From Nitrosospira briensis C-128 (GTDB lineage Bacteria > Pseudomonadota > Gammaproteobacteria > Burkholderiales > Nitrosomonadaceae), in contig NZ_CP012371.1 of NCBI RefSeq assembly GCF_000619905.2, positions 992,001 to 1,056,000 of the forward strand: a DNA stretch of 64,000 nt, given 5' to 3'. Positions 1-64,000 of this stretch are shown one piece after another; the first letter of the stretch is position 1; each line of letters begins with the position of its first letter. Under the pieces are notes generated by a model, which worked only from the letters and a program-made list of their open reading frames with translations, was not told where the DNA came from and searched no databases. Position numbers and translations under genes: made by a program.

Positions 1-3000
1 GTTGTCATGCGCAATTCGTTGCGAGCATCCCGCTGCGGGCCGAGCAGCCATTGTCCACGCCGATCACTCACCGCTTGGGTAAGCACGGTTATTACCCGTT
101 TGACAGCCGCATCGGTATCGCCCTCATTGCCGGCCATGCCGCATGCGGCGAGCTGATGCTTGAAGATATCCCGTAACCCGGAAATTTTCGGCGCATTCCA
201 GTTCCCCACGCCATCTTCGGCGATGCGCTGCAGCCAGCGGTGTACGATGTTTCCGATAGTGCGTGCCGTTTCCCCTGCCCATGAATATTCGATCTCGCCC
301 TGAATCGTCGATCCCTGCTGCTGAGCCTTCCACTGTACCGAGAGCGGCGCGACCGGCAGTGTCCACCCTGAGACAAGGCGCCGCAAAGACTGATCGATAG
401 CGTATTCGCCCGCCGCGCGCTGCTCTTTATCATCAACGGCAAATAACCCGCCTGAGGACAGCGCTTGTGCTGCAGCTTCTGCATAAATATGCTCCACCAT
501 TGGCCAGATTTTACTCAGCAGTGTTTTTCCCGCTGGCGGCTTCAGCTCAAAAGGTTCAGAAGAGTCTTCCCCTTCGCGAATACCCGCGCTGCCCAGCAGA
601 TGCAGGCGCTGCCTGGCACGTGTCGCAGCCACGTAGAGCAAACGCCCATCCTCCAGGCATTCCTTCTCACCCTCGAGTTTCTCCAGCCATGAATAAATGC
701 GGTCGGCCTCCCCACCCGTTTCCTGAATCGGCGCGAGCAACAGGTCGTTACCTTCGCCTGGCTCTTCCGTAGCGAGCGCAGGTCGTAAATACTCCATCCA
801 CATGAATAGCTTCTTATCGTTGCCGCGCGATGAGCGGCCAAGACCGGGTACGATCACATGATCGAATTCCAGGCCCTTGGCCTTGTGAATCGTCATGATT
901 TGCAGGGTATCGTCGGCTTTTACGTCAGGTAGCGCGAAAAGCCTGACGAGCCCTTCCTCCAAGGCAGCGACGGTGAGAACGCTACCTTCGTTTTCGTTTG
1001 CTTCGAGGTAATCGAGGTAGGCCGCGGCATCTTCAAAGTCTGTCGCATCTTCAATACAGGCGGGGCCTCCCAGCGCAAGCCATGCTGCCTCAACAGTGTT
1101 CCGCAGCGATTGGCGGCAACGATTAGCCATGCATTCCGCCAACACTTCCCGCACGCGTAGAAGCCGGACATAGCCATCGGCGGAAACCGACGCCATGCGG
1201 GCGTCGTCGTTGATCAATTCCCACACTGTACGATCAGGTGGCTTCGCTCCGCCATCTCTTCTGTCTGCCTGGGCATCGCCAGCGACCACATCAGTAACAT
1301 CGCCAGAAGCGGGTTCGGAACGCACCGATACGAGCGTGTGCATGTCCGCGAGCGTGAGGCCGCACCAAGGAGCGCGCAGCAAAGCGAGCCACGCCATTCG
1401 ATCGGCGGGATGCGCCAGTGCGCGGGTCAACGCCAGCAGATCCTGAACGATGGGCATGCGTGCCAGCCCTTCAATTTCTATCGCGCGAAAACGAATGCCG
1501 GCTTTCTTCAGCCGAGGTATGATTTCACCGAGATGGCTACGGTTGCGCACCAGGATTGCCGTAGTGGAGCCGGGATCATCGCGCTGCGCTTGCGCGACAA
1601 TCTCCACCACTTTTACTGCCTCGGCTGCGTGGTCATCATTGAAAAACGGATGTACGCCGACCCCTGTGCCCTCCAGCAAGCTGCGCGTTGCGATGGATTG
1701 TGCGTAGGATACCGCGCCAAGGGCGATATTCTCCCGTTCCGGCATCACCTGCGAGAACGTGGCGTTGACCCAATCGACGATGCCGCGCTGCGATCTGAAA
1801 TTAGCGGAAAGAGCGCTCGGCTGTAATGCTACATTGCCTATCCCCTCTGCACGGGCTCGGAGGAATAACCCAACCTCAGCCTCGCGGAATCGATAGATGG
1901 ATTGCATGGGGTCGCCGACCGCCAGCACGCTGCGGCCATCCCCCGGTTCCCATCCGGCGGTCAATTTCACGACCAGATCATACTGGCTGATCGATGTATC
2001 CTGGAACTCATCTATCAATAAGTGCCGAATGCGATAGTCGAGCGCGAGTGCAAGATCGGTAGGCATTTCGGGTTCGCCGAGCGCTCGCAGGGCACCTTGC
2101 GCGACTTCGGTAAAGTCCACCTTGTTATGGATTTGAAACACGAGCCTGAGCTGCGCCACCGCACGTGGGAGCAGCCGCATTATCGAGCTGAGCACTTGCC
2201 ATTGCCGTTCGGTGTAAGCAGGAGGCGGAAGCTTTTCACGAATGTCATATAACGCCTGGCGAAGCGCGCCGTCGTCTTGCTCAGCCAGATGCGAAACCAA
2301 TGCCCGCGCCCTGTCCTTCCATGAGTCCGCCATGCCTTTCCTGGCCTTGGGCTCGGGAGGAAAACCCTCTTTCACCGTGTGTTGCTTGCGCCAGGCGCCT
2401 TCTTTTACTTTTGTCAGCAACAGCTCGGCAATGGCATGCCAGCAGGGAACATCCCCCTCGTCATCGCCAGGAAACGTGCTGAGTTCGCAAAGTTGCGCGT
2501 AGTCGACTATAAGCGAATCCCTGCCGCTATCCGCCAGATTGCGCGCAGCGTAGCGCATCAGCTCAACCAGTTCGTCCCGGCTAGAGACAGGAAACAGTGA
2601 ACACAAGCGCCGAAGCGCATCACGGCGTGCGTTCTTCAACGCCTCTTCCAGCTCATCGCGGTCCTTGCCGTGAATATGCCGCAGCCAGTGATCGCGTCGA
2701 GCCAGCATTCCGATGAGCAATATCTCGACGCGTGCCACATCATTGTCGAGATGCTCCAGCAAATGCTCGACATCCTGCGCCACGGCATCATTGTTCTCGA
2801 CAAGACCAACGGTGGCACGCGCTGCTTCGGCATATAAATCTGACGCGTCCTCGATGGTTTCCGGCTGAGAACCAAACTCCGACAGCACAGGCATCTGCCG
2901 TGTCAACGATGCGCACAGCGAATCGAATGTCCGGACACGCAATCGCGCCGGATTATCGAGAATATGCCAGCCAGCGCCGGCGTCCCGCTGCAAAACAGCG

Positions 3001-3350
3001 CCAGCCAGCTCTCGCGTCAGCCTTTCGTACTCGGTTTGAAACGTTTCAGACGGATAAGAGGACGTATCGCGTGCCTGCACAAGCGCCGCCATCAAGCGTT
3101 CACGCATCTCTGCAGCCGCTTTTCGCGTGAATGTAATCGCAACGATTTCTTCCGGCTCATCCACAAGCGTCAACAACTTGAGATAGCGCTGTATCAGAAG
3201 TCCGGTTTTGCCTGATCCGGCCGGTGCCTGAACGATAAAGGAATGGGTCGGATCAAGCGCACGGCGGCGCTCGGCAAAGTCCGGCGCCAAGCCGAGTCCC
3301 TGGCGAGGCGCGAGTTCCGGCATAGAGAACATAGGCGATGTGCTGCTCAT
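1..3350 (-). CDS. UvrD/AddA-like helicase-nuclease subunit (3' end outside window)
   Basis: ATP-dependent DNA helicase expected to work with the nuclease encoded just upstream in double-strand-break processing, as in AddAB. The frame is open from the ATG at 3350 to the window edge (about 1116 codons). Visible superfamily 1 motifs are Walker A QAPAGSGKT (residues 41-49), motif Ia ITFTRKAAAEM, motif II LIDEFQDTS (D447-E448), a VGDPMQSIYRFREA stretch, motif V IMTIHKAKGLEF and motif VI LLYVAATRARQRL. The start ATG overlaps the upstream stop TGA as ATGA, implying translational coupling. The C-terminal end, which would show whether this subunit also carries a RecB-type nuclease domain, lies outside the window. 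Family assignment is firm; the AddA name is by analogy, because beta-proteobacterial pairs of this type are usually annotated only as UvrD helicase plus PD-(D/E)XK protein. Confidence 0.9.
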   Translation of the reverse strand, partial: MSSTSPMFSMPELAPRQGLGLAPDFAERRRALDPTHSFIVQAPAGSGKTGLLIQRYLKLLTLVDEPEEIVAITFTRKAAAEMRERLMAALVQARDTSSYPSETFQTEYERLTRELAGAVLQRDAGAGWHILDNPARLRVRTFDSLCASLTRQMPVLSEFGSQPETIEDASDLYAEAARATVGLVENNDAVAQDVEHLLEHLDNDVARVEILLIGMLARRDHWLRHIHGKDRDELEEALKNARRDALRRLCSLFPVSSRDELVELMRYAARNLADSGRDSLIVDYAQLCELSTFPGDDEGDVPCWHAIAELLLTKVKEGAWRKQHTVKEGFPPEPKARKGMADSWKDRARALVSHLAEQDDGALRQALYDIREKLPPPAYTERQWQVLSSIMRLLPRAVAQLRLVFQIHNKVDFTEVAQGALRALGEPEMPTDLALALDYRIRHLLIDEFQDTSISQYDLVVKLTAGWEPGDGRSVLAVGDPMQSIYRFREAEVGLFLRARAEGIGNVALQPSALSANFRSQRGIVDWVNATFSQVMPERENIALGAVSYAQSIATRSLLEGTGVGVHPFFNDDHAAEAVKVVEIVAQAQRDDPGSTTAILVRNRSHLGEIIPRLKKAGIRFRAIEIEGLARMPIVQDLLALTRALAHPADRMAWLALLRAPWCGLTLADMHTLVSVRSEPASGDVTDVVAGDAQADRRDGGAKPPDRTVWELINDDARMASVSADGYVRLLRVREVLAECMANRCRQSLRNTVEAAWLALGGPACIEDATDFEDAAAYLDYLEANENEGSVLTVAALEEGLVRLFALPDVKADDTLQIMTIHKAKGLEFDHVIVPGLGRSSRGNDKKLFMWMEYLRPALATEEPGEGNDLLLAPIQETGGEADRIYSWLEKLEGEKECLEDGRLLYVAATRARQRLHLLGSAGIREGEDSSEPFELKPPAGKTLLSKIWPMVEHIYAEAAAQALSSGGLFAVDDKEQRAAGEYAIDQSLRRLVSGWTLPVAPLSVQWKAQQQGSTIQGEIEYSWAGETARTIGNIVHRWLQRIAEDGVGNWNAPKISGLRDIFKHQLAACGMAGNEGDTDAAVKRVITVLTQAVSDRRGQWLLGPQRDARNELRMT

Positions 3351-6115
3351 CCTTCCTCTTCCTGCTCGGTAAACTCCTTTCCTGCACGTTCATGAATACG
3401 GCAAACGGATCGCACGTCACAGTAGCGGCAAGTGTGCGGATAGATCTTGGGATCGATTTTGGCATCTCCGTCGATGAAATCGGCCGCGATACGGGCAAGA
3501 TCGGCGTGCCAGGCCGCAACCAGGTCTTCCCACGATCCGTACTGATCAGCCTGGCGTGATTCACCCAGCGCTTTTCCACCCGGCAGCAGATTGCCATCAC
3601 GCGCAAGTGCCGTGAACCGCATCTCTCCCGTTTTAACCTGCGCAAATGCGACCGCAACCGCAGCGGGTTCGGCAGTGACGAGATACAGGGGCAGTTGCGG
3701 TTCTTCCGGACGCTCGCCAAGCATGGCGCTTACCGATGGCGCCCGCGTTTTATAATCGATGATGATACGGCGTCCGTCGCTGAGCTCGTCTACACGATCG
3801 AGCCGCGTCGTCAGTTCAAGCCCGCCGATTTCGATGCTGCGCTTGTCTTCGATAGCAATGACCGCAAAGTCATTCCGCTTCCTGTCTTCGTTGAGCCATT
3901 CTTGTGCCAACCGCACCAGGCGCCGCTGCTCGATCACTGCAAAACGCCCTGAAAGCATAGCTGGACGGTCGCGATGGATATGCGCGATCGCATCTTTCGC
4001 GGCCTGCATGAGCATCGCTTCCAGATCGTCATCACTCATGGCATCAAGCACATTTTTGGTTTTGAGCTGGCTCCAAACCTGTGCGAGCACATGATGCACC
4101 AGTATGCCGCGCTGTATTGCATCCAGCCCGGTGCCCGGCAATTTCGTTCCGGATGCGCCCAATCGATGGACAGCGAATGCCCGGAATGGGCAGGCGGCCT
4201 GATCTTTTATCACCGCCATGCCGCCACTGGCCATACCGTTAGCGCCATTGCCTGCACCTATTGCCGGTGCTTTGTCATTTTTTATGCATTCAAGCCGGCT
4301 TGCGCGATGGATCAGGTCGCGGTGACTTGCATAATCGGGTAGCTCAAGCTCACAAACGGCAATATCCGCTATCAGCGGGCTGGGCGCGAGTGCCCGCCCA
4401 TCGCGGCCGTTGCCATGCCGTGGATGACTCAGGATGACTTCGTTCGCTGCCGACAACCATGCATCGGTAAACCGGGACGCAAGCGCCAGGGAAGCGCCGG
4501 CTGAACCTCGCGGCAATCCGGCGGCTTGCTGAAGTTCGATCGGCAGAAAAGGATTGGGACGTGGTTGCGGCGGCCAGGCTTCGTCAGACAAGCCCATTAC
4601 CCAAAGATGATCGAACGTCATGCCGGCGGCTTCGAGAACGCCGAGTATCTGGATGGGAACATTCGGCGTCTCAGGCTGGAACGACACCTCGGCAGCCATA
4701 TGGCGCAAACGCGATAGTGCTTTGCCGTAGCTGGCGTACGGCATGACGCTGCCGAGGGCGGCGAAGTCGGCGAGAACCTCATGCCATTTCTTCAATGTCT
4801 GATATTCCGCTGAATCCAGAGCGCGTTCGCCAGGAAAACCGGCGATCCTCAAAACCTCGGAAATAACCCTGGCCAGCGCTGAGGGCGCTTGCGAACCGCG
4901 CAGCTTTACTTTGCGGAGCTCGGCATAGGCCGACAGAACCTCCACTAGAACCGGGCAGCTTTCACCGCCATATTCGCGCTCGATAAGAGCAAGCAGCCGT
5001 TCAAGTGTAATTGTAGACTCGGTACGATTGCGCAGTTGAGCATCGAGGCTTGCGCGCTGCGCCATTTCAGTTTCGCCGCCGCTGAGAAAGGGCGATCGGA
5101 GCAAGAGGCTCGCGCGCTCGAATCCGATTTCTCCCTCGCCGAGTTCGAGTATCAGGAAAGCGGCGTTTATCAGAGGATACGAAACCAGAGCCTTGCCAAG
5201 CGATGCATTAAACGGCAATACGCGCTTGGCCGCACCCGGTAGTGATCGCTGGACATCGGGCTCCATCAGCGAACTGAAGATGCGCAGGATGGCACTTCGA
5301 TGCTCTGAAAAGGTCGGAACGACAACGCCAATGCGAGCGGAGCCATTTGCTTCGATTCGTGCCCGTGCCCAAGCCGCCGCGCAATAAATCTCCTCACCGG
5401 CGTCGTCGTATTGCACACGTCGCGAACCGGGATTTTGCGGCGACTGTTGCGGCTGCGGTTGCGCCAGCATTACTTCACAGCCCGCATCCTCAAGCTTGAC
5501 CAACAAGGCTGCCTGTTGCGGTGTAATGATATCGAAACCATAGCAGATCAAGCGCTTCGGCTTATTGATTTCAGGCCGCAGGCACAGCCCGGCTACGAGA
5601 TCGCAAAGCCGTGCGCGATCGGTCTGCCGTGCGCGGCGGGTTGTTTCCTCGTAGTATCGCGACCAATCCCGAAATGCCTTGCCATCTTCGTTCAGCGGGA
5701 AATTCCCGAGCCGCGGGATAAAGTGCCATGCATGGGCGAGCTGCCACGCCTCACGAGCAAGCCGTGCGGCCTCCGCGACGGCAAGCAAAACCGTGCCCGT
5801 ATCCGAACGGGCAATGGCATCTTCCCATAGAACCTGCTCCTGAGCGGGCCTGAGCAACGCGGGCAGATGAGAGGCTTGCGCGAAGTAAAGCGCGTCCTCG
5901 TAGATACGTTCGATGAATGTGGAGATCGGCAGGATATCCGCCGAATCCCAGGCAGAAATGCCTTCGGCTGACCGCGCTCCATCGAACTCGTGTTTCAGCG
6001 CGGCTGCGAGTCGCCGATTAGGCGTGACGATCGTGACGCCATCTACTAGGCCGACGTCACGGCTCGCAAAAATTTCCGTCAGAAGAACTTGGGGAAAATT
6101 CAGAATGGAGGACAT
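3347..6115 (-). CDS. PD-(D/E)XK nuclease family protein, AddB-like
   Basis: Predicted partner of the downstream helicase in DNA end resection. The 922-residue protein has an inactivated-helicase-like N-terminal half and a C-terminal RecB-type nuclease domain with the IDYKT motif (residues 786-790, D787 and K789), preceded by LTTRLDRVDEL. Four cysteines match the AddB/Cas4 iron-sulfur arrangement: C642 in CPFRAF at the start of the nuclease domain, and C896, C899 and C905 in the C-terminal CRYCDVRSVC segment. The Fe-S cluster is inferred from this pattern. The gene ends in an ATGA overlap with the helicase start, so the two are one transcription and translation unit. The ferredoxin gene ends 25 bp upstream and may be co-transcribed. 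Confidence 0.87.
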   Translation of the reverse strand: MSSILNFPQVLLTEIFASRDVGLVDGVTIVTPNRRLAAALKHEFDGARSAEGISAWDSADILPISTFIERIYEDALYFAQASHLPALLRPAQEQVLWEDAIARSDTGTVLLAVAEAARLAREAWQLAHAWHFIPRLGNFPLNEDGKAFRDWSRYYEETTRRARQTDRARLCDLVAGLCLRPEINKPKRLICYGFDIITPQQAALLVKLEDAGCEVMLAQPQPQQSPQNPGSRRVQYDDAGEEIYCAAAWARARIEANGSARIGVVVPTFSEHRSAILRIFSSLMEPDVQRSLPGAAKRVLPFNASLGKALVSYPLINAAFLILELGEGEIGFERASLLLRSPFLSGGETEMAQRASLDAQLRNRTESTITLERLLALIEREYGGESCPVLVEVLSAYAELRKVKLRGSQAPSALARVISEVLRIAGFPGERALDSAEYQTLKKWHEVLADFAALGSVMPYASYGKALSRLRHMAAEVSFQPETPNVPIQILGVLEAAGMTFDHLWVMGLSDEAWPPQPRPNPFLPIELQQAAGLPRGSAGASLALASRFTDAWLSAANEVILSHPRHGNGRDGRALAPSPLIADIAVCELELPDYASHRDLIHRASRLECIKNDKAPAIGAGNGANGMASGGMAVIKDQAACPFRAFAVHRLGASGTKLPGTGLDAIQRGILVHHVLAQVWSQLKTKNVLDAMSDDDLEAMLMQAAKDAIAHIHRDRPAMLSGRFAVIEQRRLVRLAQEWLNEDRKRNDFAVIAIEDKRSIEIGGLELTTRLDRVDELSDGRRIIIDYKTRAPSVSAMLGERPEEPQLPLYLVTAEPAAVAVAFAQVKTGEMRFTALARDGNLLPGGKALGESRQADQYGSWEDLVAAWHADLARIAADFIDGDAKIDPKIYPHTCRYCDVRSVCRIHERAGKEFTEQEEEG

Positions 6116-6140
6116 GCGGCAGAAAACGACCGCTGCCGGA

Positions 6141-6464
6141 TCAGCGTTCCAGCTTGTCCAGTTTCCCGGTTACCTTTGCCCAGTCATCGGCATCGGGGGG
6201 AGAATCTTTTTTCTCGATGATGGGTTTCCATGCTTTCGATAACTCAGCGTTGAGTGCGGTGAAATGCTGCTGATCCGTCGGCACGTCATCCTCGGCATAA
6301 ATTGCATCCACTGGACATTCAGCTACACACAGGGTGCAATCAATACATTCATCCGGATCAATTACCAGAAAATTAGGCCCCTCGCGAAAGCAATCCACCG
6401 GGCACACATCTACACAATCAGTGTATTTGCACTTGATACAGCTTTCAGTTACTACATAGGTCAT
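6141..6464 (-). CDS. fdxA: 7Fe ferredoxin (3Fe-4S/4Fe-4S)
   Basis: Small cytoplasmic electron carrier of 107 residues. Nine cysteines fall in two ferredoxin motifs: C9, C12, C17, C21 and C25 in the N-terminal cluster region, and C40, C43, C46 and C50 in the second, [12 protein letters not shown]. This is the FdxA-type pattern with one [3Fe-4S] and one [4Fe-4S] cluster, followed by the usual C-terminal extension of about 50 residues. The ATG is preceded by AAGGA at a normal distance. It is the first of three minus-strand genes with the AddAB-like pair. Its redox partner cannot be deduced from the sequence. Confidence 0.93.
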
Positions 6465-6717
6465 GACGGATCCTTGCTGGGCTCTTTGAGAATTCGCAAT
6501 TTTACCAGAAATTTTACGAATGCCGCTATAACTCTACAACCCAGACCAGCCTGCCAGTATGGGTTTAAGGTGCGAAGCAAGCTGGGATACCACTGCTGAA
6601 AGCGGAGTATGCCACACTGTATATAATAGCCCTACAGGATGGGCTGCGGCCCGGCCGCCTTTTCTTTTTGCACGTTTGTACTTGAGCGTTTGTATAATTC
6701 CGACCTATCCGCCGCGG

Positions 6718-8752
6718 CTACGGAAGGTGTCCCGCCACGACATTTTGTTTTGCATTGATCGCCAACGAGATAACCAATGCGCCAACTATCACCGGCCATT
6801 GCAATTTCAGTGTCACAGCCTGCATGATTTTCTCGAATCCCTCTTCCGACTGCGATACCGAGTAATAAGGCTGTGCGTGTAATTCGGCTGGAACAGATAC
6901 TTTCAGCTCGACACTTCCTCCCAGCACATCATCATCGAGCATTATATCGGTCATGGCGGACAACTCGAGTAGTTGACCGAAACCACCCGGAATTTGTCCC
7001 CGGTAAATATAGCGCCCCCCCCCAGCCATCGCAACTTGGCATTGCAAGGTTGATCTCGGTACAGAATACGCCCTCCGCTTCAGCGGCGAAAAAATATGAC
7101 ACCTGCAACCAGTTGCCCGCAAGTGCAATACTTTTTTTTACGTATTGCGAATACACCTCCGTCTGGCAAATTGAATCATCAGCACTGGATGGCTCATGCC
7201 GATAGGTTATGAATTCGCCATTCAGGCGATCCACGAACAACCCACGAGCGTGGTCGTCGGCCACCATATCTCCGGCAGTTATCTTATTCTTGAAGCTGAG
7301 CCGTTCATGCGCCGAGGCGATCCCGGCACCGCTGTGCCCATGCGGGCTATCTTCGCGTTGATGGATTTTTCGATAATAATGCTCAGCCTGGCGCCGCAAC
7401 GTATCGCCAAAATTATGCGTCAGCAGATAGGAATCCAGTTCGCAAATGATGCCTCCGTCATTCATCTTCAACACCGCCTGGATTTTACCGGTCTGCAGAT
7501 ACATTTCCTCGATCCCATCGAGATCGGTATCTTCCAGAAATCTTGCCGGGCGGGGGGCGCAGGCGTCAAGCATCGCTTCCAGCTCGACGATGGCTTTAAA
7601 TACCGCGCGTCTGAGATGAGGGAGATACAAGCCTCCAAACAAGCCATGCCAATATGCATCATTAGCCTGGGACTCATACAGCTTATGCTTCATGGCAACG
7701 CTACGTTGCCGCTCCGGCAGCGAGGCCAGCCGCCGGGAAAGGCCCAGCATGCGTTTGTGCATCCAGTTGGATTCGGGATAGCGCGAAAAAAAATTTTTCC
7801 AGATACCACCGCGCAGGAACGCCTTGTTGCCGTCATACCAACCCACTGCCTTGGCCTGCTGCACCAGGTCGGCATAAATATTGGCGGGCCCTGCAGGAAG
7901 TGTCCACTCGTTCATTTCCATATATGAAGTGGTTGGGAGATACACTACACCCCGGGTTTTCTCGGCAGCATGATAGTCCCGGTAGTGCTGGGGACGAATT
8001 ATGGGTGACGCCAGCACCCCTTGGATAAAGGTATCAAGCCAGCCTTTTTCATATACCCACTGATAAGTTTCCGGCCAGATACCGAATTTTTCGATATCGT
8101 CAAAATAGACGGCGGCGTTGCCATGGCCGGTTGTACTGTTTTCAGCCAGAGACTCTATGTACGCTATTGCTTCATCCGCCGGAGAAAACGGCAACCGGTA
8201 ACGCAGCGCTTCGGAAATGGGAAACAGATCGAGTTTGCGCTCGTCCTCTTCGGTAGTGAAATAACCGTCCAGTTCCGCCGCTGTTTTGCCAGCACAAAGA
8301 AAATGATAATCGTCCACGATCACGTAGCGGATGCCACAATCCGCTAACGCCGGAACTACCGTTGCTTCCCACACGCGCTCGGTCAGCCACGCACCTTGCG
8401 GGCGCCGCCCCAACTTCCTCTCCAGCTTATCGGAAAATGTCTGTATTTGCCCGATGCGATCGCGGTTTGGAATCGCAGCCAGGACCGGCTCTGTATCGCC
8501 CGCACCGAATAGCTCGACCTGACCGCGCATCACCATGTCCCGAAGCAGCGCCATGTCTTCCGGATAGTGATCAAACAGATAGTCCAGCAACCAGCCGGAA
8601 ATATGCACCGCAAAACAAAAGCTGGGATATCGGTGAAGGACTTGCAGGAAAGGCCGATAACAACGCAGGTGGGCATCAGCCAGCACCTCTGGAAAATTGC
8701 CGACCGGTTGGTGAGCATGAACGCCGAAAAGCAGGGAGACGGATCGGGACAT
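6718..8752 (-). pseudogene. GH57 alpha-amylase/4-alpha-glucanotransferase, frameshifted near the 3' end
   Basis: GH57 enzyme acting on alpha-1,4-glucans, expected to serve glycogen turnover. The first frame runs from the ATG at 8752 (SD AGGAGA) to a stop at 6932 (606 aa). It carries the N-terminal FGVHAHQP motif, the nucleophile segment GAWLTERVWE and the acid/base segment VYFDDIEKFG. After SCDGWGG the first frame turns into unrelated sequence. The frame shifted by one base continues with RYIYRGQIPGGFGQ and a coherent beta-rich C-terminal domain down to 6718. The switch lies in a run of nine G on the coding strand (C9 at 7015-7023); with eight G the protein would read DGWGGRYIY without interruption. 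This may be a real mutation, slipped-strand variation or a sequencing error. The last 80-90 residues of the C-terminal domain are lost, not the catalytic core. Confidence 0.8.
7015..7023 (-). repeat. G9 homopolymer at the GH57 frameshift
   Basis: Nine consecutive C on the plus strand, read as G9 in the GH57 gene. It is the exact point where the reading frame must change by one base to keep the family C-terminus. Confidence 0.9.
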
Positions 8753-8931
8753 CGAGTTCTCCTCAGAGAAAGCTTAGCCACTCGCTAGCGCCGCTACTTC
8801 CGGCCCAGGCTGGCGCTGGTCAGGTGAAATGTATCATGTTGCGTTATGTGGCCTGGAAAACCAACTTGGCTTTTCCTGGTCGAAATATCGCTCTCGGGCT
8901 TGCGCCGGCAATAGTGCGCTGCAGGTTTTCT

Positions 8932-10635
8932 TCAAGAGGCGCGCCGCATTGTGCCCGAATCTTGAGCCACAACGCCGCCGCCGTGGCTGATAGGCTGATG
9001 TACGGATACGGGTACCGGCAATTTCAGTAAAGAATAGAGATTAGCCAGATTGTCCCGGAATAATTGATCAAAGCTCGACACTACGCTCGGCGGATTGTAA
9101 TCACCTAGCCACCAGAACCAGTCGGAGCTTTCGCAGGAAGCGAGTTGACGTTCGGCCTTAGCTCTTTCCTCGTCGGTCAAGCGTTTGCTTTGCATCACCA
9201 GGTCATAACTGTGCTTGGCCGCACAGAGCAAATCCCAGGCACGGTTTTTGTCCTGATCGCCGATCCATGTGGAAAACGTTCCATACACCCAGCTCCCTGC
9301 CGTCAATACCGGCAAGTGGGCGACATCAGCCTGCTGGATGGTTCCCAGATAATCCTTATAAGTAGTCACCTCGATTGCGGGGTGATTTTCAAGAATTCCG
9401 TAGAGATCATTGAGAAAGTAATAGCCGTTGTAAGGATAGTATTCCCACGCATTCTCGCCATCGAGAATAATACTTACCACTGGATTTTCCCCGGATAATG
9501 CGTTGCGGCCGATATCTTCGAGAGAGTGCACCAAATGCTCGGCAGCATCTCGCCCAAACCACTTCGAGTACTCGAAGCCGATCATGTCGGATAGTCTTTC
9601 GTCGCGGAAGAAGCACGTGACGCTATTGGCCTTACCTTCCACATGATAGGGCTTGTAGAGGTAGCGGCCTCGTTCCGGCAAGGGTCTGCCCCCATACGAT
9701 TTGCGCAGGCTATTCGCCAGCACGTTTTCACCGCTGGCGCTCCATTGACAATCGTGGTCCGCAAGAATCTCGAGCATGGCCGCTGATATCGCACCTTCCG
9801 CGGGCCATACGCCGCAGGGCGTTATCCCGAAGCGACGCGCATGACTCTCGATAGCTGATGTCAACTGAAACGCGACACGGCCTTTCCCTCCGGGATAACA
9901 GCTTTCCACCGGCAGGTGCACGTCGGGCATGTTATCGCGCGCGGAAGAAAAGTCTATCAATAGCGGAGCCAGGGGGTGGTAATGCGGCGTGGTGGACAAT
10001 TCGATCTGGCCGGACTCAGCCAGCTTGCGATAGCGAGGAATCAATCCCTGTATCAAGTCCCCGATCACATTGAGCAAGTCTAGCCGGTCGGCATGGCTGA
10101 AGCCTCTGTCCTGCGTCATCAATCGCACTACCGCCTCATTGGTCCTGCGTACGCTCTCTCCTGTCCATGCCAGGTGATACCACATGATCAGGTCCGCCAG
10201 ATACTGGCCCGAAAGATAGGACAGTTCCGCCTCACCGCGAGCCCGCAATGTTTCGTGCATATCATGCAACCGCTTGCAGGTCGGGTACGGTTGCATCATG
10301 GTGACGTGATTGCTGCGAAAACAACTGTCGAACGCCCGTATGCGATCTCGCGCGGAAACCTGTTCCAGATCGGGCGCCGCCAGCAAGCGCAAGAGCGGGT
10401 CCCGAAACTGACCCGACGCGAACTGTGCCGCATAATCCTCCAGTTGATCCAGCAGTACCGGCACGAAATTCACCACCGCTTTTATGGACGGATGCGCTTC
10501 AAGGTGGGACACCATGTCGCTGTAGTCCTTGATGGCGTGCAGATACACCCATGGCAACGTAAACTCGCCAGTTTCGTAATTGCGATAATCAGGCTGGTGC
10601 ATATGCCACAGCAAGACTAAATGTATTGGTTGCAT
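8932..10635 (-). CDS. GH57 family glycoside hydrolase (alpha-amylase type)
   Basis: Second GH57 enzyme, predicted to cut or transfer alpha-1,4-glucan chains in the cytoplasm. No signal peptide is seen. Family motifs are LWHMHQPDY near the N-terminus, the nucleophile region GVWPAEGAIS (E280 from the ATG), the acid/base region SIILDGENAWEYY and the C-terminal DWFWWLGDYN stretch. The ATG at 10635 (567 aa) is preferred because it starts just before the first conserved beta strand; an in-frame TTG at 10671 would add 12 residues. The gene lies about 115 bp downstream of glgC and upstream of the other GH57 gene on the same strand, suggesting a glgC-GH57-GH57 operon. Substrate (amylase, glucanotransferase or branching type) cannot be settled by eye. 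Confidence 0.85.
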   Translation of the reverse strand: MQPIHLVLLWHMHQPDYRNYETGEFTLPWVYLHAIKDYSDMVSHLEAHPSIKAVVNFVPVLLDQLEDYAAQFASGQFRDPLLRLLAAPDLEQVSARDRIRAFDSCFRSNHVTMMQPYPTCKRLHDMHETLRARGEAELSYLSGQYLADLIMWYHLAWTGESVRRTNEAVVRLMTQDRGFSHADRLDLLNVIGDLIQGLIPRYRKLAESGQIELSTTPHYHPLAPLLIDFSSARDNMPDVHLPVESCYPGGKGRVAFQLTSAIESHARRFGITPCGVWPAEGAISAAMLEILADHDCQWSASGENVLANSLRKSYGGRPLPERGRYLYKPYHVEGKANSVTCFFRDERLSDMIGFEYSKWFGRDAAEHLVHSLEDIGRNALSGENPVVSIILDGENAWEYYPYNGYYFLNDLYGILENHPAIEVTTYKDYLGTIQQADVAHLPVLTAGSWVYGTFSTWIGDQDKNRAWDLLCAAKHSYDLVMQSKRLTDEERAKAERQLASCESSDWFWWLGDYNPPSVVSSFDQLFRDNLANLYSLLKLPVPVSVHQPISHGGGVVAQDSGTMRRAS

Positions 10636-10751
10636 TTCTATCTGACCCGATGGAAGTAGGCGTCTGGACAAGCCCTGCGTTCGGCACGGAACCTGTCGAT
10701 CGCCACAAATTGTTCGCTTTATGCGCTCACTGTCTTATTTCATCCTGCTTA

Positions 10752-12011
10752 TCATCTGACATAATGTATTTTCTGCCCCAGCATTTCCGGAGTAATAAGC
10801 GTAACGCCATTTTCGGTGACATAAAAGCGCTCGCGGTCCTGCTCCGGGTCAAAACCAGCCATCAGCCCAGGAGGAATTATACAATTCTTGTCGACAACGA
10901 CGCGTCTCAGTCGCACATTGCGACCGATATCCACATTGGGCAATATCACTGAATCCTCGATACTGCTGTAGCTGCGTACCTGTACATTTGAAAATAACAG
11001 CGAGCGGCGCACGGTTGATCCACTGATGATGCATCCGCCAGAAACCATTGTATCCAGCGCCTGCCCGCGCCGGTCATCATCGTCGAAAATAAACTTGGCG
11101 GGCGGCAATTGTTCCTGGTGAGTCCAGATCGGCCAATCCTTGTCATATAGATTGAGGTCCGGCGTAATACGGGTGAGATCCAGGTTCGCCTCCCAATAGG
11201 CGTCAATGGTGCCGACGTCGCGCCAATACGGCACACCCGACGCCATATTGACACAACTGTGGACGAAACGGTGGGCAAACACCCTTCCACGCGGCACCAG
11301 GTACGGGATCATGTCCTTGCCGAAATCATGGGACGACTGCTCGTCGTCATGGTCATGAATCAATTGTTCGAAAAGAAATGCAGCATTGAACACGTAAATA
11401 CCCATGCTCGCCAGCGCATGCCCGGGCTGGCCGGGCATCGCGGTAGGCACTGAAGGCTTTTCTTCGAAACCGTTGACGCGCCATTCGTCATCGACGCTCA
11501 TGATCCCAAGTCCGCTTGCCGTCTCCAAGGGCACGTCGTGGCAGGCTATTGTCATCTCGGCGGCTTTTTCGACATGGTCGGCGAGCAGCTTGCCATAGTC
11601 CATTTTATAAACGTGATCACCACCCAGAATCAGCACGTAATCCGGATTATAAACTCGAAGTATATCGATATTCTGATAGACCGCATCGGCGGTTCCTTGA
11701 TACCAGGTTTCTTCAATGCGCTGTTGAGCTGGTAATAACTCGACAAATTCATCGAATCGCCCATCGAGAAATCCCCAGCCGTGCTGGATATGACTGATCA
11801 GGCTCTGCGCTTTGTACTGTGTTGCGATCCCGATACGGCGAATGCCGGAATTAACGCAATTGGAGAGAGGAAAATCGATAATGCGGAATTTGCCGCCAAA
11901 CGGCATGGCAGGCTTGGCACGCCAGTCTGTAAGCTGTCGCAAGCGGCTACCGCGCCCGCCAGCCAGTATCATCGCTACCGAATTACGCGTAATCTGGCTG
12001 ATATAACGCAA
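10752..12011 (-). CDS. glgC: glucose-1-phosphate adenylyltransferase
   Basis: Makes ADP-glucose from ATP and glucose-1-phosphate, the committed step of bacterial glycogen synthesis. The 419-residue protein shows the nucleotidyltransferase signature [19 protein letters not shown], the activator-site segment [35 protein letters not shown] and FEEKP, followed by a C-terminal left-handed beta-helix region. The start is TTG (12011): an AAAGGAGC Shine-Dalgarno sits six bases upstream and no ATG occurs before the signature motif. It feeds GlgA and GlgB encoded to the right and heads the minus-strand GH57 genes. Confidence 0.96.
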
Positions 12012-12253
12012 GTCAGCTCCTTTTGTCTAGAGAATCTCACCTCTGAAGAAGTTCACGGTGACGCACTCATCAATGGCTGAATCGCACCATTCAAATTGAG
12101 CTGCCTGTTGTGCAGGCTAGAAACCGAAAAGAACCGCCTCCAGAAGCGTCGTGGCAGGAAGCCCCTTACACGGGACGCTATTTGCGGGCTCTTACGTCTC
12201 AGGAAATCCCTTCTCTGTAAAAGCCCAAGGCTGCCTCGCATCCATTCGGATGC

Positions 12254-12607
12254 TTATCCAGAGACTCCCTGTGGCTGAACTTCTTCCCAGGTTCCATCAA
12301 GTTTGATATAGAACAGTTTTGGCTCGAACCCAAGCGAACGGGCAGTATCCCCCGCCTTGTAAAGGTCCTCCTTTACCGCACCGGCACCACAATCCTCGTG
12401 AACGGAGAGCACAGCCACGTGGCTATCATGCAGCCTCTTCGACAACTCCAGATGCGTTTCAAGTTGTTCCGTATTTGCCGCGCCGCCGGCGCATATCACC
12501 CGATCAAACGTTCCCTCTTTAACATTCAGGTGCTCAAGTAATTTTTCAATTGTGCCCTGAATCCGAAAGTCCATACATCCAAACACAGCGTGAGAACATG
12601 TATGCAT
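12254..12607 (-). CDS. small beta-carbonic-anhydrase-like protein
   Basis: A 117-residue protein with the zinc-site pattern of beta-class carbonic anhydrases: C11-x-D13-x-R15 in FGCMDFRIQ and H70-x2-C73 in VHEDCGAG. The roughly 59-residue spacing is close to that of true beta enzymes. It is only about half the usual length: the N-terminal dimerisation arm and the C-terminal helices are missing. It may be a minimal carbonic anhydrase, a regulatory or zinc-binding relative, or a protein with another reaction. It lies between glgC and the divergent glgB, with no operon partner. Activity is not established by the sequence. Confidence 0.6.
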   Translation of the reverse strand: MHTCSHAVFGCMDFRIQGTIEKLLEHLNVKEGTFDRVICAGGAANTEQLETHLELSKRLHDSHVAVLSVHEDCGAGAVKEDLYKAGDTARSLGFEPKLFYIKLDGTWEEVQPQGVSG

Positions 12608-12788
12608 TTGTTTTTCCTTATTTTATTTATGCCCAAGATACTGGAGCGAATCAATGAAGGGAATCAGATTGTGCCCCTCTCCATATTCCCCGTCAAGTAA
12701 TCCGTTTCCGTTTGTAAAGAACAAATAAAGTGTCCGGATCTGTAGCAAATGATCTGTCCGGTTTTATGCTATCGCGAAGGAGAGGAGC

Positions 12789-15119
12789 ATGAAACGGACA
12801 AGATGGTTGCAGGAGATTCGGCAGATGCGATTGCCTGCATTGAATTTCAATTCACGACCATACTCCGCCGTATCGCCGTATCCTTGCGCGAGCTATAATC
12901 GACTTATGCAATCCGATCCGACACATCATGGCATAACGGTCAAGGTCAACCCGTCCCTGGAAGCGCTGCTGGCTGCTCGACTTCATGATCCTTTCAGTTA
13001 TCTCGGTGCTCGCATGGAGCACGGCCATGGCTTGATTCGGGTATTTTATCCATATGCGATAAATGTATGGATCAATATAGAAGACAGCTTCGAGGTGATG
13101 AAGCGGGCACATCCTGCCGGGGTTTTCGAATGGCGCGGCGTCGCATTGCCGCCCATGCCATATCTATTGCGCGTCGAAGATGGTAACGCATGGCCGGAAG
13201 CATGCTTGTACGAAACTTATGACGCCTATGCCTTCCAGCCGCAAATTTCCGATTATGACGTCTATTTGTTCAATGAAGGCCGGTTACGGCAAGCTTATCG
13301 AACACTGGGTTCGCATATTGCGGAAAGAGGGGGCATCGCTGGCGTACTTTTTTCGGTATGGGCGCCTAATGCCGAGCGCGTGAGTGTGGTAGGCGGCTTT
13401 AACCGTTGGGATGGCCGAGTGCATCCGATGGCGGTTCACGGTTTCAGTGGCGTTTGGGAGCTCTTTATACCCGGCCTCCCCCCCGATTCACTCTACAAAT
13501 ATGAAATACGCAACCGCGACAGCGGCGCAATCCTTCTTAAAACCGATCCTTATGCCAGGCGCTATGAATTGCGCCCCAACAATGCGGCGCGCACACCGGT
13601 GGTCGGCGAAACAGCATGGGATGATGCCGAATGGATGATAAACCGTGCAACGTGGGATTGGTTGCACGCACCGCTGAATATTTACGAAATTCACGCCGGG
13701 TCCTGGAAGCGACATCCTGATGGCCGTTTTTACTCTTACCGTGAACTCGCCCGGCATCTGATTCCTTACGTGCGTGAAATGGGCTACACCCATATTGAGT
13801 TGATGCCAATTTCAGAGCATCCGCTCGATGAATCCTGGGGTTATCAGACGACCGGCTATTTCGCGCCCACCAGTCGTTTTGGCTCACCGGACGACCTGAA
13901 ATATTTCATCAATGCCTGTCATCTGGAGGGTATCGGCGTAATGCTCGACTGGGTGCCGGCGCATTTTCCCCAAGATGCATTTGCGTTGTCCCGATTTGAT
14001 GGCAGCGCATTGTATGAGCACGAGGATCCGCGTATTGGACTACATCAGGACTGGGGAACGCATATCTTCAATTTTGGGCGCAACGAAGTAAAATCGTTTC
14101 TATTGTCCAGCGCCCATTTCTGGTTAGCGGAATTTCATCTTGATGGGTTGCGCGTGGATGCTGTTGCATCCATGCTCTATCTCGACTATTCACGCAAGCC
14201 GGGTGAATGGCTACCCAACAAATACGGCGGCAGGGAAAATCTGGAAGCTATAAATTTCCTGCGCGAACTGAACATTATGGTACACGAGGAATTTCCGGGT
14301 GCGTTGACGCTGGCGGAAGAATCCACTTCATGGCCGGCGGTATCTCGTCCCGCCTATACTGGCGGTCTGGGATTTTCCATGAAATGGAATATGGGCTGGA
14401 TGAACGATACGCTTTCCTACATGCGTAATAATCCGGTTTATCGGCGCTTCCATCAGGACCAGCTTACTTTCGGCCAATTGTATGCGTATACGGAAAATTT
14501 CGTCCTGCCGCTTTCACATGACGAAGTAGTGCATGGCAAAGGATCGCTGCTGGGCAAAATGCCGGGCGATGCCTGGCAGCAATTTGCAAACGTACGCCTG
14601 TTATTTACTTATCAGATGACTTATCCCGGTAAAAAGCTCAATTTCATGGGCAGCGACTTCGCCCAGGGACGTGAATGGAACTCGGGATGGGAACTGGACT
14701 GGGGTCAATTACGCGATGAACAGCACCGCGGCGTCAAGGCTGCGCTGCGCGACCTCAACCATTTGTATGGCAATATCGCCGCATTACACCAACTCGATTT
14801 CTTGCCTGATGGTTTCGCGTGGGTAGACTGCCATGACGCCGACAACTCCGTCATCAGCTATCTGCGCCGCGCATGCAATGGTTCATTCGTCCTGATCGTT
14901 CTCAATTTCACGCCTGTGCCGCGCACACGTTATCGCATCGGCGTCCCTGCGAAAGGCATGTACCATGAATTATTCAATAGCGATTCCATACACTACGGTG
15001 GCAGCAATCTGGGCAACATGGGTCGCATCGATACGACCGGCGAACCCTGGATGGGTCGGCCCGACTCGATCGTTATCAGCCTCCCGCCACTTGCAGGGAT
15101 CATTCTTTCGCTTGAATAA
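12789..15119 (+). CDS. glgB: 1,4-alpha-glucan branching enzyme
   Basis: Introduces alpha-1,6 branches into glycogen (GH13). The 776-residue protein has an N-terminal extension, a CBM48-type domain ([21 protein letters not shown]), the GH13 barrel with catalytic D457 ([10 protein letters not shown]), E510 (TLAEESTS) and D578 ([11 protein letters not shown]), and a C-terminal beta domain. The start at 12789 has a strong GGAGAGGAGC directly upstream; the internal ATG at 12906 (MQSDPTHHG) would give the more usual N-terminus and is the alternative. glgA follows on the same strand after a gap of about 370 bp. Confidence 0.96.
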
Positions 15120-15488
15120 TGCTCCCCCGGCGTGATATGAATGGATGAGGTGGAGTTTGCCGTACGGCCCATCACGCTTCTCATCGATAATCGCCCGACA
15201 GATGCTTGATTCGGTTTCGGGAAGATACGTTCATTTAACGAGGCGCCACCGGTCGTCCACCGTGCCAACACGGCTGTAGTAAAGCGTACCGAGCAATCGA
15301 GTTCATTTGGCACAGCAACCGCGAGGGATAACTTGCAGTGGGTTGCGCCCGCCTATTCCTTTTCTGATGAATAGCAGCATCAAGACGATGCGCTTTACTC
15401 GACCGGCCGGTGTCGGATGGAAGTCAGTGAAATTCGGACTGATCCTCATTCCTCACTCTTTCCAAGAAATCTTAATGAGTGGACCGCA

Positions 15489-16970
15489 ATGCCACGAGCT
15501 TTATCAAATCCCAACCCCGGTGTTCTGTTTATCACGCCGGAAATTTATCCTCTGAGTAAAACCGGGGGTCTCGCGGATGTCAGCGCGGCGCTACCGCTGG
15601 CGTTGCGCCAATTGAAGATCGACGTACGTGTACTCATCCCAGGCTATCCGCAAGTGCTGTCGGGTCTCAAAAAAAAGCAAAAGATAGCCGAATTCAGGGA
15701 TCAATCCCCATTTCCGCCGTCGACGCTGCTATCCGCAAAGCTGCCGTTGGGCGCATCCGCATCTCTTCCCATTTTCATCATTGATTGCCCCGTACTGTAC
15801 CAGCGGGAAGGGGGGCCATACGTGGATAATGCCGGGCGCGACTGGCCGGATAATGCCTTGCGTTTCGGACTCCTCTCGAAAATTGGCGCAATTCTGGCGA
15901 GTGATGCGAGCCCGCTCGTCTGGCGCTCACGCGTTGTTCATTGCAACGATTGGCAAAGCGGCCTGGTACCGGCTTATCTGCATTTCCATAGAGGGAAAAA
16001 AGCGGCATCGCTGATGACTATACACAATCTCGCTTTCCAGGGCATATTTCCGCCCGATACGGTGGCTCAACTGGGTTTGCCTGCCGAAAGTTTCGATATA
16101 AATGGCATGGAATATTATGGCAATATGTCGTTTCTCAAGGCGGGGCTCCATTATTCCGACCATATCGCTACCGTGAGCCCGACATATGCGGAAGAAATTC
16201 AGACGACACCACTGGGCTTCGGCATGGAAGGTCTGCTGGCTGCGCGACGCGGGCACATCAGTGGAATCATTAATGGTATCTCTTCAGAATGGAACCCTGC
16301 TACTGATCGCTATATTACGCAAAATTACGCTATTACCAATCTTGCAGCCAAAGCGCACAACAAAACCGCATTACAACAATTGCTGGGGTTGGCTGCCGAT
16401 CCGCATATTCCATTATTCGGCGCCGTCGGCCGTTTTACTTATCAGAAAGGTTACGATATTTTATTGCAAGTTGCAGCGCGGTTGACCGAAATACCTGCCC
16501 AGCTTGTGCTTCTGGGTAGCGGTGAGACCGCGCTGGAGCAGGAGTTCACCAGGCTGGCGAAAAATTATCCGGGGAAAATGGCGGTCCGTATCGGCTTCGA
16601 AGAAAAACTTGCCCACTTGATAGAAGCGGGCGCGGATAGCTTCCTGATGCCTTCCCGCTTCGAACCGTGTGGCCTGAATCAGATGTATAGCCAGCGCTAC
16701 GGTACGCCTCCGTTGGTTCACGCGACCGGCGGTTTGCGCGATACCGTAGTCGATTGCACGCCCGCAACTTTGGCCGATAAAAGCGCCAGTGGTTTTTTGT
16801 TCCACGACATGACCGCCGACAGTTTTCTCAGTGCGATACGGCGGGTTGCCGTTGCTTATCACGATAAATCAGTGTGGTGCCGCTTGAAGAAAAATGGCAT
16901 GACAAAAGATTTCAGCTGGCATTCGAGCGCTGCTGCGTACCGGCAAATCTATCTGTCGCTTTTCTCCTGA
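15489..16970 (+). CDS. glgA: glycogen (ADP-glucose) synthase
   Basis: GT5 glycosyltransferase extending alpha-1,4-glucan chains from ADP-glucose made by GlgC. The KTGGLADV motif that binds ADP-glucose is near the N-terminus (VLFITPEIYPLSKTGG). The C-terminal domain carries FGAVGRFTYQKGYD and the donor-site segment MPSRFEPCGLNQMYSQRYG. The ATG at 15489 gives 493 residues with a ten-residue lead before the first beta strand; an in-frame ATG at 15417 would add 24 residues without family support. It is convergent with glgP, and no clear terminator is visible in the 150 bp between them. Confidence 0.95.
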   Translation: MPRALSNPNPGVLFITPEIYPLSKTGGLADVSAALPLALRQLKIDVRVLIPGYPQVLSGLKKKQKIAEFRDQSPFPPSTLLSAKLPLGASASLPIFIIDCPVLYQREGGPYVDNAGRDWPDNALRFGLLSKIGAILASDASPLVWRSRVVHCNDWQSGLVPAYLHFHRGKKAASLMTIHNLAFQGIFPPDTVAQLGLPAESFDINGMEYYGNMSFLKAGLHYSDHIATVSPTYAEEIQTTPLGFGMEGLLAARRGHISGIINGISSEWNPATDRYITQNYAITNLAAKAHNKTALQQLLGLAADPHIPLFGAVGRFTYQKGYDILLQVAARLTEIPAQLVLLGSGETALEQEFTRLAKNYPGKMAVRIGFEEKLAHLIEAGADSFLMPSRFEPCGLNQMYSQRYGTPPLVHATGGLRDTVVDCTPATLADKSASGFLFHDMTADSFLSAIRRVAVAYHDKSVWCRLKKNGMTKDFSWHSSAAAYRQIYLSLFS

Positions 16971-17119
16971 GCTCCCGGTCGAGATAGAACAATCACGGGG
17001 AAACCTGGAGACTTAACCAGCGTTTTGAATCACGGGGAGGGTTTTTATTTCATGACCACATTGGGCGGTATAAGGCATGGAACTGGCAGACCCTTGGACC
17101 AAATTGAAAAAAAGAAAAA

Positions 17120-19672
17120 TTACACCCACACCATCATGCCCATTTCAAATGGATGCGTCAGCAAAGGTTGATATGGATAAACGCGTATGTAATAGTCCAG
17201 CTTTCCGCATAAATCCGGAGTGAGGCTCAATGAATACAGATGCTCGCCCGATTCTTCGATGCCGCTGAATTCAAACCTGATATGATTGAACTCGCGCAGC
17301 GTGGCCTTATTGCGCTGACGGCAAATCAACATTTCCACTATCACGTCCTCAGACTGTAAACCATTCAACCTTACCGCGACATCAAACTGCGCGGCATCAC
17401 CAAAACTGATACGCTTGCGTGGCGTATTCAATCGACGAATCGCTACGCCTTCCCATGTTTTCCGCACGAAGGCTTTCCAGGCCGCGACTTTCTTCGCACC
17501 GCTGAAGTCATCGGCGGCATAGAGCGCCCCCTGCGTACTTGCCGGTACATAAAACTTCTGGGTGTACTCGCTTACCATACGCGCGGCCGTGTAACGCGGC
17601 AGCAACGACATCATCGAGTCCTTCGCCATTTTTACCCAACCCGAGGAGTAACCCAATTTGTCGCGGGTATAGTAGAGCGGCACCACGTGGTCCTGCAGCG
17701 TTTCGTAAAAATCCCTGCTTTCTTCCTTGTCGCGCCGTGCCAGATCCATATTTTCCGGCCCGGGCTTGATCGCCCAGCCATTCCTGCCGTTATAGCCCTC
17801 GCCCCACCAGCCATCGAGTACGCTCAGGTTGAGCGTACCATTTATACCTGCTTTCATGCCTGAGGTCCCGCTTGCTTCCAGCGGATATACCGGGTTGTTG
17901 AGCCACACATCGACCCCGGCCACCAACCGCCGGGCGAGACGCAAATCGTAATCCTCGACCAACAGAAGTTGTCCTTGAAATTCCGGCATCTGGGCAACCT
18001 GGTTGATATGACGAATCAGGTCCTGTCCCGGAACATCGGCAGGATGTGCCTTGCCTGCAAAAATTATGATAACTGGGCGGTCCTGATCGAGCATGATCCT
18101 GCGCAACCAGTCGAGATTGTCAAATAGCAGCGTCGCGCGTTTGTACGTGGCAAAACGGCGGGCGAAGCCGAGTGTCAGAATATTCGGGTTTATAGGATCA
18201 GTGAATCTCAGCAGGCGGTCGAGATGCGCTTCAGAACCATGATTACGGGAAATCTGGACGGCGAGACGAGCACGTATGCTATATAGCATCTGCGATTTCA
18301 GTGTTTGCCGCACGCTCCAGAACAGGTGATCGGGAATGGCATTGATACGCGACCAGTAATCGATATCACACATATGGTTGCGCCATTCATAGCCGAGATA
18401 ACGGTCGAATAGATCCGGCCATTCCTGAGCCAGGAAGGTCGGCACATGCACGCCGTTCGTGATATGTCCCATCGGATTTTCTTCCGGCTCGATCTGTGGC
18501 CACAAATCCCTGCAGATTCGCGAGGAAACGTTGCCATGTATCTTGCTCACGCCGTTCTGAAAGCGCGAGCCATGAATGGCGAGATTTGTCATGTTGAAAT
18601 CGTGACTGCCGCGAACACGACCCAGCGCCATGAATTCTTCCCGGGTAATTTCAAGATCGCGGTAAAATCCTTCGAAATAGGCAGCCATCATGTCATCACC
18701 GAAGTGGTCATGTCCCGCCGGTACCGAGGTATGGGTTGTGAATACCGTGCTTGCCGCCACTGCCTCCAGCGAACTCGGGAAATCCAGCCCTTGCTGCACC
18801 AGATTACGCATACGTTCCAGCATCATGAACGCAGCATGTCCTTCATTGATATGCCATATCGTTGGCTTGATTCCCACCTCCCTCAACGCCCGGACACCAC
18901 CAATGCCAAGCAGGATTTCCTGCTTGATGCGCAGGTTCCGGTCGCCGCCGTAGAGTTGATGCGTGATATCGCGGTCATCCGGCGAATTTTCAGCTAAGTT
19001 CGTATCGAGCAGGTAAAGTGTAACGTGACCGATCTTCGCCTGCCAGACCTTGGCGACGACCTTGCGTTGCGGCATTTCCACTTCGATTCGTATTTCCGAA
19101 CCATTGCTGCCCAACACGGGCGCTACGGGCAAATCCTCAAAATCCGAATCAGTATAGATAACTCGTTGATTACCCAAATTATCGATGGTCTGGAAGAAAT
19201 ATCCCTGACGGTAGAGCAAACCCACGCCGACCAATGGCAAGCGCAAATCGCTCGCTGCCTTGCAGTGGTCGCCTGCCAGGATACCGAGGCCACCCGAATA
19301 GATTGGAAAGCTCTCATGGAAACCGAACTCGAAACAAAAATATGCCACCTGATCATCAGGGTGCAAACCTGTCGTTGCGCCGTTTCGCACCGGTTCCGAA
19401 TGATATGAATCATAAGCTGAAAGAATGCTGTTGTAATTGGCGAGAAATACCTGGTCCTCGGCGGCTCTCAGCAGCAGCGACTCATCCACGCGCTTGAGAA
19501 AATCTTTGGGGTTGTGCCCCACTGTCGCCCAAAGACTGGGATCCAGTCGGGAAAATAGCGAGCGCGTAGCGCGATCCCAGCTATACCAGAGATCATTAGC
19601 CAATTCCTCGAGCCGCGCCAGACGGGGAGGTATTTTTGGATTGACAGCAATAGTAAATACGGTGCCGGGCAT
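17120..19672 (-). CDS. glgP: alpha-glucan (glycogen) phosphorylase
   Basis: Releases glucose-1-phosphate from glycogen with PLP as cofactor (GT35). The roughly 850-residue protein belongs to the shorter alpha-glucan phosphorylase type with an N-terminal DUF3417-like domain. Visible motifs are YFCFEFGFHESFPIYSGGLG, HINEGHAAF, ITNGVHVPTFLAQEW and the PLP-site region EASGTSGMKAGINGTLNLS. The ATG at 19672 (MPGTVFTIAV) is preferred over a TTG 33 bases upstream. It completes the set of glycogen synthesis and degradation genes here. A mobile repeat lies about 70 bp before its start. Confidence 0.95.
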   Translation of the reverse strand: MPGTVFTIAVNPKIPPRLARLEELANDLWYSWDRATRSLFSRLDPSLWATVGHNPKDFLKRVDESLLLRAAEDQVFLANYNSILSAYDSYHSEPVRNGATTGLHPDDQVAYFCFEFGFHESFPIYSGGLGILAGDHCKAASDLRLPLVGVGLLYRQGYFFQTIDNLGNQRVIYTDSDFEDLPVAPVLGSNGSEIRIEVEMPQRKVVAKVWQAKIGHVTLYLLDTNLAENSPDDRDITHQLYGGDRNLRIKQEILLGIGGVRALREVGIKPTIWHINEGHAAFMMLERMRNLVQQGLDFPSSLEAVAASTVFTTHTSVPAGHDHFGDDMMAAYFEGFYRDLEITREEFMALGRVRGSHDFNMTNLAIHGSRFQNGVSKIHGNVSSRICRDLWPQIEPEENPMGHITNGVHVPTFLAQEWPDLFDRYLGYEWRNHMCDIDYWSRINAIPDHLFWSVRQTLKSQMLYSIRARLAVQISRNHGSEAHLDRLLRFTDPINPNILTLGFARRFATYKRATLLFDNLDWLRRIMLDQDRPVIIIFAGKAHPADVPGQDLIRHINQVAQMPEFQGQLLLVEDYDLRLARRLVAGVDVWLNNPVYPLEASGTSGMKAGINGTLNLSVLDGWWGEGYNGRNGWAIKPGPENMDLARRDKEESRDFYETLQDHVVPLYYTRDKLGYSSGWVKMAKDSMMSLLPRYTAARMVSEYTQKFYVPASTQGALYAADDFSGAKKVAAWKAFVRKTWEGVAIRRLNTPRKRISFGDAAQFDVAVRLNGLQSEDVIVEMLICRQRNKATLREFNHIRFEFSGIEESGEHLYSLSLTPDLCGKLDYYIRVYPYQPLLTHPFEMGMMVWV

Positions 19673-19741
19673 GGGTAATTCTCGATAAGTGAAGAGTTGC
19701 CTCAACCCGAAAGCCGAGGGGGAATCGCGTAGCCGGATTTA

Positions 19742-19933
19742 ACCTGAATCCGGTAGTTGACCGCTCATTTAATAGATCAGTGTTATGATTAATAACAATA
19801 TTTCATATTATTTGACGCTCACCTTCCGGGTGAGGGGGCTACGGGGTGAATTGCACGGTTTTTGCGGCACAGGGCTGCGTTGCAACTTCCTGGAATGGAA
19901 AACTTTTCCCCGATCCAACTACCGGATTCAGGC
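19742..19933 (+). mobile_element. MITE-like palindromic element, copy 1 (192 bp)
   Basis: Non-coding element with terminal inverted repeats: left ACCTGAATCCGGTAGTTG, right the reverse complement with one mismatch at the outermost base. It is flanked by TTA direct repeats at 19739-19741 and 19934-19936. An internal block (AATAACAATATTTCATATTA, then a CTCACC/GGTGAG-type hairpin) is shared with copies 2 and 3. It is about 46 bp shorter in the middle than copy 3. It lies 7 bp beyond the orn stop codon, between orn and glgP. Confidence 0.85.
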
Positions 19934-19943
19934 TTATTTAGCG

Positions 19944-20489
19944 CTATGCTCGGAGAAAGTGCTCGCGATAGTATCTCATCTCGGCAATGGAGTCGTAAAT
20001 ATCCGCCAGCGCCTCGTGCTTGCATTGCTTTGTCAAGCCTGCCGAGATTTCCGGTTTCCAACGCTTTACCAATTCCTTCAGGCTGCTTACGTCCAGATTA
20101 CGATAGTGAAAATAGGACTCAAGCTGCGGCATCCAGCGCGCCAGAAAACGCCGATCCTGGCATATCGAATTGCCGCACATGGGAGAGACTCCCATGGCAA
20201 CATATTCTTGCAGAAACGTGATCATGGACGCCTCTACCTCAGCTTCGTTCAGACTGGAAGATCTCACCTTGTCCACGAGGCCGGATTTTGCGTGCGTAGA
20301 CTTATTCCAGTTGTCCATGCCGTCGAGCACCGCTTCGGGCTGAGATAGAACCAGCACCGGTGCTTCCGCCACCAGGTTCAATTGAGAATCAGTTATCACG
20401 AGAGCCACCTCGAGGATATGATCATCCTGCGGACTAAGCCCGCTCATTTCCATATCTATCCAGATGAGGTTGTTGTTGTCTTGTGCCAT
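19944..20489 (-). CDS. orn: oligoribonuclease
   Basis: 3'-5' exonuclease that degrades 2-5 nt RNAs and linear dinucleotides such as pGpG. The 181-residue protein is full length for the DEDDh family: [20 protein letters not shown] carries the first Dx[14 protein letters not shown] the middle Asp, and [13 protein letters not shown] the final His and Asp. It is divergently transcribed from the M48 protease gene, with 98 bp between the two starts. A MITE-like repeat follows the stop codon immediately. Confidence 0.96.
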
Positions 20490-20587
20490 AATCAGATCAC
20501 TTTACTGAATTTTCAACGTGTAATTGTGTCATATCGATACTGACCCGTCACCTTTCATTGCGTTGCCGCTTCGCCCACCTATAGACC

Positions 20588-21844
20588 ATGCAAACGTTCA
20601 CGACCCTCTTTCTTGCCGCCCTGACGCTTACTTTTTTAGCGCGGATATGGCTGGCAACACGGCACATCCATCATGTTCTCGCCCATCGCGATCATGTGCC
20701 TGACGATTTTTCTTCGCGAATTACATTAGCGTCACATCAAAAAGCGGCTGACTACACCTGTGCCAAAACACGGTTGGGATATATCAGCATAACGCTCGAT
20801 ACGTTGCTTTTGCTGATACTTACCTTGGGCGGCGGGTTAAATGCCTTGGCGGATTTCTGGTCAAACTGGTTTAGCGACCCGTTGATACACGGCATAGCGC
20901 TCATTGTCAGCGCGGCGCTACTGATGAGCGTAGCAGGAATTCCGGTTGGTTATTACCGTACTTTTGTTATTGAACAAAAATTTGGTTTCAACAAGATGAG
21001 TCCTCGCATGTTTTTTCTCGACCTGATCAAACGCGCGCTACTGGGAGGACTGCTGGGCTTCCCGCTGCTACTCGGTATTTTATGGTTGATGCAGGAAATG
21101 GGGCCGAGCTGGTGGTTTTATGCCTGGCTTGCATGGATGAGTTTCAACGTGGTGCTTCTCGCCATCTTCCCGACCTGGATCGCGCCGCTTTTCAATAAGT
21201 TTACCCCGCTTGAGGATGCTCCGCTCAAGGCACGTATTGAACAATTGATGCGTCGGTGCGGCTTTAAATCCAGCGGTCTTTTCGTAATGGATGGTTCGCG
21301 CCGCAGCAACCACGGCAACGCTTATTTTACCGGCTTCGGCAGGACGAAGCGGATCGTTTTTTTCGATACGTTGCTTTCTCGTCTGGATACGCCCGAGATC
21401 GAGGCGGTGCTAGCGCATGAATTGGGACATTTCAAACGACGCCACGTTATCAAACGTATCGTATGGACGTTTGCCATGAGCCTTATATTTTTATGGACGC
21501 TGGGCTACTTGATGCAGCAGGACTGGTTTTACGCGGGATTAGGCGTTTCCGTTTCACACGTGTCTTCCTCGGCCATGGCGCTGCTGCTGTTTTTTTTAGT
21601 GATGCCCACGTTCACTTTTCTGTTTCAACCGGTGGCAAGTCTATATTCGCGCAAGCATGAGTTCGAGGCTGACGAGTATGCTGCAGGTAATGCCTCGGCC
21701 ACCGACCTCATACGCGCACTGATAAAACTCTACCAGGATAACGCCGCGACGTTGACCCCGGATCCCTTGCATTCGGCATTTTATGATTCCCATCCGCCCG
21801 CCGCAATGAGAATAGCGCGTCTGCAAAACCTGGCGCATAATTGA
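20588..21844 (+). CDS. M48 family (Ste24/CAAX-type) membrane metalloprotease
   Basis: Integral membrane zinc endopeptidase of 418 residues with several hydrophobic segments in the N-terminal half and two more after the active site. The zinc motif HELGHFKRRH is followed downstream by EFEADEYA, the third ligand of the Ste24 group. The DxHPP-like end (FYDSHPPAAMRIARL) is also typical. In bacteria such proteins act in membrane protein quality control; the CAAX prenyl role is eukaryotic. It is followed after about 210 bp by the pterin dehydratase gene on the same strand. Confidence 0.9.
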   Translation: MQTFTTLFLAALTLTFLARIWLATRHIHHVLAHRDHVPDDFSSRITLASHQKAADYTCAKTRLGYISITLDTLLLLILTLGGGLNALADFWSNWFSDPLIHGIALIVSAALLMSVAGIPVGYYRTFVIEQKFGFNKMSPRMFFLDLIKRALLGGLLGFPLLLGILWLMQEMGPSWWFYAWLAWMSFNVVLLAIFPTWIAPLFNKFTPLEDAPLKARIEQLMRRCGFKSSGLFVMDGSRRSNHGNAYFTGFGRTKRIVFFDTLLSRLDTPEIEAVLAHELGHFKRRHVIKRIVWTFAMSLIFLWTLGYLMQQDWFYAGLGVSVSHVSSSAMALLLFFLVMPTFTFLFQPVASLYSRKHEFEADEYAAGNASATDLIRALIKLYQDNAATLTPDPLHSAFYDSHPPAAMRIARLQNLAHN

Positions 21845-22056
21845 ACTTCTGGAGTATTAGGCTGGATGTTTCATAAATTGACGCGCGCCCTTGCTGGTCT
21901 TTTGTTTCGTATGAGAATTTCGTTCAGTCGGACGTATAAATAACTACGCCACTCTTTCACGAAATCTCCCTAAGAAACAAAATCCTGCGCAATCATCACG
22001 CGAATTTATTAAACATCCAGGCTAGCTATTTTTCAAACTGACCAGCGGGAGTAACA

Positions 22057-22398
22057 ATGAACGCCACTGCCAACGATCTCACCAGAAAGCAATGCAAACC
22101 CTGCGAGGGCAACATGCCTCCGCTTTCTCCCAATGAAATAACGCTGCTGATGCAGCAGCTCGAGGGGTGGGAGTTTTTCGATAAGATAATTAGAAAAAGC
22201 TATAATTTCAAGAACTACTATCAGACCATGGCTTTTGTTAATGCCATTGCCTGGATTTCCCATCGCGAAGATCATCACCCGGACATCATGGTTGGTTACA
22301 ATAGATGCAGGGTCGAGTATACCACCCATGCAATCAATGGGTTATCTGAGAATGACTTCATTTGCGCAGCGAAAATCGATACACTGTTCAACATTTGA
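22057..22398 (+). CDS. phhB: 4a-hydroxytetrahydrobiopterin dehydratase
   Basis: Pterin-4a-carbinolamine dehydratase of 113 residues, which recycles the oxidised pterin cofactor after hydroxylation reactions. The family core is seen in WISHREDHHPDIMVGYNRCRVEYTTHAINGLSEND (central HH and the Asp/Glu pocket), preceded by the WEFF strand. The ATG at 22057 follows GCGGGAGTAACA, a reasonable Shine-Dalgarno. It overlaps the start of rsgA, so the two are probably co-translated. No aromatic amino acid hydroxylase lies nearby, so its partner is unknown. Confidence 0.9.
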   Translation: MNATANDLTRKQCKPCEGNMPPLSPNEITLLMQQLEGWEFFDKIIRKSYNFKNYYQTMAFVNAIAWISHREDHHPDIMVGYNRCRVEYTTHAINGLSENDFICAAKIDTLFNI

Positions 22399-23282
22399 GA
22401 ACAATCCGGCAGGTTCCAATCGCGTCGCCGATTACCGGACAGATAGTCGCTGCATTCGGCAGATCTTTTCTCGTTAAAACCGCAAGCGGCGCAGCGCTGT
22501 CGTGTGTAATGCGTGGAAAAAAAGGCGGCGTGGCATGCGGCGATGTAGTGGAGATTCAGCCGACTGAATCGGGGCAAGGCGTCATTGAAAGCATAATGCC
22601 TCGTAGCGCCCTATTATATCGTAGCGATGCTTTCCGCGAAAAACTCATCGCCGCCAATATTACACAGGTTATTATCGTGGTGGCTGCGGTGCCAAGTTTT
22701 AGCGAAGAATTGATCAATCGCTGCATTGCCGCTGCTGAGAGCCAGTGCATAAAAGCACTGATCGTACTTAACAAGGCTGACCTGATCAAGCCCACAAACA
22801 CTGCTTCCAACATCCTTTCCCTCTATCGGGAACTTGGCTATTCGTCGCTGCAACTCAGCGCGAAGACAAATATCGAACCGCTATTACCCCATCTGCACGG
22901 TCATCTCAGCGTCCTGGTAGGTCAGTCCGGAATGGGCAAATCTACTCTTATCAATGCGCTCATCCCCGCGGCGGAGCGCGCCACTTCCGGTATTTCTGTT
23001 GCGCTCGATACCGGACGACATACTACTACCCATGCGCGACTCTACCACCTCGACGACAATAGCCGGATAATCGATTCTCCCGGCATGCAGGAATTCGGTC
23101 TTCACCATATTGACAGGGATGCGTTGGCGTGGGGGTTTGTTGAATTTCGCCAGTACATGGGGCTATGCAGGTTCAATAATTGCCGCCACGCGAATGAACC
23201 TGGCTGCGCGCTTGTGCAGGCTGTTCAGGAAGGCAAAATCAGCGCTCGACGCCTTGCTTTTTATCAAAAGCTGGCTAAATAA
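22395..23282 (+). CDS. rsgA: ribosome small subunit-dependent GTPase A
   Basis: Circularly permuted GTPase that assists late 30S assembly. The order is an OB-fold domain, then G4 (LNKADL), G5 (SAKT), G1 (GQSGMGKST), G2 (RHTTTHARL) and G3 (DSPGMQEFG), ending in a zinc knuckle with CRFNNCRHANEPGC. No ATG is available near the N-terminus. A TTG at 22395 overlaps the phhB stop as TTGA (295 aa), and a TTG at 22362 would give 306 aa; neither has a convincing Shine-Dalgarno. Function is certain, the start is not. Confidence 0.93.
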   Translation: MRTIRQVPIASPITGQIVAAFGRSFLVKTASGAALSCVMRGKKGGVACGDVVEIQPTESGQGVIESIMPRSALLYRSDAFREKLIAANITQVIIVVAAVPSFSEELINRCIAAAESQCIKALIVLNKADLIKPTNTASNILSLYRELGYSSLQLSAKTNIEPLLPHLHGHLSVLVGQSGMGKSTLINALIPAAERATSGISVALDTGRHTTTHARLYHLDDNSRIIDSPGMQEFGLHHIDRDALAWGFVEFRQYMGLCRFNNCRHANEPGCALVQAVQEGKISARRLAFYQKLAK

Positions 23283-23307
23283 CTCACCCTATAACTTCAT
23301 CCCATAT

Positions 23308-23340
23308 CGTGAGCAGGATGGGTCCCGTGAGCAGGATGGG
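23308..23340. repeat. 15-bp direct repeat after rsgA
   Basis: CGTGAGCAGGATGGG occurs twice (23308-23322 and 23326-23340) with a 3-bp spacer, 25 bp after the rsgA stop. No function is apparent. Confidence 0.7.
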
Positions 23341-23385
23341 CTTAACTGGTGCAACATCGATCTAAATGAAAAGAGCAGGTATTCT

Positions 23386-23422
23386 GGAAAAACAACGGGA
23401 GGTACTTTAACAAGTACCTCCC
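23386..23422 (-). terminator. intrinsic terminator for the GGCT-like gene
   Basis: Perfect 11-bp stem (GGGAGGTACTT pairing with AAGTACCTCCC) with a four-base loop at 23397-23422. Read on the minus strand it is followed by GTTGTTTTTCC, a U-rich tail. It lies 39 bp beyond the stop codon of the minus-strand gene at 23461. Confidence 0.75.
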
Positions 23423-23460
23423 GCAGAATTAATGTTCCCGAAACGGAAACCGCTTTCGTC

Positions 23461-24042
23461 TTAGACCTCGTTGACCGCCGCCCGACGCACATCCGTATCG
23501 ACCTCGAATCGCGCTAGAGGCAAATCACCGTACAGCAGCGCTTCTCTCTCGGCACAACGCTCTACGTTGGCATCGCCTTGCGCTTCAAATATCCGCAGCC
23601 ATTCGATGTACTCGCTCGGCAGGTCATGCTCGATGGCGCCCAGGATAACCATCGCTTTATGCCAGTGGTAAGGCCGGAGAACCGCCTCTTTGTAGCTCCC
23701 GGCAAAAGTCAATGCGGTGTGCGTGCCGGTTGACGTAACGACCGGTATATTCAGCTCGCTATAGCCTGTTCCAAGGCCTTCCGCCTGATTCAGACTTTCT
23801 CTATCCTTTACGTTGATCTTATAGAGCACGCCATAAACCCGGTTTCTCTGATTACCGGTTGCTTCGATATTGCTTTTCCCGGAACCGTCACGACTGACCT
23901 TTCCAAAGGTAAACCTGCGTCCTTCAATGAAGCCAATGTCTACTGCTACCGCTGATGGCGCGATATTCGAGGCGTTTATTCTGCGAGAGAACATGTTCGC
24001 GCCGTATGCGAAATAAAGAAATGTGTTAGTCGATGTTAGCAT
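23461..24042 (-). CDS. gamma-glutamylcyclotransferase-like (AIG2/GGCT fold) protein
   Basis: 193-residue cytoplasmic protein with the GGCT-fold signature YFAYGANM near the N-terminus, a central RVYGVLYKI strand and the EGLGTGYSE segment that should carry the catalytic Glu. The family releases 5-oxoproline from gamma-glutamyl amines or peptides; the actual substrate is unknown. It is a single gene ending in a clear terminator. Its 380-bp upstream region is AT-rich and contains repeated TTCACA motifs also found before the SulP gene. Confidence 0.78.
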   Translation of the reverse strand: MLTSTNTFLYFAYGANMFSRRINASNIAPSAVAVDIGFIEGRRFTFGKVSRDGSGKSNIEATGNQRNRVYGVLYKINVKDRESLNQAEGLGTGYSELNIPVVTSTGTHTALTFAGSYKEAVLRPYHWHKAMVILGAIEHDLPSEYIEWLRIFEAQGDANVERCAEREALLYGDLPLARFEVDTDVRRAAVNEV

Positions 24043-24426
24043 GATGGATGCCTATAAATAGGTTAGCTGGTTAAAAGTAAAACGCCCAAGTTCTGCATGT
24101 GTAACTTGTCACTCAATGACAATGTGTTACTGACTGTATGACAACCAGGGTAAGAATTACGCTTTCATGCCGATCTTTTACACCGAGATGAACACTGCTT
24201 TGTCCATCTTATAAAGAAGCTCGACCACTAAATCGCACTTCCCTGACATTTTTTCCCCTCTTGAACCGCTTGTTGACACATTTTTAAGCGGACTAAGGGT
24301 ATTTAACTACTTCACAAATACTTAACATGAAGTATACACATTCTTCACAAATTCACAACTATTTTATGTATTCACCACAGATTCTTCACATCATGGATAA
24401 AATTTTTTCTGCCTTTTGAGATGGTC
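24043..24426. other. AT-rich intergenic region with repeated TTCACA motifs
   Basis: No credible gene in 384 bp. The part from 24308 to 24395 holds several copies of a TTCACA core: ACTTCACAAAT at 24309, ATTCTTCACAAAT at 24340, ATTCACAAC at 24351 and ATTCTTCACATCATG at 24381. The last shares CTTCACATCATG exactly with 26628-26639 upstream of the SulP gene. It probably holds the promoter of the GGCT-like gene and the 3' end of the usp transcript. Confidence 0.5.
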
Positions 24427-24861
24427 CTAGTGGGGACGGACCAGCAAAATTGAAATTTCGACAGTTTTTACCAATTGCTCTGCCACAGAACCGGTGACCA
24501 AACGCTCCAGACCCCGACGGCCTTCCGTACCCACAACGACCAGATCTGCCCCCCATTCCGTGACGGCAGCAGCGATGGCCTCCATGATGGCAGTCCGGCC
24601 ATATCTTTCTTCCGCGTCCAGTAAACGGGTTTCCACTATTGGCGTCGCATCGGTAGTTGCCGTAGTCCTGGCACGTTCCAGCAGCGCCGCTCCAGCTTTT
24701 CGGTTATCAGCCCCGTCATCGTCGATCCCTTTCATCCCTTTCGTCACGGTATGGACGATGCACAGTACGGCTCCATCGGTAGCTGCGATATACTGGGCCT
24801 CTTCCAATGCGCTGCGGGAAATTTCATCGTCGGCGATAGCTACCATGATCTTCTTGTACAT
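24427..24861 (-). CDS. universal stress protein UspA family
   Basis: 144-residue single-domain USP. The nucleotide-binding motif G-x2-G-x9-G-S is present in VVGTEGRRGLERLVTGSVAEQL, and the N-terminal MVAIADDE segment carries the Asp expected at the ATP site, so it should bind ATP. It lies 80 bp downstream of the SulP carrier gene on the same strand, in a probable two-gene operon. This SulP lacks its own cytoplasmic STAS domain, so the USP could be a separate regulatory partner; that is inference from position only. Confidence 0.9.
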   Translation of the reverse strand: MYKKIMVAIADDEISRSALEEAQYIAATDGAVLCIVHTVTKGMKGIDDDGADNRKAGAALLERARTTATTDATPIVETRLLDAEERYGRTAIMEAIAAAVTEWGADLVVVGTEGRRGLERLVTGSVAEQLVKTVEISILLVRPH

Positions 24862-24941
24862 TAGAACTCCTCCTATAGTGATTCATGAAAAGAGGCGGGC
24901 ATCACGTGCCCGCCTCAATTAGGATAGTATCCCCAGGTCAG

Positions 24942-26288
24942 CTAGTCAGCGGTGCCGCCTGTCGAAAATTTCTCGAAATATTTTTTGATGATGACCTTGC
25001 TGGGTATCTTGCCGGCCTGATGAAAGACCAGGTAATTGATAAGCCCGTGAATCGCCAGCGCCACCAGCATGCCTTCGAAGATGCCTATCTTGAAGACCAG
25101 CAAGGCGGTAAGAACTGAAAGTATCAGTGCGTATTGCCCGTAATTGGCAACATGCCACAATCCCATGACCATTTTCCAGCCGGAGAAAATCATGATTGCG
25201 GCCAGCGAGAACTTCGGCAGATATTCAAGATAGTGCGAATTGAAGAAGAAGAAGAGAACGACCGAACCGACGACAACATTCGAAAACTTGGTATATGCCC
25301 CAGCCAGTCTGTTGGTGGTACTTTTAGCCAATCCGTCCAGGTTGGTCATGCCGCCAAAAAAACTCGCGCCCATATTGCTTATCCAGATAGACCACAAGCT
25401 GTTATTGGTGTTGCATTTGCGCCCCAGCGGATCTATTTTTTCGATCGCGGCGTTGCTCATTACCTGCTCTATCACATCGATCGTGGCGAGCATTGCCGCG
25501 AACCCCACGATGTACACCCACATCATTGCGCTCTCGATATGCGGTATCGGGAGGGCAAGCACAAACGGAACATCCTCCACGAATAGCATGGACATCGGCA
25601 TGTATTGAGCGAGCACGATACTTGCTATTATCAACAGGAAATAAGGAATTGCGGGTTTCGTATCCTTGAATTTGGAAAACAGGTATACAAACGCGGCGAA
25701 ACCGACTATCGATATCAGCACGATCTGGATTCGTGCCTCGTTCCAGAATACATCGGCCGTTTCCAGTTCTGCCGGTATCTCATAGCAAAATGTGGCAAAT
25801 TTGAGGCCTATCTTCAGGCCCACTCCCGCCAATAGCCCTTCTACGAGATAAACCGGTACCGCCTGCAAGATATACCGTTGCCAGTTGTATTTCCATACGA
25901 CCGCTTGCATGCTGGCTGTCAGGAAAATGACAAACGCCATATTCTCGATACCGAAGGTGTGAACGCCCATCGCCAGGGCAGGCGCGAGACCGGCTGCCAC
26001 CCCCGGCACGCCGATAAAATTGCCGGGCTTGAAAAATGCATTGACCCATCCGATGAAACAGGCAAAAACGACCGTCGCCAGCGCTACTTTGATAGGATAC
26101 TCCGACATCATGGCAATGCCGATCGATAGCGGGACCGCCATGGTTCCAGTTATAATTCCAGCCTGAATGTCGCGAGCGAGATACTTGGCCTGAAACCCCG
26201 CCGATCCTGGCGCGACCACTTCTTCCGCGGTGGCGCCGGGTGCATGATCATCGGTTGACAGCGGTTTATCTAAAGTAGATGAACTCAT
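24942..26288 (-). CDS. SulP family anion transporter lacking STAS, probable bicarbonate carrier
   Basis: Membrane carrier of the SLC26/SulP family, 448 residues, with about 11-12 hydrophobic segments. The N-terminal SulP signature region is visible in DIQAGIITGTMAVPLSIGIAM, with a conserved core around FFGGMTNLDGLAKSTTNR. The protein stops shortly after the last membrane segment, so the usual STAS domain is absent. Sulfate, bicarbonate and other anions are transported by this family. Bicarbonate is suggested by the nearby sbtA and PII-like genes and by the RuBisCO locus, not by a diagnostic residue. Start supported by AGGAAGGA upstream of the ATG. Confidence 0.82.
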   Translation of the reverse strand: MSSSTLDKPLSTDDHAPGATAEEVVAPGSAGFQAKYLARDIQAGIITGTMAVPLSIGIAMMSEYPIKVALATVVFACFIGWVNAFFKPGNFIGVPGVAAGLAPALAMGVHTFGIENMAFVIFLTASMQAVVWKYNWQRYILQAVPVYLVEGLLAGVGLKIGLKFATFCYEIPAELETADVFWNEARIQIVLISIVGFAAFVYLFSKFKDTKPAIPYFLLIIASIVLAQYMPMSMLFVEDVPFVLALPIPHIESAMMWVYIVGFAAMLATIDVIEQVMSNAAIEKIDPLGRKCNTNNSLWSIWISNMGASFFGGMTNLDGLAKSTTNRLAGAYTKFSNVVVGSVVLFFFFNSHYLEYLPKFSLAAIMIFSGWKMVMGLWHVANYGQYALILSVLTALLVFKIGIFEGMLVALAIHGLINYLVFHQAGKIPSKVIIKKYFEKFSTGGTAD

Positions 26289-26394
26289 GGTACCTATCCT
26301 TCCTTTTTAAAAAATTTAAACATAACTTCAAACGAAGAAGAAACCGAGAGGGTGACCTGCTTTCCGGTGGTTGTTCGACGTCTGCTCAATTTCG

Positions 26395-26517
26395 TCATAA
26401 GTTAAAAAACAGCTGATCTGGAAGTAACCTCAAGTCCTTGACTGGCTCGCCCACAATCAGATGCTGAAGCATTTGCTCAACCGGCTTTAGCAGCCGCTTT
26501 CGCAATGGATTCAACAT
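26395..26517 (-). CDS. possible 40-residue small protein upstream of SulP
   Basis: Short open frame in an otherwise non-coding region, ATG at 26517 to TGA at 26395. The product begins MLNPLRKRLLKPVEQMLQHL and continues as an amphipathic, Leu-rich peptide ending in DQLFFNL. A weak GGGA lies seven bases before the ATG. It lies 107 bp before the SulP start on the same strand. It is not recognised as any family and could be chance, but its composition is protein-like. Confidence 0.3.
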   Translation of the reverse strand: MLNPLRKRLLKPVEQMLQHLIVGEPVKDLRLLPDQLFFNL

Positions 26518-26572
26518 TCGAATCCCTACAAATTCATTAAGGCATTAAAAGCAACGCTAACATAGCATTAGC

Positions 26573-26639
26573 GATGTGAAGAATATGTATGTTAAATGTC
26601 AAGAAATTGTGAAGTCTGCAATATTTACTTCACATCATG
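26573..26639 (-). promoter_or_regulatory. TTCACA/TGTGAA motif cluster upstream of the SulP operon
   Basis: Contains GATGTGAAGAAT (26573-26584), the exact reverse complement of a site at 24381-24392; ATTGTGAAGT near 26606; and ACTTCACATCATG (26627-26639), which shares 12 bases with 24384-24395. Repetition in both orientations before two transcription units suggests regulator binding. No regulator can be named. Confidence 0.4.
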
Positions 26640-26825
26640 CCAAAACGGGTATGTTCAAGTGTGCGCCATTTTGCACTTAATTTACGTATAAACAATTGCT
26701 TAGATAATTTAAACCTATGAATACGATGAGCAACAGATCGGTGTATTAGTGACATATGTCAATTTTATGTAGGTAAGCTGGAACGCCCGTTTGGATAGTT
26801 AAATCGTGTGCTTAAGTCAATTGAT

Positions 26826-27053
26826 TCAGGAGGTGTGCGTCAATCGAGCAAAAATTGAGATAGCAATCAGACCGAAAGCCGGCCATGCTTCTATCCATGC
26901 CTGGCACGGCGATTTGCGCCGCTGACAGTGCTGCGGAACAGCTTGAACATCATCTGGATTCTGGAAAAGCTGGCGATAGTCACGCGGACCGTATTTCCCA
27001 TTCACGATGATTTGGGGCGTGACGCATTTAACCTGAATGAGACAGCTGACCAC
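26826..27053 (-). pseudogene. relic ORF, possible thioredoxin-fold (DsbA-like) fragment
   Basis: Open frame of 75 codons whose first codons lie inside the short repeat element at 27031-27120. After that it reads VKCVTPQIIVNGKYGPRDYR, which resembles the cis-Pro loop and following strand of DsbA-like oxidoreductases. The upstream half with a CxxC motif is absent, replaced by the repeat. The C-terminal 30 residues look unlike the family. It is best treated as a possible decayed fragment. Confidence 0.22.
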
Positions 27054-27120
27054 CCATTTTTCAACTAAGCGCCATGGCCGAAAGGGATTTCTCTATCCCG
27101 CCCAACTGGCTGATTCAGGT
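27031..27120. mobile_element. short (90 bp) relative of the TNA-flanked MITE family
   Basis: Left end ACCTGAATGAGACAGCTGAC, right end (reverse complement) ACCTGAATCAGCCAGTTGGG, flanked by TTA at 27028-27030 and 27121-27123. The outer eight bases match the 192-388-bp elements; the interior is different and contains a GGGATTTCTCTATCCC-type hairpin. Same TNA target pattern, so probably mobilised by the same kind of transposase. Confidence 0.65.
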
Positions 27121-27388
27121 TTAGGGGAGGGCTTGCTCAGTGGCGGATACTGCCTGTTCTTTGCTGTTCCTTGTTGAGCCGAACCGCATTTCCCCTGTTA
27201 GCTCAAAGGCGCGCGGAGACAAGGTCAGGCATAGCATGAATCTGGATAGATGCTGGTAGACGAGAGACGCCGGTAATACCGAAGGACTACCCATCGAGGC
27301 GGAGCAGCGTCTCCGAAGGGATGGCATTACCCAGGAGGAGTCGGCACCCGGAACGCGGCCGTGGCATTTCGCTAGCACGATCCGGACT

Positions 27389-27928
27389 TCACGCTTCCGG
27401 ATTATTTTTCTTCTGAGCCGTTCTTTGCGATGGGTGCGTGGCCGTTGCATCCGTTTTTGCGTGGTGCGCCAGCTTTGACCATCCGTGGCGGCGAAGCAAC
27501 TGATATACCGTCGATGTCGACACCGATCTGCCTACGCGCCTTTCAAGCTCGGCTTTCAGCTGGTGTATCGGCAGAATGCCCGTGGCCTGGGCATGGGCAA
27601 TGAATGGAGCCAGAAACTGTACTTCTTCATCGAGGCTCATCCGTGCATGATTGCGAAGGCCCTTTTTTGTTTTGACCTGTTCAGCGCCGGTCTCGATACG
27701 CTGAAACCGCGTCCGCAGTTTTCCTGTTCTACTTTTAGATAAACCGATGATGACGGCTGTCTGTTCCAATGACAGCCCAAATTCCAGCGGAAGGAGTAAT
27801 GCCTGAGCAGCACGCAACGCCTCGACTGTTTTGGCTGAGGCGATTTTTTCCTTCGCCGCTTCCACAAATTCCCGTCCTGTCGCAGGTCTCGCCATTTGTA
27901 TTCTCAGCTCGGGTTTATACCGAATCAT
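27389..27928 (-). CDS. winged-helix protein resembling IS630 orfA
   Basis: 179-residue protein with a helix-turn-helix segment (LEQTAVIIGLSKSRTGKLRTRF) and a second winged-helix region (STSTVYQLLRRHGWSKLAHH) followed by a basic tail ending QKKNNPEA. This is the layout of the DNA-binding half of IS630-family transposases, where a DDE domain should follow. Here the frame stops and no DDE motif can be read in the next 270 bp. The ATG at 27928 overlaps the upstream stop as ATGA, so it is translationally coupled to the small gene before it. It may be a transposase relic or a domesticated DNA-binding protein. Confidence 0.65.
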   Translation of the reverse strand: MIRYKPELRIQMARPATGREFVEAAKEKIASAKTVEALRAAQALLLPLEFGLSLEQTAVIIGLSKSRTGKLRTRFQRIETGAEQVKTKKGLRNHARMSLDEEVQFLAPFIAHAQATGILPIHQLKAELERRVGRSVSTSTVYQLLRRHGWSKLAHHAKTDATATHPSQRTAQKKNNPEA

Positions 27929-28131
27929 TCGGTTAATTTCAGCCACAATTCAATTTCGTCAGCAGATTGATCAATTAGTTGGACGTTAAACTCGAGCCAG
28001 AAGCTACAGTCAGCTTTTGAATCAAGCTGGCCTTCATCGCCATCCTCCGATTCAAGCCGCTCAAGGCCAACTTCACCGGGAATGCTGCCTTGTTGTCTTT
28101 CATATCCTTGGGATTGAAGTGCGAAATCCAT
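27925..28131 (-). CDS. 68-residue acidic small protein, unrecognised
   Basis: Starts at the ATG at 28131 (MDFALQSQGYERQQGS), preceded by GAGGAG seven bases upstream, and ends in an ATGA overlap with the winged-helix gene. The product is strongly acidic, with the segment ERLESEDGDEGQLDSKAD, then a beta-like SFWLEFNVQL strand and DEIELWLKLTE. No family was recognised. Good ribosome binding site and coupling suggest it is translated. An upstream in-frame start would extend it to 28224 but lacks a Shine-Dalgarno. Confidence 0.5.
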   Translation of the reverse strand: MDFALQSQGYERQQGSIPGEVGLERLESEDGDEGQLDSKADCSFWLEFNVQLIDQSADEIELWLKLTE

Positions 28132-28165
28132 AAATCCGCTCCTCACGTTAGGAGGATGGAACGGA

Positions 28166-28312
28166 TCAGTTCCCCGGATGTTGCGTTTGGCAAAAACCGG
28201 GGAACTTAAATGGCACTCCCTCAAGAATAGTTGCTGTAATTAATAAGCCGGACGGCGGTAGAGGCGCAAAGCCAACCAGCGACGTCTTTTCGGGAAATTG
28301 ATGTTTTGGCAT
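28166..28312 (-). CDS. 48-residue small protein, unrecognised
   Basis: ATG at 28312 preceded by TGAGGAGTTGATT, one of the best Shine-Dalgarno sites in this region, and stop TGA at 28166. The product starts MPKHQFPEKTSLVGF, has a short hydrophobic stretch SGLLITATIL and one cysteine. It lies 34 bp upstream of the 68-residue gene and 111 bp downstream of the PII-like gene, all on the same strand. It is not recognised as a known family; the translation signal is its main support. Confidence 0.42.
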   Translation of the reverse strand: MPKHQFPEKTSLVGFAPLPPSGLLITATILEGVPFKFPGFCQTQHPGN

Positions 28313-28423
28313 AATCAACTCCTCAGGTTATTAGAAACAGGCAATGGTCGATTTAAAAACTCAAAAAGGCGCATTCTCTTTCTTCTTACTTCATATCCTT
28401 GAAGCGCCACACTAATAGACGGA

Positions 28424-28753
28424 TCAGTAGGAAGCAGCAGGCCCTATGATCCATTTGCAGTCCGAAATCAGGCACATTCCACCATATTCCTTCAATTTTG
28501 GGCGAATCGCCATTACCACTCTTTCAGCCTGCTTTTCTTCACAAGCTAGAATCACTATGGCATTTCTTTCTTCCAGAGCGATGTCATCCGGGCGCCGTTC
28601 GCCGCGCGACCCAAGGCCACCTCCATGTCTCATGAACGTGTAGCCGCGCACATCGGCTGTTCGTAACAAGGCAATCAGATCACCGAGCTTTTCTTCATCG
28701 ATGACGATCTCGATGCGAATCATCGAAATTAAAACGTCTGCTCTATTAAACAT
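28424..28753 (-). CDS. PII-like signalling protein (SbtB/CPII type)
   Basis: 109-residue protein with the ferredoxin-like strand order of the PII superfamily: MIRIEIVIDEEKLGDLIALL, then a Gly-rich, T-loop-like region GYTFMRHGGGLGSRGERR, then AIVILACEEKQAERVVMAI. The C-terminus carries GGMCLISDCKW with two cysteines, reminiscent of redox- or ligand-sensing tails in SbtB-like proteins. The canonical uridylylation tyrosine context of GlnB is not seen. It lies just downstream of sbtA, the arrangement known for PII-like regulators of bicarbonate uptake. The start at 28753 has GGGGAGAG upstream. The ligand (AMP, ADP, cAMP or bicarbonate) is inferred from related families only. Confidence 0.72.
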   Translation of the reverse strand: MFNRADVLISMIRIEIVIDEEKLGDLIALLRTADVRGYTFMRHGGGLGSRGERRPDDIALEERNAIVILACEEKQAERVVMAIRPKLKEYGGMCLISDCKWIIGPAASY

Positions 28754-28881
28754 GGTTTCTCTCCCCAGAATATTTATGCGTTGATAGTCGGATTTGAATA
28801 CTCAGCCGGGCCGAAATACATCTCGAAAGGATTTCAATAAATTGATGAATCATCCCCAGATAACAGCGGCATCCGTTTTCG

Positions 28882-29862
28882 CTACACACCCGCTAGATAC
28901 TGGGCGGCACCGTAATACATGGGAATACCGATTACCACATTAAACGGAAAAGTCACGCCGAGTGACAGAGTCAGGTAAAAAGACGGGTTGGCCTCCGGAA
29001 CAGCCAGCCGCATCGCCGGGGGTACCGCGATATAGGAACAGCTCGCTGCGAGCACCGTAACCAGCGTCACTCCACCCACCGAGTAGCCAAGCCAGAAGTG
29101 ACCTACCATGAGGCCACAAATCGCACCGATCAAAGGCATCGCGACACCAAAACAGACAAGGAAGACCCCTACCGCCTTAAATTCCGCCAGCCTTTTTCCC
29201 GCTTCCATGCCCATATCGCACAGGAACAGGCACAAGGCGCCCATGAATATGGTTTCGAAGAACGGCTCGATCTTGTGATAGCTTGGCTCCGAGACTACTG
29301 CGCCGATTCCCATGGAGACAAACAGCAGCAAAATACTGCCATTGGTAAAGGCTTCGCGCAGCAGGTGCATATACATCCCCTTCTCGCCCTTGGTAGCCCC
29401 TCCCATTATCTTGCGCGAGTAGCCGGCCAGCACCAGGCCGATCATGATGGCGGGAGACTCCATGATTGCCAGCATGATGACTGGATAGGCTTCAAAGGTC
29501 ACACCGATGCCGCCCAGGAAAGCCACTGCCGTCATGTAAGTGCCGGCACTCACCGAGCCGTAGTGCGCCGCAATTGCCGCGGCATTGAGCGGATCGATCT
29601 TTCCGAGGCCCCGCAAAATAACGTATGCGACGATAGGCAAGCCAATACCAAACAGAAAAGCCGCTCCCACGGCAGGCAGGGCATCAGCCATCGACCCCTG
29701 AGTCAGGGCCTTCCCGCCATGCAACCCGATACCTATCAGCAGATAGATAACGATCATCTTGTGCATATCGGGCGGAAATTTAAGATCCGATTTGATCACC
29801 TGCGCAAACATACCGAGCGCGAAAAACAGTATCGCCGGTACGAGAAGACTGGAAATTGACAT
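28882..29862 (-). CDS. sbtA: SbtA-type sodium-dependent bicarbonate permease
   Basis: 326-residue inner-membrane protein with about ten hydrophobic segments. The family core is the repeated half around AAAIAAHYGSVSAGTYMTAV and the related SCSYIAVPPAMRLAVPEANP near the C-terminus, which line the substrate site in SbtA. SbtA imports bicarbonate with Na+ in cyanobacteria; homologues in chemoautotrophs are generally given the same role. The PII-like gene follows 128 bp downstream on the same strand. The upstream region carries tandem 23-bp repeats and a divided relic ORF. Confidence 0.87.
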   Translation of the reverse strand: MSISSLLVPAILFFALGMFAQVIKSDLKFPPDMHKMIVIYLLIGIGLHGGKALTQGSMADALPAVGAAFLFGIGLPIVAYVILRGLGKIDPLNAAAIAAHYGSVSAGTYMTAVAFLGGIGVTFEAYPVIMLAIMESPAIMIGLVLAGYSRKIMGGATKGEKGMYMHLLREAFTNGSILLLFVSMGIGAVVSEPSYHKIEPFFETIFMGALCLFLCDMGMEAGKRLAEFKAVGVFLVCFGVAMPLIGAICGLMVGHFWLGYSVGGVTLVTVLAASCSYIAVPPAMRLAVPEANPSFYLTLSLGVTFPFNVVIGIPMYYGAAQYLAGV

Positions 29863-29936
29863 GGTAAACCCTCCTTATGTAGTTATTAACTTACCTACGA
29901 TTACGATCACCCGGCCTTCAGGACCAGCCGGGATGA

Positions 29937-30155
29937 GCGCACTCGAGCCATTGGCTCGTATGTTCGAGCGGCCAGGAGCTCGATGGAGAGTACTTCACCG
30001 ACTGGCGGGAGAGCAGCCGCGCCCGCAAGCGTGTGGAAGTTTCCGCCAATGAAGATCTCCGCAATATTTCCACGGTGGTGGGGTTCGCACTTTTCGCGGG
30101 CCTGTTCTCAGCACGGGACTTTTTTGCATCTCTCAAGTATATGACTGTCATATAG
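29937..30155 (+). pseudogene. C-terminal fragment of an unrecognised membrane protein
   Basis: A 72-codon open stretch between TGA and TAG without a usable start. Its translation looks natural: an acidic DGEYFTDWRESSRARKRVEV region, then NISTVVGFALFAGLFSARDF, a likely membrane helix, and a short tail. It is opposite in direction to sbtA and lies in its upstream region. The family was not recognised; probably a decayed gene end. Confidence 0.3.
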
Positions 30156-30224
30156 CCCTCCGAAGGTGAATGAAGGTTTCTGGAACGGTGACGGAACCGG
30201 TAACGATTCCTTGGTGGATTCGCA

Positions 30225-30270
30225 TTGGTTTATCCTTGTTTGTAAAATTGGTTTATCCTTACTTGTAAAT
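30225..30270. repeat. tandem 23-bp direct repeat upstream of sbtA
   Basis: Two adjacent copies with 20 of 23 bases equal: both start TTGGTTTATCCTT and end TTGTAAA plus one base (30225-30247 and 30248-30270). A period near two helical turns suits a response regulator or other activator binding as a dimer. They lie about 360 bp before the sbtA start. Confidence 0.6.
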
Positions 30271-30512
30271 CGAAAATGTATAGAATGTCGAAAGCTGCAA
30301 CGGTAACAATAGTTTTTTTAATATCAGTGAAATCATGGAACAACTCGCTGTTTTATGGCTACGAAACAAACGTTATAGTTGTGCTGCCATGAAACACAGA
30401 TTGCCACAACCCATGTGAAGAACCTGTCGCGGGGTTGTGATTAATTTGTGAAAGGCAAAAAAAGAACGATCACGAAGCGTGATGTTTGTGGAAACCGCAA
30501 ATGCAGAGGGGA

Positions 30513-31808
30513 TTACGGAAAGGTGATGTGGAAAGTTGCGCCTTTTCCCGGCGTGCTGTCGACCTCTATAATCCAGCCATAGTGGTCGCAGATACGCTTG
30601 ACAATCGCAAGGCCGATTCCCAGGCCTTCGCCTTTCGTCGACCCGCGGAAGAAGCGCTCATAAAGGAGGGGCAGATAAGAAGGTTCGATACCGATGCCGG
30701 AATCGGAGATTGAAAGACGCTTCCGGCTGAAATTCACGCGAATGAAACCACGCTCTGTATATTGCACCGCATTGCGAAGCAGATTCACAAGAGCCGTGTG
30801 CAATGCTTGCCGGTTTAGCGTGAGAACGGCATTCGGCTCTACTGCAACCTCGAACATGAGGCGTTTTCGATATATTTCAGTGCATACAGGCTCTACTGCA
30901 TCGTAAACACACTCGGCGATTGCGACCGGCTCCATGATGCCCAGCGCCTGTTCGCGAGCAAGGAATAACAATGCCTGCAATTGTTCTCCCATGCGAGTCG
31001 CCGCGACCTCGATCATTCCGATGCGCGCCCGTGCCCTCTCGGAGAAGCCCGGTTCCGTAACGAGCAGTTCGCAACTCGTCAGGATGGTGGTGATCGGGGT
31101 ACGCAACTCGTGACTTATGTTCGCGGTGAACTCCTGCTCGCGCCGCAGCATGCGCGTGATACGGTTCTGATAGTCGTCCAGTGCACGGGCGAGTTGCGCC
31201 ACTTCCTCGTCCTGGCCGGGCTGGATCATTGTTGCGTCCTGCCCCGCACCGGGCGCCAGATGCCTTACTCGCTCCGCAAGATCGGTAACTTGCCTGACGA
31301 GTACTCCCGCAAGCAGATATCCCACCAGTAACGCAACTCCGACCACCGAAAGGAGCGATAAAATGATAAGAAGCCTGAGTTCCTGTTGCCGCTGATCATG
31401 GAGCCCGATTTCATAGGCAACAAGAAACTTGACGCCATCGACATGGCGTACCGCGACCCGAATCTCCTCCGGGCCCCTGAAAACCTTGTGGCGCCTATAG
31501 TTGAGCCCTTGCAAGTACGGTGGGAGCCTGGATTCCTCGGCGGGGTCATGGATGATGTACTTTTCGAGATTTGAGCCTACCTGGGGGACGAAATCGCTAC
31601 TCTGGCGATAGCGCTCGAGCAGATAGTCCATCTCGGTTTCCATGATCTGCTCGATATGCGCCTCTTCGATATCGTCAGAAGCAATATACAGGCTGATACC
31701 GAGCGTTCCGACGACGACTATGCAGAATACCGCAAAGGCCAGCGCAACTCGTCGGCGTAGGCCACGTTTAATCCCTGGCACGGGAAATGAGGCGGTACCC
31801 AAGTCCAT
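30513..31808 (-). CDS. sensor histidine kinase
   Basis: Membrane-bound two-component kinase of 431 residues. Order: TM1 (about 20-42), a periplasmic sensor of about 100 residues, TM2 (about 145-168), HAMP, HisKA with H233 in NISHELRTPITTIL, and HATPase_c with an N box (NLLRNAVQYTERG), G1 box (DSGIGI) and G2 box (GEGLGIGLAI). It overlaps the end of the response regulator gene by 41 bp, so the two are co-translated. The input signal is unknown; the short sensor domain has no recognised fold. The neighbouring bicarbonate genes are possible targets, by position only. Confidence 0.92.
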   Translation of the reverse strand: MDLGTASFPVPGIKRGLRRRVALAFAVFCIVVVGTLGISLYIASDDIEEAHIEQIMETEMDYLLERYRQSSDFVPQVGSNLEKYIIHDPAEESRLPPYLQGLNYRRHKVFRGPEEIRVAVRHVDGVKFLVAYEIGLHDQRQQELRLLIILSLLSVVGVALLVGYLLAGVLVRQVTDLAERVRHLAPGAGQDATMIQPGQDEEVAQLARALDDYQNRITRMLRREQEFTANISHELRTPITTILTSCELLVTEPGFSERARARIGMIEVAATRMGEQLQALLFLAREQALGIMEPVAIAECVYDAVEPVCTEIYRKRLMFEVAVEPNAVLTLNRQALHTALVNLLRNAVQYTERGFIRVNFSRKRLSISDSGIGIEPSYLPLLYERFFRGSTKGEGLGIGLAIVKRICDHYGWIIEVDSTPGKGATFHITFP

Positions 31809-32451
31809 GAATTGTCTCGATCGGATCGTAGCCGCCCGCGCGGCTCAAGGAACGGCGTAGTTCATGCATGTGGCTGCGCAATGTATCGCTGGTTCCCTGC
31901 GTGTCGCCCCAGACTTCCGATTCAAGTTCCCTGCGGCTGAACACGCGGCCAGGCTCGCTCATCATGAGTGCGAGCAGCCGGATACATTTGGGGGGCAGCT
32001 TGACGGGTGTGCCGGCAAAAAGCACCGATAGCGATTTGGGATCGAATGACAGATCCCCGGTTTCCAGCATGCGGCTGGTCACTTTGCCACCATGCCGTTT
32101 ATGCATCGCAACGAGGCGGGCTTCGACTTCTTTCAGCGCGAACGGCTTGATCATGTAATCGTCGGCGCCGTGATCAAATCCTTTGAGTTTATCTTCCAGC
32201 GTATCCCGCGCTGTCAGCATCAGCACGGGTGTGTCAAGGTCAGCTTCCTGCCGAAGTTTCCGACATAATGTAATGCCGTCCATGGCAGGGAGACCAAGAT
32301 CAAGCAGAATCCCATCAAATTTCTGCGTTACCGCGAGATGCAGGCCGGTGATACCGTCAGCGGCGGCATCGACACTGTGACCGCGGGCCTCGAGAAAATC
32401 GTAGAGGTTTGTGGCGATAGCCGGATCATCTTCAATAATAAGTATATGCAC
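31768..32451 (-). CDS. OmpR/PhoB family response regulator
   Basis: 227-residue DNA-binding regulator. The receiver domain has the acidic pocket EDD (7-9), phosphoacceptor D51 (LLDLGLPAMDG), T80 in MLTARD and K102 in IKPFA. The C-terminal winged-helix domain ends ETIHGLGYRLISRARD, typical of the OmpR group. It is the first gene of a two-gene unit with the histidine kinase. Target operators are not proven; the repeated motifs near sbtA and SulP are candidates. Confidence 0.93.
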   Translation of the reverse strand: MHILIIEDDPAIATNLYDFLEARGHSVDAAADGITGLHLAVTQKFDGILLDLGLPAMDGITLCRKLRQEADLDTPVLMLTARDTLEDKLKGFDHGADDYMIKPFALKEVEARLVAMHKRHGGKVTSRMLETGDLSFDPKSLSVLFAGTPVKLPPKCIRLLALMMSEPGRVFSRRELESEVWGDTQGTSDTLRSHMHELRRSLSRAGGYDPIETIHGLGYRLISRARD

Positions 32452-32675
32452 GGGAAGGCTTACTAAAAAATTATAAGATAAAGCGGCTTATCGGTTTTAA
32501 CAACACCTGGAGAATATGCCCGATTTGAAAAATGTAGCTGATTCCGGTAGAAATAAATCAACGTCGATCCAGGTCGCTACTCGCGTTTGGTCGACCTGAG
32601 GCTTCGTTGAGAATCTAGCACAGTTCGATATGTTTTGTTGGTATTTAGTGCCTTTTTTATTTATAAAATTGGGTG

Positions 32676-33737
32676 CTAGCGATATTTTCGGCTGAGGGCA
32701 TGAACTGCTTCCACCAGTGTCAGGGCATTCTCCGGTGGAGTAAACTGCGAAATGCCATGACCAAGATTGAAAACGTGACCGTTGCCTTTTCCGTAACCGG
32801 AAAGAATTTTTTCCACTTCAGCAGCAATCACTTCCGGTGTCGAGAATAGCACCGCGGGGTCGAGATTTCCTTGCAAGGCAACCTTGTGCCCAACCCGTCG
32901 GCGCGCCTCGGCGATATCCATGGTCCAGTCGAGCCCAACCGCATCACAACCGCTATCCGCAATGCTCTCCAGCCATAGCCCGCCGCCCTTCGTAAAAACG
33001 ATGTTAGGCACGCGCTCGCCGCCATGCTCCCGCTTTAGTCCCGCTAGTATCTGACTGATATAACGCAAGGAAAATTCCCGATAGGCTGCGTGGGACAAGG
33101 CGCCGCCCCAGGTATCGAAAATCATCACAGCCTGGGCACCGGATTCGATTTGTGCATTCAGATAAGCGATTGCCGCCTGCGCGGTAATATCGAGAATGTG
33201 ATGCAACAGATCCGGCCGCTGGTACAACATGGTTTTGATCTGACGGAAATCGGTACCGCCGCAGCCCTCCACCATATAACAGGCAAGCGTGAAAGGGCTG
33301 CCGGAAAAGCCGATCAGCGGAACTCGGTTGTCCAGCGTCCTTCGGATTTGTGAAACCGCATCCATCACGTAACGCAGGTGTACTCCGGGATCAGGTACCG
33401 TCAGTGCACGAATCTCCCATTCTTCACGTAACGGCCGCTCGAACTTGGGCCCCTCGCCATCCGAGAAATAGAGTCCCAACCCCATTGCATCGGGGATGGT
33501 TAGAATGTCCGAAAACAATATCGCGGCATCCAGCGGGAACCGCGCCAGGGGCTGCATTGTAACTTCAGTCGCGAAATCGGGGTTTTTGCACAGAGCGAGA
33601 AAGTTGCCGGCACGAGCGCGCGTCTGGTTGTACTCGGGTAAATATCGCCCAGCCTGACGCATCATCCACACCGGGGTGTATTCAGTAGGTTGCCGCAGGA
33701 GAGCCCGCAGCAGGGTATCGTTCTTCAATCTTGTCAT
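32676..33737 (-). CDS. hemE: uroporphyrinogen decarboxylase
   Basis: Converts uroporphyrinogen III to coproporphyrinogen III in haem synthesis. The 353-residue length is standard. The N-terminal signature [16 protein letters not shown] carries the active-site Arg residues, [15 protein letters not shown] the catalytic Asp, and [17 protein letters not shown] is the second family signature. The C-terminal NLGHGI segment is also conserved. It is transcribed alone, with over 200 bp on each side. hemJ, another haem gene, lies about 3 kb away on the same strand. Confidence 0.97.
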
Positions 33738-33996
33738 CGACTCCAGTTTAATCGTACAAACTCAGCAAGACACAGCATCGTTTATGCGCCAGTTGCCGGG
33801 TAACAGCTTGTATCCCGGATCATACGCCGTTAGAACTTATCTTCCTGTAGACAGGTTGTTCATGAGCTTAACCTGCTAATGTTATCAGCTATTGGCTTCC
33901 GGGTACATGCTCACGGCCAGTGGCGATTGTTGCGGCGCTTTTATCCTTGCCGGCGCCGGCCTGTACAGTGATCACAAATATGAATAAGGGTATTGA
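33738..33996. other. intergenic region upstream of hemE
   Basis: About 260 bp between the hemE start and MITE copy 2. No credible gene was seen; it should contain the hemE promoter. The final TGA (33994-33996) is the left target duplication of the element. Confidence 0.4.
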
Positions 33997-34384
33997 ACCT
34001 AAATCCGGTAGTTGACCGCTCCTTTCATAGATCAGTATCATGATTAATAACAATATTTCATATTATTTGACGCTCACCTTCCGGGGGAGGTCGCTACGGG
34101 GTGAATTGCACAGTTTTTGCGGTACATGGCTGCGTTGCAACTCCTTGGAATGGAACGGCGCCCCGAAGCTTCGCCCGAGGGACCCCGCGAAGCGGGGATC
34201 GGGCAGCGCAGGGGATGCCGCGATCGCGCTCCACACGCAAGGGGGCGCCCGCATCCCGCTTCGGAGTCGCACCTTCCTGCGGAAGGCACTGCTCCGCCCT
34301 GCGCGGTCGTATTCCGCGTCATTGCGCCTTGCCCTGCACCCCAAAAACCGTACACTTCTCCCCGTCCAACTACCGGATTTAGGT
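33997..34384 (+). mobile_element. MITE-like palindromic element, copy 2 (388 bp, with GC-rich insert)
   Basis: Terminal inverted repeat ACCTAAATCCGGTAGTTG at both ends (perfect), flanked by TGA at 33994-33996 and 34385-34387. The outer parts match copy 3 closely. Between GGAATGGAACG and ATTCCGCGTC it carries about 150 extra bases, roughly 34153-34310, that are GC-rich and self-complementary (for example CCCCGC-GAA-GCGGGG). It lies 33 bp beyond the dgt stop. Confidence 0.85.
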
Positions 34385-34420
34385 TGAAGGTTCAGCAGCA
34401 GCAAAGGCATAGCAGAAGCG

Positions 34421-35542
34421 TCAGCTCTCCTCGATGGCAAATAATCGCCGATATTCCCGAATTGCATAGCGATCCGTCATGCCGGCAACATAATCGGCAA
34501 CTGCCTGATGTTTATCGTGATGATACTTTGACTGAAATACTGGAGGAAGCAACCGGATATCCGAGCAAAACGCCTTGAAAAGTGCTTCGATCGTGTGTCG
34601 CGCCTTGGCACTCATGCGCGCCACTTTGTAGTGCCGGTACAGATAGTCCCGCAGAAATTTTTTCAGTTCCTGCTGCTCCTGCCAGATTTCCTCGCTGAAA
34701 CCAACGAGGTACGGGGCCGCCCGCACAGCTTCAAGACTATCCGGGCAGTTATGCGCGATATTGGCGGCACTTTGTCTGGTCAGATCCCCCACCAGCGTAT
34801 TGATCATGCGCCGGACGGTTTCATGGATCAAACGCCGCCCGGAGATCTCAGGGTAATGACTTTTTGCCATCGACAAATGCCGCGCGAATATTTTGACCTC
34901 CACAAGCTGCTCCAGCGTAATCAGGCCGGAGCGCAAGCCATCGTCTACGTCGTGGTTGTTGTAGGCAATTTCATCGGCGAGGTTGGCCAATTGTGCCTCC
35001 AGCGACGGTCGCTGATCCGAAAGGAAGCGCTCGCCCACATCTCCAAGTTTAACGGCATTCTTTCTGGCGCAGTGCTTGAGGATGCCTTCACGCGTTTCAA
35101 AGCACAAATTCAAACCGTCAAATGCGCCATAACGTTCTTCCAGCACATCTACCACACGCAGAGACTGCAAATTGTGCTCGAAGCCGCCGTAATCTTTCAT
35201 GCAGTCGTTCAGCGCTTCCTGCCCGGCATGACCAAATGGCGTATGACCGAGGTCATGCGCCAAGGCAATGGCTTCAACCAGATCTTCGTTGAGATGCAGA
35301 TTGCGCGCGACCGAGCGGCCGATTTGCGCTACCTCCAGGCTATGCGTCAAGCGCGTGCGAAACAGGTCGCCTTCGTGATTTACAAAAACCTGAGTTTTGT
35401 ATACAAGCCTGCGAAATGCGGTGGAATGAATGATGCGATCGCGATCACGCTGGAAGGCGGTACGTCCCGGTGCTGATTCTTCCGCGATGCGGCGGCCGCG
35501 CGAACTGGCCGGGGTTACTGCATAAGGCGCCAGCTCATGCAT
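34421..35542 (-). CDS. dgt: deoxyguanosinetriphosphate triphosphohydrolase-like protein
   Basis: HD-domain dNTPase of 373 residues that hydrolyses dNTPs to nucleoside and triphosphate. Metal ligands are H67 ([10 protein letters not shown]) and H96-D97 ([11 protein letters not shown]). The N-terminal [20 protein letters not shown] segment is typical of the type 2 subgroup. It starts inside the end of aroB (8-bp overlap), so the two are one operon, an arrangement common in beta-proteobacteria. A MITE copy follows its stop. Confidence 0.92.
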
Positions 35543-36635
35543 CGGCAGTACATTCCATAAGCGTTTCAGCCAATATCTCTGCCGGCACGTCGGAATGGAG
35601 CACGGCCTCGCCTATATGCCGGAGTAAAATGAAACGCATATTCCCTCCCTCTACCTTCTTGTCCAGCCCCATCAGGGTCAGGTATTTTTCCGGTCCGAGA
35701 TTGGGCGCCACGGCAGAAAGCCCTGCTTGCGCATAAATTTTCCGGATTCGCTCTACCTCGGCCTCACCGATCATCCCCATGCGCTTAGACAGTTCCGCAG
35801 CCAGCATCGTACCGGCTGCAACTGCTTCGCCATGCAACCAGACACCGTAACCCATCGCATTTTCAATTGCGTGACCAAAGGTATGTCCGAGATTGAGTAA
35901 TGCCCGAACACCGCTTTCGCGTTCATCTGCTTGCACAACTTCCGCCTTGTTCACGCAGCTTCGGCGTATTGCTTCGACCAGCACATCAGCATCGCGGGTA
36001 AGGAGCTTGTCCATATTCTGTTCCAACCACTCCAGGAAGCCGAGATCCCGGATAAGGCCATACTTGATGACCTCGGCAATGCCTGCCCGCAGTTCCCTTT
36101 CCGGCAACGTATCGAGCGTTGCTGTGTCCGCCAGGACGACCCGAGGTTGATAAAAAGCACCGATCATGTTTTTGCCAAGCGGATGATTGATACCTGTCTT
36201 GCCGCCGACCGAAGAATCCACCTGTGCCAGAAGCGTCGTTGGAATTTGAATAAACGGCACGCCCCGCAAATAGGTTGCGGCAGCAAACCCGGCCAAATCA
36301 CCCACGACTCCGCCGCCAAGGGCGATGATGGGCGTGCTCCGTTCACAGCGGTGACGAAGAAGCGCATCGAATATGAAGTTCAGCGTCTGCCAATTCTTGT
36401 GCGCTTCCCCATCAGGGAGAATGATGGGAACAGTCGCCACGCCCTGGTCTTCCAGCGCACTACGCAGCCTTTCCATATAAAGTGGCGCTACCGTAGTGTT
36501 TGTGACGATTGCGGCGCGCTTTCGCGGCAAGAGGTCGAGGATAATTTCGGAATGGCTCAGAATGCCATTGCCGATATGGATCGGGTAACTACGCTCACTT
36601 GGCGTAGAGGCAAAATCTACCGTGATTGTTTGCAT
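35535..36635 (-). CDS. aroB: 3-dehydroquinate synthase
   Basis: Second enzyme of the shikimate pathway, converting DAHP to 3-dehydroquinate with NAD+ and a divalent metal. The 366-residue protein shows the NAD-binding [19 protein letters not shown], the substrate region [19 protein letters not shown] and [15 protein letters not shown], the metal ligands in [10 protein letters not shown], and two His-containing segments [11 protein letters not shown] and [10 protein letters not shown]. It is the first gene of an aroB-dgt pair. No aroK (shikimate kinase) is adjacent. Confidence 0.97.
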
Positions 36636-36733
36636 GGTTTAGTGGTTCGCGACGTACGATCTCAATTCTTGTCTACCTGATGATCAACAGGTTTTTGTTC
36701 GGAGGAACTCATGATGAGATAGCAAGCGATCTC

Positions 36734-37147
36734 TCAAAACGGCTTTACCACAACCAGGATTACCACCGCAATCAGGATCACCACTGGAAATTCATTGAAC
36801 CACCGGTAATAAACATGGCTGCGCCGATTGCGATCATGCTTGAAATCTGCAAGCAGTTTTCCACAGTAGAGGTGATACACGATCAGCACGATCACTAGCG
36901 CAAGTTTTGCATGCAACCAACCACCAGAAATTCCATAACCCAGCCAGAGCCAAAGACCAAAGAGAACTGTCAGCACGGCGCCGGGCGTCATGATCCCATA
37001 ATAAAGTTTGCGCTCCATCACCTTGAAGCGTTCGACACCCGGCATATCATCGCTCATCGCGTGATAGACAAACAGGCGCGGCAAGTAAAACAATCCCGCA
37101 AACCAGGTCACCATGAAAATGATGTGTAGCGATTTTATCCAGAGCAT
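36734..37147 (-). CDS. hemJ: protoporphyrinogen IX oxidase, HemJ type
   Basis: 137-residue integral membrane protein with four hydrophobic segments. It matches the HemJ (formerly UPF0093) family: MLWIKSLHIIFMVTWFAGLFYLPRLFVYH with the conserved His, MERKLYYGIMTPGAVLT, and YHLYCGKLLADF with a second conserved His. HemJ oxidises protoporphyrinogen IX in bacteria without HemG or HemY. It stands alone about 100 bp downstream of the aroB start. Confidence 0.9.
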   Translation of the reverse strand: MLWIKSLHIIFMVTWFAGLFYLPRLFVYHAMSDDMPGVERFKVMERKLYYGIMTPGAVLTVLFGLWLWLGYGISGGWLHAKLALVIVLIVYHLYCGKLLADFKHDRNRRSHVYYRWFNEFPVVILIAVVILVVVKPF

Positions 37148-37454
37148 CTGTGATTCTTTTTAACCTGCACCAGGCATCTATATGAGGTCGGGGGTGATTA
37201 TGGCGCGGAGAGCGAGCACGGGCATCTGCCACGAGAACCGGGTGACCCACCCTGCAAGACCACAAAAACAGCGAAAAACCCAGCAGCCGATTATTTCATC
37301 GGGTGGCTGTAAGCCAGCACCTTGCAGAAATCGAGCATACTATAGCTGATCACCCCGGGATGGGAAAAGGAATATCATCGAGAACGCATCTTGGCGCAGC
37401 AGGAAGCCGGGGGGGAAATCTACATGCTATAAAAAAGCATATGGAACCCGGTTG
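37148..37454. other. intergenic, no feature recognised
   Basis: 307 bp between the hemJ start and the nfu stop. No credible ORF or RNA was seen. It should contain the hemJ promoter and the end of the suf transcript; no strong terminator was found. Confidence 0.4.
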
Positions 37455-38015
37455 TTATAGTGCGACGACCTCGATATCGGGCTCTATTGATCTCAGCATA
37501 TTCTGAATACCTCGCAGCGTGCCTGAGATCGAGCTCGGGCATGTGCCGCAAGCACCTTGATAATGAACGCTGAGCTTGTTGCCATCGAGCCCGAGCACAT
37601 GCAGGTCGCCGCCGTCACTTTGGAGATAAGGACGAACCTCCTCGTCGAGCATGATATTGATGGTATCGAGCCGCTGCTGGTCCTCCGGACTTAAACCGGC
37701 AATTGCACTGGTTGCCGCGGCGACTGTTGCGGCTGATTGCGCATCGGCTGCAGGCGCGGCGCGGATCGGATCGGCCACCTCGCGCGCAAGGTCTTGCCAG
37801 TCGGCGCCGCCATCTTGCGTTATCGTGATCCAGCGATCGACATAAAAGACGTTAGTCACATGATCGATGTCGAACAATGCCGTGGCAAGTGGATCGTCTT
37901 TCGCCTGCTCGGCATTGTCATATGAGCATGTCACCCCCCAGGTCAATGGCTCCTTCAGGATGAACTTCAGCGCATTTCGATTCGGGGTACCTTCTATTTC
38001 CGCTATTTTTGGCAT
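37455..38015 (-). CDS. nfu: NifU-like Fe-S scaffold (Nfu) protein
   Basis: 186-residue carrier that receives and passes on Fe-S clusters. The N-terminal half is an Nfu_N-type domain (TPNRNALKFILKEPL), then an Ala-rich linker near residues 85-108, then the NifU-like domain with the cluster-binding CxxC in GACGTCPSS. It is the last gene of the suf cluster but is separated from sufU by a 238-bp MITE, whose edge lies 15 bp before the ATG. A Shine-Dalgarno (AAAGGAACAGGAA) survives in between. Confidence 0.9.
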   Translation of the reverse strand: MPKIAEIEGTPNRNALKFILKEPLTWGVTCSYDNAEQAKDDPLATALFDIDHVTNVFYVDRWITITQDGGADWQDLAREVADPIRAAPAADAQSAATVAAATSAIAGLSPEDQQRLDTINIMLDEEVRPYLQSDGGDLHVLGLDGNKLSVHYQGACGTCPSSISGTLRGIQNMLRSIEPDIEVVAL

Positions 38016-38030
38016 TTCCTGTTCCTTTCA

Positions 38031-38268
38031 ACCTAAATCCGGTAGTTGGACGGGGTGAAGTGTACGGTTTTTTGGGTGCAGGGCAAGGCGCAACGACGCG
38101 GAATGGTCGTTCCATTCCAAGGAATTGCAACGCAGCCATGTGCCCCAAAAATTGTGCAATTCATCTCGTAGCGCCCTCACCCGGAAGGTGAGCGTCAAAT
38201 AATATGAAATATTGTTGTTAATCATAACACTGGTCTATTAAATGAGCGGTCAACTACCGGATTTAGGT
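38031..38268 (-). mobile_element. MITE-like palindromic element, copy 3 (238 bp) between sufU and nfu
   Basis: Inverted relative to copies 1 and 2. The terminal repeats are perfect (ACCTAAATCCGGTAGTTG), flanked by TCA at 38028-38030 and 38269-38271. Internal hairpins include CTCACC-CGGAA-GGTGAG and GGAATGG-TCGTT-CCATTCC. The right target copy is the reverse complement of the sufU stop codon TGA, so the insertion leaves SufU intact. Confidence 0.88.
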
Positions 38269-38751
38269 TCAAGCATCACCTATTGGAGCATGCATCGGAT
38301 CATCCTCGGACTCGGTCGAGGTGGTGGTAACGGCATTGAGCGCAGCATGCAGCGTGTGCCACGGCAAAATAGCACATTTTACACGCGTTGGCAGATCACG
38401 CACACCCGCAAATACCGTGAGCCGCCCCAGGTGATGCTGACCCTCGAGATCGAGCGTGCCGGTCGCCATATCACGAAACTCCTTGATCAGCGTCTCTGCA
38501 TCCGCGCGCGTTTTGCCTTTCACGACGGTGGTCATCATCGAGGCCGATGCCTTGCAGATCGCGCATGATTCACCGTGGAACGCGATGCCGTCAATGCGCT
38601 CTCCATCGAGGTTTAGCGCAATGTCGAGGTGATCGCCGCATAATGGGTTATGGCCAACCGCGTGGTGGCTCGCTTTATCCAGCGTGCCATAATTGCGGGG
38701 CTTCTTGTTGTGGTCGAGAATAACTTCTTGATAGAGCGATTTCGTGATCAT
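38269..38751 (-). CDS. sufU: SUF system scaffold/sulfur acceptor SufU
   Basis: 160-residue U-type protein that takes persulfide sulfur from SufS. Ligand cysteines sit in NPLCGD, ESCAICKAS and RVKCAILPW, with the usual loop between the second and third. The ATG at 38751 shares its first base with the sufS stop (TAATG); a longer reading frame to 38883 is not needed. The last codons read GGT GAT GCT TGA, and the TGA is the target duplication of the MITE. Confidence 0.93.
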   Translation of the reverse strand: MITKSLYQEVILDHNKKPRNYGTLDKASHHAVGHNPLCGDHLDIALNLDGERIDGIAFHGESCAICKASASMMTTVVKGKTRADAETLIKEFRDMATGTLDLEGQHHLGRLTVFAGVRDLPTRVKCAILPWHTLHAALNAVTTTSTESEDDPMHAPIGDA

Positions 38752-40016
38752 TACATGAAAATTTTTTGCACGGTGCGAACGCCCGCGATAAATGCGTCCA
38801 CCTCGGCCATCGTATTGTAAAAAGCAAACGAAGCACGCGTCGTCGCCGGTACCTTGAGGCGCAGCATTACCGGCTGCACGCAATGGTGACCGGTCCGTAC
38901 CGCAACCCCTTCCTGATTCAGGAGCGTGCCGATATCATGCGGATGCACGCCCTCGACTTCAAACGACAGTACCGCGGTCTTCGTTGCGGCCGTGCCGATA
39001 ATACGCACGCCCGGCATGCGGCTCATCTGTTCAGTCGCATAGTTGAGAAGATCGAGCTCGTACGCGGCGATTGCATCCAAACCGATCGAGGATAAATAAT
39101 CAACCGCGGTGCCGAGCCCGATCGCAGCCGCGATCGGCGGTGTACCTGCTTCAAATTTGTGCGGTATGGAATTGTAGGTGGTTTTTTCGAAAGTCACCGA
39201 CAAAATCATGTCCCCGCCGCCCTTGAACGGCTGCATACGCTCAAGTAGCTCAGCCTTGCCATAGAGCACGCCTATGCCTGTCGGGCCGCACAGCTTGTGG
39301 CCGGAAAAAGCATAAAAGTCGCAGTCGAGATCTTGCACGTCCACTGTCATGTGCGGCACGGCCTGCGCGCCATCGATCAGCACCGGTACATTGCGCGCAT
39401 GCGCGAACGCAATCATTTCCTTGACGGGATTGACGGTACCCAGTGCATTCGACACATGCAACACACCTACGAATTTGGTTCGCTCGGTAAACAGTTTTTC
39501 GTATTCATCGATGAGGAGCTCCCCGGCATCATTGATGGGCACGACACGGATCTTCGCGCCCTTCTCTTCCGCGAGCATCTGCCAAGGCACGATGTTGGAA
39601 TGATGCTCAAGCGTAGTCAGAATGATTTCGTCACCCGCACCGATGAATTTTCGGCCGTAACCATGCATTACGAGATTGATCGCATCGGTGGTGCCACTGG
39701 TGAAAATGACCTCCCTGTCTTCGCGCGCGTTGATGAAACGTTGCAGCCTGCGGCGCGACCCCTCGTATTCCGCAGTGGCCAATTCGGATAAATAGTGCAC
39801 GCCGCGATTGATATTGGCGTGCTGGGTCGTCTGGTAGCGTACCAAGCGGTCGATTACCGGTTGCGGCATCTGGCTGGACGCCGCATTGTCGAGATAGACC
39901 AGTGGTTTGCCCTCAACCTGGAGCTCGAGGATCGGAAAATCAGCGCGAACGCGGTCAATGTCGAACGTCGAAGCGAATTGCGGCTTTAGAGTGGAATCTA
40001 TGATCTTCATGGTCAA
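38751..40016 (-). CDS. sufS: cysteine desulfurase SufS
   Basis: PLP enzyme releasing sulfur from cysteine for Fe-S assembly. The 421-residue protein has the PLP lysine in FSGHKLCGPTG, the class V pattern TTLEHHSNIVPWQ, DGAQAVPH, and the active-site Cys in RTGHHCVQP of the SufS (group II) type. Start and end overlap neighbours (ATGA with sufD, TAATG with sufU). SufU is its likely activator. Confidence 0.96.
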   Translation of the reverse strand: MTMKIIDSTLKPQFASTFDIDRVRADFPILELQVEGKPLVYLDNAASSQMPQPVIDRLVRYQTTQHANINRGVHYLSELATAEYEGSRRRLQRFINAREDREVIFTSGTTDAINLVMHGYGRKFIGAGDEIILTTLEHHSNIVPWQMLAEEKGAKIRVVPINDAGELLIDEYEKLFTERTKFVGVLHVSNALGTVNPVKEMIAFAHARNVPVLIDGAQAVPHMTVDVQDLDCDFYAFSGHKLCGPTGIGVLYGKAELLERMQPFKGGGDMILSVTFEKTTYNSIPHKFEAGTPPIAAAIGLGTAVDYLSSIGLDAIAAYELDLLNYATEQMSRMPGVRIIGTAATKTAVLSFEVEGVHPHDIGTLLNQEGVAVRTGHHCVQPVMLRLKVPATTRASFAFYNTMAEVDAFIAGVRTVQKIFM

Positions 40017-41329
40017 TCTCGTTGAGTCCGCTCAAGTACCATTTGTTCAAGCCGGTGCTTGAGAGATACAATAGAAATGCGGTCGATAATTTCGGCACCA
40101 TACGCATAAGTCAACAGATTGCGCGCCATTACCTCGGATAGCCCGCGGCTCTTGAGATAAAACAGTTCCTCGCTGGCGAGCTGACCAACAGTTGCGCCGT
40201 GCGCGCATTTTACGTCATCCGCGAAGATTTCAAGCTGTGGCTTGGTGTCGATACGCGCCTTCGCACTCAGCAGCAAGTTGCGGCTCGATTGCGTGGAATC
40301 GGTGCGCTGCGCCCCTGGGCGTACTATTATCTTACCGTTGAACACGGCGTGTGCAGCGCCATCGACGATGCATTTATGCAACTGGCGGCTTGTGCAATTC
40401 GGTACCGCATGATCAATGCAGGAATGGGTATCGGCAAGCTGGCGTTCCGTAATCAAGGCCAGCCCATCAATCGCGCACTCGGCTCCCTCCGCCGCTAGCA
40501 GCACATTTAAATCATATCGTGAAATACGCGCACCAAGCGCAACGCTGATCGATCGATAGCGGCTTGCATGCGCTAACGATACCGCACAGTTTGCGATATG
40601 AAACGCGTGGATGCTGTCACGCTGCACCCGGATGTGATTCACCTCGGCATTATCTCCCAGCGCGATTTCCGCCACCGCATTGGTGACATAGGTGCCTTCA
40701 TGAAGCGTAATATAATCCTCGACCAGCGTGACTGAACTACCCGGTTCGGCAATCAGAAGGCAACGCGGATGACTTGCCGCCTCTGGCTGTGTTGCAATGA
40801 ACAACACATGCACCGGTTCCCCCGCTACCGTATCACGCGGTACCACGACCAGCGCCCCGTCATGGAGAAACGCGGTATTGAGTGCGGTGAACAGGTTATG
40901 CTCAAACCCGGCATGACGTCCGAGATGCGGCTCTATCGCCCTGCCATGCGTGGATATCGCCGTTGAGAGATCCGTGACTACCAAACCAAGCTCTCTGGCC
41001 CTGTTCGGCGACGTGGAAAACTGCGGCATGTACGTGCCATCGACGAACACGAGCCTGACCGCCGCCTCGTCCAGATGGAAACGTTCCACGTCGGCTGCTT
41101 TCACCGTCGATGCACCCCGCAGCGGCTGGAAGGACAACTTGGCAAGCGGTGAAATATCGGTAAAGCGCCACTCTTCGTCGCGAGTCGTCGGCACCTTTAA
41201 TCTACCGGCACAATCAACCGCATTTGCTCTCAACTGATTAAACCATGCGAGAGGGCTGGGCGGCAGTTGTGGCTGGCCCTGAAGCAGGTTTTCGAGATAG
41301 CTGTTGCCGGCAACCATGTTCATGCTCAT
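40013..41329 (-). CDS. sufD: Fe-S cluster assembly protein SufD
   Basis: 438-residue subunit of the SufBCD scaffold complex. The C-terminal beta-helix region and the conserved tail ([23 protein letters not shown], then [14 protein letters not shown]) define the SufB/SufD family; the shorter N-terminal region and lack of SufB-specific cysteines assign it as SufD. Both ends overlap neighbours by four bases (ATGA), within sufBCDS. Confidence 0.94.
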
Positions 41330-42114
41330 GCCCCGACCGCAGCACGTTGCTCGGCGCCGACCCAGTCATACCCACGGTTTTCGAGATCGAGCGCAAGCTC
41401 TTTGCCGCCTGTCTTGATGATGCGACCCGACTCCATTACATGCACGTAGTCTGGCACGATGTAATTAAGAAGGCGTTGATAGTGCGTGACCAATATGATC
41501 GCATTATCCTTGTTGGCAAGCTGGTTCACGCCCTTGGTGACAATCCTCAGCGCATCGATGTCGAGTCCGGAGTCGGTTTCGTCGAGAATTGCCAGCCGTG
41601 GCTCGAGCAGCGCCATTTGCAATATCTCGTTCCGCTTTTTCTCACCGCCGGAAAAACCTTCATTGACGCCACGATCGAGAAAATCGGGGTTCATGTCCAG
41701 CAATTTCATTTTTTCACGCACCAGGTCATCAAATTCGAGCGGATCAAGCTCGTCCTTGCCGCGTTGCGCCTGTACTGTATTGTAGGCGAGGCGCAAGAAA
41801 TGGCTATTGGCAACGCCGGGGATCTCGACCGGGTACTGAAAGGCAAGAAATACGCCAGCGCGCGCACGTTCCTCCGGTTTCAGATCAAACAGATCATTTC
41901 CTTCAAACGCTACCGAACCGCCGGTTACCTGGTATGCGTCGTGGCCGGCCAGCACCTTTGCAAGGGTGCTTTTACCCGAGCCGTTTGTTCCCATGATTGC
42001 GTGCACTTCACCGAATCTAACCGTAAGGTCGATACCCTTGAGGATTTCGATACCATTGACAGTCGCCCGCAGCCCACGTATTTCAAGTAACGTTTTGCTA
42101 TCCTGATAAATCAT
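41326..42114 (-). CDS. sufC: Fe-S assembly ATPase SufC
   Basis: 262-residue cytoplasmic ABC-type ATPase that drives the SufBCD complex. Walker A is [13 protein letters not shown], the signature [13 protein letters not shown] and Walker [15 protein letters not shown], where the Thr after DE is typical of SufC. No membrane domain is encoded, as expected. Four-base overlaps on both sides keep stoichiometric translation with SufB and SufD. Confidence 0.97.
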
Positions 42115-43547
42115 CCGACGCTCCCTTCGAGCTTGAACCCGAGCAGCTTGGTCGCTTCGACCGCAAACTCCATCGGCAACTGTTGAAAAACATCCTTGCA
42201 GAATCCATTAATGATCATCGATACCGCTTCCTCGCTGCCGATGCCACGCTGGGCAAAGTAAAATAGTTGGTCTTCACCGATCTTTGATGTTGATGCTTCA
42301 TGCTCGACTTTGGCTTCCTGGTTGCGAACCTGTATATAAGGAAAGGTATGGGCTCCGCATTTGTCGCCGATCAGCATTGAATCGCACTGCGAATAATTGC
42401 GCGCCCCAGTGGCGGTAGGCGCGATTCTGACCAATCCGCGATAACTGTTATTGGAATGGCCGGCGGAGATACCCTTGCTGACTATGGTGCTACGCGTATT
42501 CTTTCCAATGTGAACCATTTTGGTGCCGGTGTCTGCCTGCTGATAGTTATTGGTCACAGCCACCGAGTAAAATTCTCCTACCGAGTTTTCGCCCTGAAGA
42601 ATACAGGAAGGATACTTCCAGGTAATAGCCGAGCCGGTTTCAACCTGGGTCCACGAAATGCGCGAATTAACGCCCTTGGCCAAGCCACGCTTGGTAACGA
42701 AATTATAAATGCCACCCATGCCGTTTTCATCGCCCGCATACCAGTTTTGCACCGTGGAGTACTTGATGTCGGCGTTGTCCATCGCGACCAGCTCAACCAC
42801 TGCGGCATGTAATTGGTTAGTATCGAATTTGGGCGCGGTACAACCCTCGAGATAGGAGACCGACGAACCCTCCGCGCCGATAATCAGAGTGCGCTCGAAC
42901 TGTCCCGATTCCTCCGTATTGATTCGGAAGTACGTAGCCAGGTCCATGGGGCATTTTACGCCTTTGGGAATAAAGCAGAATGTCCCATCCGTGAAAACGG
43001 CCGAGTTGAGCGCCGCGTAGTAATTGTCGCCTACCGGTACCACCGTGCCAAGATACTGCCTCACCAGGTCGGGATGCTCATGAACGGCTTCCGAGATCGA
43101 GCAGAAAATTATGCCCACCTCGGCAAGCTTCTGCTTGTAGGTCGTCGCAACTGACACGCTGTCGAAAATCACGTCCACCGCTACGCCGGCGAGCGCTGCC
43201 CGCTCGTGCATCGGCACCCCGAGCTTCTCGAAAGTGCGCAACAATTCGGGATCGACCTCGTCCATGCTGTTCAGCTTCTTTTTCTGCTTCGGCGCCGCGT
43301 AGTAGCTGATTGACTGAAAATCAATCTTCGGATACTTGACATTAGGCCACCGTGGCTCTTCCATCTTGAGCCATTGCTCATATGCCTTCAGCCGAAACTC
43401 AAGCAGCCATTCGGGCTCCTCTTTCTTTGACGAAATAAGGCGGATGATGTCTTCGTTAAGTCCTTTTGGTGCGATATCGGACTCGATTTCGGTAACAAAG
43501 CCGTGCTTATAAGGCTGATTGACCAGTTTTTGTAATACTGCACTCAT
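42111..43547 (-). CDS. sufB: Fe-S cluster assembly protein SufB
   Basis: 478-residue scaffold subunit on which the nascent cluster forms. Family landmarks are the N-terminal [18 protein letters not shown], the LEGCTAPKF segment with a conserved Cys, [19 protein letters not shown], and the C-terminal [19 protein letters not shown] with the functional Cys. It heads the overlapping sufBCDS block, about 100 bp downstream of sufA. Confidence 0.97.
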
Positions 43548-43643
43548 GTCGATTGCTCCAATGTCGTTTGCCTCGATGATACATCGAGGCTCCTGCCGCT
43601 CCGTATACGGCTCTTTTTTTTACTTCCGAGATCTTTGACACAA

Positions 43644-43985
43644 TTAAACTTTGGCTGGTTCTTTTAAACTGAAGCTTTCACCGCAGCCGCATGTATTGTC
43701 GACGTTGGGATTTTCAAATTTGAACGAATCATTGAGCCCTTCCCTGACAAAATCCACGCGGGAACCATCAAGGAAGGGCAGGCTGTCGGCATCAACCACT
43801 ACGTGAGCGTTATAAGACTCGAACATTTGATCGCCAACAAGAATTTCGTCAGCATAGTCGAACGTATAAGCGAACCCGGAGCAGCCCACCTTTTTCAAAC
43901 CGATGCGCAGCGCCAATCCCTTGCCGCGCTTTGCGAGCTGCTTCCGGATCTGTTTTGCCGCGTTTTCGGTTAATGTGACTGCCAT
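43644..43985 (-). CDS. sufA: A-type Fe-S carrier (SufA/IscA)
   Basis: 113-residue HesB-fold carrier. C35, C99 and C101 (KKVGCSGFAY and TCGCGESF) match the three cluster-binding cysteines of IscA/SufA exactly. The ATG at 43985 (MAVTLTENAA) has TGGAGA six bases upstream; a TTG four codons earlier is disfavoured because it lies inside that Shine-Dalgarno. It lies between iscR and sufB. Confidence 0.94.
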   Translation of the reverse strand: MAVTLTENAAKQIRKQLAKRGKGLALRIGLKKVGCSGFAYTFDYADEILVGDQMFESYNAHVVVDADSLPFLDGSRVDFVREGLNDSFKFENPNVDNTCGCGESFSLKEPAKV

Positions 43986-44050
43986 GCTATTCTCCAATTA
44001 CCATTCGCAAAATAGAGTGACCAGAACAAAGGTGGATTCCGCAATCGGTA

Positions 44051-44572
44051 TCACGCCGAAAATGCGGCATGTCCAAGCTCAGGCACAACCTTTTCCGACG
44101 GAATCACGTTTCGCATATCGAGTATTTGCATAACGCCACTCTCTCTCGCCTTGTGCGCATCACTTCTTGCTTTCTGGTCATCAACCAATTGCTTCAATGT
44201 CACCGCGCCAAGGTGATCGAAAATAAGCTCATTGAGCTTCACCCATAAGTCGTGAGTCATGCACTTTTTATCGTTGTGACAATTTTCCTTTCCGTTGCAT
44301 TGCGTCGAGTCGATCGGCTCGTCGACAGCAAGGATAATCTCCGCTATCGACACATGTGCCGTATCCTTCGCCAGGCAATAACCGCCTCCGGGCCCTCGCA
44401 CACTGTCGACAAGCCTGCGCTGGCGCAGTTTGGCAAACAATTGCTCAAGATAGGATAGCGATATTTGCTGACGCTGACTAATTTCGGCGAGCGTCACGGG
44501 GTGAGTGCTATGTTGCATTGCAAGATCCAAGAGTGCTGTTACCGCAAACCGTCCTTTGGTTGTTAGCCGCAT
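44051..44572 (-). CDS. iscR: Fe-S cluster regulator IscR
   Basis: 173-residue Rrf2-family repressor/activator. The N-terminal winged helix (MRLTTKGRFAVTALLDLA) is followed by the [2Fe-2S] ligands C92, C98 and C104 and H107, at the same positions as in E. coli IscR. The ATG at 44572 has AGAGGAG upstream; a TTG ten codons earlier is not needed. It is the first gene of the suf cluster, and two IscR type-1-like operators lie just upstream, so negative autoregulation by the holo-protein is expected. Confidence 0.95.
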   Translation of the reverse strand: MRLTTKGRFAVTALLDLAMQHSTHPVTLAEISQRQQISLSYLEQLFAKLRQRRLVDSVRGPGGGYCLAKDTAHVSIAEIILAVDEPIDSTQCNGKENCHNDKKCMTHDLWVKLNELIFDHLGAVTLKQLVDDQKARSDAHKARESGVMQILDMRNVIPSEKVVPELGHAAFSA

Positions 44573-44644
44573 GATAAACTCCTCTTTACTCTTGTGATTC
44601 AATCAAATAGGGATATTGATCATAAACCGGTTCAGTCATCGCCA

Positions 44645-44697
44645 ATACATGACTGATTTAGTCAACTATAAGATACCTGATCGATTTAGTCAACTAT
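44645..44697 (-). promoter_or_regulatory. iscR/suf promoter with two tandem IscR type-1-like sites
   Basis: Site 1 (44669-44645, read on minus) is ATAGTTGACTAAATCAG followed by TCATGTAT and fits the type-1 IscR consensus with one mismatch. Site 2 (44697-44673) is ATAGTTGACTAAATCGA followed by TCAGGTAT, with about two more mismatches. The TTGACT of site 2 (44693-44688) and TATAGT (44670-44665) are 17 bp apart and form a good sigma-70 promoter, whose -10 touches site 1. Confidence 0.75.
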
Positions 44698-44827
44698 AAC
44701 AAAACATCTCCTGCAGAAGGGTCAATATCTGCCGCAAGAATACCGAGGGGGATGTAAATGAGGTTTTCTGGCAGGCCCCCTTCAGGAACACCGGATGCAC
44801 GCAGCGCGCCAATTACAGCTTGCCTTA

Positions 44828-44899
44828 ACCTGAATCCGGCAGTTGTAGCGAGCTCACCAGGAAGATGAAGCTCACGATTACGATCAACCGGATTCAAGG
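44828..44899. repeat. degenerate relative of the MITE ends
   Basis: Starts ACCTGAATCCGGCAGTTG after TTA (44825-44827), nearly the terminal repeat of the MITEs, followed by a GAGCTCACC/GAAGCTCAC stretch. A poor inverted copy CAACCGGATTCAAGG follows at 44885. No matching TTA is seen at the right side. Probably a decayed copy. Confidence 0.4.
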
Positions 44900-44984
44900 A
44901 AACGGATTCAAGGTTCAGGAATGATTCTGGTAAAAGAAGACCGAAGATCTGATACAGGTGGGAAAAGTTGACTCGGGAATCCAC

Positions 44985-45629
44985 CTAACTGGAGGGTTGC
45001 ATCAGGATACTCTTGCGGCGACGGAGGCTCATATGTGCTTTTACCAACTCGATCGCCTGATGTCGAAACTGATTGCCATCCGTATCTTTTACCCACATAT
45101 GCAACAGGCCGATAAAGAATAGATGCGTATCCATCGCCAACTGAGCAGGGTCGCGCAATGGATGCAGTTGCTCCTGAGCTTCCGCCCGCTCGTAAATCAG
45201 CCGTAATTTTTCCTCGATGCTGGAACAATTACATAGAATCTGTTGCAAAACAGTAGCGAACTCGTCTACATATTCGCACTTGATCATCAGGATCCCGTAA
45301 ACCTGGCGCGTTTCAGCGCTGTCAACCAATGATTGAATGGTTCCGCATAAAAAATTTTCTATACAAGTAAGCGCATCTTCACAACCTTCGATCAGCAAAG
45401 TATCGTCCATGCGATCGATCAATGGCAGCAGTACTTGCTCACGCATTGCCTGAAACAAATCGACTTTATTACTGAAGTGCCAATAAATCGCACCCCGCGT
45501 AACCCCGGCCTGGACGGCGATATGCTCCATCGTTGTGCGGCTGACACCACGCGTCAAAAATACCTGGCGCGCCGCCTCGATCAGGCGTTGCCGGGTCAGT
45601 TCCGAATTTTCCTTTGTTTTCCGGGCCAT
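44985..45629 (-). CDS. TetR family efflux repressor (AcrR-like)
   Basis: 214-residue repressor. The N-terminal TetR helix-turn-helix is VFLTRGVSRTTMEHIAVQAGVTRGAIYWHF, close to AcrR, TtgR and MexR2-type pump repressors; the C-terminal ligand domain is variable. It is divergent from the RND operon with 128 bp between starts, and an AcrR-type palindrome lies there. It should repress the pump and be released by hydrophobic drugs; the ligand is unknown. Confidence 0.92.
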   Translation of the reverse strand: MARKTKENSELTRQRLIEAARQVFLTRGVSRTTMEHIAVQAGVTRGAIYWHFSNKVDLFQAMREQVLLPLIDRMDDTLLIEGCEDALTCIENFLCGTIQSLVDSAETRQVYGILMIKCEYVDEFATVLQQILCNCSSIEEKLRLIYERAEAQEQLHPLRDPAQLAMDTHLFFIGLLHMWVKDTDGNQFRHQAIELVKAHMSLRRRKSILMQPSS

Positions 45630-45684
45630 GGCTCCAGTTTCTTTTCAGTCATTAATTTATTTACATTGCCGTTCTTCTTTTGTA

Positions 45685-45715
45685 TATAATTTACATACAT
45701 ACACGAATGTATGCA
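45685..45715 (+). promoter_or_regulatory. RND promoter -10 and AcrR-type operator
   Basis: A TATAAT (45685-45690) is followed directly by the 24-bp imperfect palindrome TACATACAT-ACACGA-ATGTATGCA (45692-45715). It closely resembles the operator of E. coli acrAB. A possible -35 TTTACA at 45660 has a long 19-bp spacer. The position suits repression of both divergent units by the TetR protein. Confidence 0.7.
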
Positions 45716-45769
45716 AGATGTTTCTTTTTTTCTTTTTGACTGTTTTCGTTTACCGCCATGGGGTTAAAG

Positions 45770-47026
45770 ATGCCAGCTGCCAGATATTATAAAAATGATA
45801 AAAACAGACTTGGCAATCTGATGGCGACTTTGCATTCGAAAGCCACCATCGCACTTGTCATTGGCATTGCCATGAACATTGCATTGGCCGCCTGTGGCAA
45901 AAATGACCAGGCAGCCAATCAACCACCCGCTGGAATGGCGCTGCCGGTAAGCGTGATCGAAGTACAACCCACCAGCGTGCCGATCAGTGCCGAAGCGGTC
46001 GCACAAACCGAAGGCGCCAAGGAAGTCGAGATACGGCCTCGCGTCGGCGGTATTTTGCTCAAACGCCTGTACGAAGAGGGGGCGGCGGTAAAACTGGGTC
46101 AACCCATGTTTCTGATCGATCCTGTACCCTATATAAACGCCCTGGCGCAAGCAAAAGCGCAACTTGCTGAACAGAAAGCCCGCATTGCTCAGACAGAGCG
46201 CGAAGAAAAGCGCTTGCACGATCTTCTTGGAATGCAGGCCGTCAGCCAGCGCGAGTACGATAATGCCGTCTCCGATAACGCAATCGCAAACGCCTCCCTG
46301 GAGCAGGCGGAAGTTCGCGTGCGCGACGCCGAGCTGAATCTCTCTTATACCTCCGTGCCGGCCCCGGTGACCGGAGTATCCGGCCGCTTCCAATTTTCCG
46401 AGGGGACGCTGGTTGAGGCCAATACCAGTCTTCTGACGACGATAGTCCAATTATCACCCATCTGGGTACGCTTCAGTTTATCGGATAACGAACTGGCGCA
46501 GATCGGCGGTCCGCTGCATGAACAAAACGTGCAGCAGGTAACCTTGATACTGCCGGATGGCTCGGAATACGGTAAAAAGGGCAAACTGAATTTTGCAGCT
46601 AGTGAAATCGATCCGATGCTGGGTACACAGCAATTGCGCGCAACGTTCGAAAATGTGGATCAGCGGCTTTTGCCGGGGCAGTTTGTGCGTGCGCGCGTAA
46701 CCACAGGCGAACGTGATGGCGTTTTTCTTGTACCCCAGGTTGCGGTGCAGACGTCCGATCTGGGAAATATCGTGTATATCGTCAATGACAAAAATGAAGC
46801 CACCGTACAACCGGTAGTAACCGGCCATTGGTTGGGCAAGGAGTGGGTCATCCTGGGCGGTCTCAAAGCGGGTGATAAAGTCATAGTCGACAATATCATC
46901 AAGCTTCGCCCCGGGGCCGCTGTGGCGCCTAACCCGCTTCGTTCAGAGACACCCGTGGCGACCCATGCTCCGGGATCACCGCCTGCTGAGACTCCTGCTC
47001 GGCCCGACCCAGAGAAACAGACTTAG
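45770..47026 (+). CDS. RND efflux adaptor (membrane fusion lipoprotein), AcrA/MexA type
   Basis: Periplasmic adaptor linking pump and outer-membrane channel. A lipobox IALAAC follows a hydrophobic segment, so it is a lipoprotein. Then come a lipoyl half (VEIRPRVGGILLKRLYEEGA), a coiled-coil hairpin of about 70 residues, the second lipoyl half (SYTSVPAPVTGVSGRF) and a beta-barrel. Start candidates are 45758, 45770 (best Shine-Dalgarno, GGGG) and 45821 (most typical signal peptide). It is the first gene of a three-gene tripartite pump operon. Confidence 0.93.
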   Translation: MPAARYYKNDKNRLGNLMATLHSKATIALVIGIAMNIALAACGKNDQAANQPPAGMALPVSVIEVQPTSVPISAEAVAQTEGAKEVEIRPRVGGILLKRLYEEGAAVKLGQPMFLIDPVPYINALAQAKAQLAEQKARIAQTEREEKRLHDLLGMQAVSQREYDNAVSDNAIANASLEQAEVRVRDAELNLSYTSVPAPVTGVSGRFQFSEGTLVEANTSLLTTIVQLSPIWVRFSLSDNELAQIGGPLHEQNVQQVTLILPDGSEYGKKGKLNFAASEIDPMLGTQQLRATFENVDQRLLPGQFVRARVTTGERDGVFLVPQVAVQTSDLGNIVYIVNDKNEATVQPVVTGHWLGKEWVILGGLKAGDKVIVDNIIKLRPGAAVAPNPLRSETPVATHAPGSPPAETPARPDPEKQT

Positions 47027-47038
47027 GCGGAAATCATC

Positions 47039-50000
47039 ATGACAAGATTCTTCATCACGCGACCTATTTTTGCGTCCGTAGTATCCATTATCATCGTGCT
47101 TGCCGGGTTAGCAGCCGCGATGCAATTGCCTATCGCACAGTATCCGCAAATTGCGCCGCCGACCGTGCTGATCACGGCGACCTTCCCAGGCGCCAGTGCC
47201 GATACCTTGGCTAAAACGGTCGCGGCGCCGATTGAAGAGCAGTTGAGCGGTGTCGAGAATCTATTGTATTTCAACTCCAGCGCCGATTCGAGCGGTACGC
47301 TGACAATAACCGTGACCTTTGAAGTCGGCACGGATGTCGATCAGGCAACTTTCAATGTAAGCAACCAGGTAAATATTGCTCTGCCGCGCTTACCGGAGGA
47401 AGTCCGCCGCACCGGTCTGATAATACAAAAGCGTTCCAACGATATTCTTCTGGTTTTTATGCTCGTCTCCAAGGAGAAGGGCAAGTTTGACCCGTTGTAC
47501 CTGAGCAATTATGCGACGCTTAACGTGCTGGACGAGCTAAAGCGCACCAAGGGGGTTGGCGACGCGATAGTTTTCGGGGGACAGGATTATTCCATGCGTA
47601 TCTGGCTGCGCCCTGACCGCATGGCTCAATTAGGCGTTACTACCACGGATATTGCCGCAGCCATTCGATCTCAAAATGCGCAATATGCTGCCGGCAAGAT
47701 AGGACAGGAACCTGCACCTGCGGATCAGCAGCTGATTTATACCGTTAACGCCAAAGGCCGCCTGCTGGAACCTGAGCAATTCGGTAATATTATCCTGCGC
47801 GCCGATGGGCCGCGCGGTGCGCTTTATCTCAAGGATGTCGCCCGTATCGAACTGGGCGCGCAAAGCTACGATGTGCGCACCGCGCTCAACGGTCAACCCG
47901 GCGCGTGCATCCCCATCTTCTTGCAGCCCGGTGCAAATGCGCTGGAGACGAAAGAAGCCCTCGTCGCCAAGATGGAGGAATTGAAGACTCATTTCCCTGA
48001 TGGAATGGACTATGTAGTGCCTTACGATACCAGCCTGTTCGTTACCGCCTCGATCTGGGAAGTCGTTAAAACGCTGGGCGAAGCGATGGTACTGGTGATA
48101 CTGGTTGTGTACCTTTTCCTGCAAAGCTGGCGCGCCACGCTCATTCCCCTTGTCGCGGTACCGATCTCTCTCATTGGCTCGTTTGCGGGATTATGGTTGT
48201 TCGGCTTCTCGATCAACACGCTTACGCTGTTTGCGATGGTGCTGTCTATCGGCATTGTGGTGGACGATGCGATAGTCGTGCTGGAAAATATCGAGCGCTT
48301 GATGGACGAGGAACAATTATCACCGATGAAAGCTGCCATCAAATCCATGGAGCAGGTTTCACGGGCCGTTGTAGCCATTGTATTGGTGCTGTGTGCAGTG
48401 TTTGTGCCTGTAGCCTTCATGGGCGGCATCGCCGGTGAGCTATATCGCCAGTTTGCCGTGACGGTTGCCGTCGCCGTGGTAATTTCCGGCATAGTAGCGC
48501 TGACGCTCACGCCTGCGTTGTGTGCCATCATCCTGAAAACCACTCATGGCGAATCTGCGTTCTTCCGGAAATTCAACAGCGGATTCAAGGGCCTGACTAA
48601 TTTCTATACGCATACGGTCAACCTGACATTACATCATCCCATTATTGGCGCGCTCGTATTCGCAGGGATCGTCGGCGTGGCAATTTATCTGGGCAAAACG
48701 GTTCCTGAAAGCTTCGTGCCACCTGAAGACCAGGGGTATGTGGTGGCCGCAACGATTCTGCCTGATGGTGCAACGCTGTCTCGAACAACCAGGACGGCTG
48801 AAGCTGTGCGCGCTGCCATTGCGGAAGACCCGGCAGTTTCCCACCAGTTTGTGGTTAATGGTTACGATCTTATCGGCGGCGGAAATAAGACAAGCTCCGC
48901 AACCATGTTCGTGACATTCAAAGACTGGTCCGAACGGACTGCCACTGCGGAGGATATTGTCAACAAACTGTTCGGTATCGGCATGCAGCAACCTGATGGC
49001 ATCGCGATAGCATTTAATCCCCCCGCCATCCGTGGACTGGGAACCGCGGGGGGGTTTGAAGTGTATGTGCAAGCCCGCGGCGGATCGGACCCCGTACGAT
49101 TGTCAGGTGTCGTGAGCAACCTCATCGACGCATTGAACCAGGAACCGCGCCTCGCCGGCATCAATACTTTCTTTCGTCCTACAGTACCGCAATTTTTCAT
49201 TGAAGTGGATGAGGCCAAGGCGATTTCGCAGGGAGTATCGATCGCCGACCTGTATGCCACCTTGCAAAGCACCATGGGTTCGCTCTATATCAACGATTTT
49301 AACAAGTCCGGCCGTACCTACCGGGTGCAACTGCAGGCGGAACCTCAATACCGTATGAAGCCGGAAGATCTCGGCAGGGTGTACGTGCGTTCCGAATCCG
49401 GCGCGATGGTGCCCATGTCAGCGCTGAGCACGATAAAAAGCATCGTCGGTGCGGAACAACTGGAACGCTATAATGGGCTTCTTGCCGCAAAAATCATGGG
49501 AAGTGGCGCACCCGGCGTAAGCTCGGGTGACGCCATTAAACTCGTGGAAGAGATCGCGGCAAAAAACCTGCCGGATAATTATCAGATTAGCTGGACGGCA
49601 CAGGCCTTCCAGGAGAAACGTACCGGTTCCGCAGCAACTCTCGCTTTCAGTTTTGCCATTATTATGGTATTTCTGATTCTGGCTGCGCAATTCGAAACCT
49701 GGGGATTGCCGCTGGCCGTTATCATGGCCGTGCCTTTTGCGCTGACGGGTACGCTTCTGGCAGTGCTGGTACGCGGGATGCCAAACGATATTTACTTCCA
49801 GGTGGGCTTGATTACACTGATAGGCTTGGCGGCAAAAAATGCAATCCTGATCGTGGAATTCGCCAGTCAGAAAATGAGGGAAGGCATGCCCGTTGCAGAA
49901 GCCGCAGTTGAAGCTGCGCGTTTGCGTTTCCGTCCCATCGTCATGACTTCCATGGCTTTCGTGCTGGGGATCGTACCGCTGGTCATCGCGACCGGGGCCG

Positions 50001-50176
50001 GAGCCGCCGCACGCCGCTCAATGGGAACCGGTGTCTTTGGCGGCATGCTGCTCGCGACCTTTATCGCAACCATATTCATTCCGTTGTTCTTCACCTGGCT
50101 TACTCGCAAGAACTCGGGAAAGCGGGCTGAAGATGTACAACATGTACAAGAGGAAAGGGCAAATGCGCCACTATAA
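47039..50176 (+). CDS. RND multidrug efflux permease, AcrB/MexB (HAE1) type
   Basis: Inner-membrane proton/drug antiporter of 1045 residues with 12 membrane helices and two large periplasmic loops. The proton-relay aspartates D409-D410 lie in GIVVDDAIVVLENIE in TM4. The FxPPEDQGY motif at the start of the second half and the GLAAKNAILIVEFA segment are typical HAE1 features. It starts 12 bp after the adaptor stop and overlaps the outer-membrane factor gene. Substrates cannot be read from sequence. Confidence 0.96.
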   Translation: MTRFFITRPIFASVVSIIIVLAGLAAAMQLPIAQYPQIAPPTVLITATFPGASADTLAKTVAAPIEEQLSGVENLLYFNSSADSSGTLTITVTFEVGTDVDQATFNVSNQVNIALPRLPEEVRRTGLIIQKRSNDILLVFMLVSKEKGKFDPLYLSNYATLNVLDELKRTKGVGDAIVFGGQDYSMRIWLRPDRMAQLGVTTTDIAAAIRSQNAQYAAGKIGQEPAPADQQLIYTVNAKGRLLEPEQFGNIILRADGPRGALYLKDVARIELGAQSYDVRTALNGQPGACIPIFLQPGANALETKEALVAKMEELKTHFPDGMDYVVPYDTSLFVTASIWEVVKTLGEAMVLVILVVYLFLQSWRATLIPLVAVPISLIGSFAGLWLFGFSINTLTLFAMVLSIGIVVDDAIVVLENIERLMDEEQLSPMKAAIKSMEQVSRAVVAIVLVLCAVFVPVAFMGGIAGELYRQFAVTVAVAVVISGIVALTLTPALCAIILKTTHGESAFFRKFNSGFKGLTNFYTHTVNLTLHHPIIGALVFAGIVGVAIYLGKTVPESFVPPEDQGYVVAATILPDGATLSRTTRTAEAVRAAIAEDPAVSHQFVVNGYDLIGGGNKTSSATMFVTFKDWSERTATAEDIVNKLFGIGMQQPDGIAIAFNPPAIRGLGTAGGFEVYVQARGGSDPVRLSGVVSNLIDALNQEPRLAGINTFFRPTVPQFFIEVDEAKAISQGVSIADLYATLQSTMGSLYINDFNKSGRTYRVQLQAEPQYRMKPEDLGRVYVRSESGAMVPMSALSTIKSIVGAEQLERYNGLLAAKIMGSGAPGVSSGDAIKLVEEIAAKNLPDNYQISWTAQAFQEKRTGSAATLAFSFAIIMVFLILAAQFETWGLPLAVIMAVPFALTGTLLAVLVRGMPNDIYFQVGLITLIGLAAKNAILIVEFASQKMREGMPVAEAAVEAARLRFRPIVMTSMAFVLGIVPLVIATGAGAAARRSMGTGVFGGMLLATFIATIFIPLFFTWLTRKNSGKRAEDVQHVQEERANAPL

Positions 50177-51560
50177 TGCATGGATCAGAATACTGTTCTT
50201 ACTCCCGACCCTGGTCGTAACCTCTTGCGCCATGGGGCCCGACTATGTCCGGCCCCACATCGACACCGCTGATGCGTTTCGCATGGCTGAAAACGAAGGA
50301 CACTCCATTGCCAATCTTCCATGGTGGGAGCTGCTTCACGACGATGTGCTTCAACAGCTTATCCGGCAGGCTTTAGCGGAAAACAAGGATCTCAAGCAGG
50401 CCGTGGCAAGCGTCGAGGAACTCGAGGCCCGCAGTGCCATCAGCCGTTTTGACCTGCTCCCGAAGCTGGACTACAACATCAACGCGCCTGCATTCGGCAC
50501 CCTCGGCGGATTCCTTTTCCCCGGGTTTCCCACACCGTACAGCTACTTCGCACAAAATAACCTGGCCTGGGAAATAGATATCTGGGGCAGGCTCCGCCGC
50601 GCCAACGAGGCCACTCGTGCGGACTTGATGTCGCGCGAGGAAAATCGCCGGGCCGTTGTCCTCACACTGGTGAGCTCGGTAGCACAATCCTATTTCGATC
50701 TTTTGCAATTCGACATGCAGTTGGACATTGCGCAAAATGCACTGCGGTCCTGGGAGGAATCGGTTGCCCTCTCTCGGGCACAACTGCGTGGAGGCCTCAT
50801 CTCGCGGCTCGATCTGGATCAGTTCGAGGCAGAGCGGGCCAACGCGGCCACGCGCGTGGCGGAGATCCAGCGTCAAATGGTTCAGAAAGAGAATGAGCTG
50901 AGCGTGTTGTTAGGCAAGAATCCGGTGCCGATCGGGCGAGGCATTTCGCTGACAGAACAACTGTTGCCGCCCGCAGTCCCTGCCGGCCTTCCCTCCGAGT
51001 TGTTGCAGCGGCGCCCGGATATTTTGCAAGCCGAACAAACGCTGGCAGCAGCTACCGCGAGGATTGGAATGGCCAAAGCGGCACGCTTTCCCAGGATTAC
51101 GATCACCGGTTTTCTCGGCGTGGCCAGTCCGGCATTGTCCAAGCTACTCGTTGCGGGAAGCGAATTTGGGGCAGCGGGAATCGGGCTGGCAGGCCCGTTG
51201 CTGAATCCGCAAAGCCTGGGGTTCGAACAGCGGGCGGCTGAAGCGGTGGCAAGACAGGTATTGGCCAAGTACGAACAGACCATTCTTGTGGCCTTCAAGG
51301 AGGTTGAAGATGCCTTGGTGGCTGTTCGTACGTTTAATGATCAACGTACGGCACAACAAGAACAGGTCGAAGCGTTGCGCTCGGCTTTACGCGTGGCAGA
51401 CCTCCGCTACAAGGGCGGCATTACCAGCTATGTGGACGTACTTCTTGCCAAGCGCAACCTGTTCGATGCCGAGTTTGGGCTTTCGGCAACACGCCGGATG
51501 CATCTGGTGTCCGTCATTCAACTCTATAAGGCGCTGGGCGGAGGATGGTTGCCAGCCTAA
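50163..51560 (+). CDS. outer membrane efflux channel lipoprotein (NodT/OprM family)
   Basis: 465-residue TolC-like channel of the NodT/OprM lipoprotein class. The signal peptide ends in VVTSC, a lipobox, followed by AMGPDYVRP, the standard start of the mature family. Two OEP repeats with long helices follow (for example RRPDILQAEQTLAAATARIGMAKAARFP). The ATG at 50163 has GAGGAAAGGG upstream and overlaps the permease end by 14 bp; longer frames up to 50031 lack a signal peptide. It could also serve the second pump downstream, which has no channel gene. Confidence 0.93.
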   Translation: MRHYNAWIRILFLLPTLVVTSCAMGPDYVRPHIDTADAFRMAENEGHSIANLPWWELLHDDVLQQLIRQALAENKDLKQAVASVEELEARSAISRFDLLPKLDYNINAPAFGTLGGFLFPGFPTPYSYFAQNNLAWEIDIWGRLRRANEATRADLMSREENRRAVVLTLVSSVAQSYFDLLQFDMQLDIAQNALRSWEESVALSRAQLRGGLISRLDLDQFEAERANAATRVAEIQRQMVQKENELSVLLGKNPVPIGRGISLTEQLLPPAVPAGLPSELLQRRPDILQAEQTLAAATARIGMAKAARFPRITITGFLGVASPALSKLLVAGSEFGAAGIGLAGPLLNPQSLGFEQRAAEAVARQVLAKYEQTILVAFKEVEDALVAVRTFNDQRTAQQEQVEALRSALRVADLRYKGGITSYVDVLLAKRNLFDAEFGLSATRRMHLVSVIQLYKALGGGWLPA

Positions 51561-52084
51561 CGAGCATCATCCGCACCAGGTCGTCGCGGTTGGCGGTTGG
51601 CGGATGGCACCGCCGCTTCAGTTCTGAACGTATTTTCTCCATATCCGTTTTTTTTTGCAAAAACTGGCCGGTCCGATATTTCAAGCACCGGCCAGACGTT
51701 TCGCCCATCAGTACCGTTGGCAAGCTGCGATACATTTTATATGCTTCACGTTATATTGCTTCACTGCTCTGCTGTGGATCGCTCATAATGGAAGAAGATG
51801 CAAGGAAACGTTTGGTTTTTATCCAGAACTTTCTTCAGTTGAATCCGCATTTGCGGCCAACCCAAGCTTCACAGTCAATTGCGGCGTGAGCCGCAGCGAA
51901 AATCAAGAGTAGCAAGGCTGAACAATACGACATTCATAGCCATGGCTTCCCGCTATGCGTCGATCGCGGCCTCAACCGAAACAGAAATGCACATTCAGCA
52001 GCTGAATTCCCGGAAAAATCCGATCGCCGGGTAACTCAGCCCTGGAAACCTGTCCTCTATTCAGGGCAACCCAAGAGCCGGGAT
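51561..52084. other. intergenic region between two RND systems
   Basis: 524 bp without a supported gene. Short frames here have no Shine-Dalgarno and no protein-like pattern. A GCGGC-GTGA-GCCGC hairpin is at about 51881. A promoter for the second adaptor-pump pair should lie in this stretch but is not obvious. Confidence 0.4.
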
Positions 52085-53323
52085 ATGAATCTGACAATTC
52101 AGCGGTTAACAGCATCAGTCATCCGGGACGGAACCCGCATCATTCGCATGAGCGTAGGGTCGCTCCTGATCGTCCTCGCCGCTTGCTCGGAGAAAGCACC
52201 GCCCAGCTCGGCCCAGCCTGCCCCTGAAGTAGAAGTGATTACCGTAACCACGCAAACGGTCCCGGACGAACCGGAGTTTATCGGACGAACGGAGGCTTTC
52301 CGCCCGGTGGAGATTCGGCCGCAGGTTACCGGCATCATTCAAAAAATATTTTTTACCGAAGGCCGGAATATTCGCAAAGGTGAACAGTTGTACCTTATCG
52401 ACCCTGTTCCCTTCAAAGCCGCTTATCTCAGCGCCAGCGCACGCGTGGCCCAGGCTCAGGCGCGCCTGGTGCAGGCGGAGCAGGATCTGGTCCGTGTAAA
52501 GCCCCTTCTCGAGGAACAGGCTGTCAGCAAAAAAAACGTCGACGATGCCGTAGCCGAGACACTGGCGGCCAAAGCCGCGCTGGAAGCGGCGCGCAGCGAC
52601 TTGGTGAAGGCAAAATTCGATATGGACAATACGCTGATCACGGCGCCGGTAAGCGGCCGAGTCGGCCGTAGCCAGTTCTACGAAGGAAGGCTCGTCTCCG
52701 CACAGACGACCCTTTTGACGACTATCGATCAGCTGGACCCCATGTACGTCAATGTGAGCGTCCCGGAAAGCTATCTCCTCCGGCGGCGCCGCGATCTTGC
52801 CGAACACAGGATCGAGAGACCGAGTATTTTTCAGTTACGGGGCGTGATGACCTTTTCCGACGGGAGCGTATACCCGGGAGAAGGACTACTTGATTTTGCG
52901 GATGTCAACTTACGATCCGAGACAGGCATGCTACAGACGCGATTCACATTTCCCAATCCGGAAGGAGGCTTTGCGCCGGGGCAGTCCTATTTTTATCCTG
53001 GGCAGTTCGTCAAAATTCGCCTCAAGGGGTATATCCGACCTGATGCGATCCTCATCCCGCAACGAGCCGTTCAACAGATGCCTACCGGATCGTTTGTCTA
53101 TGTGATCGGCGAGGGTGACAAGGCGGAGCTTCGCCCGGTTCAGGCAAGTTTATGGTACGAAAACGAGTGGTTGATCGACGACGGCCTCCGGCCAGGAGAA
53201 CGGGTGGTGGTGGAGGGCTTCCATCGGGTTCGACCAGGGGCTCAGGTGACCGCTGTCCCATTCCAGGATGGAAAGACTCCAAATAGTCGTCTGGAGGAAA
53301 AACCCACGCAGAACGCACCATGA
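52085..53323 (+). CDS. second RND efflux adaptor lipoprotein
   Basis: 412-residue adaptor of the same family as the protein at 45770 but clearly diverged. The lipobox is LAACSEK near residue 34. Lipoyl and hairpin motifs are visible (VEIRPQVTGIIQKIFFTEGR, then a helical hairpin, then ITAPVSGRVGRSQFYEGRLV). It ends in an ATGA overlap with the next permease gene. No regulator or outer-membrane factor accompanies this pair, suggesting that it shares the channel encoded just upstream. Confidence 0.92.
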   Translation: MNLTIQRLTASVIRDGTRIIRMSVGSLLIVLAACSEKAPPSSAQPAPEVEVITVTTQTVPDEPEFIGRTEAFRPVEIRPQVTGIIQKIFFTEGRNIRKGEQLYLIDPVPFKAAYLSASARVAQAQARLVQAEQDLVRVKPLLEEQAVSKKNVDDAVAETLAAKAALEAARSDLVKAKFDMDNTLITAPVSGRVGRSQFYEGRLVSAQTTLLTTIDQLDPMYVNVSVPESYLLRRRRDLAEHRIERPSIFQLRGVMTFSDGSVYPGEGLLDFADVNLRSETGMLQTRFTFPNPEGGFAPGQSYFYPGQFVKIRLKGYIRPDAILIPQRAVQQMPTGSFVYVIGEGDKAELRPVQASLWYENEWLIDDGLRPGERVVVEGFHRVRPGAQVTAVPFQDGKTPNSRLEEKPTQNAP

Positions 53324-56300
53324 GTTCCCATTTTTTTATCGATCGTCCAATTTTTGCCTCGGTCCTGTCCATCATTATTGTCGTGCTGGGTCTGGTGTCT
53401 TTGCAAAAGCTGCCGATAGCGCAATTTCCGCAAATTACGCCACCCATGGTGCAGATTGATGCGGATTATCCCGGCGCAAGCGCGGAAATTGTCGCCGAAG
53501 CGGTAGCGCGTCCGATCGAGGTACAGCTTCCCGGAATCGACAATCTCCTCTACTACGACTCCACCAGTACGAATGATGGGCACATGACGATGAGGCTCAC
53601 GTTCGAGATCGGAACTGATGTGGATATCGCGCAGGTCCAGACGCAGAACCGGCAACGCCTTGCCGAACCCCAACTGCCCGATGAAGTCATCCGTCAGGGG
53701 GTGACCGTAAAAAAGACGTCGCCGGATCTGCTGGCGGTCATCATGCTGAGCTCCACCGATCCCAGGCATGAGACGGTTTTTCTCTCGAACTATGCCCTGC
53801 TTCGCGTTCTCGACAACGTCAAACGAATCCCCGGTGTCGGCGACGCCATCATCTTCGGCGCGCAAAATTATTCGATGCGGTTGATCCTCAATCCCGTCCG
53901 CATGGCGCAACTCGATATCACGCCGACCGAAATTGCGGCTGTGGTTCGCGAGCAGAATCGGGATTTCCCAGCCGGGAGAATAGGTCGCGAACCCACGCCC
54001 AAAGGCACCGAGCTTACCATTCCCGTCATTACGCGTGGCCGAATGAGCGAGGTCAAGGAATTCGAGGATATGATCGTTCGAGCTTATCCGGACGGTTCCA
54101 TGGTCCGAATGAGGGATATCGCACGGGTGGAGCTGGGTGCTCAATCCTATGACCTTGAAGGGCGATGGAACGGGCAGCCGAACGCGTTCCTGCTGACCTT
54201 TCTTTCTCCGGGCGCCAATGCGCTCGAGACGGTCAAGCATGTTCGCCAGGAAATGGAAAAACTGGCCAGAAGCTTTCCGGCGGGCGTGTCCTATGATATT
54301 CCCTACGACACGACCACATTCATTGATGTCTCTATCAAAGAAGTGGTGAAAACCCTTATTGAAGCGACGCTCCTGGTCATCCTGGTCGTCTTTCTTTTTC
54401 TGCAGAGCTGGCGTGCGACGCTCATCCCGGCCGTCGCCGTTCCAATTTCCCTCATTGGAACGCTGGCAGGGATGGAAGCGCTGGGATTCTCGATCAATAC
54501 GCTGACCTTGTTTGGCATGGTGCTGGCAATCGGCATCGTGGTGGATGATGCGATCGTTGTGGTGGAGAATGTCGAGCGGCATATGACCAAGGGAGGTTTG
54601 TCACCCAGGGACGCAGCCAAAAAAGCCATGGACGAGGTAACGGGGCCCGTGGTTGCAATTGTCCTTGTGCTGGCTGCCGTGTTTGTTCCGGTCGCTTTTC
54701 TAGGCGGAATTACCGGTGAGCTGTATAAACAGTTTGCCATCACCATTGCCCTGTCCGTGGCCATTTCCGGGTTCGTGGCGCTTACGCTCAGCCCCGCGCT
54801 TTGCGCACTGGTCCTCAAGCCAGGTCACGACTCGGCCAATAAGTTCTGGAATATTTTCAACCGGTCGTTTGACTGGATTCAGGGCCGCTACGTTGGAACC
54901 GTCGGGACGATCCTGAAGCGATCCTTGATTGCTCTGGCCATCTTCGGAGCGCTGATAATCGTCATCCTCGGGCTGTTCAAAACCATTCCGGGCAGTTTCC
55001 TTCCGGAAGAAGATCAAGGCTATTTTATTACGATCGTCCAATTGCCGGAGGGCGCATCCAAAACACGGACGATCGAGGTCCTGAAAAAAATAGAAACCTA
55101 TTTCCGGGCAAATCCCGCGGTCCATTCGACGGATGTCCTGGCGGGTCAGAATTTTGTGTTCGGCACACGGGGAACGAATCAAGCAACGATGTTCGTGCCG
55201 CTGCAACATTGGGATACGCGAACAGATCCCAGCGACCAGGTCCCGGGTCTTATTGCGGCGGCTCTCGGGGAATTTGCCAAAATCCCCGAGGCCTTGATTC
55301 TTGCATTTAATGCGCCTTCCATCCCGGGTCTGGGTTCCACAGGAGGTTTCTCGCTTCAATTGCAAGATCCCAGCGGCGGCGATTTTACCGAGTTCGCCGC
55401 CGTCGCTCAGGAGTTTGTAGCCAAGGCGGTGGAATACCCTGCGATCGCGGCTGCCAATACAAATTTTCGGGTAAGCACCCCACGGCTGTATGCCCAGGTA
55501 GACCGTGAGCGGGCTAAAGCGCTGGGGGTGCCCATTTCTGAAGTCTTCGATACCATGCAGGCTTATTTTGGAAATCTGTATGTCAACGATTTTGTGAAAT
55601 TCGGCCGCGTCTACCGGGTGCAAACAGAGGCGCTACCGGAGTATCGTTCCCGCCCGGACGACATCAGCAAAGTATATGTGCGCGCCCAGAATGGTACGGA
55701 ACATACTATGATCCCGCTGGACTCGGTCGTGTCAACCGAATTCAGCAGCGGCCCGGACCCGGTTACGCATTTCAATGGCTTCAATACCGCGCTCGTACTG
55801 GGCGGCGCCGCGCCGGGATACAGCTCGGGACAGGCGCTGGCAGCGCTGGAGCAAGCAGCAAATGAAATCCTGATACCTCGCGGTTATACGATCGACTGGA
55901 GCGGGATATCATTTCAGGAGCAGAAGGCTGGAGGACAGTCCATCATGGTATTTGCCTTCGCTCTGCTCATGGTCTTTCTGGTGCTGGCCGCGCTGTACGA
56001 AAGCTGGTCCGTTCCCTTCGCAGTCATTCTTGCGATACCTTTCGGGGTCCTGGGAGCGCTACTGGCCATATGGGTTCGCGGGTTAACCAATGACATCTAT
56101 TTTCAGATCGGATTGATAACGTTGATCGGTCTCACGGCAAAAAACGCAATCCTGATTGTCGAGTTTGCGAATCAGCGATATGCTGAAGGCGTGCCGCTGG
56201 TCGATGCCGCGCTCGAAGCGGCACGCCTTCGTTTCCGACCTATCATCATGACCTCCATGGCCTTCATCCTGGGGGTGTTTCCGCTTGTGGTGGCGTCGGG

Positions 56301-56493
56301 GGCAGGCGCAGCAAGCCGGAATTCCATCGGCACGGGCGTGTTCGGCGGGATGCTGGCCGCCACATTCCTGGCCATTTTTTTTGTACCGCTCTTTTTTGTC
56401 ATGATAGGCAAGATCACTCGGCGAGGTAAGCAACCAACCGCTGAGCCTCAACAGATTGAGGCTGGCGATTTATATCCTGAAGAAAAATCATAG
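53320..56493 (+). CDS. second RND multidrug efflux permease (HAE1)
   Basis: 1057-residue pump with the standard 12-helix duplicated fold. D409-D410 in GIVVDDAIVVVENVE form the proton relay; SFLPEEDQGYF and GLTAKNAILIVEFANQRY are typical. Translation is coupled to its adaptor by the ATGA overlap. It is not a recent duplicate of the first pump: the periplasmic loops differ throughout. The substrate is unknown. Confidence 0.95.
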   Translation: MSSHFFIDRPIFASVLSIIIVVLGLVSLQKLPIAQFPQITPPMVQIDADYPGASAEIVAEAVARPIEVQLPGIDNLLYYDSTSTNDGHMTMRLTFEIGTDVDIAQVQTQNRQRLAEPQLPDEVIRQGVTVKKTSPDLLAVIMLSSTDPRHETVFLSNYALLRVLDNVKRIPGVGDAIIFGAQNYSMRLILNPVRMAQLDITPTEIAAVVREQNRDFPAGRIGREPTPKGTELTIPVITRGRMSEVKEFEDMIVRAYPDGSMVRMRDIARVELGAQSYDLEGRWNGQPNAFLLTFLSPGANALETVKHVRQEMEKLARSFPAGVSYDIPYDTTTFIDVSIKEVVKTLIEATLLVILVVFLFLQSWRATLIPAVAVPISLIGTLAGMEALGFSINTLTLFGMVLAIGIVVDDAIVVVENVERHMTKGGLSPRDAAKKAMDEVTGPVVAIVLVLAAVFVPVAFLGGITGELYKQFAITIALSVAISGFVALTLSPALCALVLKPGHDSANKFWNIFNRSFDWIQGRYVGTVGTILKRSLIALAIFGALIIVILGLFKTIPGSFLPEEDQGYFITIVQLPEGASKTRTIEVLKKIETYFRANPAVHSTDVLAGQNFVFGTRGTNQATMFVPLQHWDTRTDPSDQVPGLIAAALGEFAKIPEALILAFNAPSIPGLGSTGGFSLQLQDPSGGDFTEFAAVAQEFVAKAVEYPAIAAANTNFRVSTPRLYAQVDRERAKALGVPISEVFDTMQAYFGNLYVNDFVKFGRVYRVQTEALPEYRSRPDDISKVYVRAQNGTEHTMIPLDSVVSTEFSSGPDPVTHFNGFNTALVLGGAAPGYSSGQALAALEQAANEILIPRGYTIDWSGISFQEQKAGGQSIMVFAFALLMVFLVLAALYESWSVPFAVILAIPFGVLGALLAIWVRGLTNDIYFQIGLITLIGLTAKNAILIVEFANQRYAEGVPLVDAALEAARLRFRPIIMTSMAFILGVFPLVVASGAGAASRNSIGTGVFGGMLAATFLAIFFVPLFFVMIGKITRRGKQPTAEPQQIEAGDLYPEEKS

Positions 56494-56579
56494 CGTCCAA
56501 TGCGAATACCGCATCGAATGGCAGCGGAGGGTAGCCGGAATCAGACTCAATAAAACAGGTGGATAACAACACTGCTACT

Positions 56580-57503
56580 TCAGTGTTTCACTCCTGTTAT
56601 TTCCGGCATCAGCGCTGGGGCCTCCTTCAATAAAAACTCCCTGAATGCTTGCGCTACGCTAGAAAGCCGCTTGTTTTTTCGGTGCACCACATGCCAATGG
56701 CGAATGATTGGAAAATCCTGCACATCCAGAATCGAGAGACGCTTTGTCTCCAGTTCCAGCTCAGCGGTATGCAACGACATGATGCCCAGCCCCATCCCCG
56801 CTTGTACCGCCTGCTTTATCGCCTCGCTGGTATCCGTTTCCATCCCCCGGTTAATGGCAATATGATGCGCCGCAAAGAAACGTTCCATTGCACCACGCGT
56901 GCCCGAACCGGGCTCACGCACGAGGAAAGTTTCCTGCTCCAGCCGTTTTACGGGAATACGGCGCATCTTGCATAAGGGATGATTCGGTGGCGCAATGACC
57001 ACCAACGGATTCTCCATAAAAGACTCAGAAGCGATGTCGGGGCCATCCGGTGGTTGCCCCATAATGGCCATATCAACCGCATTGTCGGATAATTGCTTCA
57101 GGACCGTCTCCCGATTAGCGACATTCAGGCTGACGGTAACACCGCTATAGCGCTGGCAGAATCTTGCGAGCAGGTGCGGGGCAAAATAATTGGCAGTACT
57201 CACTACCGCGATATTCAGTTTGCCTCGCTCCAGGCCCTTCAACTCATCGAGCGCCAGTTCCATATCGGCCAGTTGCTGGGAGATCGCGCGGCTGTAATGA
57301 TAAAGTTCGCGTCCGGCATCCGTCAGATAGATTTTCTTGCCCATCTGTTCAAACAACGGCAGACCGATACTTTGCTCCAACTGCTTGATCTGCATCGAGA
57401 CCGCGGGTTGGGTCAGGAAGAGGCTTTCGGCCGCACGCGAAAAGCTCAGGTGGCTGGCCACGGATTCGAAAACCTTTAATTGCCTCAGAGTGAGATGTAG
57501 CAT
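56580..57503 (-). CDS. cbbR: LysR-type regulator CbbR
   Basis: 307-residue LysR-type activator divergent from cbbL. The N-terminal helix-turn-helix (LRQLKVFESVASHLSFSRAAESLFLTQPAVSMQIKQLE) and the effector domain (NIAVVSTANYFAPHLLARF and LVREPGSGTRGAMERFF) are typical of CbbR/RbcR. The position next to RuBisCO genes gives the name. It should activate cbbLS-cbbX in response to Calvin-cycle metabolites or NADPH. Confidence 0.93.
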   Translation of the reverse strand: MLHLTLRQLKVFESVASHLSFSRAAESLFLTQPAVSMQIKQLEQSIGLPLFEQMGKKIYLTDAGRELYHYSRAISQQLADMELALDELKGLERGKLNIAVVSTANYFAPHLLARFCQRYSGVTVSLNVANRETVLKQLSDNAVDMAIMGQPPDGPDIASESFMENPLVVIAPPNHPLCKMRRIPVKRLEQETFLVREPGSGTRGAMERFFAAHHIAINRGMETDTSEAIKQAVQAGMGLGIMSLHTAELELETKRLSILDVQDFPIIRHWHVVHRKNKRLSSVAQAFREFLLKEAPALMPEITGVKH

Positions 57504-57548
57504 GGTCGTTTTGCCGGGGTCGATTTTGAGGAATAATATAAGATAAAG

Positions 57549-59116
<1,568 letters not shown>

Positions 59117-59141
59117 TCATATTCAAGGAGATATATAAACC

Positions 59142-59576
59142 ATGATGACCAATGTAGGAAATCTCGTCACGCAGGGGCAGTTTTCTTTCCTGCCCCCATT
59201 GACGGACAAACAAATCTCGGCGCAAATTAAATATGCGCTGAAGAACAATTGGGCAATAGGCATTGAATATACCGATGACCCGCATCCACGCAACACTTAT
59301 TGGGAGATGTTTGGCAATCCGATGTTCGATCTGAAGGATCCCGCCGGCATATTGGGCGAGATCAATGACTGCCGTAAAACCTATCCGAATCATTACATAC
59401 GGGTAACGGCATTCAACTCCACTCGTGGAGTCGAGAGTCCAACCATGTCGTACATCGTCAACCGTCCCAAAACCGAACCGGGCTTTGGCGTGGTACGTCA
59501 GGAAACGGAAGGTCGCTGCATTCGCTACACCATTCATTCCTACGCAACCGACAAACCGGAAGCCGAGCGGTATTAA
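59142..59576 (+). CDS. cbbS: RuBisCO small subunit, form IC
   Basis: 144-residue small subunit. It is longer at the C-terminus than green-type subunits, as in form IC/ID, where the extension forms a beta-hairpin lining the central pore (here PGFGVVRQETEGRCIRYTIHSYATD). The N-terminal FSFLPPLTDKQISAQIKYAL and WEMFGNPMFDLKD segments are typical. An AAGGAG lies upstream of the ATG. A hairpin follows the stop, before cbbX. Confidence 0.97.
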   Translation: MMTNVGNLVTQGQFSFLPPLTDKQISAQIKYALKNNWAIGIEYTDDPHPRNTYWEMFGNPMFDLKDPAGILGEINDCRKTYPNHYIRVTAFNSTRGVESPTMSYIVNRPKTEPGFGVVRQETEGRCIRYTIHSYATDKPEAERY

Positions 59577-59584
59577 TCAGATCT

Positions 59585-59610
59585 CCCCTATCCCTTTTGA
59601 CGGATAGGGG
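59585..59610 (+). terminator. hairpin between cbbS and cbbX
   Basis: Nine-bp stem CCCCTATCC/GGATAGGGG with an eight-base loop, starting 8 bp after the cbbS stop and followed by TTGATTGGGGG. The weak T tract suggests partial termination or an mRNA 3' stabiliser that lowers cbbX relative to cbbLS. Confidence 0.55.
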
Positions 59611-59758
59611 TTGATTGGGGGCAGGAAACGAATGGGTAGCCAACAGCGCTCAATCGCCTTCTGCCTCTTCCCTGGTTGCTCTTAGCACTACCCTGATTTC
59701 AATTAGTAGCAAGGCGGCACACGCGACACCTATGGTGTCTGGCGGGCGCGAATAACTT

Positions 59759-59764
59759 TATAAT
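59759..59764 (+). promoter_or_regulatory. possible cbbX -10 box
   Basis: A TATAAT hexamer lies 20 bp before the cbbX ATG. No good -35 is seen at 17 bp, so a separate cbbX promoter is only possible. Confidence 0.3.
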
Positions 59765-59784
59765 TTTCCCCGTACAAGCTTTGT

Positions 59785-60768
59785 ATGGCTATTTTGTATG
59801 GATCAAACGTGAAAAAACCTTCAAAAGAACCCATTTCTTCGGATGATGATAATCCGGTCGATCTGGCTGCGGAATTTCGCGACTCCAACATCAAGGAGGT
59901 GTTGGACAAGCTGGATCTCGAGTTGATCGGCCTTAAGCCGGTTAAAACGCGTATTCGCGAAACAGCTGCGCTGTTGCTTGTCGATCGCCTGCGCAAAAAA
60001 CTGGATCTGACCGCCGGCGCACCCAGCCTGCACATGTGTTTCACCGGCAACCCCGGTACCGGGAAGACAACCGTGGCGTTACGCATGTCCGAAATCCTGC
60101 ACCGCCTGGGATATGTGCGTGAAGGGCATCTTGTCTCGGTCACACGTGATGACCTGGTGGGTCAATATATCGGCCACACCGCACCTAAAACCAAAGAGGT
60201 ATTGAAGAAAGCAATGGGCGGCGTCCTGTTCATTGACGAAGCCTACTATCTTTATAAACCCGAGAATGAACGCGACTATGGTGCCGAATCGATAGAGATT
60301 CTGTTACAGGCCATGGAGAACAACCGGGAAGACCTGGTTGTAATATTGGCTGGCTACAAAGACCGGATGGATAAATTTTTCCATAGCAACCCGGGCATGC
60401 GTTCGCGCATAGCGCATCATATCGACTTCCCGGACTATGGCGCCGATGAGTTGGTCGCCATCGCCAAGCTCATGCTGGCTGCGCAAAACTACCGCTTCAG
60501 CCCGGAGGGCGAGAAAGCTTTTCGCGAATATATCGGGCTAAGAATGAAGCTGGAGCATTTTGCGAATGCCCGTTCCGTTCGCAATGCGCTTGATCGAGCG
60601 CGGCTGCGCCAAGCCAATCGCCTGTTCGCCGGGGCGAAGAAAAACCTTTCGCGAATAGATCTGATGACTATCGAAGCCGAAGACATCCGCGCAAGCCGGG
60701 TGTTCAAGGAAGGCGCGGTAGATCTGGATGGCGATGAGGGAGCGAATGTGATACCGTCAATCGGTTGA
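59785..60768 (+). CDS. cbbX: RuBisCO activase CbbX (AAA ATPase)
   Basis: 327-residue hexameric AAA+ protein that removes sugar phosphates from red-type RuBisCO by pulling the CbbL C-terminus. Walker [10 protein letters not shown], the pore loop region with VGQYIGHT and Walker [11 protein letters not shown] are visible, with an arginine-rich sensor region ([15 protein letters not shown]). The start at 59785 lacks a clear Shine-Dalgarno; internal starts are possible within the first ten codons. Its position after cbbLS is the usual red-type order. Confidence 0.96.
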
Positions 60769-60823
60769 TCTGATATATCAATTCATAATAAAACAACACT
60801 GAAATTATCAAAGCGTGACATGA

Positions 60824-60852
60824 GGGCGCCCACTCGGGCGCCCTTTTTTTTT
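60824..60852 (+). terminator. strong intrinsic terminator after cbbX
   Basis: Eight-bp GC stem GGGCGCCC-ACTC-GGGCGCCC followed by nine T. It ends the cbbLSX transcript 55 bp past the cbbX stop. Confidence 0.93.
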
Positions 60853-60954
60853 GCATAGCGGAACGACATGCCTGCGGGTCATCTGCCACGTCATTAGCGA
60901 CAGCACCACGTTATACTTATTCAACCATTTGACATTCATTCAAAAAAATAACTG

Positions 60955-62790
60955 ATGCGTCCCACCCGCCTGGAAAAACCATCCGCCAATCGCAACGATT
61001 TGCAGACTATTCGTTCTTTGCTGCCCTATCTGTGGGAATTCAAAGGCCGGGTAATCACGGCACTGACACTGCTGATCCTGGCCAAGCTCGCCAACGTATC
61101 TGTACCGCTGATTCTCAAGGAAATCATAGACGCGCTTGACCGTCCGCGCGCGCTGATGGTTCTGCCGGCTCTGATGCTCTTGGGTTACGGTATCTTGCGC
61201 CTGTGCAGCACGCTGTTCGGTGAACTGCGCGATGCCGTATTCGCCAAGGTGACACAGCGCGCCATTCGGCGGGTAGCAATCAGAGTGTTCAACCACTTGC
61301 ATGCATTGTCGCTGCGTTTTCACCTGGAACGTCAAACAGGCGGCGTCTCCCGCGACATCGAACGCGGCACGCGAGGTATCTCGTTTTTGCTTAACTTCAT
61401 GTTGTTCAACATTCTGCCTACGCTGCTGGAAATCGGCTTGGTAGCCGCTATTCTTCTCTCCAGATACGACATTTGGTTCTCCGTGGTTATTTTTGCGACG
61501 CTGGCTGCCTATATTGCACTCACGCTGATCGTTACCGAGTGGCGCATGATCTTTCGTCGCACCATGAACGACATGGATTCGAAAGCCAATACCCAGGCCA
61601 TAGACAGTTTGCTGAACTATGAAACAGTCAAATATTTTGGCAATGAGTCATGGGAGGCGCGGCGCTACGACGAGCATATGCAAAAGTGGGAGACTGCGGC
61701 CGTGCGAAACCAGACTTCGCTGGCAGCGCTCAATTCCGGGCAAAGTGCCATCATCGCGGTCGGTGTCACCCTGCTGCTGTGGTTGGCAGCGGATGGCGTC
61801 ATCGAGGGCACCATGTCGTTAGGCGATCTCGTACTGGTCAACACCTTTATGCTCCAGCTATATATGCCTCTGCATTTTCTGGGATTCGTTTATCGCGAAA
61901 TCAAGCATTCCCTGGCGGATATGGAAAAAATGTTCAGCTTATTGGCGGAGAATGAGGAGATAAAAGACAAATCAGACGCAGCCGATCTCATTCCCGAACA
62001 TGCAGCGGTTCGCTTTGAGGAAGTGAATTTTAGCTATGAGCCCAATCGCCAGATTCTGTTTAACGTGAGCTTCGACATACCGGCTGGGCGTAACGTAGCA
62101 GTGGTCGGACATAGCGGATCCGGTAAGTCGACATTGGCCCGCCTGCTGTTCCGTTTCTACGATATCAACAGCGGCCGTATTTTGATAAACAATCAGGATA
62201 TTCGCGATGTCACTCAACAAAGCCTGCGTGCAGCGGTGGGCATCGTGCCCCAGGACACCGTGCTGTTCAATGACAGTATTTATTACAATATTGCCTACGG
62301 GCGCCCGGATGCTGCCCGCGAAGAAGTACTCGAAGCCGCCAGGCTGGCGCACATTCACGACTTCATCGAAAGCCTGCCGGGAAAGTATGAAACTACGGTA
62401 GGAGAACGAGGATTGAAACTTTCGGGTGGAGAAAAACAACGTGTCGCGATTGCACGCGCAATTCTGAAAAATCCCAAAATTATTATTTTCGATGAGGCCA
62501 CGTCGGCACTCGATTCAAAATCGGAAAAAGCCATCCAGGCAGAGTTGAAGCGTATTGCCGTGGATCGGACTACACTGACCATTGCGCATCGATTGTCCAC
62601 TATCGCGGATGCCGACCAGATTCTGGTCATGGACAGCGGTAGTATTATTGAACGTGGCACCCACTGGGAGCTGCTTGCAGCAAACGGTACCTATGCCCAC
62701 ATGTGGGAACTGCAACAGCAGGAAGAACAAACAAGACAACTGCTGGATGGTACCGAAGCGCACGTGGATACCATTGCGAGCTCGGGTTAG
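60955..62790 (+). CDS. Atm1-type ABC exporter (fused permease and ATPase)
   Basis: 611-residue half-transporter with about six N-terminal membrane helices and a C-terminal nucleotide-binding domain: Walker [14 protein letters not shown], signature LSGGEKQRVAIARAI, Walker B IIIFDEATSALD and the H-loop IAHRLST. The QTGGVSRDIERGTRGISFLL and DSLLNYETVKYFGNE segments are typical of the Atm1/HMT1 group, which exports glutathione-bound sulfur or metal compounds. It should act as a homodimer. It is set off by the cbbX terminator and is probably transcribed alone. Confidence 0.92.
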   Translation: MRPTRLEKPSANRNDLQTIRSLLPYLWEFKGRVITALTLLILAKLANVSVPLILKEIIDALDRPRALMVLPALMLLGYGILRLCSTLFGELRDAVFAKVTQRAIRRVAIRVFNHLHALSLRFHLERQTGGVSRDIERGTRGISFLLNFMLFNILPTLLEIGLVAAILLSRYDIWFSVVIFATLAAYIALTLIVTEWRMIFRRTMNDMDSKANTQAIDSLLNYETVKYFGNESWEARRYDEHMQKWETAAVRNQTSLAALNSGQSAIIAVGVTLLLWLAADGVIEGTMSLGDLVLVNTFMLQLYMPLHFLGFVYREIKHSLADMEKMFSLLAENEEIKDKSDAADLIPEHAAVRFEEVNFSYEPNRQILFNVSFDIPAGRNVAVVGHSGSGKSTLARLLFRFYDINSGRILINNQDIRDVTQQSLRAAVGIVPQDTVLFNDSIYYNIAYGRPDAAREEVLEAARLAHIHDFIESLPGKYETTVGERGLKLSGGEKQRVAIARAILKNPKIIIFDEATSALDSKSEKAIQAELKRIAVDRTTLTIAHRLSTIADADQILVMDSGSIIERGTHWELLAANGTYAHMWELQQQEEQTRQLLDGTEAHVDTIASSG

Positions 62791-63189
62791 TTTTTCCGTC
62801 AACCATCATTCGCTATTGTCGAGGATAGATGGCGCCAGATGTATCCGGACAATATCGGGCACGCCATTGGTCAGTTCGGATAACGGCTGAAGCGCTTCCA
62901 AAAATCAGCGTGGCTCCAATCCCTACTACTGGAAAAAATACGATGTACCTGAAAAGGTTCTCCTATTAAGCATAGTACAAGTCATTTACGGTAAATGACT
63001 TGCCCGGTGTACGATATCGCTGTGTGGAATCCGGTGGGAATTTTTTATGACCTACTCGTGTCGAAAAAATATTGAGCGGTCAAAATATTTTTGATCCATA
63101 GAGCACAAACGAAATCCACAAGGCGTTTTAGCAAGACTTAATTTACCCAACCTAATATAATTACCGTCCGGCTTCCAAAGGTACCCAAA
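62791..63189. other. intergenic region before psd with palindromes
   Basis: 399 bp without a credible gene. It contains a 25-bp near-perfect palindrome at 62978-63002 and an AAAAATATT/AATATTTTT inverted repeat at 63065-63092. The 3' part should hold the psd promoter. Confidence 0.45.
62978..63002. repeat. 25-bp palindrome CAAGTCATTTAC-G-GTAAATGACTTG
   Basis: Perfect 12-bp arms around a single central G, with no T tract on either side. This looks more like an operator for a dimeric regulator than a terminator. It lies 190 bp after the ABC exporter stop and about 190 bp before psd. Confidence 0.8.
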
Positions 63190-64000
63190 GTGTCCAAGGC
63201 GTCTTTTTCGGTTCTTCCGCAATATCTGCTACCCAAGCAGGCAATTACCGTGTTTGCCGGAAAGGTTGCAAGCGCCCGCGCGGGTCGTCTGACGGCATTT
63301 TTGATTCGTTGGTTCATCAAGCGCTACGATGTGAATATGGACGAAACGATTAATCCGGATATTCACAGTTATAGGACCTTTAATGATTTTTTTACTCGCG
63401 CGTTGCTCCCCGGGAAGCGGCCCCTGGCCCAAGCGGACTTTATTTGTCCGGTCGACGGCAGTATAAGTCAGCTAGGCGTTATTCGCGGCGATCAAATATT
63501 TCAGGCCAAGGGGCATAATTATTCTACGACCGCGTTGGTCGGCGGCGATAGCGAGTTGGCTGAGAAATTTCGCGGAGGTAAGTTTGCGACGCTGTATCTG
63601 AGCCCTAAGGACTACCATCGGGTACATATGCCTTGCGATGGCCGATTGACTCGTATGATATATGTCCCAGGCGTGTTGTTCTCCGTAAATCCTCTTACAG
63701 CCCGCGGCATTCCAAGCCTTTTCGCCCGCAACGAGCGTGTCATTTGTGTATTCGAGTCGGAGCGTGGGCCATTTGTGCTAGCGCTGGTAGGCGCCACCAT
63801 TGTTGGAAGTATTGCCACGACGTGGCATGGTGTCGTGAATCCTAAACGCCCTGGACGTGTTCGCGAATGGCGGTACGATTCGCAAAACCTGATCCTCAGA
63901 AAAGGCGATGAAATGGGCCGTTTTCAGCTAGGCTCAACGGTGGTGATGTTATTTCCCAAAAATACAATGCAATTCAATTCATTTTGGACGCCCATGCGAG
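63190..64000 (+). CDS. psd: phosphatidylserine decarboxylase proenzyme (3' end outside window)
   Basis: Makes phosphatidylethanolamine from phosphatidylserine in the inner membrane. The frame is open from a GTG at 63190 to the window edge (270 codons). Family landmarks are FNDFFTRALLPGKRPL, CPVDGSISQLG with the catalytic Asp, FQAKGHNYS, YLSPKDYHRVHMP with the catalytic His, and the self-cleavage motif LGST near the end (FQLGSTVVML), whose Ser becomes the pyruvoyl group. No ATG is available at the N-terminus; a stop precedes the frame at 63139, so GTG is the only reasonable start. Only the C-terminal few residues are missing. Confidence 0.93.
   Translation, partial: MSKASFSVLPQYLLPKQAITVFAGKVASARAGRLTAFLIRWFIKRYDVNMDETINPDIHSYRTFNDFFTRALLPGKRPLAQADFICPVDGSISQLGVIRGDQIFQAKGHNYSTTALVGGDSELAEKFRGGKFATLYLSPKDYHRVHMPCDGRLTRMIYVPGVLFSVNPLTARGIPSLFARNERVICVFESERGPFVLALVGATIVGSIATTWHGVVNPKRPGRVREWRYDSQNLILRKGDEMGRFQLGSTVVMLFPKNTMQFNSFWTPMR

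Follow-up and report, generated by a model that had tools for sequence, protein, structure and literature searches.

MITEs are commonly viewed as short-lived, lineage-specific debris. Correia elements, ERIC, Chunjie and QMITE are described, in the available part of a MITE review (PMC10969869), as short, multi-copy and mostly intergenic sequences with inverted ends and target duplications, without a transposase gene, and the term IS1380 is absent from that part of the text. IS1247, of the IS1380 family, is given in the available part of its description (PMC3281130) as 1672 bp long, with 16/13 bp repeats and a 5 bp duplication. The repeats within the window, by which is meant the whole 64,000 nucleotide stretch of Nitrosospira briensis C-128 DNA analysed here, share the features listed for Correia, ERIC, Chunjie and QMITE, and are probably non-autonomous transposable elements (MITEs) that would have been moved in trans by an IS1380-like transposase. 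Their MITE-like character, as put forward in the earlier note, is supported by the multi-copy inverted ends, the target duplications, one empty site and the lack of a conserved frame.

The 236 bp core element (38032..38267, + strand) has an exact TTCAA duplication (38027-38031 and 38268-38272) and scores 252 bits with covariance model R1, which was built including that element. The 386 bp element (33998..34383, - strand), with an exact TTGAA duplication (33993-33997 and 34384-34388), consists of the 236 bp core with some 150 bp of GC-rich sequence inserted at the tip of its hairpin. The 190 bp element (19743..19932, - strand) is a shortened variant of the core, and its flanks, TTTAA (19738-19742) and CTTAT (19933-19937), agree in the middle three bases only. 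The 88 bp short relative (27032..27119, - strand) has mainly the outer ends in common, is flanked by TTTAA and TTTAG, of which the first four bases agree, and is a weak match to the covariance model, at 22.1 bits. All four are at the positions that had been claimed for three elements and a 90 bp relative, with the sizes of 388, 238, 192 and 90 bp revised to 386, 236, 190 and 88 bp, the terminal A being counted as target. A fifth, degenerate copy of 70 bp (about 44829..44898, + strand; 25.8 bits) has the left end CCTGAATCCGGCAGTTG, a decayed right end and no matching duplication. With up to 3 mismatches the 18 bp end has 8 matches in the window, against 0.02 expected, a number reached in none of 100 shuffles. 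Neither a promoter nor a terminator was found in a scan around the 236 bp element, and there are no Rfam matches at the gathering score in the window or in loci L239, L242 and L279, nor at E≤0.1 in nine further loci.

Searching the whole genome with the 18 bp end, as had been proposed, indeed reveals further copies, with 154 end matches at up to 2 mismatches (80 forward and 74 reverse), compared to 0 and 0 for the end read backwards as a control. From these matches 66 pairs were formed and 62 copies, of 73-388 bp, were analysed; in this host the elements start with CCTRAATCCGGYAGTTG and have 17 bp inverted repeats. Stops are present in every one of the six frames in at least 36 of 41 core elements, and no conserved reading frame was found in any of the six frames of these 41. 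When the junctions are rejoined, an open frame of at least 150 codons crosses only 13 of the 62, compared to 1679 of 2000 random points in the window, which shows that the host copies avoid genes. Relative to the neighbouring open frames there is no clear rule of orientation, with 16 copies between divergent frames, 7 between convergent frames, and 9 and 18 in the two co-directional arrangements (12 of the 62 omitted). Two matches 1.7 kb apart, at 663273 and 664975, are not an insertion sequence (IS); they surround cytochrome-like genes.

The comparison with related genomes for empty targets that the earlier note had suggested was made with G009, the closest relative in the genome comparison (91% over the longest match), and it yielded an empty site. 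There is no element at the 33998 site in this genome, where the target is present once, in diverged form, and this is the only empty one among the window sites compared. At the 38032 site there is a copy that has an internal deletion and the TTCAA duplication seen in the host, at the 19743 site a 236 bp copy in the opposite orientation with TTTAA on both flanks, and at the 27032 site a related element in the same place.

An exact 5 bp target duplication, mostly WTNAW, flanks 38 of the 62 host copies. Flank positions 1, 3 and 5 are identical in 56, 50 and 50 of the 62, compared to shuffled means of 30.8, 17.5 and 29.4, and none of these three counts was reached in 2000 shuffles. The target duplication is therefore 5 bp, mostly WTNAW, and not 3 bp; the 3 bp repeats TTA, TTA, TGA and TCA that had been reported are present, yet are merely the middle of the longer repeat. 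The terminal base of the element varies along with the target. In the exact sets of small elements the outer bases of the duplication are mostly complementary, and so palindromic (37/38, 17/18, 23/23 and 7/10).

Elsewhere there are ISs of 1.6-1.7 kb that carry the same ends, have 5 bp NTNAN duplications and encode an IS1380-like transposase, one example being 1639 bp long with the ends CCTAAATCCGGCAGTTA and CCTATTTCCGGCAGTTG. CCT-ended pairs are present at 63 of 79 IS loci, and 46 of the 63 have exact 5 bp repeats, all NTNAN, although this count leans high because the duplication entered the pair score; those with exact repeats measure 1.62-1.74 kb. The transposases of this group pass the Pfam PF13701 cut-off of 34.7 bits (83.8 for L232 and 47.9-86.5 for five others). 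IS1380 is also their best NCBIfam family match, and they are called IS1380-like because all six, one of them partial, score 105.7-155.5 bits with NF033539, below its cut-off of 180 bits. Four variants of the 17 bp end occur without any difference both on an IS, at one of its ends, and on a small element: CCTAAATCCGGCAGTTG (L383 and L381, and host copy 892607), CCTAGATCCGGCAGTTG (L364 and L367, and L239), CCTAAAAACCTCAGTTG (L400, and L450) and CCTAAAAACCGCAGTTG (L358, and L481). On a Polaromonas plasmid a 234 bp core and such an IS are separated by about 360 bp, and one end of the core has 16 of 17 bases as in the IS end; the flanks of this core, TTCAT and TTAAT, are not an exact repeat. No similarity of the 236 and 386 bp consensus sequences to the IS bodies was found at E≤1e-3 among the loci compared.

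The absence of a transposase that had been noted for the window holds, for the IS1380-like group, across the whole host genome, which has 0 matches. Several findings, beside the low NF033539 scores and the lack of similarity to the IS bodies, weigh against such a partner. Among 13 genomes of the host family searched for both, the core is present in 4 and transposase matches in 2, with both in none. Strain UKL13-2, which has many IS copies, has one weak match to the core (E 6.4e-4) and one short degenerate relative, the latter being the sole match in a pattern search of 12 IS-bearing genomes, of which the other 11 say little on absence of the core because the search pattern was narrow. In G147, a genome of a sister genus, there are end matches and a transposase relative, but the single IS end found there differs. 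A 1.49 kb IS in G016 was rejected as a source, being an IS1380 member with different ends, and one-mismatch end matches in L031 and L032, two distant genomes, seem fortuitous.

Every longer copy is an imperfect hairpin with 17 bp inverted-repeat ends (CCTRAATCCGGYAGTTG in this host), and from the ends and duplications it would appear that an IS1380-like DDE transposase, acting in trans, binds these ends and inserts the element at WTNAW, duplicating 5 bp. This transposase is encoded by the 1.6-1.7 kb ISs elsewhere in the Betaproteobacteria; as the host genome has no match to it, the host copies seem to be left over from past activity. The earlier note had proposed an IS5 source of the IS1031 group with 3 bp TNA duplications, which is highly improbable. 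The two flanks agree in their central three bases in 48 of the 62 copies (patterns 11111, 11110, 01111 and 01110), as such an origin would predict, yet it is contradicted by the 5 bp duplication and by the terminal base that varies with the target, the two IS5-like copies in the host carry different ends, and the elements that do have matching ends are IS1380-like. Nor did the search for an IS5-type element find a pair of these ends at any of 60 loci of the genus (32 and 28 in two scans, with a second look at the ends of 14), scanned as part of the matches listed for DDE_Tnp_1_3 (PF13612) and DDE_Tnp_1 (PF01609). TNA flanks need not, then, mean IS5 or IS1031; in this case TNA forms the centre of a 5 bp site. 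That another, unseen transposase recognises the same ends as the IS1380-like group and needs palindromic targets is unlikely, despite evidence on its side. Only 10 of the 46 exact duplications of the ISs are palindromic (Fisher p = 2.6e-13 for 37/38 against 10/46), so the sampled ISs select targets differently from the small elements, in which the preference holds across lineages; this counts against the IS1380-like reading. The reading with an unseen transposase also fits the host genome without a transposase match and the family genomes in which core and transposase never occur together. Against it, ISs and small elements show parallel series of end variants, among them the four exact 17 bp matches, and both kinds duplicate 5 bp with T at position 2 and A at position 4.

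Of 399 genomes from the order, 110 have the core according to a covariance model, 51 of them, from 17 families, at E≤1e-20. Its length is usually 230-239 bp and its hairpin shows compensating changes. On the IS1380-like reading the 236 bp core is an old lineage, of similar length and with the same hairpin in other genera and families. Its terminal repeats take variants that are also present on the ISs, perhaps through co-evolution. There was no match for a 25 base pattern in viral contigs, for a 388 base stretch of the window with the element in plasmids, or for the L412 core in phages; when plasmids were searched with the L412 and L439 cores, the sole matches were the Polaromonas plasmid and one from Caballeronia grimmiae (68.1%, full length). 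In searches of the open-licence literature, nothing listed was recognised as describing this element family.

In long DNA palindromes one arm can be corrected from the other, and it is plausible, though less than probable, that the hairpin is maintained by such processes at the DNA level (cruciform or template-switch correction of one arm by the other) rather than by selection on a folded strand. At strand-neutral pairs G-U and A-C departures are nearly balanced (34 to 27) in the set collected independently of the model, as arm-to-arm correction would lead one to expect, yet G-U exceeds A-C in the model-gathered sets (49:6 and 91:17) and one of the two strands forms the more stable fold in 19/20, 26/26 and 39/40 elements of sets that have a few elements in common. 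Correction between arms would also make the middle base of the duplication complementary, and it is instead identical in 50 of the 62 copies, for which reason hairpin-templated correction was rejected as the source of the palindromic duplications. The wobble-pair counts and the stability of one strand give a hint that the core may act as a functional RNA or single strand. The fuller proposal, tentative and rather doubtful, is that the 236 bp core might be a structured RNA capable of transposition, or a single strand with a function, spread across the order with length and fold under selection, parasitic on IS1380-like transposases and following its own symmetric rule for targets.

A core that retains its length, fold and target rule over many families, and has ends that track variants of a transposase group, suggests a long-lived, internally constrained parasite; spread across an order at similar length and fold is unusual for such DNA. 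The system may be used to ask why some MITEs persist, what role the interior has and how IS1380-like transposases choose their targets. Compared to the IS1380 family (such as IS1247 and ISEcp1), the partner ISs, with their 5 bp duplication and 1.62-1.74 kb, are similar to IS1247 as given in the available part of its description (5 bp, 1672 bp), although five of the six partner proteins have 510-545 aa (the other one is partial), where L262, a member of IS1380 that scores 277.7 bits, has 448 aa. The Tn3-derived TIMEs, in the available part of their report (PMC4133298), are likewise small (262 bp), with conserved core stretches, similar predicted folds and presumed mobilisation in trans, but have Tn3-type 38 bp ends and usually one copy per host. 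Unlike Correia elements, ERIC, Chunjie and QMITE, the 236 bp core is found in many families of one order, at similar length and with a compensating hairpin.

The inverted-repeat element family of the window is real, with four clear copies (19743-19932, 27032-27119, 33998-34383 and 38032-38267; 190, 88, 386 and 236 bp) and one decayed copy at about 44829-44898. To judge by its cytochrome genes, the host is probably a Nitrosospira-like ammonia oxidiser. A search of the whole 3.21-Mb host genome with the element end gave 80 forward and 74 reverse matches at up to two mismatches, and the reversed control of the end gave none. Scripted pairing of ends at host sites fetched around the matches listed, a set in which copies with weaker ends are under-sampled, produced at least 66 elements, with 10 single ends remaining; removal of four nested or spurious pairs (298364, 99523, 816994, 817158) left 62 host copies for analysis. 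Among them two length clusters stand out, 235-237 and 384-388 bp, the remainder being 73 to 377 bp, and an insert of about 150 GC-rich bases in the hairpin tip distinguishes the 386-bp form from the 236-bp form (the core). On average, copies differ from the consensus of their class by 4.6% at 230-240 bp (19 copies) and by 4.2% at 365-392 bp (23 copies).

The earlier note had taken these elements for MITEs, a class that is borne out, with 3-bp TNA target duplications, a length that is not: the duplication is 5 bp. With the element start taken at CCT, identical 5-mers lie on both sides of 38 of the 62 host copies, and of the 62, matching bases stand at position 1 in 56 and at positions 3 and 5 in 50 each (shuffled means 30.8, 17.5 and 29.4), values that none of 2000 shuffles reached. 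Positions 2 and 4 hardly vary (59/62 and 62/62 match) and carry no information. Within one length class, TTNAA targets hold copies that read ACCT and ATNAT targets copies that read TCCT, which shows that the terminal base formerly assigned to the element is derived from the target.

In G009, the closest relative compared, the site at 33998 is empty, with a single copy of the diverged target. The site at 38032 carries an internally deleted copy that retains the TTCAA duplication, and a relative of the 27032 element is present at the same place. At the 19743-19932 site there is a full-length 236-bp copy in the opposite orientation, flanked by TTTAA on both sides (L317), which suggests in-place inversion or replacement. 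A second, unrelated miniature element of about 168 bp (21858-22025), with 22-bp inverted ends starting TAGGCTGGATGTTT, is missing at the same place in G009, where similar copies are found elsewhere.

Copy number differs greatly among the species of one genus, since end matches per genome (up to one mismatch, both strands) run from 0 to 122 across the 23 genomes of the host genus, with none in 6, one or two in 5, and 13 or more in 12. Such matches are present in 6 of 9 sister-genus genomes and in 2 of the 85 genomes of a third genus; a fourth genus, with 8 genomes, has none.

The host insertions are mostly intergenic, since a long open frame spans the rejoined insertion site in 13/62 copies, compared with 1679/2000 random window points; for other genomes the figures are 18/28 copies and 2545/2800 random points. 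No promoter or terminator was found in a scan around one 236-bp copy, nor any conserved reading frame in the core elements. An annotated hypothetical protein lying almost wholly within a 234-bp core element (L279 3463-3642, CP087967.1) is probably not a true gene. In L196 (G011 917800-923000), two neighbouring open frames, presumably rsmB- and fmt-like, begin next to element ends, which could change the leaders of both.

The sister genus also carries the 236-bp form, as do genomes of two other families (78% identity to the host consensus in G243, 56% in G051). A covariance model built from 20 core elements has matches at E<=0.001 in 110 of 399 genomes and 54 of 158 genera of the order, and at E<=1e-20 in 51 genomes of 17 families, where five candidates were scored per genome under strict filters, E-values are approximate and the genomes used for training are bound to match. 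Match length is 230-239 bp in 128 of 145 matches and 215-294 bp in the others (five of the 150 listed, late rows of which three are partial, are omitted). At 30 loci, including the host's own copy and the G243 training copy, the best match is 231-237 bp, with exact 5-bp repeats in 18 and NTNAN on both sides in 24. In another 40 stretches, including three seen before, 37 measure 231-238 bp and the remaining three 215, 242 and 274 bp, with exact repeats in 23 and NTNAN on both sides in 34. A 234-bp core relative also lies directly between two annotated genes on a conjugative plasmid of Caballeronia grimmiae (L441 3001-3234, NZ_CP084278.1).

Both sides have changed in 25 of 64 hairpin pairs among the 20 training elements, from whose alignment the structure was derived (7.0 shuffled, 6-11 slid), and for the same structure in 26 elements in 40 pairs (18.7 shuffled, 13-17 slid), comparisons that are not probabilities because the shuffles ignore relatedness. 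The 26 elements, two from training (the window's and G243's copy) and 24 found by the model, were aligned without the model and have pairwise identities of 0.52-0.89; 96.1% of cells are paired, and conservation is lowest in the unpaired AT-rich arm (0.63, compared with 0.78-0.88 in other regions). In 19/20, 26/26 and 39/40 elements, in sets overlapping in a few, the strand drawn here gives the more stable fold. Where pairs were chosen on both strands, G-U outnumbers A-C 49:6 in the 26 elements and 91:17 in 34 (six of the 40 omitted), and only 34:27 in 20 elements gathered without the model. It is hypothesised that the core acts as RNA, with collection bias possibly contributing to the G-U excess; Rfam gave no match in the loci tried.

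In one of the 399 genomes, that of Betaproteobacteria bacterium UKL13-2 (CP012157.1), the element end has 12 forward and 10 reverse matches, which at the places fetched belong to a repeated 1639-bp element that has CCTAAATCCGGCAGTTA and CCTATTTCCGGCAGTTG at its ends and encodes a 513-aa transposase. In named genomes, 460 stretches were found to encode relatives of this transposase, and 79 loci, mostly betaproteobacterial and 14 from UKL13-2, were kept. CCT-ended pairs are present at 63 of these and were not found at 16, several at contig ends; exact 5-bp repeats occur in 46, a count that leans high as the pair score rewarded matching repeats, and all 46 are NTNAN, 31 of them WTNAW. Four end variants are identical between one insertion sequence end and a small element, and on a Polaromonas plasmid a 234-bp core form lies about 360 bp from an insertion sequence of the group, one core end agreeing with its end at 16/17 bases. 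The host genome gave no match to the group transposase, and among the 23 genomes of its genus matches are confined to 3 and are distant or broken.

The outer pair is palindromic in 37/38 exact duplications of small elements in the host, in 17/18 and 23/23 in sets found by the model and in 7/10 from a smaller, mixed group of relatives, and in only 10/46 exact insertion sequence duplications; because some loci are common to these sets, the counts lack full independence. Either symmetry of the ends brings a preference for targets that are symmetric too, or a different transposase takes part.

The UKL13-2 transposase matches Pfam PF13701 above cut-off, and its best NCBIfam match, IS1380, scores 151.7 bits, under the cut-off of 180; five relatives score 105.7-155.5 bits, and an IS1380 member from G016, of the host's genus, 277.7 bits. 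The group is therefore termed IS1380-like. The G016 element (L140/L262), which belongs to the IS1380 family, has CCCAGATTTTCCATT ends and is flanked by a TTAAT duplication. Two near-identical IS5-like elements (L041 and L043, at 131622 and 1773115 of genome G000; 99% over 828 bp), with two frames and CCTGTTAAC-type ends, are unrelated to the small-element family. The attribution of the small elements to the IS1031 subgroup of IS5 was wrong; judged from sequence, they form a miniature element of order-wide occurrence and conserved structure, whose ends tie it to the IS1380-like group.
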